Below, piece by piece: positions 1 through 21,266 of a stretch of 21,266 nt of DNA (positions are counted from its first letter, which is position 1; each line of letters begins with the position of its first letter). The notes under the pieces were generated by a model. That model saw only the letters and a program-made list of their open reading frames with translations. It had not been told where the DNA came from and made no database searches. The stretch spans positions 1-21,266 of the IMG/VR virus record IMGVR_UViG_3300025168_000814; one strand, written 5' to 3'. The translations under genes and the position numbers were made by a program. Source of the DNA: a virus.

Positions 1-178
1 CGTCCGCGACATACACCTCATTCGTGTACCGACACCTGCGAAGAACTCCGGGACAAGACCCGTCCACCGCGTCAATACGTACGGGTCCGTCTGCATTTCT
101 AAGCAGCATCCCCGGCGACCACTCGGCCCGACCGGCCGCGACCAGTTCCAGCCACCTCTGATCCAGTTCGGTACTCAT
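1..178 (-). CDS. Hypothetical protein, partial (C-terminus beyond left edge)
   Basis: An open frame on the minus strand starts at ATG 178-176 and stays open for 59 codons to the left edge. The ATG overlaps the TGA of the preceding gene in an ATGA, the junction used throughout this operon, and this is the main reason to believe the gene. The visible product begins MSTELDQRWLELVAAG and contains a mixed region (GMLLRNADGPVRIDAVDG, then a Cys/Arg stretch). I recognise no family. It is the last visible gene of the leftward operon that starts with the ERF annealing protein. Confidence 0.6.
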   Translation of the reverse strand, partial: MSTELDQRWLELVAAGRAEWSPGMLLRNADGPVRIDAVDGSCPGVLRRCRYTNEVYVAD

Positions 179-408
179 GACCGCCTCAGGATCGCAAAGA
201 TCAGCACGATCGGCACTAGGCCCACAACCCACGACATACCACAGCAAGACGTGGTCAGGATCACGGCTAGGCCGCTGTCCCCGGGTGGCATGTCCTGCAC
301 CACGGCGGCCGACCACGACAGCCACAGGGCCGCGACAGCCACGACCCACGCCGCCACCACTGCGATCTGTAGCCACCACACGCGGTGATTCCATTCGTTA
401 TTTCGCAT
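175..408 (-). CDS. Small membrane protein with two predicted transmembrane helices
   Basis: This 77-residue protein has a Trp-rich hydrophobic helix at about residues 11-32 and a second at about 47-74, and ends in the basic tail LRRS. The short polar loop between the helices (QDMPPGDSG) suggests a helical hairpin in the inner membrane. Size and topology resemble small holins, but no endolysin gene is nearby and the gene sits in a replication/recombination operon, so a lysis role is only one possibility. The start ATG at 408-406 lies 11 bases inside the upstream gene, and the stop TGA overlaps the next ATG. The function is not recognised. Confidence 0.65.
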   Translation of the reverse strand: MRNNEWNHRVWWLQIAVVAAWVVAVAALWLSWSAAVVQDMPPGDSGLAVILTTSCCGMSWVVGLVPIVLIFAILRRS

Positions 409-661
409 CGATCACCTCAGCCGTCTGTGTCGCCTCAGCCACGTCCACGAGCGCACGAGCGACCGCCGCCGGCCGACCACGGACCGCCCCCGCAATGATC
501 CGGCCGTCCGCCATAGTCAGACGGACCCACGCCGGGGCCGGGTGCCTGCAGTCGACCGACCGCGCGGATCCGGGTCCGCGCCACGTCGTACCCCAGCCGG
601 ACGCGGACAGCGCCTCAGAGATCCGGATCTCCCGGCTCGTTTCTGCTCTTGTGTCCATCAT
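398..661 (-). CDS. Hypothetical small protein
   Basis: This 87-residue protein starts at ATG 661-659, which overlaps the TGA of the HTH gene upstream (ATGA). A second Met follows at once. The central part WVRLTMADGRIIAGAVRGRPAAVARALVDVAEA could be a short beta-alpha unit: a beta strand, a turn at DGR, then an Ala-rich helix. There is no signal peptide or membrane segment. I recognise no family. The tight overlaps on both sides suggest translation coupled to the rest of the leftward operon. Confidence 0.6.
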   Translation of the reverse strand: MMDTRAETSREIRISEALSASGWGTTWRGPGSARSVDCRHPAPAWVRLTMADGRIIAGAVRGRPAAVARALVDVAEATQTAEVIDAK

Positions 662-1128
662 GCCTCTGCCCTCCAGTATCGGACCGTTCGAGCGGTCCGG
701 CCTACAATTTCAGCTACTTCCTCAGTGCGGAGCCCCGCCTGAGTCATCTCCTGCGCCAGTCGCCGCCTGAGCCGATCCGCAGCACGGCGGCACGCGGCCG
801 CCCACACGGACGGCTGAGGGTAGTCTCGGCGCTGAGGTGGGTAGTCCCACGCTCCCGCGTGCATGGCGTGACGCACGGCCGACCACTCAGCGCCGACCGC
901 CACCGCGGCCGCGTGCATCCTGTCCCCGGCGGCTATGCGGGCCGCTATGGCCCTCACGGGGACGCCGGACGCCTCAGCCGCCCTCACGGCGTCAGGCGAC
1001 ACCAAGCGGGCCCGCCAGCGCCATTCACGGACCTCAGGGACCGTCACCGGGTAGGCTCGCGCAATCCGCTGAGAGGTCCACCCCCGGCTGAGGGCCCTCG
1101 ATACGACTCGAGGCGGATCGCCGATCAT
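658..1128 (-). CDS. DNA-binding protein with several helix-turn-helix segments
   Basis: The frame is open as far as 1353, but that stretch overlaps the ERF gene and a small coupled gene. ATG 1128-1126 is the likely start because it overlaps the TGA of the small gene in an ATGA and opens directly on a helical domain. The 156-residue product has HTH-like segments at about residues 14-38 (SRGWTSQRIARAYPVTVPEVREW) and 128-153 (AGLRTEEVAEIVGRTARTVRYW), with a possible third at 56-92. The C-terminal segment resembles HTH units of transposase and Trp-repressor type. It is probably a nucleoid or regulatory DNA-binding protein of early phage function. The target is unknown. Confidence 0.65.
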   Translation of the reverse strand: MIGDPPRVVSRALSRGWTSQRIARAYPVTVPEVREWRWRARLVSPDAVRAAEASGVPVRAIAARIAAGDRMHAAAVAVGAEWSAVRHAMHAGAWDYPPQRRDYPQPSVWAAACRRAADRLRRRLAQEMTQAGLRTEEVAEIVGRTARTVRYWRAEA

Positions 1129-1256
1129 GGCAGACCCCAGAGGACCGCCACGCCCGCAAGTAGCAGTGCAGATCCGTGCCGGATCCCCCGGTCCGTCGGG
1201 CTCTCGCCCGGCATAGGCAGGAAGGCCAGATTCACCGCAGCAAACAGAGTGATCAC
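1125..1256 (-). CDS. 43-residue membrane peptide, coupled on both sides
   Basis: A very short gene fills the only gap in the leftward operon. GTG 1256-1254 overlaps the TGA of the ERF gene (GTGA). Its own TGA at 1127-1125 overlaps the ATG of the HTH gene (ATGA). The product has a hydrophobic N-terminus (MITLFAAVNLAFLPMPG), a charged middle (ESPTDRGIRHG) and a second hydrophobic run (SALLLAGVAVLWGLP), so it may span or line the membrane. The two exact 4-base overlaps are strong evidence that it is translated even though it is tiny. No family is recognised. Confidence 0.6.
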   Translation of the reverse strand: MITLFAAVNLAFLPMPGESPTDRGIRHGSALLLAGVAVLWGLP

Positions 1257-2023
1257 GAATCACCCCCGGCCGTGTCGGCGGACTCCGGCACCGGCTCCGC
1301 CTCCGGCACCGCCGCCCGGATCCGAGCCGCACCGCCGTCCCTGATCCAGCCAATGAGGCTGAGCCATTGCGGCTGAGTCATCTTGGACGGACGGGGCCGC
1401 CCGTTCCGCTCGCACCACGTGGCGACCTGGTCATAGCTTAGGGACTGCCTGGATAGCCCCGCCTGAAACACGCGCCACGCCGGGGCCTTTGTGTCTACCA
1501 TTTTAGGCGGGGCGGGCGGCGGAGCGGGGGCGGCCGTCTGCGCCGGAGGGCGGGGCCGCGAGTCGTCGCGCGCAGAGGTGGCCCCGTCGACGTCGTCACC
1601 GGCGGAGACCTGAGCGATGCTCATCAAACAATAGCGGCGGGCGTAGGAGATACAGACCCCGTCTTGCTGGGCCGGGTTGAGGCCCTTGCCTCCGGTCTGG
1701 TGCATCAGAACCCCCGATCGCCATTGCCCCGAGTTGTGGCTCAGGACGTACCGCACGCCGGCCGCGCCGCCGTCTGAGATCGGGTGCATCGTCACCGACA
1801 GGCCCGCCCTCTCGAACGGACCGCGGACCGCCGCGATCACGCTTTCGAGGTCGGCGTACTTGTTCCTGAGGTGAGGGTTTCGGGCATTCCTCTCCGCACT
1901 CCGCACGGCCCCCTGAGCCGCCGCGAGGGCCGCCGCGAGGGCATCCTGAGCGGCCGTCATTACGACGCCGCCCCCTAAGTCGATGACCGCCGGGGCCGCG
2001 TCCCGGTCCGCTGTCTCTGACAT
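1253..2023 (-). CDS. erf: ERF-superfamily single-strand DNA annealing protein (recombinase)
   Basis: The 256-residue product carries the ERF signature in its first 150 residues: a helix rich in Ala and Gln, then NPHLRNKYADLESVIAAV (50-66), a region equivalent to GLSVTMH...LSHNSGQWRSGVL, and the C-terminal core motif ISYARRYCLMSIAQV (125-139) followed by an acidic GDDVDG. ERF proteins anneal complementary single strands in phage recombination and in genome circularisation. A Pro/Ala-rich linker (155-173) joins the core to a C-terminal tail with its own small helical domain, the part that varies in this family. A good Shine-Dalgarno (AGGAGA) lies 6 bases before ATG 2023. It is the first gene of the leftward operon, just downstream of the promoter at 2045-2073. 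Confidence 0.88.
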   Translation of the reverse strand: MSETADRDAAPAVIDLGGGVVMTAAQDALAAALAAAQGAVRSAERNARNPHLRNKYADLESVIAAVRGPFERAGLSVTMHPISDGGAAGVRYVLSHNSGQWRSGVLMHQTGGKGLNPAQQDGVCISYARRYCLMSIAQVSAGDDVDGATSARDDSRPRPPAQTAAPAPPPAPPKMVDTKAPAWRVFQAGLSRQSLSYDQVATWCERNGRPRPSKMTQPQWLSLIGWIRDGGAARIRAAVPEAEPVPESADTAGGDS

Positions 2024-2044
2024 GCTGTCTCCTGGTGTGCGTCC

Positions 2045-2073
2045 ATGTTACCGCGTTGCGCGCTACCGTGCAA
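2045..2073 (-). promoter_or_regulatory. Sigma70-like promoter for the leftward ERF operon
   Basis: Read on the minus strand there is a -35 box TTGCAC (2073-2068), a 17-base spacer and a -10 box TAACAT (2050-2045). ATG 2023 of the ERF gene follows 21 bases beyond the -10 box, giving a short leader with the AGGAGA site. Box quality and spacing are good for a GC-rich genome. No experimental evidence is available from sequence alone. Confidence 0.5.
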
Positions 2074-2080
2074 GGCGTTA
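2049..2080. promoter_or_regulatory. Imperfect 32-bp inverted repeat, candidate operator
   Basis: The sequence is a dyad centred between 2064 and 2065 in which 12 of 16 base pairs match. The best arms are CGCGTTGCGC (2052-2061) and GTGCAAGGCG (2068-2077). It covers the -35 box and spacer of the leftward promoter and lies 23 bases before the start of a ribbon-helix-helix-like gene. This is the expected place for an operator that controls one or both divergent operons. The protein that binds it is inferred, not shown. Confidence 0.45.
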
Positions 2081-2090
2081 CAGGCTGTCG

Positions 2091-2105
2091 GGAGGTGCTG
2101 ACGTG
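2091..2105 (+). repeat. 15-bp ribosome-binding/start repeat, copy 1
   Basis: GGAGGTGCTGACGTG is identical at 2091-2105 and 3767-3781. In both places it supplies the GGAGG site and the GTG start of a rightward gene, here the RHH-like gene. In copy 2 its TGA is also the stop of the resolvase gene. The identity beyond the ribosome-binding core suggests either selection for equal initiation or a recent duplication of a start module. Confidence 0.6.
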
Positions 2106-2417
2106 CCGAAAAAGCAAGAGATCACGGTGTACGCGCCGGCGGCCGTCGTGGCGGCCGTCGATGCTCACCACCAGAGGTGTAGCGATCTGGGCCTAGCCGT
2201 CCGGCGGTCCGTGGCGGCTGAGGCGCTCTGTCGCCTAGCCCCCGTGGGCGTGTGTGCTGTGCCCCGCGTGGGCCCGGCTGAGCGTCTCCCGGTGTACGCC
2301 GCTCCGGACGTGCGGGGGCGTGTCTACGCCGTCGCCAGTGACTCAGGCGTGGGTGCGTCCGCGGCGGCGTGTGCGTTGATTTTAGCGGGGGCTGAGACCC
2401 TCAAGGAGGACAGGTGA
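2103..2417 (+). CDS. Small protein resembling two fused ribbon-helix-helix units; possible regulator
   Basis: The start is GTG 2103 with GGAGG ending 7 bases upstream. The frame is open further back but overlaps the divergent promoter region. The 104-residue product looks like an internal duplication. Residues 5-46 (EITVYAPAAVVAAVDAHH... to EALCRLA) and residues 60-97 (ERLPVYAAPDV... to CALILAGA) each read as one beta strand followed by two helices, the ribbon-helix-helix layout, and both contain VYA plus a nearby Pro. RHH proteins bind DNA as dimers, so a tandem copy could act as a single-chain dimer. It is the first gene of the rightward module and lies beside a dyad at 2049-2080. The function is inferred from fold pattern only. 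The TGA overlaps the next GTG. Confidence 0.6.
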   Translation: MPKKQEITVYAPAAVVAAVDAHHQRCSDLGLAVRRSVAAEALCRLAPVGVCAVPRVGPAERLPVYAAPDVRGRVYAVASDSGVGASAAACALILAGAETLKEDR

Positions 2418-3175
2418 GAGGACTAGCAATCATTGATCTAGAGACGGTGCCCCGTGGCGCCGTGTTCGGGGCGCCGGTGTCGGTGCCGGTCTCTGTGGCA
2501 ATGCCGGACCCGCCCGGGAGCTACAAAAAACCTGAGTCGCGCGAGAAGTGGCGCGAGACCCACGGGGAGGCCGCCCGCGTCACGGCGTGGGGCAAGTGGG
2601 CACTTGACCCGCTCCGGGCACAGATCGCCGGGGCGGCCCTGCTCCCGCTCGGTGATCCGGACGCTGAGATCGTTCGGATCCCCTATGTGCCCGGCGTCAG
2701 CATGATCGACGCGATCGGGGCGGCACTAGTCGAGCACGGGATCGACGGTCTCGCGTCGTGGGGGTCGTTTGACGGCACGATCCTGAGGGGTCAGTTGTCG
2801 ACAGAGCCTCACCGCAGCTACGGGCGATGCTTATCGGCGATCCGTGGGGATCAGATCGACGCCCGCCTCAGCCGCGTACTTGAGGTGTCCTCGCACACGG
2901 GCCGCCCGTGGCTCAAGCGGTGCGTCGATCTGTCGGTGTGGTCGGTGCGGCGTCTTCACGGGATGCGGGCCGGGTGGGGTCTTGACTCCACCGCGGAGGC
3001 ACACGGGATCGGGAGAAAGACCGGCGTGGCCAGCTCGGGAGTCCTTGAGGCGTGGGCGCTCGGCGACGCGGGCGGCATCGTAGACCGGGCGGCGCAAGAC
3101 GTGGCCCTGACACTCGCCATAGCGGACCGCGAGGGCATCCTGAGCCCCCTCGCGGAGTGGTGGAGCAAGTGCTAG
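2414..3175 (+). CDS. DEDD-family 3'-5' exonuclease-like protein (DnaQ/PolB-exonuclease fold)
   Basis: The start GTG 2414 overlaps the previous stop (GTGA) and is preceded by AAGGAGGA. The 253-residue product has the exonuclease motifs in order: IIDLET with Asp8 and Glu10 (Exo I), SWGSFDGTILRGQL with Asp120 (Exo II) and DRAAQDVALT with Asp229 (Exo III). Such enzymes remove nucleotides from 3' ends and serve in proofreading or recombination. No polymerase domain is attached, so it probably works alone or with a host polymerase. The residue four before Asp229, normally Tyr in the DEDDy group, is Arg225, and the position used by His in the DEDDh group is also not His, so the activity may be altered. 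It forms part of the rightward DNA-transaction operon. Confidence 0.72.
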   Translation: MRGLAIIDLETVPRGAVFGAPVSVPVSVAMPDPPGSYKKPESREKWRETHGEAARVTAWGKWALDPLRAQIAGAALLPLGDPDAEIVRIPYVPGVSMIDAIGAALVEHGIDGLASWGSFDGTILRGQLSTEPHRSYGRCLSAIRGDQIDARLSRVLEVSSHTGRPWLKRCVDLSVWSVRRLHGMRAGWGLDSTAEAHGIGRKTGVASSGVLEAWALGDAGGIVDRAAQDVALTLAIADREGILSPLAEWWSKC

Positions 3176-3777
3176 CCCCGCGACTTGCGATCGGTGTCGA
3201 TCCGGGCCCGGACAAGGGCGGGATCGTCGTCTATGACGCGGCTAACCGGGAGATCGCTAACTCAGAGCAGATCGGTAACCCGGCCCGCGGCTATGCGTGT
3301 GTGTGGCCGGACGCTCACCTGAGCCGGATCCGCGACGTGTTCGCACGGCTCTACCGGGCGTTCCCGGGTGAGGTGCCCGGCGCGGCACGTTTGCCTGTCG
3401 TTATCGGGATCGAGAGGTTCCGATCCCAAGGTGTGATCAACGCGGATATCATCCGGTCGATCGAGACATACGGCCGGATCCGTGAGATTGCCCACGATCT
3501 AGAGGGCCGCCGGCTGTCGGCCGGTCTCGCGGTGACGATCGATCCGTTGTACCGAGCGGACGTTCTGAGGCACCTTGACGCCCTTGGAGCAAAGGGCCGG
3601 GATCGTGTCGTGCGGGAGCGCATGATCACGGAGCACGGCGGCACCCGAGCGGCGGCGACAGGACGAAAGGCCGCCCCGGGGCCTCTGTACGGGTGCGCGT
3701 CGCACGCCTGGCAAGCGCTAGCCGTGGCATACGTCGCGGCGGATCGTGCGGGCATTCTAGGCCCACGGAGGTGCTGA
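3169..3777 (+). CDS. RuvC-like Holliday junction resolvase / RNase H-fold nuclease
   Basis: The product begins LAPRLAIGVDPGPDKGGIVVYD, the typical first strand of RuvC-type nucleases, with Asp11. Glu82 in VVIGIERFRSQG follows at the expected distance. The C-terminal helix SHAWQALAVAYVAADR matches the place of the last catalytic pair. Phage RuvC-like enzymes resolve branched DNA before packaging. The usual HxxD reads H179-A-W-Q182 here, so the last acidic ligand is missing unless a neighbour replaces it. GTG 3169 overlaps the previous gene and is chosen for coupling; GTG 3160 or 3157 are alternatives because no Shine-Dalgarno is well placed. The length of about 202 residues is normal. It lies between the exonuclease and a coiled-coil protein. 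Confidence 0.7.
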   Translation: MLAPRLAIGVDPGPDKGGIVVYDAANREIANSEQIGNPARGYACVWPDAHLSRIRDVFARLYRAFPGEVPGAARLPVVIGIERFRSQGVINADIIRSIETYGRIREIAHDLEGRRLSAGLAVTIDPLYRADVLRHLDALGAKGRDRVVRERMITEHGGTRAAATGRKAAPGPLYGCASHAWQALAVAYVAADRAGILGPRRC

Positions 3778-3781
3778 CGTG
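3767..3781 (+). repeat. 15-bp ribosome-binding/start repeat, copy 2
   Basis: This is the second identical copy of the start module at 2091-2105. Here it contains the end of the resolvase gene (TGA 3775-3777) and the start GTG of the coiled-coil protein at 3779. Confidence 0.6.
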
Positions 3782-4300
3782 GACAGCTTGCAAAAGAGGT
3801 GCCTCAGGTACCGAGCGGAGCGGGACGCAGCACGGGCTGAGGCCGCGGCGCTCCGTGTCCAGGTGGAGTCTTGCCATCTCGAGCGGGAGCGACGCGGGGC
3901 TGAGGCGTGGGCGACAGCCGGCGGGGCGGACGCCGTGCGGGCGGCCCGTGCGCTCCGTGTGCAGGTGCAGGACGTGACCCGGCTCGCAGAGGTTGCGCGG
4001 CGGGCGGGCGGATCGGATCCGTGGTCGGAGAGGATCCGTGGGCCCGTGGTAGAGCGCTTCTCAGCGGGTGGCGTGGCCCGTGGTGTGCCCGCTGAGGCGT
4101 GGGTCGGGGTCGCGCCGGGTGAGGGCCCGGCGAAGCCGTGGCGGGCGTCCCTGTGGCTACAGGGGCGCGACGGTCCGACCGTGCTGGCCTCCGGCCGCGT
4201 GATCGGTGGACGGCTCGAGCACGGAGAGATCCGGACCCACGGCACGGCGGACGCCCTCGCGGCGCTGTCGCGCTGGGTAGGGGGCCTCTATGCCGGCTGA
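3779..4300 (+). CDS. Hypothetical protein with N-terminal coiled coil
   Basis: The 173-residue product starts at GTG 3779, one base after the resolvase stop, with GGAGG ending 7 bases upstream. Residues 1-75 are a highly charged Arg/Ala/Glu helix (MDSLQKRCLRYRAERDAARAEAAALRVQV and a second run ALRVQVQDVTRLAEVARRAG), likely a coiled coil. The unit ALRVQV occurs twice. The C-terminal half (EAWVGVAPGEG, WRASLWLQGRDG, VLASGRVIGGRLEHGEI) looks like a small beta domain. No family is recognised. Position suggests an accessory factor for the nucleases or the methyltransferase. The end overlaps the methyltransferase start by 11 bases. Confidence 0.65.
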   Translation: MDSLQKRCLRYRAERDAARAEAAALRVQVESCHLERERRGAEAWATAGGADAVRAARALRVQVQDVTRLAEVARRAGGSDPWSERIRGPVVERFSAGGVARGVPAEAWVGVAPGEGPAKPWRASLWLQGRDGPTVLASGRVIGGRLEHGEIRTHGTADALAALSRWVGGLYAG

Positions 4301-5543
4301 GGTGCCGCTATTCGTCGAGCTGTGCGCCGGGACCGCGGCGTTGAGTCTGCGTCTACAGCGTGCCGGAGCACGGCCTCCGGTGTCGCGCATGGGAGCCAAG
4401 ACCGGGTATGCGGACGCGATCCTGAGCCGGCTAGGTCTCCAGCCGGGACAACGTGCCGCCCGCTATTTGTGGGCGGACCCGGATCCGGGCGTGCGCTTGC
4501 TTCTGCACGCTTACACGCGGCCCGACGTGGCGCGGGAGGCCGCGGCTATCATCCGGGCGTGGGGCGCGACAGACGAGGCCCCGCGCGACCTCTGGGAACG
4601 CCTCAAGGCTGAGGGGCCCGTTCGGGGTCCGGACGCGCGCGAGGTGGCGCGGTGGACGACGGTTCAGGGATGGAGCGGGCTTGTGTCCGGCACTGGCTAC
4701 AGTGGCCCCGGACACGGGCGGGATCGCTGGGGTGATCTACCGCCAGCGACGATCGCGCGCCGCCTTGGCGCCCTCCCCGATTGCGCCGCGGCGGTGCTCG
4801 ATAGCGGCGACATAGACCCGCGCGAGGTGGCGCGGTGGCTGCGGATCGTGGCTTCTAACCGTCTGATCAACCTAGACCCGCGGACGTGGAAAAACACCGG
4901 GATCGGCGGATCGACGCACGGCGGAGCGGAGTTCTGTACCGACTCTGAGGCCGTGGCGGCACGCGCGGAGGCCGTGCCCGTGTGTCCGGCGGCGGTGCTT
5001 GGGTCGGCGGACATTGACCCGCGCGAGGTGGCGCGGGAGTACCTGCTTCACCGCTGGAGCTTCTCAGAGCGAGGGCCGGCGGCAGGGTACGGCGGCCCGG
5101 GGTGCGAGGTCCGGACCACTCGCGCGACATGGACGACTGAGGACCGGGATCGATCGCTCGGGTGCGAGCGGTCCGCTGAGCGTCTGGAGTCCTTGCCGGC
5201 GTTCGTGGGCGGCCCGGTGCCGGACGGTCCGGACTTGCCTGAGGGTTCGATCATGTACATGGATCCCCCGTACTACCAGACGACCGGCTACGCGGACGAC
5301 ATACCGCGCCCTGAGGGCCGCCCGTTCGGCTGGGTGGAGGACACGGCGATCGCGTGGGCGGACGCCGGGGCCGTCGTGTGCATCTCGGAGGCCGTGCCGA
5401 TCCCCGGTCTCGCGGACCGCCCGGGGTGGTTCGTGCATGAGGTCACGAACGAACGAAAGGGCCAGAAGCGCACTTTCTCCAAGCAAAAGCGCGAATTCCT
5501 AACCATGAACCGGCCGCCCCGCGGTCAGGTCTCACTCTTCTGA
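4290..5543 (+). CDS. DNA adenine methyltransferase, D12 class (Dam-like)
   Basis: The order of motifs is that of alpha-class N6-adenine methyltransferases: an AdoMet-binding motif FVELCAGTAALS at residues 8-19, a second strand ARYLWADPDPGV at about 65, a long variable target-recognition region, and the catalytic DPPY at 325-328 (IMYMDPPYYQTTGYADD), then an EFLTMN end. At 417 residues it is longer than Dam or M.DpnII (about 270-285). The extra length lies in the middle, where a DPREVARW-type block recurs at residues 115, 176 and 243. GATC is the natural guess for the target, given the class and the GATC-rich window, but the target is not shown. The start ATG 4290 lies inside the previous gene. 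Confidence 0.82.
   Translation: MPAEVPLFVELCAGTAALSLRLQRAGARPPVSRMGAKTGYADAILSRLGLQPGQRAARYLWADPDPGVRLLLHAYTRPDVAREAAAIIRAWGATDEAPRDLWERLKAEGPVRGPDAREVARWTTVQGWSGLVSGTGYSGPGHGRDRWGDLPPATIARRLGALPDCAAAVLDSGDIDPREVARWLRIVASNRLINLDPRTWKNTGIGGSTHGGAEFCTDSEAVAARAEAVPVCPAAVLGSADIDPREVAREYLLHRWSFSERGPAAGYGGPGCEVRTTRATWTTEDRDRSLGCERSAERLESLPAFVGGPVPDGPDLPEGSIMYMDPPYYQTTGYADDIPRPEGRPFGWVEDTAIAWADAGAVVCISEAVPIPGLADRPGWFVHEVTNERKGQKRTFSKQKREFLTMNRPPRGQVSLF
4627..5042 (+). repeat. Three-copy repeated block within methyltransferase target-recognition region
   Basis: The coding sequence for (D)(P/A)REVAR(W/E) recurs near 4632, 4815 and 5016, each time with the core CGCGCGAGGTGGCGCGG. The last two copies share a longer unit: a run resembling VP-x-C-x-AAVLxS-x-DIDPREVAR precedes the core in both. 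Spacing is 61 and 67 residues. Confidence 0.6.
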
Positions 5544-5550
5544 GGACAGC

Positions 5551-6663
5551 ATGCAAGTAACGATCGATCGGGAACTATTCGCACGCGCCGCAAAGATCGC
5601 GGCCGCTGTCGCGCCTCGGAGGCCGGCTGAGCCCGTCCACGGGGCCGCGGTGCTCGATGCGGGCGACCACGGGCTGAGGATCACGGCCACGGACGGGGAG
5701 ACGGCGATCTCAGTCGTTGTGGCGGCCGTTGTCGAGACGGCGGGATCTGTGGCGGCACCTGCGCACCGGCTAGCCGCGGTCCTCGCGGACGCCCCAGCGG
5801 CGTTTGTCGATGTCGCCGGGAACTCGAAAGCGCTCAAGGTGGAGGCCGGCGGGCGGTCGACTACCCGCGTGCCCGTGTGGGCCTCCACAGAGGCCGTCCC
5901 GGCCCCGTCTGACGTTCAGGCTACCTTGACCCTCGCGGGACCGGCGGCGGCCCTCAGGGGCTATCTGGACGCGCTAGGAGGGCTACCCGTGGGATCCCCT
6001 GAGCGGTGGGGCCTGAATGGCGTGGCGCTACACGTCCGGGACGGCGTGGCGATCGGAGTGGCTACAGATGGACACCGGGCGGCCAAGATCGGATCCGGGG
6101 AGGCGATCACCGTTGCCGGGGATGCGCCCCAAGACGCCCTTCTGCCTATCGAGGGGCTGAGGGTCCTGTCGCGCGGTCTCGCCCTCGCGTCCGGGGTGGC
6201 GACTGTCGAGATCGGAGAGGCCGCCCTGAGGGCCGTGTGGGACGGCGGGTATGCGTGGGCGGCGACACTTGCCGGGACCCCTCCTGACGTGGTGTCGATC
6301 GTGCCCACGTCCCACACGCTATCGATCCGGGTCGCGCCGTCCGAGCTGGCGGGGGCCGTGACGCGGGCGGGGCGAGTGGCGGCGGCCGTGACCCTGACGC
6401 CGGGGGCTGAGTCCCTCACGGTGTCGGCGGACGGGGCGGACGGGGCCCACACGGAGACCATAGACGCAGAGATCGAGGGGGCGCCGGAGCCGATCACGCT
6501 GTCGCGCGAATACGTGATCGCGGCGCTGGGGTGCGTCGGCGGTGACGTGGCTGAGGTCCGGTCCTCGGGTGGGCTGTCGCCAGTGACTTTGACCTCCGGC
6601 GACACGATCCCCAGCATGGACGGGCCTGATCCACTGGTGATCATCATGCCGATCCGGCGCTAG
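5551..6663 (+). CDS. dnaN: DNA polymerase III beta subunit-like sliding clamp
   Basis: This 370-residue protein has the length of bacterial DnaN and its signatures: LRITATDGETAI (42-53) in the first domain, GVALHVRDGVAIGVATDGHRAAK (157-179) at the end of domain two, and the C-terminal IIMPIRR (364-370), equivalent to the MPMRL end that lines the clamp pocket. A sliding clamp forms a ring around DNA and tethers polymerase and other partners. No polymerase gene is seen here, so it may recruit the host replicase or a phage polymerase encoded elsewhere. ATG 5551 has GAGGA upstream and starts 7 bases after the methyltransferase stop. The TAG at 6661-6663 overlaps the stop of the convergent tail gene. 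It is last in the rightward operon. Confidence 0.88.
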   Translation: MQVTIDRELFARAAKIAAAVAPRRPAEPVHGAAVLDAGDHGLRITATDGETAISVVVAAVVETAGSVAAPAHRLAAVLADAPAAFVDVAGNSKALKVEAGGRSTTRVPVWASTEAVPAPSDVQATLTLAGPAAALRGYLDALGGLPVGSPERWGLNGVALHVRDGVAIGVATDGHRAAKIGSGEAITVAGDAPQDALLPIEGLRVLSRGLALASGVATVEIGEAALRAVWDGGYAWAATLAGTPPDVVSIVPTSHTLSIRVAPSELAGAVTRAGRVAAAVTLTPGAESLTVSADGADGAHTETIDAEIEGAPEPITLSREYVIAALGCVGGDVAEVRSSGGLSPVTLTSGDTIPSMDGPDPLVIIMPIRR

Positions 6664-8372
6664 TCCTGGATCAGCGTCGATCCGGCGCTCTGGGGTATCT
6701 CCTGCTGAGGGGGTACCCAGATCGTGATCGTGTTGGTAAGTCCCAGGATATCCATAGACACGCCCGCGATCATTCCGTAAAGCCCCGCGACGGTGCCGCC
6801 CACGGCGGACGGTAGATCCCAATCATCGCCTAGCAGCACAGAGTCCCCGATCGTGTATTCGGGGTGAGGACCCGCGACGGTGCAGCGTATGATCTGCGGA
6901 GCATGGACGGCCCACGGGGCGATCCGTTTTGCCAGCTCGGCCCCGTTCGCTGTCGTCGCATACATGGCCGGACCGCCGCCGGGCATGTCTGTCGACGCCC
7001 GGGGAATCACAAACCGGCGCACCAGCTCGCGCCAAGTTTCATCCCCGACCGGCGGGAACAGCATAACGAACTCAGCAGTTTCGGATTCCTCGCGGTTGTC
7101 GAGGTCGATCGATAGTTCCTGCTGAACAGGAAACCCGCGGCGGGACGTGAGACCTGAGGCCGGGTGGCGGAATGTTCCGGCCTGAGTTTTGACGGCTACC
7201 TGTAGATACTCGGACTGCCAAGATCCGCCGCCGTAAATGCTGGATTCGCACTTGATCGGACCGCGCCCGGGGCCACGGGTCGCGAGGTCTGCAAAGCTGA
7301 TCACGTATCGGCCCGGCCCGGGGTATGTCGGCCGGCTAACTACCGATTCCCAATAGGCCCCAAGATCGGGGAACGTGCGGCACGTGACGCGGCCGTGACG
7401 CATCGTAAGCCACCAACCGCCGATCCCTAGCCACCTTGATACATCGTCCATTCGGATCGGTTTGTCGGTCCAGAATCCCCAATCCAGATCGGGCGTCCGG
7501 ATGAGCTGCACCTCGGTATCTGACCCGTCGAATAGATCCTCAGGTAGTTTGAGAAACCCGGAATCAGAGACCGATCGGGTTCCGGCCGGAGAAGATCCCG
7601 TGTAAATCTCGCGGGCGAATCGGGACGGGTGCCCCTCATAGAATCCGAGAGGCACCGCCGTATCCCCGGCACTCGCGGCGGCCAGGGTCGTGCCGTAGCG
7701 CCCGGTCCCGTCGCGCGTCAGGCGGGCTGAGGTCTTGGCATTCCATGCCATGAGAAACGCCGCCCCGCCCCCGGATGGTTCCACGCGGATCAGGCCCTCG
7801 ATTACGCCTAGATTCGTCGTCCGTGCAATACAATCCGCCGTCGATGTGAGCCTGAGATTAACGTGGGACGTGCTGAAGTTGCCGCTCAGTGTCGTCTCGC
7901 GGCCCGCATAGGAAAACAGCGTAAGATCCGAGTCGTCCGGGGCCGCGCGTGACTGCATCCCGGTGATCTCTGCAAAGCTCAGATCGTAGCGGTGGCCGTT
8001 GCTGTCCTTACGGAGTGCCACGTCCGCCAGAAACCCGACCCAGAGCGGCCCGGATTGGTTCGCGGTGAATGCGACCAGCTCCCACACGGACCCACGCCTG
8101 AGGCCCTCCGGATTGATCACGCTCGGATCGACAGTGACGGACGGGGAGGAGTGCGACGCGGACCACGACCACGGGCTCAGATTGCGCGACGCCGGCGACA
8201 CTGTGAGAAGGCCCGCGCGATAATAGGCGCCGTCGTAGGTGCCGCCCCGCATCGACACGCCCGCGGACGGGTCGCCCACGTAAGGAGTGCCGGAGAAGTA
8301 GCGGGGACGGAGGACGAGATCCCGAGCGCCTAGCCGGTTGATCTCGTCGATGAATGCGAGTCGGTATGTCAT
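6660..8372 (-). CDS. Tail tip / baseplate hub-like minor tail protein
   Basis: This 570-residue protein is the last gene of the tail module, after tape measure and distal tail, where siphoviruses encode the tail hub or tip. It is beta-rich and low in Lys throughout. The C-terminal part (residues about 515-560), PEYTIGDSVLLGDDWDLP...GMIAGVSMDI...NTITIWV, has the pattern of hub domains in which a final beta layer carries a 'TIGD-x-V' turn. No peptidase or lysozyme motif is seen. ATG 8372 overlaps the previous TGA (ATGA). The family is inferred from order and pattern, not from a catalytic signature. No tail-fibre gene follows because the operon meets the rightward unit here. Confidence 0.6.
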   Translation of the reverse strand: MTYRLAFIDEINRLGARDLVLRPRYFSGTPYVGDPSAGVSMRGGTYDGAYYRAGLLTVSPASRNLSPWSWSASHSSPSVTVDPSVINPEGLRRGSVWELVAFTANQSGPLWVGFLADVALRKDSNGHRYDLSFAEITGMQSRAAPDDSDLTLFSYAGRETTLSGNFSTSHVNLRLTSTADCIARTTNLGVIEGLIRVEPSGGGAAFLMAWNAKTSARLTRDGTGRYGTTLAAASAGDTAVPLGFYEGHPSRFAREIYTGSSPAGTRSVSDSGFLKLPEDLFDGSDTEVQLIRTPDLDWGFWTDKPIRMDDVSRWLGIGGWWLTMRHGRVTCRTFPDLGAYWESVVSRPTYPGPGRYVISFADLATRGPGRGPIKCESSIYGGGSWQSEYLQVAVKTQAGTFRHPASGLTSRRGFPVQQELSIDLDNREESETAEFVMLFPPVGDETWRELVRRFVIPRASTDMPGGGPAMYATTANGAELAKRIAPWAVHAPQIIRCTVAGPHPEYTIGDSVLLGDDWDLPSAVGGTVAGLYGMIAGVSMDILGLTNTITIWVPPQQEIPQSAGSTLIQD

Positions 8373-9133
8373 TCGCGGGGCCCGTATGCGGTGCCGGTCG
8401 TAGCGGGGGCGCCGCTTGTCCCGGGGAGGGGGCTCAGGATCGTCGCTGTCGGCCGTGCGAGCACGTCACGCGCGACGGTGAGCGGTAGATTCAGGCTCCA
8501 CGTGTGCCCGTTCGTGGTGGCCAGCAGAGGCGCCCGGCGGCCGTCCGGCGTCAGCCTCAGGGCCGGGTAGCTGTAGCGCTCACGGACGATGAAATCCGTT
8601 AGCGACGTGGGGAGGTTGCCGTCCAAAACGATATTCGCGTATACGTCGGTATACGCCGGGACTGAGGACACACCCTGTACCGTCCGCCGGCCCTCGAACC
8701 CCTCGATCGCTACCTCGTCCCCGGATCCGAGCGTGGGCGACGATTGCCACGCCCGCCAATACGGGCCGCTAAGAATGACCCCCGACAGATCCGACCCGGC
8801 GGCAAGCGATAGCCCCCCGGTCCGAGTCGCACACCAGAACTTTGAATGATCAAGGGCAAACCCTATGATCCCGCCCCGCCTGAGGTGGCTTACCATTGAC
8901 GCAAGCTGGCGTTGATTGTCTCCGGCCGGGATGCCCTCAGCCGTGATTGTCACCTGTAGATCGACGGCCCACGTCTGGACGACCTCTCCGCCGGCCATGT
9001 TCCCCACGGCGAATTCAATCGGGGCGGGGAGGTCATCCACGACGGCCGCACGGCGTCCGAGGTCAACCGGCTGCAACGGCGTGGCCCCGGTCGCATTCGT
9101 CCCGGGGTAGTAATAGAATCTAGAGTTAGCCAC
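8369..9133 (-). CDS. Distal tail-like protein
   Basis: This 254-residue protein lies directly after the tape measure gene, the usual place of the distal tail protein that links tube to tip. It starts at GTG 9133 with AGGGGG five bases upstream and begins ANSRFYYYPGTNATGATPLQPVDLG. The N-terminal half (WAVDLQVTITAEGIPAGDNQRQLASMVSHLRRGGIIGFALDHSKFWCAT) combines beta strands with one helix, as expected for the ring-forming domain. The C-terminal half is a beta-rich region. Assignment rests mainly on position and size. Its TGA overlaps the ATG of the hub gene. Confidence 0.55.
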   Translation of the reverse strand: MANSRFYYYPGTNATGATPLQPVDLGRRAAVVDDLPAPIEFAVGNMAGGEVVQTWAVDLQVTITAEGIPAGDNQRQLASMVSHLRRGGIIGFALDHSKFWCATRTGGLSLAAGSDLSGVILSGPYWRAWQSSPTLGSGDEVAIEGFEGRRTVQGVSSVPAYTDVYANIVLDGNLPTSLTDFIVRERYSYPALRLTPDGRRAPLLATTNGHTWSLNLPLTVARDVLARPTATILSPLPGTSGAPATTGTAYGPRE

Positions 9134-9142
9134 CCGTGCCCC

Positions 9143-10885
9143 CTACGGCCCGACGTTACCGCCGCCGAATGATCGCCGCTGTCGCTGCTGAATGTCCAAT
9201 GCGTCCACGGCCTCAGACCATCCACCGATAAACACGGCCGACCCGCCCCGCGACGATGCCTGAATGTCCGCCTCAGGCAAGTTTCGCACGTCTCGCCCGA
9301 CGGGCGTACGGTCGACAGGCTCAGTCCCGGGGAACCCCAAGAATCGATCGTTAGGGCCGCGAAACACGCCATTACCCTCAGGGTCCAAGAACTTAAGCAA
9401 CTTCACCGGAAGCCCGGTCAGCTGTTTTAGCATCTGCTTCGGAAGGCGCCCGATCGCGTTAATGATATTCGCAATCATCATAGTCGGACTAAACAGCCCC
9501 TTGAGCATTCCTTCCATACGGCCGACGATCATCTTAGGTAGTGACTCGATCAACTGAGCCGGCACCGTCGCGATCACTTCCGCTAATCCGTTGGCGATCT
9601 TGACGGGCAACGTGGTCAACTCGTGGATCAAGCCGTCGAAGAACGCAGGCAGATCGGATAGGAACGCGATCGAGTTCTCTAGAAACCCGCCGACCACCGG
9701 GATCATGGCGAGAAGTTGCCCGATCGCTTCCCGTGCTAGCTTCCGGCCGCCGGCCTCCCCTGCGAACTGATCCATACCACCCGTGGCCGTGAGTAGCGCC
9801 TCAGTAATCTCGGACTGAGTCGGCATACTCGCGGCTAGGCCCTCGAGGTCCAGGGCGGTGATCTCGTCGCCTAGCGTTAGCAGTTCCTCCCTGAGCTTCG
9901 CATTTGCGAGGTCCAGAGCCTCAAGGGCCCGTGTGTTGGCGGTCAAGAACTTGAACTCAGGCCCACGGGTGAATTTAATCCCGGCGGCTATCTGTTCGTC
10001 CGTTTTGCCTCTGGGTCCGGTCCGGGGGGCGCCCCCAGATTGCCCTGAGTTGGGCGCCGTGCCTGGTTCGTCAATCGGGCCGACGAACTCATCGACACCG
10101 GACCGGCCCCGGCCGCCTAGCCCCAGAGCGCCCACGGCGGCTGAGCCGAGCGATCCCATCGTGCGTGCCGCCACGGGTCCCAAAGTGGCCCCCGCATACG
10201 TTCCAGCGGCGGATCCTAGCATCCCAGCAAGGGCCTCAGCGTCCACGCCTGAGAATGCGGCCGCGAATCGCTCAGCGCCGTCCCCCATTCGGCTTACGCC
10301 GTCGGCTATCAGATCGACGGTGGAGATCAATGCAGGCGACAACTCAACCACTAGACGGCTGAACTGGCGATCGAGGTTATCGATCGCGTCCTCTAGATCG
10401 TCAACGGCCGCCAGTCCGGCTGAGGAGACGAGCGTAATACCACCTAGATCCTCCAGTGTATCGCGGGCGTCGACAGCGGCCCGCGAAAGGTCCACCAGAG
10501 CGCCAAGCGTCCGAACGACGCCCAGGGGGACAGCGACAGCGGTCAGCAGTGCCATGGCGCCCAGAAGTCCAGCCGGCCCGACCGCGGCCGTTGTGCCTGA
10601 GACGACCAGCTCAAAGTCCCCGACGATCCCGGCCATCTCGCCGATCCGACCGCCGAACGCCCGCCCGCCCGCCTCAGCTGCCCTGACGGCCCCGTGTAGC
10701 TGTCGTGTAGCTTTTGCGGCCCTCTTCTCGACCTTCTCAAGCCGATCGATCTCGACCTTGAGATCGCGGATCTCGTCCTTGGTGTCGTCGCTTTCCTTTC
10801 CCAAGGACTTGAGGCGCTTTTTCAGCTTTTCAAGACTGCCGTCGTCTGTAAATAGATACTGGATGGTCTCAGAGACTGTCGCCAC
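9143..10885 (-). CDS. Tape measure protein
   Basis: This is a 580-residue protein placed after the frameshifted chaperone genes, with the expected helical make-up. Residues 16-72 form a charged coiled coil (SLEKLKKRLKSLGKES... to ...LEKVEKRAAKATRQL). Residues about 98-132 are a hydrophobic helix (GPAGLLGAMALLTAVAVPLGVV). A Gly/Ala-rich stretch follows near 235-280, and further hydrophobic helices occur at about 380-480. Tape measures sit inside the tail tube and set its length, about 0.15 nm per residue, which gives a tail near 87 nm. At 580 residues it is short for a siphovirus. No peptidase or transglycosylase motif is visible. ATG 10885 follows the frameshift frame by 18 bases. Confidence 0.82.
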   Translation of the reverse strand: MATVSETIQYLFTDDGSLEKLKKRLKSLGKESDDTKDEIRDLKVEIDRLEKVEKRAAKATRQLHGAVRAAEAGGRAFGGRIGEMAGIVGDFELVVSGTTAAVGPAGLLGAMALLTAVAVPLGVVRTLGALVDLSRAAVDARDTLEDLGGITLVSSAGLAAVDDLEDAIDNLDRQFSRLVVELSPALISTVDLIADGVSRMGDGAERFAAAFSGVDAEALAGMLGSAAGTYAGATLGPVAARTMGSLGSAAVGALGLGGRGRSGVDEFVGPIDEPGTAPNSGQSGGAPRTGPRGKTDEQIAAGIKFTRGPEFKFLTANTRALEALDLANAKLREELLTLGDEITALDLEGLAASMPTQSEITEALLTATGGMDQFAGEAGGRKLAREAIGQLLAMIPVVGGFLENSIAFLSDLPAFFDGLIHELTTLPVKIANGLAEVIATVPAQLIESLPKMIVGRMEGMLKGLFSPTMMIANIINAIGRLPKQMLKQLTGLPVKLLKFLDPEGNGVFRGPNDRFLGFPGTEPVDRTPVGRDVRNLPEADIQASSRGGSAVFIGGWSEAVDALDIQQRQRRSFGGGNVGP

Positions 10886-10903
10886 GGCGGCCCCCTGGGT
10901 CCG

Positions 10904-11143
10904 TCATACCACGGTGACGGGAAACACGGTTGCCCCCGCCGCGTGTAGTGCCTCCGCCGCCGCCACGGCTACACGGAGATCGAGAGCGAGGGCCCGCGGG
11001 TCCTCGGGTGGAATGCAGACCAGGGCGGACGGCCGGCACCCATAGCGCCGCGCCACGAGATCAAGCCCCGTGCCCAGATCCGACGCCGCGAAAGGACGCG
11101 ATCCGATCCGCGCCCTCCCACTGTGTCGCGGTGGAGATCGCAT
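10904..11143 (-). CDS. C-terminal (T-type) extension of tail assembly chaperone, reached by frameshift
   Basis: This open frame lies in the +1 frame relative to the preceding chaperone gene and overlaps its 3' end. A TAG stands directly before the frame, so a ribosome must shift between 11143 and 11061. The part decoded after the shift (11089-10904, 61 residues) reads AASDLGTGLDLVARRYGCRP and continues with a region rich in Ala and Val. It matches the style of T domains that extend tail assembly chaperones in siphoviruses. The best shift site is TCC-TTT-C at 11096-11090, where the TTT-reading tRNA could re-pair with TTC. The fusion would be 254 residues. Independent initiation at the ATG at 11143 lacks a visible Shine-Dalgarno. 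Confidence 0.6.
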   Translation of the reverse strand: MRSPPRHSGRARIGSRPFAASDLGTGLDLVARRYGCRPSALVCIPPEDPRALALDLRVAVAAAEALHAAGATVFPVTVV

Positions 11144-11669
11144 CTAGGTCACCATCGAACCGGCCGACCCACGCGCGGGCCGGCTCAGCCGTCCGGTCCT
11201 CTGAGGTCCTGTCGCGGACAAGTCGGCACGGCGTCCACTCAATCGAGTCCGGATCCGCGTCCGGCCCCGGCGGGTCATCGAGGACCGCGCACCCCGTGAC
11301 GGCGGCACACGTGAGCACGGCCCGACGGTCTAGCAGGCCCGACAGAATCCCAGCGTCACGGGTGACGGTCTCAAGCACCGCCTTCAGACGCTCGCCAGCA
11401 CTCGCCTGAGCCGTTTCTACGCCGTCCCGGGCCGCCGCTATCTGCAGCGCGTCCCCGGACGCCTCAGCGGCCGTCAGGGCCTCCCGTGCCGCCTGGACAC
11501 CCGACAGCGCGTCAGCCCCCTCAGCCTGCAGGGGTAGCAGCTCCCGCAAGCCGGCGATCCGATCCTCCGCGGATAGGTCGAGCATACTCAGCCGCTTGAC
11601 TCGCCACGTGATCCCGCTCGGGGCGGTAACGATTGCGACGGCGGGCGCGAATAGGGCCTCAGTGCTCAT
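11061..11669 (-). CDS. Tail assembly chaperone (G-type)
   Basis: The frame is open to 11741 but that part overlaps the tail tube gene. ATG 11669 has a strong GGAGGA five bases upstream, giving a 202-residue product that begins MSTEALFAPAVAIVTAPSGITWRVKRL. It lies between the tail tube and tape measure genes, the fixed place of tail assembly chaperones, which coat the tape measure before tube growth. A helical region (about 45-120) with Ala/Glu runs and a C-terminal acidic WTPCRLVRDRTSED... region are visible. The end of the protein (ATQWEGADRIASFRGVGSGHGA) is the frame used when no frameshift occurs. Confidence 0.75.
   Translation of the reverse strand: MSTEALFAPAVAIVTAPSGITWRVKRLSMLDLSAEDRIAGLRELLPLQAEGADALSGVQAAREALTAAEASGDALQIAAARDGVETAQASAGERLKAVLETVTRDAGILSGLLDRRAVLTCAAVTGCAVLDDPPGPDADPDSIEWTPCRLVRDRTSEDRTAEPARAWVGRFDGDLDAISTATQWEGADRIASFRGVGSGHGA
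11090..11096 (-). other. Candidate +1 frameshift site TCC-TTT-C
   Basis: On the minus strand the chaperone frame reads TCC TTT CGC. A +1 slip of the tRNA on TTT to TTC moves translation into the frame that continues to 10904. The site lies inside the 83-base window in which both frames are open. A -2 slip would reach the same frame and cannot be excluded. Confidence 0.45.
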
Positions 11670-11712
11670 GTGCTGTCCTCCGGATTGGAGAAACAGCGTA
11701 ACGCGCCCCGCG

Positions 11713-12690
11713 CTAATTCGTCGCGGGGTCGCTTGCCTCATTCGATACGGCGATCGTTAGGGGGCTGTCGGAGGCGTCCCCGAATACTTTAAATGTGACC
11801 GTCTCGATCACTTCGTTTGTGCTCGCGGAGTGCTCGGGTACCACGCTTTCAACAATCGCATTTCGGAGCGTGATCGTCAGGGCGTCCGTATTCGTGCCGG
11901 AGTACGCGATCACAAGGTCCCCCTGAGTGCCCGCCCTGAGGCCGGCGTACAAAGATCCGTCCTCGCGGCGGAATCGCGCGGACAGTGTGACCATATGCGG
12001 CCCCGTCTGGATCGGCTCTTGTGTCGACTTGTCGCCGAATGCGGGGGCCCGGCGGGTCTGACGGTCCCCCGTGATCGTGTAGTCAAGGAGAAACGCCTTA
12101 CGGTCGGCTGAGTTCCAGGTAAATCCGGTCATCTGCGACGCGAGGGCCTTTCGCGTGATCGGCGTATAGGTGGGCACAACTAAAGATTCTTCGCCCGCTC
12201 CAGACTTTTTCCAGATCGCGTCTAGCCCGACCATCATTAGGCCGTCACCGTCGGTGCCGTTCGCGTGGCGAATCTCGAACCCCGTCACCCGGCCGCCGGC
12301 CGCCGTCTCAGAGACCGCTTCACCACGGTTGATCGTGACGCTGAGACCGAGTGTGGGCGCATCCCCTAGCGTGTAGGTGTGCACGGTCGGATTGCTACCC
12401 GCGGAGGCGACGGCGCCGAGTCCGTGCAAGAGCAGGAAGTGCATCCCGCCCGCCTGGTAGTGCATGTGATGCTCTACCCGGCCGGCAAAGATGATCTGTT
12501 CCCGCGTGTGTTCCTCGACAAACAAACCAGCCGCGCCCCGTCTGCCCATAGTCGGCACGTCTGCCGACGGTCGCGATTCAATAGGCGTGAACGACAGCGG
12601 AGGAAGCCACGCGGCGGGGGCGGTGTAACTTCCCCAACTCCCGGAATCGCTAGCGTAGCCGAGGATCGATCCCTTGCTTAGTCGGGGCAT
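11713..12690 (-). CDS. Major tail tube protein
   Basis: This 325-residue protein precedes the chaperone and tape measure genes, as tail tube proteins do. It begins MPRLSKGSILGYASDSGSWGSYTAPAAWLPPLSFTPIESRP, an extended N-terminus, followed by GRVEHHMHYQAGGMHFLLLHGLGAV (about 70-94), a segment typical of tube proteins in which a helix packs against the beta sandwich. Alternating beta strands continue to VIETVTFKVFGDASDSPLTIAV. The protein polymerises into hexameric rings that form the tail tube. The length is above average for lambda-like tube proteins and may include an extra domain, perhaps surface-exposed. A 43-base gap follows before the chaperone start. Confidence 0.72.
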   Translation of the reverse strand: MPRLSKGSILGYASDSGSWGSYTAPAAWLPPLSFTPIESRPSADVPTMGRRGAAGLFVEEHTREQIIFAGRVEHHMHYQAGGMHFLLLHGLGAVASAGSNPTVHTYTLGDAPTLGLSVTINRGEAVSETAAGGRVTGFEIRHANGTDGDGLMMVGLDAIWKKSGAGEESLVVPTYTPITRKALASQMTGFTWNSADRKAFLLDYTITGDRQTRRAPAFGDKSTQEPIQTGPHMVTLSARFRREDGSLYAGLRAGTQGDLVIAYSGTNTDALTITLRNAIVESVVPEHSASTNEVIETVTFKVFGDASDSPLTIAVSNEASDPATN

Positions 12691-12693
12691 AGG

Positions 12694-13521
12694 TCAGCTC
12701 TCGTCCGCGTCTAGGACGCGCAATCGGAACACGGTTTGAAGGGTCTGATCGGTGTTATTCGTGTCGGACATGTCCGATCCGGTCGTCGTCGTCAGGATAT
12801 AGGTGTAGTCCGTCCCGCTCGACCCGGACTGAGTGAACACCGACGCGTAAAACACGCCGTCGGCATCTTCCACGAATCGGGTCTTTGCGCTGTCGTGGAC
12901 GGCGGCCGCCCCTCCGCCTGTGGTGGACGACGTGGCGACGCCCCACACGGACTCAAGGCCCGGGGCCCCCTCGACAGGATACGCCCGGCCGCTGAGAATG
13001 CCATTCAGCCCGACCCACACGCGGCGCGACTCCCCGGACCTCTTAGGCACGTCTGGAGTCGCCACCGTCTCCCCGGGCGGTGTCGGTGCCGCTCGGATCG
13101 TGTCGCCGGTCCGCGGGGGCGTCTGCTGGTACAGGTGGCCGACCTTGGCTGAGGACAGAGTGACGGACCCGGCCCCGGACGTGGCGGACGGGTTGCCCGC
13201 GTAGACCCAGAGCAGTTTGACCGCCGTTCCGGTGATGAATCCGGCGTTGTCGACCTTGATCCCGCCGTCTTTATTCGCTGTCGAAAATGCCCCGCTCAGG
13301 GCGGCGTCTGTCAACTCGAACGTGAGGGCCGTGTATCCGTCGCCGTCGGTTACGCGGATCGAATTAAGATCCCCCTCAGCCGCCAGGATTGCCCAGATCG
13401 GATGAGACTTCGGGATCACGATCGACACGTCATTAGCCGACGTAGACAGCGTGTGAGGCACGGACACGGCGTACCGCGTGGTCCATGCGTCGTCATACCA
13501 GCCGGCGATCCGTCGTGCCAT
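12694..13521 (-). CDS. DUF2341-like putative virion protein
   Basis: The 275-residue product begins MARRIAGWYDDAWTTRYAVSVPHTL and continues VSIVIPKSHPIWAILAAEGDLNSIRVTDGDGYTALTFELTDA. This is the pattern of DUF2341 domains (W-x-x-R start, then 'IRVTDGDG-x-x-x-L'), beta-sandwich modules found in surface and virion proteins. Residues about 110-150 form a Pro/Thr-rich linker, and the C-terminal half is another Gly/Ser/Thr-rich beta region. The gene sits between tail terminator and tail tube genes. It could be a tail-associated decoration or carbohydrate-binding protein. Its start overlaps the previous TAA by one base (TAATG). The identification of DUF2341 is by eye and not certain. Confidence 0.55.
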   Translation of the reverse strand: MARRIAGWYDDAWTTRYAVSVPHTLSTSANDVSIVIPKSHPIWAILAAEGDLNSIRVTDGDGYTALTFELTDAALSGAFSTANKDGGIKVDNAGFITGTAVKLLWVYAGNPSATSGAGSVTLSSAKVGHLYQQTPPRTGDTIRAAPTPPGETVATPDVPKRSGESRRVWVGLNGILSGRAYPVEGAPGLESVWGVATSSTTGGGAAAVHDSAKTRFVEDADGVFYASVFTQSGSSGTDYTYILTTTTGSDMSDTNNTDQTLQTVFRLRVLDADES

Positions 13522-13931
13522 TATGCCCCCAATCCCTCATAACGGATCTGAATTAGCAGATCGGCCACTCCCATATCCGGATCCGGGTGTACAGCGGACG
13601 CCCGCGAGTTTGTGATCACCACGTCCCGGACGTGCCCGGATAGGCTCCGATCCTCGCGGATCGTATTGCTCAGACGGTGGACGGCGGCACGCGCGGCGGA
13701 CCGGCCCCCGGCTACCTGTAAAACGCAATCGAGCGACAGGATCAGCCGGTTGGTGATGAATTCGTGCTCAGTCGCTAGCGTGTCCGCGATTAGCAGCAGA
13801 GTCCCCGGCGGCACCTCGTCCAGACTGGACACCTCGGGATTATCGACCCACTGTAGCCCCGCCACTGTCGCCACAAGTCGACCAAATCGATCGATCACGG
13901 TCTCGGCTGTCGGTTGAACGGGTGAGGACAT
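13521..13931 (-). CDS. Tail terminator / tail completion-like protein
   Basis: This 136-residue protein follows the HK97 gp10-like gene and precedes the tail genes, the place of the tail terminator (lambda gpU-like) that caps the tube at the head side. It has a mixed alpha/beta pattern: an N-terminal helix (AETVIDRFGRLVATV), a central beta part (GTLLLIADTLATEHEFITNRLILSLDCVLQVAGG), a helix RSAARAAVHRLSNTIRE, and a final beta strand ADLLIQIRYEGLGA. Size and pattern fit. No unique signature is present. A promoter-like sequence ends only 5 bases before its ATG. The TAA overlaps the next start. Confidence 0.6.
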   Translation of the reverse strand: MSSPVQPTAETVIDRFGRLVATVAGLQWVDNPEVSSLDEVPPGTLLLIADTLATEHEFITNRLILSLDCVLQVAGGRSAARAAVHRLSNTIREDRSLSGHVRDVVITNSRASAVHPDPDMGVADLLIQIRYEGLGA

Positions 13932-13936
13932 GACGC

Positions 13937-13966
13937 ACCGTAGCGCGTCCCGGCTCGGACGGTCAA
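13937..13966 (-). promoter_or_regulatory. Promoter-like sequence that would give a nearly leaderless transcript
   Basis: On the minus strand a -35 box TTGACC (13966-13961), an 18-base spacer and a -10 box TACGGT (13942-13937) lie in the 50-base gap between the gp10-like and tail terminator genes. The terminator ATG begins 5 bases after the -10 box, so transcription would start at or within the start codon. No Shine-Dalgarno is visible before that ATG. TANNNT just upstream of a start codon is known for leaderless genes in several high-GC bacteria. This may still be chance. Confidence 0.35.
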
Positions 13967-13981
13967 GCCGGCCGCCGTCTA

Positions 13982-14494
13982 TTACGCCTTGATCACCGAC
14001 AGCGGCAGGTCCCGAATGATCTCAGCGCGGACCCGCCGGACCGCAGGGGCCACGTACGGCCGCGCCGTAATGTCCACCCGTCGCCTCAGTTCGTACTGTG
14101 GCGCCCCGCCGTCTCGTGGGCGGCGGTCGAATAGGAACAGCCGGCCGGACCGCGCCCGGATCACGATATGGCGCCCCACGTGGCGCGGCCAGGAGGTCTG
14201 ACCACGGAGGGGCACGGCTAGGAATTGCACGCTCTTGGGTCGGATCGTGCCGCCGTACTCGAGGATCGCCCCGGCCGGGTGCCCCACGACTAAACTGAAC
14301 CCGGCGGCCCCTCGCTCTCTGAGGGCGCGCGCTCGGATCGTGCGGGCTAGCCCTCCGGTTCTGACGGGCGCGTTCTGGCGGGCGATCTCGGCCGCCGTGA
14401 ATGCTGCCTTACGCATCACCTCACGGGCTCGGCCGGTCATACCAAACGTGATGTCTCGCAGGTACGCCCCGAAATCGTCGCCACGGATCGACAC
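13982..14494 (-). CDS. HK97 gp10-like head-tail joining protein
   Basis: The 170-residue product has the family pattern: RKAAFTAAEIARQNAPVRTGGLARTIRARALRE (about 28-60), then GFSLVVGHPAGAILEYGGTIRP (65-86) with the 'ILEYGG' turn that is conserved in gp10-like proteins. A basic C-terminus (YELRRRVDITARPYVAPAVRRVRAEIIRDL) completes it. Members act at the head-tail interface during tail attachment. GTG 14494 overlaps the TAG of the connector gene by one base (TAGTG), so translation is probably coupled. The high Arg content is notable for a virion protein. Confidence 0.75.
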   Translation of the reverse strand: MSIRGDDFGAYLRDITFGMTGRAREVMRKAAFTAAEIARQNAPVRTGGLARTIRARALRERGAAGFSLVVGHPAGAILEYGGTIRPKSVQFLAVPLRGQTSWPRHVGRHIVIRARSGRLFLFDRRPRDGGAPQYELRRRVDITARPYVAPAVRRVRAEIIRDLPLSVIKA

Positions 14495-15123
14495 TAGACC
14501 CCCGACAAGGCCCGAACGCCGAACCCCAGAGCGACCGGAAGACGGTATCCGGCGATCAGCTGTCGCACGTCCGCCGGGATCTTGATCGGCCGATACGTCA
14601 CGGTAGACCCGCCACGGGACGCGGACTCAGCACGACTCCCGCGGCCTACAGTCATCACGTGGGCCGCGAGACGGGCGATCCCGTCTGCTAGGTCGTCCGG
14701 GATCGTGTCGGGCGTCCACCCGGCGACAGCGACGACACGGATCCGCCGGTCCCCGATTTGCCAGGTCGTGGTCGCGTCGAGATTCAGCCGGATCCGGCCC
14801 TGCATAGGGATCGTGGTGTAGTCGGACGCCGGCACCGTGTCCGAGTAGGCCGCCCCGCTCCAATGCACCACGGACGTGGTGGAGACGACCGGGTAAACCG
14901 GAAGCTGAAGCGTAGACGGATAGCGACGCATAGGGCCGCTGAGCAGTAGCGTCCGGGTAGCCGCCGCCATCGACGGAACCGATCCGCCATCCAGGGGAGT
15001 CCACCCGAGCCACTTGGCGATCTGGGCCTCCGCGACCCCGATCGCTCTGAGGATCGCGTCGTCCGCATCGGACGTGTAGCCCTGACGGTGGGCCCGAACG
15101 TCAGCCGGTGAGATTAGCGACAT
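14494..15123 (-). CDS. Head-tail connector protein (gp6-like adaptor)
   Basis: The 209-residue product begins MSLISPADVRAHRQGYTSDADDAILRAIGVAEAQIAKWLGWTPLD, the helical N-terminal region of gp6-like connectors (SPP1 gp15/HK97 gp6), which form a ring under the portal. Beta strands follow (TRTLLLSGPMRRYPSTLQLPVYPVVSTTSVVHW... and TTTWQIGDRRIRVVAVAGWTPDTIPDDLADGIARLAAHVMTVGRG), including the 'AGWTPDTIPDDLADGI-x-x-LA' segment common in these proteins. It lies after the capsid genes and before the gp10-like gene, as expected. ATG 15123 has AGGGGG five bases upstream. It is somewhat longer than the usual 100-200 residues. Confidence 0.75.
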   Translation of the reverse strand: MSLISPADVRAHRQGYTSDADDAILRAIGVAEAQIAKWLGWTPLDGGSVPSMAAATRTLLLSGPMRRYPSTLQLPVYPVVSTTSVVHWSGAAYSDTVPASDYTTIPMQGRIRLNLDATTTWQIGDRRIRVVAVAGWTPDTIPDDLADGIARLAAHVMTVGRGSRAESASRGGSTVTYRPIKIPADVRQLIAGYRLPVALGFGVRALSGV

Positions 15124-15137
15124 TCGGACCCCCTAGA

Positions 15138-15536
15138 TCACGCGGGTGGAAGCTTGCGAATACCGATCGTGAGGACGCCCTCTAGAGCGTCCGCCGTGCC
15201 GGTCTCGTCGATATCGATCAAGATCGAACCGCCCGCCGGGATCTGTGCATTCGCGGCCGACACCGTGATCGCGACCTTGTCATTCACGGCCAGGGCGGTA
15301 CCGCCCGTGGCGGCGGTCGTAAAGCCACCCATAGATGAACCGGCCGATCCGGCCTCTCCGTCCGTCGCCTTGAGATCGACGGCCCACTTGTTCGTGTCGT
15401 TAGCCGCCACGACGGCCCACGGCAGGAACACCGCGGAAACGACCTCGTAAGGGGACGAATCCGCCGGGACCGGAAGAAACCGATCGTCAGACGCCGTAAC
15501 GGCTGGGATGTAGTGGGTAAGATATGTGGTAATCAT
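15138..15536 (-). CDS. Putative capsid decoration / head protein
   Basis: This 132-residue, Ala/Gly/Thr-rich protein lies directly downstream of the major capsid gene, where many phages encode a decoration protein. It is predicted to be mostly beta: SSPYEVVSAVFLPWAVVAAN, TNKWAVDLKATDG, NDKVAITVSAANAQIPAGGSILIDIDETG, EGVLTIGIRKLPPA. There is no Cys and little basic charge. No specific family is recognised. No clear Shine-Dalgarno precedes ATG 15536. A protein of similar composition and size is encoded at 20776-21147, but I see no convincing sequence match. Confidence 0.55.
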   Translation of the reverse strand: MITTYLTHYIPAVTASDDRFLPVPADSSPYEVVSAVFLPWAVVAANDTNKWAVDLKATDGEAGSAGSSMGGFTTAATGGTALAVNDKVAITVSAANAQIPAGGSILIDIDETGTADALEGVLTIGIRKLPPA

Positions 15537-15552
15537 GGTTGATCCGTGCGTA

Positions 15553-17139
15553 TCAGGTGGATGAGGCGATATCGATCGCGTATGCGACCGGCTTCTCAGA
15601 GGACTGACACTCGAACGTCAGCCCCTCCCGATCCGTCGCTGTGATGTGGACCACGTGCTTCTTGGCTTCCACTTCCGTCTCAGTCCGTGCTTCACGGCGG
15701 ACGGGGCGGACAACGCGCGAGGTGTCGACCAGCACGAGACCCGTCTGAGTCTTTGTGCTGTTGTCGTAGATGCCTGCCGGGGTCATTTCGGCCGACATGA
15801 ACTCAGAGATCACCAGCGGAACACCCGCGACTGAGCCAACCTGACCCGTCAGGAGGGTAGCCTGAGGCCCCATCTTGTCCATGGTCAAGAAGTTGGAATC
15901 CACGAGGAAGTGGTAGATCAGGGCCTCAAGGCTAGTGATCGCCGCGAGGTTCCCGCGGCTGTAGCCCTTCGTCAGCCTGCCGTGGAGTTTGATAAAATCG
16001 GTGCTCACGTTGCCGTCGTCAAAATCGGCGGTTGAGCTGTCGTCAAGCGCGCGGTGTCGGAGGCCGAGGAACATTTTCCGGTGATCAGCGGCGGATCCGG
16101 GAGTCCAGCGGCCGCCTGCACTCCAACTATCGATCCCGGTGTCGCCGTGGCTTGCTGCGTTGTCGCCATTCAGGATCGCGTCCTCGCGGGCGTCCAGCAG
16201 TGCCTGAGCGAGTGCGGCCCGCATCGTCGGAGCAAACGCGACGATCGAATCCTCAGAGGCGTCCCGGTTTGCCATCGTCGTAACGGCTAGCGTGTGGACG
16301 TTGTAGCTGATCTCAGACGTTCCGATCTGGCTTGCCTTGAGGTTCGCGGGGTCAAGGTCGCCAGCCGCCGGCGTGCCCACTGAGTAGGGCTGAAGGCCGG
16401 AAGTAAGGAAGGGATTCGTCATCCCGTCCGTAGCGGCGACAGTGCGAAACAAACCGGCCACGGGGCGCGCGAGCTGCATGTAGACAAGCAAGCGGGTACC
16501 CTGAACGTCGGGTTGCCACTCGGCGCCCTCTCCGGCGTTGTCGGCAAACATACGCGAGAAGTGCGGGAGGCTGCTCAGGTGACGCATGAACCGGCGGCGG
16601 GTCTTGCCACCGTTCGCACGACGACAGCCGGCCGCGCGCATGGCGCTCACCAGTGCCAGATCGGCCGCGAGGGTCTGTGCTCGGTGCTGACCTTCGGAGC
16701 GGGGCGCGGGGTCCGTAAGGTATCCCTCTTGCCAGTCGCCGTGGGCATCGTAGCCGCCGACCATACGGATCGGGGTGGAGTCTCCAACGCGCAAATACGG
16801 CGCGTCAGTGGACACGGTGCCGGTCCCAATGTCCCGACAGCGGCCCTCGAGGTCATCCACGCCGGGCGGGAGATAGGCGCGCACGGCGTCCGCCTCATCA
16901 CCAGCCGGGATCGCGCGCTGCTTAGCCTCGATCGCTGCGGACTTTGCGGCGTTAGCTAGGCCCTTGATCTCAGCGATCGCGCGGTCCATGCCGTCGCGGG
17001 ACGCCTCACCGCGTGCGATCGCGGCTTTGATCGTTCCGACCTCGGAGATCACGGCGTCTGTGAGGGCCTCCGCGGAGCGGCCGGCGGCCGTCCTGAGCCC
17101 TTCTGTGTAGCTACTTGGATCGACAATATCGCCAGGCAT
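15553..17139 (-). CDS. Major capsid protein (HK97 fold) with long N-terminal scaffold-like domain
   Basis: The 528-residue product starts at ATG 17139 with AGGAG upstream, one base after the protease stop. The open frame extends 24 codons further, into the protease gene. Residues 1-80 are helical and charged (TEGLRTAAGRSAEALTDAVISEVGTIKAAIARGE..., IAEIKGLANAAKSAAIEAKQRA), like the delta domain that acts as a fused scaffold and is removed by the protease. The rest has HK97-type features: SEISYNVHTLAVTTMANRDASEDSIVAF, ALAQALLDAREDAILNGDN, GYSRGNLAAITSLEALIYHFL, GVPLVISEFMSAEM. A 'TRVVRPV'-like segment near the C-terminus (DTSRVVRPVRREARTE) fits the loop near the end of the fold. Confidence 0.85.
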   Translation of the reverse strand: MPGDIVDPSSYTEGLRTAAGRSAEALTDAVISEVGTIKAAIARGEASRDGMDRAIAEIKGLANAAKSAAIEAKQRAIPAGDEADAVRAYLPPGVDDLEGRCRDIGTGTVSTDAPYLRVGDSTPIRMVGGYDAHGDWQEGYLTDPAPRSEGQHRAQTLAADLALVSAMRAAGCRRANGGKTRRRFMRHLSSLPHFSRMFADNAGEGAEWQPDVQGTRLLVYMQLARPVAGLFRTVAATDGMTNPFLTSGLQPYSVGTPAAGDLDPANLKASQIGTSEISYNVHTLAVTTMANRDASEDSIVAFAPTMRAALAQALLDAREDAILNGDNAASHGDTGIDSWSAGGRWTPGSAADHRKMFLGLRHRALDDSSTADFDDGNVSTDFIKLHGRLTKGYSRGNLAAITSLEALIYHFLVDSNFLTMDKMGPQATLLTGQVGSVAGVPLVISEFMSAEMTPAGIYDNSTKTQTGLVLVDTSRVVRPVRREARTETEVEAKKHVVHITATDREGLTFECQSSEKPVAYAIDIASST

Positions 17140-17140
17140 C

Positions 17141-18370
17141 TCAGCTCCTATTCTTTGCGTGGAATCCCCACGCGCTCTCATGGATTGACGGTACGGGCCG
17201 GGACGCCTCAAGGACGCTCAGCGCACGAAGCAAAACCGGGTTCAATGCCCCGATCAATTCACTGTCGCCCCTCTCGATCAAATCGATCACGGCGTCTCTG
17301 ACAGTGGCGGTCAAGTCGGAAGCGTCCCCCGGAATCCCGAGCCGACCGCCGACGGCTCGGACAGCTAGCGCGCCGGAGTCGGCCGGGATTGGAGTCTCAG
17401 AGATCTCACGGAGGACCGCGTATCTGTGGACCTGAGGCATGTACTCGAACTCAGCGCCAAACCGCTTGAGTTTGATCGGCTTGTCCAGGTACAGGCGGTG
17501 GTCCTTGGGTAGTTTGTCCGCGCGGACGACCTCACCCGGGATCCAGCGGACCGAGACTGGCATACGGATCCCCGACTCGCGGAGGCGGCGGGCCTCTAGA
17601 GCGTGCGGGGCGTCGTCGGTGCGGTGCCGGTACCATGCACGAAGGGCCCGCGCGTCCGTGTCGATCTGCGTCCTGTGAGCGACGCCGATCACGCGGTTAG
17701 GGTCGTGCGACTGGAGGACCGGACCCCCGGATCCAAGCATCCGACCAAAGGCGCGAGTGCGCCACGTGTCGACCTCGATCATATCGCCGTCGGTGGCCAT
17801 TCGCTCCGTGGACGCGATCACCTCAATCTCTGAGGCGTCACCGTCGGTGCGCTGGGCGTCGTCGGCTATGGTTACGCAATCCGACGCGGCAAATGTGCCG
17901 TCATCGAGCCTGAGGAATGGGGATCGGTGTTGCATGGCTAATGCATACCGTAAGGACGCCCCGGTATCAAGCGACCCGACAGCGGCGCGCAATCCGGACG
18001 CCGTGCGGCGCTTGCGTGCAATGCGATCCCGGATCGTCTTTTTCATATGCGCAACGCCCCGATCACCGACTACAAACCACTTGATCTGAGCGACCACTCC
18101 GGCGATCCGAAAGTCGCCCCGGTGCCGGGCGGCCCACGCCTCCCGCTTACGCACGGCGGCGATCTGGGTGTCGGTGTCAGGGACTCCGCGATTCGCGACC
18201 ACGGGCCTCAGGCGGCGGTATTGCGCATTGCCTTCTATGTTCCCGCCTAGCCGCCAGATCTCAGGGTGCTCGGTTCGGACCATCTCCGCGAAATCCGAAT
18301 CAAACGTCCTGAATCGGCTATTCCTCAGGGATATCTTACGGTCGTCTCCCTTTTTCGGGAAGTCCGTCAC
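17141..18370 (-). CDS. Prohead protease (S78-like) with N-terminal accessory domain
   Basis: GTG 18370 is the likely start because it overlaps the portal stop as GTGA; the frame stays open to 18391. The 409-residue product is two-part. Residues about 9-115 (DDRKISLRNSRFRTFDSDFAEM..., REAWAARHRGDFRIAGVVAQIKWFVVGDRG) form an unassigned domain. Residues about 138-409 carry the protease: SLRYALAMQHRSPFLRLDD, VLQSHDPNRVIG with His222, and GIRMPVSVRWIPGE with Ser273, the expected His and Ser of the HK97-type assembly protease. This enzyme trims the capsid N-terminus and is lost from the mature head. The usual protease is about 200-250 residues, so the N-terminal part is extra. It lies between portal and capsid genes. 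Confidence 0.75.
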   Translation of the reverse strand: MTDFPKKGDDRKISLRNSRFRTFDSDFAEMVRTEHPEIWRLGGNIEGNAQYRRLRPVVANRGVPDTDTQIAAVRKREAWAARHRGDFRIAGVVAQIKWFVVGDRGVAHMKKTIRDRIARKRRTASGLRAAVGSLDTGASLRYALAMQHRSPFLRLDDGTFAASDCVTIADDAQRTDGDASEIEVIASTERMATDGDMIEVDTWRTRAFGRMLGSGGPVLQSHDPNRVIGVAHRTQIDTDARALRAWYRHRTDDAPHALEARRLRESGIRMPVSVRWIPGEVVRADKLPKDHRLYLDKPIKLKRFGAEFEYMPQVHRYAVLREISETPIPADSGALAVRAVGGRLGIPGDASDLTATVRDAVIDLIERGDSELIGALNPVLLRALSVLEASRPVPSIHESAWGFHAKNRS

Positions 18371-19767
18371 CGGCACCGGGAAAGGACCCACGCCGGACGG
18401 AACGCCCCGATCAACGTCGGATCGTCCGCGAGGGCCGCCGCCGCCGCCTGATCCCGCACGATATCCGCGGCCGCTGCCGGATCCTCTCCCGCGTCCGCGA
18501 GGGCTCCGGCTAGGATCACGGCCTCCCGGTCTAGGTCGACAGTCCCGCTCCCGTGTCGGGTCGCAGATGCCCTCAGGACGGCCGCTAGCCGCTCCCGTGG
18601 TTCGTCAGCCGTTGACGGCTCCCGGGGGCGCCCCGCGGGCCCCTGAGTGTCTCCCGTGGCCAGTCTCGCCACGGACGGCGGGAGACCGGCCGCCTGTAGT
18701 GCGTCCGACGCCGGGATCCCGAGCTGGACGAATACCTGAGCCGTCCTCGCCATATCCGCGTAAGTGCTCCGCAGTGCAGGCACGGCGGCGAAATCGTGGA
18801 CGAGCGGCACGCCGTAGACTTGGCTGAGGAATCCATTCATTCCGGACGTCGGATCAATGCCTCCGCAGAGGTTGATCGCCCGTAGCCAGAACCCGCGCGA
18901 TTCCTCGCGGGCGGTGCCGTAGTTGGCCCCGGGGAGGCCCGCCATAGTCGGAGGCACCCCCATAGTCGCAAGGGCCGCCGACTGTGCCCGCTGTACGACG
19001 CTGGAAAACTCCTGATCCCGGGCGCTCAGTTCCATAGGCGTGATCTTCATCTCTTGCGGGAGGACGTACAGATCGATCCCCTCCTCGCGCCGTGCCTGCC
19101 AATCGGACTCGATATCCTCCCTCAGTTCGGGTCCGAGCGTCACGGAGTCTGAGGCCGGCGTCAGTAGAGCTGAGACCTGTCCACGCTTAGCGGCCCGCGC
19201 GGAGTGCCGATCGACGTTGTACTCAGTGTTAAGCACGCTCTGCAGGGACTTAACCGCCGAGGTGCCGCGGTGGTTCGGGCCGGAAGTGAACGTGAGGCCC
19301 CTATGCCACGCAACCTCAGCGGCTATTTCGTCGCCGTCGTCGGTTTTGTAACCGTATGCGGTGCCGCCCCTGACGCATCCCCGCGACGGGTGAAGGAACC
19401 GCCGATCCAGGGCCCAGACCTCCTCAGTCAAGTGGTAGGACACCCACCACATAAGGCGATCGCGGCTGTCGGCACCGGTGAAGACCTCACCCGTATCGGC
19501 CCGCCTGAGGGGCAGTCCTGACAGATTGACGGCCGCCCGCTCCACCCCGACACGGAGCCAGGGGAAGTACCCAGGGGCCGCCATTGCTAGCCCGAAATCA
19601 TACACGGGCCGATCGGGTGAGACCGCCCCGAACCGCTCAAGCAAGGACCACCGTGTAGGCCCGGCCGACAGCATAGCGGGCGACGGCGGGCGCTCCGTGC
19701 GTGCACGGTCCGCGATAGCCGCCGGGCGGCGGGGGCGGATAGCCCTGAGGGCGGATAGCCAGCTCAC
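18367..19767 (-). CDS. Phage portal protein (HK97 type)
   Basis: This 466-residue protein starts at GTG 19767, which overlaps the previous stop (GTGA). The best signature is ALATMGVPPTMAGLPGANYGTAREESRGFW (about 266-295), the 'GVPP-x-x-x-G-x-x-x-x-NY' loop and helix found in HK97-family portals. Also typical are PWLRVGVERAAVNLSGLPLRR (about 69-89) and the helical region SARDQEFSSVVQRAQSAAL. Twelve copies form the ring through which DNA passes during packaging and ejection. The C-terminus is Ala-rich and may contact packaged DNA or the connector. It stands upstream of protease and capsid in the usual order. The terminase is presumably beyond the right edge. Confidence 0.85.
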   Translation of the reverse strand: MSWLSALRAIRPRRPAAIADRARTERPPSPAMLSAGPTRWSLLERFGAVSPDRPVYDFGLAMAAPGYFPWLRVGVERAAVNLSGLPLRRADTGEVFTGADSRDRLMWWVSYHLTEEVWALDRRFLHPSRGCVRGGTAYGYKTDDGDEIAAEVAWHRGLTFTSGPNHRGTSAVKSLQSVLNTEYNVDRHSARAAKRGQVSALLTPASDSVTLGPELREDIESDWQARREEGIDLYVLPQEMKITPMELSARDQEFSSVVQRAQSAALATMGVPPTMAGLPGANYGTAREESRGFWLRAINLCGGIDPTSGMNGFLSQVYGVPLVHDFAAVPALRSTYADMARTAQVFVQLGIPASDALQAAGLPPSVARLATGDTQGPAGRPREPSTADEPRERLAAVLRASATRHGSGTVDLDREAVILAGALADAGEDPAAAADIVRDQAAAAALADDPTLIGAFRPAWVLSRCR

Positions 19768-20033
19768 GCGGACGCCTCAAGGCCCGCCAAGAGGGCGTCA
19801 GTGATTCCCCAGCCTAGACGATCGCCTGCGTCGTGGATTGCCTCCCGCTCCGCCTCTGTCGGGATCCGTGACCCGCCCTCAAGGGCCGCGACGGCCGCGG
19901 AGGTCAGGACCGGATGATCGTACAGATCAACGCGGGCGTCCCTATTCGTGGCGCCTAGTTCGGACGCTCGGGACGACAGGATCGACATTACCGCCGCAAT
20001 ACTGCCCACGTTAACCCTAAGATATGCGCTCAC
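19764..20033 (-). CDS. Small hypothetical protein upstream of portal
   Basis: This 89-residue protein starts at GTG 20033, which overlaps the TGA of the upstream gene (GTGA). It ends with a GTGA overlap onto the portal start. The sequence (VGSIAAVMSILSSRASELGATNRDARVDLYDHPVLTSAAVAALEGGSRIPTEAEREAIHDAGDRLGWGITDALLAG) is helical, with no signal or membrane segment. Position between a structural gene and the portal suggests a head or packaging accessory. No family is recognised. The overlaps at both ends support expression. Confidence 0.6.
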   Translation of the reverse strand: MSAYLRVNVGSIAAVMSILSSRASELGATNRDARVDLYDHPVLTSAAVAALEGGSRIPTEAEREAIHDAGDRLGWGITDALLAGLEASA

Positions 20034-20776
20034 CTGAGCCCCCTGTACTGAATCCGGTAGCCGTGAACAGTGAACTGAGTCTGAGAGCTAGTGCGGATCG
20101 TGGATAGTTCAAATTTCGCGGCCGAGAGTCGCGGATTGATCGCCGACTCCCCGGAGCCGATATCTACCCCGGTGGCGTCGTCCATGTCGGCCGGGGCCGG
20201 CGGGGCCGGGTAAGCTCCCAGCCACGCGCCACGATCCCACCACCTCAGGCCCTTGCTTGTGACCGCAAAGGTCATGACGGCGTCTGTGGAGTCCGCGAGG
20301 GCGGTGCCGTAGTCGCTGAATTTGTTGCCGGAAGTGAATACGCCGAATTCCCACTGTCCAGGGGCGGACTGGTAACGAGGGCCGCACGCGGCTAGCCGGG
20401 TGTTTGAGGCGTAGATCGCGCCGCTCAGGCGGGCGTTGTTCCCGGGCGTATTGTCCGCCGTATATCGAACGTCAATCAATAGTTCCCCGCCGTCCGCGAT
20501 CTGTGGAAAGTCCGACAGATCGATCGACACCGTCGGGGACGTGCCGCTAGCATACGCCCCCGTCGAAGTCTGCACGAACTTGAGGCCCGTCGATCCGTCC
20601 GGCCCTAGAGTGGAACACTTCGCGCCGTTGCTCACAGTGTGGGTGACGCCGCCGGCTACAAAATCCCCGTTTCCTGTCCAGTCCGCAGCGTCCGCGGCCG
20701 ACAGATCGACAGCGGCGATCAATACCCACGGGGCGCCGTCGGTTCCTCGCAGCAATCGGCGCGACATGAGAGCCAT
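20030..20776 (-). CDS. Beta-sandwich virion protein (LamG/lectin-like pattern)
   Basis: The likely start is ATG 20776, which overlaps the previous stop by one base (TGATG). GTG 20791 is an alternative. The 248-residue product is almost all beta and Gly/Ser/Thr-rich: DWTGNGDFVAGGVTHTVSNG, TGLKFVQTSTGAY, DGGELLIDVRYTADNTPGNNARLSGAIYAS, GQWEFGVFTSG, AVMTFAVTSKGLRWWDRGAWLGAYP, KFELSTIRTSSQTQFTVHGYRIQYRGLR. This resembles concanavalin/LamG-like jelly rolls, which in phages often serve as receptor-binding or decoration proteins. It lies upstream of the portal, an unusual place for a host-binding protein. The fold is inferred from pattern; no binding residues can be named. Confidence 0.5.
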   Translation of the reverse strand: MALMSRRLLRGTDGAPWVLIAAVDLSAADAADWTGNGDFVAGGVTHTVSNGAKCSTLGPDGSTGLKFVQTSTGAYASGTSPTVSIDLSDFPQIADGGELLIDVRYTADNTPGNNARLSGAIYASNTRLAACGPRYQSAPGQWEFGVFTSGNKFSDYGTALADSTDAVMTFAVTSKGLRWWDRGAWLGAYPAPPAPADMDDATGVDIGSGESAINPRLSAAKFELSTIRTSSQTQFTVHGYRIQYRGLR

Positions 20777-21147
20777 CAGTTGCCCCGCCACGTGATCCCG
20801 GGGGTAAGGTTACAGGTGCCCGTGTTCGTCTTTGCAACGACGTACAGGGTGCCCGCCGTGCCCCACGACGGAGCCGACCACGGAACGTCGATCGCCTCAG
20901 CAAATCCGCCGTCTGTCGCTGTCGTTTTCCCGGTCACAATCGTAACCGTCGACTCAGCCGACACCGCGTGGTCCCCGGCTGCGTCCGCCGCGAGGTAATA
21001 CGTGATCGCCGCGGCGCTACTGGCGATCGTGTCGATCTTGCCGAAGATAGCGCCTAACTGGATCTTGTTCGGCACTTGAGGCACCGCGATCACGGCGTAG
21101 GACGTGCTGAGCGCTGTAGCGGCGCCCTCGCTCAGACTCTGTCGCAC
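20776..21147 (-). CDS. Hypothetical structural protein
   Basis: GTG 21147 is the chosen start. It has AGGGGG seven bases upstream and comes after the stop of a probable upstream frame at 21173. A longer start at 21198 would overlap that frame. The 123-residue product is beta-rich and Ala/Thr-rich: LSEGAATALSTSYAVIAVPQVPNKIQLGAIFGKI, ITYYLAADAAGDHAVSAESTVTIVTGKT, APSWGTAGTLYVVAKTNTGTCNLTPGITWRGN. It may be a small virion or fibre-associated protein working with the beta-sandwich protein downstream. Its TGA overlaps the next ATG. No family is recognised. Confidence 0.5.
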   Translation of the reverse strand: MRQSLSEGAATALSTSYAVIAVPQVPNKIQLGAIFGKIDTIASSAAAITYYLAADAAGDHAVSAESTVTIVTGKTTATDGGFAEAIDVPWSAPSWGTAGTLYVVAKTNTGTCNLTPGITWRGN

Positions 21148-21172
21148 CAGAACACCCCCTAGGACTGCAACC

Positions 21173-21266
21173 CTACCGCCCGCGCCCCACGGAGGCAACC
21201 CGGACGGCGTAGCCCGACAGCCACCCGTCGCGACGCCAGGACCCGAGCGAGGACCGCACGCCGGCC
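21173..21266 (-). CDS. Partial reading frame entering from right edge (C-terminal 30 residues)
   Basis: One minus-strand frame entering from the right edge stays open to TAG 21175-21173 and ends SLGSWRRDGWLSGYAVRVASVGRGR. Twenty-eight of its 30 codons end in G or C, clearly protein-like for this genome. The two other frames are also open here but look less natural. It ends 25 bases before the next start, a reasonable spacing. The product is unknown; in this gene order it could be the end of a terminase or of another structural gene. Confidence 0.4.
   Translation of the reverse strand, partial: AGVRSSLGSWRRDGWLSGYAVRVASVGRGR

Follow-up and report, generated by a model that had tools for sequence, protein, structure and literature searches.

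We analysed a virus record, linear and 21,266 bases long (hereafter the window, meaning the whole stretch of DNA), and found that exact DNA words are preferred throughout it. The preference is maintained, is expressed in all codon frames and all genes, and is conserved between two relatives that are 94% identical. These preferences probably reflect selection on DNA words arising from restriction and modification pressure. Descriptions of word bias in phages usually concern the loss of restriction sites, whereas here two restriction-type words, GATC and CTCAG, have been strongly gained and maintained in spite of codon preference, and no genome that we surveyed resembles this phage.

The window has a GC content of 66% and is, judging from its predicted genes (Table 1), a fragment of a tailed phage, with a portal, an HK97-like capsid, a tail tube, a beta clamp and an ERF recombinase. 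The beta-clamp homologue indicates a bacterial host. A search with window bases 1-8000 gave no DNA match in 50,697 phage records (INPHARED), the portal and the methylase candidate had no protein relative among INPHARED phages, and matches of the clamp, capsid and ERF proteins to these phages were weak or at the domain level only. When the clamp, portal, methylase, capsid and tube proteins were used as queries, the sole relative recovered was L001, an IMG/VR contig of 7,617 bases that is 94% identical to the window over its own length and whose sample number suggests a marine source.

Table 1. Predicted features of the window, with the matches or motifs behind each assignment.
Feature	Position	Strand	Evidence
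ERF-family single-strand annealing recombinase	1253..2023	-	PF04404 1.9e-15; phrog_155 1.4e-27
RuvC-like resolvase candidate	3169..3777	+	PHROG 1770 (Holliday junction resolvase), weak, E=0.11
Putative adenine methyltransferase	4290..5543	+	motif I-like ELCAGTAAL, YMDPPYY motif IV
DNA polymerase III beta-clamp homologue	5551..6663	+	PF00712 9.8e-12; phrog_947 1e-34
Tail tube protein	11713..12690	-	PF18906 2.9e-7
Major capsid protein, HK97-like	15553..17127	-	phrog_10 2.7e-8; PF05065 3.5e-5, just under cut-off
Portal protein	18367..19767	-	PF04860 5.3e-14

GATC occurs 311 times in the window (14.6 per kb), 4.69 times the expectation from base composition, and tops the enrichment ranking of palindromic 4-mers on that measure. 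A preliminary description of this DNA had put the excess at about nine-fold, a figure that fits the richest stretch only; over the whole window GATC was enriched 1.93-fold relative to a synonymous-codon shuffle that kept all proteins and total codon usage across 27 reading frames (314 observed, 162 expected, z = 17.6; a site shared by overlapping frames counts twice, which raises 311 to 314). GATC also stood above the expectation of a maximal-order Markov model of the whole window, as the preliminary description implied it would, by a factor of 1.30 that is conservative because ATC and GAT are themselves inflated. The excess was present in all three codon frames, with observed and expected counts of 78 and 40 for GAT-C, 31 and 8 for nGA-TCn, and 205 and 114 for nnG-ATC (hyphens mark codon boundaries). 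GATC exceeded the shuffle expectation in 27 of 27 genes and CATC in 0 of 27.

The sites are spread rather than clustered, as shown by counts per 600 bases that nearly follow a Poisson distribution, with a mean of 8.7 and a variance of 9.6. The 17 sites previously reported at 3181-3780 were recounted as 17, and the second stretch that had been singled out, 15541-16200, has 10 sites instead of about 11. When 311 sites were placed at random, 76% of trials contained 17 or more within some 600 bases; the densest stretch, which overlaps the resolvase candidate, is simply where a property of the whole genome happens to peak. A local cluster at 3181-3780 serving as a pac or origin site was rejected, as this maximum is what chance alone would give.

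Codon choice follows the word from both of its sides. In the resolvase candidate, aspartate before C is encoded by GAT in 5 of 5 cases and the other aspartates by GAC in 6 of 7, exactly as had been claimed, and the dependence on the next base extends to all genes, GAT making up 78 of 129 aspartate codons before C and 65 of 311 before other bases (odds ratio, OR, 5.8; p = 4e-15). Other NNY codons showed no comparable before-C shift genome-wide. The stronger codon evidence for GATC lies on the isoleucine side. At fourfold-degenerate codons of the curated gene set, the wobble G:C ratio was 147:7 before ATC and 239:201 before A-initial codons outside the AT group (OR 17.7), and this G skew was limited to ATC, being absent before ATG (17:15) or ATT. 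G was likewise preferred to A and T together, at 147:17 before ATC and 239:127 before the same A-initial codons, and of 47 isoleucines following a C-ending codon, 27 were written ATT or ATA. The aspartate and isoleucine rules together indicate that all four letters of GATC are required. A protein or codon-pair cause was ruled out by enrichment in all frames and on both strands, and the earlier proposal that the pressure acts on the DNA word and not on the protein was borne out by the three frames, the two codon rules, the agreement of 27 of 27 genes and the slow synonymous turnover described below.

A screen of all 4- to 6-mers revealed that CTCAG/CTGAG, overlooked in the preliminary description, is more extreme than GATC and is the strongest single word. 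It occurs 163 times in the window (7.7 per kb, 3.7 times base composition) and 161 times in the coding set against 38 in the synonymous shuffle (4.2-fold, z = 21); both GATC (4.7-fold) and CTCAG (3.7-fold) lie far above base composition in nearly all genes. CTCAG was enriched in each frame where it is free to occur, and its one-base neighbours were mostly neutral or depleted (ATCAG 0.8, CGCAG 0.36, CTAAG 0.7). Codons of the form xCT filled 62 of 110 places before GAG, and 56 of 806 where the next codon was another one starting with G (OR 17.3). With GATC and CTCAG masked, the next favoured word was CGACAG (59 against 15.8 expected). Also found were avoided words, including CATC (88 observed, 204 expected), GCAG (104, 220), CCAGG (24, 71) and GCAGC (24, 77), with CGAAG and CTGC, the partner of GCAG, similarly avoided; this depletion of restriction-type words exceeds codon usage and is seen in both orientations. 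Among known enzymes, BseMII/BspCNI recognise CTCAG, Dam/MboI recognise GATC, EcoRII/Dcm recognise CCWGG, and ApeKI-type enzymes recognise GCWGC. A literature search found no report of CTCAG enrichment in phages. GATC and CTCAG jointly contain 13% of the genome's adenines, and no composite motif or fixed spacing of the two was found past coding periodicity.

Comparison with GC-rich bacteria and phages indicated which of these features are particular to this phage. GC-rich genomes share the direction of the GATC bias and the preference for GAT before C, but the magnitude and the isoleucine-side preference are far below those seen here. Under the same null, GATC in GC-rich phages and bacterial stretches was usually 1.2-1.5 times expectation and often the top 4-mer (D29 1.43, Sansa 1.48, RcapMu 1.50, R6L 1.42); with further phages the range was 0.8-1.5, with RcTitan an outlier at 0.16. 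The notion that most phages avoid GATC or leave it neutral does not hold generally for GC-rich phages, four of which lie at 1.42-1.50, although some, such as RcTitan, do avoid it. Most of the GC-rich bacteria and phages in this comparison had an OR of 1.2-3.5 for aspartate GAT before C (maximum 3.5, in Gordonia), and the GATC bias was present in several genomes without a D12 methylase match, such as Phaeobacter, Panacagrimonas and Paraburkholderia. The aspartate argument and the base-composition excess, the two clues of the preliminary description, are therefore largely generic and weak alone; the codon test does not serve as specific evidence, and in GC-rich genomes GATC enrichment with this aspartate context is by itself no evidence of Dam biology. 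The isoleucine-side and CTCAG signals behaved differently. With genes of all genomes, the window included, taken by a simple longest-ORF rule (which is why the window count is 134:7 and not the curated 147:7), wobble G:C before ATC gave an OR of 16.7 in the window and 0.6-2.8 in controls, and T before GAG in xCN codons gave 16.7 in the window, 5.5 in phiC31, the next highest, and at most 2.7 in the other controls.

To estimate how much of the enrichment follows from avoidance, we sampled synonymous sequences from an exponential-family model whose fit reproduced the counts seen for 15 avoided 4-mers. This avoidance-only model predicted 211 of 314 GATC and 78 of 161 CTCAG, and about one third of each excess is an avoidance by-product in the sampler. 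When the sampler was fitted to GATC and CTCAG only, the avoidances were not reproduced (CTGC 189 predicted, 104 observed). Since avoidance alone leaves most of the excess of both words, a positive term is needed, and both terms are required. It could still be argued, though we find this doubtful, that GATC is not itself specially selected and that its excess is the ordinary bias of GC-rich genomes multiplied by a by-product of avoiding CATC/GATG and similar words. The arithmetic is favourable, as GC-rich genomes reach 1.2-1.5-fold and aspartate ORs of up to 3.5 even where a D12 match is lacking, avoidance lifts GATC from 162 to 211 (1.3-fold), and 1.4 x 1.3 is about 1.8, near the observed 1.93. 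Such a product does not account for the isoleucine-side OR of 16.7, which is outside the range of all controls; the excess of G over A and T before ATC is not predicted by avoidance of C; and avoidance explains only those 78 CTCAG sites. Another possibility is a host signature, in which the phage has adopted the word habits of a host from an unsampled lineage, one that itself favours both words. Phages often track the composition of their hosts and GTDB sampling is partial, but in a survey of about 1,360 genomes of Pseudomonadota (with extra Alphaproteobacteria), Actinomycetota, Planctomycetota, Verrucomicrobiota, Chloroflexota and Cyanobacteriota, none came close to the word signature of the window. 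CTCAG followed by GATC within 30 bases occurs at 2.26 per kb in the window and 2.76 per kb in L001, and the survey maxima were 0.86 in Planctomycetota, 0.84 in Cyanobacteriota, 0.66 in Actinomycetota, 0.58 in Chloroflexota, 0.51 in Pseudomonadota and 0.40 in both Alphaproteobacteria and Verrucomicrobiota. The correlation of 4-mer Markov profiles with the window was at most 0.25 for genome samples and 0.87 for L001. Against the phyla surveyed, the gap between 0.86 and 2.26 per kb makes host mimicry unlikely.

The comparison with L001 bears on whether the words are still maintained. Synonymous wobble positions differed between the two sequences by 4.8% in GATC, 5.8% in CTCAG and 3.3% in CGACAG, compared with 12.6% elsewhere and 24-31% within avoided words; Fisher p-values for these contrasts are somewhat optimistic because both directions of comparison were counted, which leaves the ratios unaffected. 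The slow turnover of favoured words fits both selection and mutational equilibrium. A context-dependent mutation or repair bias at equilibrium would also slow the turnover of favoured words, a counterpoint to the explanation we prefer. Context-dependent mutation or biased repair making the words without selection, as proposed for cyanobacterial HIP1, would agree with their uniformity over genes and frames and with the pairing of slow favoured and fast avoided words, but it would require exact four- and five-base contexts (CTCAG is 4.2-fold enriched, its neighbours neutral or depleted) and changes of the C-to-G type (CATC versus GATC), and we consider it highly improbable. The preliminary description had instead invoked a Dam-class methyltransferase encoded by the phage, which would methylate GATC, the dense sites then acting in protection, in timing or packaging, or in repair. 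The 417-residue product of 4290-5543 is a methyltransferase candidate from motifs found by inspection, and a specificity for GATC is not supported. The product gave no match to PF02086 (Dam/MethyltransfD12) at E<=10 in a search of the record itself, none in the Pfam library (E<=1) or NCBIfam and none in genome contigs; hhalign to a small D12 set gave a weak probability of 47%, a PHROG 56 match at the DPPY motif had E=0.24, and a single-sequence AlphaFold model was uninformative (pLDDT 34). The Dam-class assignment is thus unproven. While a DPPY-bearing candidate and a favoured, conserved GATC agree with a Dam-type enzyme, the candidate lacks a PF02086 match, GATC bias also occurs in genomes without a D12 match, the stronger CTCAG preference is left unexplained and GATC does not cluster at a candidate pac or origin site, making this account very unlikely. 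The missing family match of the methylase candidate and the single close relative, L001, are likewise counterpoints to the explanation that we prefer.

That explanation is genome-wide, still-maintained selection on short double-stranded DNA words that would override codon preference, favouring GATC, CTCAG/CTGAG and CGACAG and disfavouring CATC, GCAG, CCAGG and related words. The avoided words may be recognition words of restriction-like defences in the host community, and the favoured words may be tolerated or useful since they are modified or otherwise not attacked, with either a host enzyme or the phage methylase candidate as a possible modifier. GATC would start from the bias common to GC-rich genomes (1.2-1.5-fold) and would rise partly as a by-product of CATC-type avoidance and partly by positive preference. 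We put this explanation as a whole forward tentatively, at a little short of an even chance. A stronger form, that evolution has filled the phage genome with modification targets up to the limit set by its proteins, with selection for such sites and not against restriction sites, seems unlikely; if it were true, methylation of GATC and CTCAG might form a dense coat that shields the DNA from many nucleases, or a mark of self. Should the favoured words be modified, a virus would have been selected for its methylation targets; should they be unmodified, the phage would be well suited to telling apart mutation, selection and the by-products of avoidance.

The nearest precedent for enriched methylation-related words is HIP1, which with other highly iterated palindromes is a GATC-core word over-represented genome-wide in cyanobacteria and linked to orphan methyltransferases, in genomes that mostly under-represent GATC outside HIP1 (Elhai 2015, PMC4390886). 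What this phage shares with HIP1 is the genome-wide over-representation, far above composition, of a short GATC-core word. The octamer is not the enriched unit here, however: GATC is enriched by itself and not as part of GCGATCGC, its density is about 15-fold that discussed in PMC4390886 (roughly 1 per kb), the non-palindromic CTCAG is stronger, and the bearer is a phage with its own signature. HIP1 itself was ruled out, as GCGATCGC is absent from the 20 commonest GATC-centred octamers of the window. CGATCG was enriched 2.16-fold, similar to other GATC hexamers. Restriction-site avoidance is the other known system, with GATC under-represented in 46 of 46 phages whose hosts encode matching enzymes (Rusinov 2018, PMC6286503). 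The depletion of CCAGG, GCAGC and CATC at the DNA level on both strands resembles it, and avoidance of CCWGG and GCWGC is ordinary in that light; the enrichment of CTCAG and GATC is the odd part and the standout here. As a rule, restriction pressure removes sites without making others more frequent, a further counterpoint to the preferred explanation. Computed profiles of the Streptomyces phages phiC31 and phiBT1 share some of the pattern, CTCAG being the top 5-mer of phiC31 (3.0-fold) and CTGC and CCAG being avoided. In phiC31, unlike this phage, GATC is not favoured (0.9-fold) and CTTC and CGAAG are favoured, both of which this phage avoids, and the correlation between the two word profiles was just 0.32.

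The non-palindromic word CTCAG/CTGAG occurs at 4.2 times its frequency in synonymous shuffles of the window (1-21266), an excess greater than that of GATC, and CGACAG is enriched about 3.5-fold. Words depleted at the DNA level across the same 21,266 nt were CATC, GCAG/CTGC, CCAGG, GCAGC and CGAAG. CTG makes up only 30% of the window's leucine codons, an unusually low share given a GC content of 66%.

CTCAG is also the most over-represented 5-mer in Streptomyces phage phiC31 (L162 1-21000; 3.0x), where CTGGC and CCTCG are strongly avoided. Word avoidance is extreme in Rhodobacter phage RcTitan (L169 1-18000), with one CGAG observed versus 101 expected, neither GAGC (0/78) nor CCTC (0/43) present, no CTCAG, and GATC at 0.16x. 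In Erythrobacter phage R6L (L159 1-21266), GATC stands at 1.4x, while CTCAG is nearly missing (1 versus 19 expected) and GTAC is scarce (2/23). The published description of R6L terms its ORF67 Dam-type; the protein contains an NPPY motif and, by eye, looks closer to a phage N-6-adenine methyltransferase of non-Dam class.

In the window's putative methylase (4290-5543), motif I precedes a motif X-like RMGAKTGYAD, an order that, if real, would be unusual for the D12 class. Two frames on the minus strand overlap, together spanning 658-2023.

Overlapping frames in the window
Feature	Position	Strand	Remark
ERF recombinase	1253-2023	minus	overlaps HTH protein frame
HTH protein	658-1353	minus	start uncertain; overlaps ERF recombinase frame
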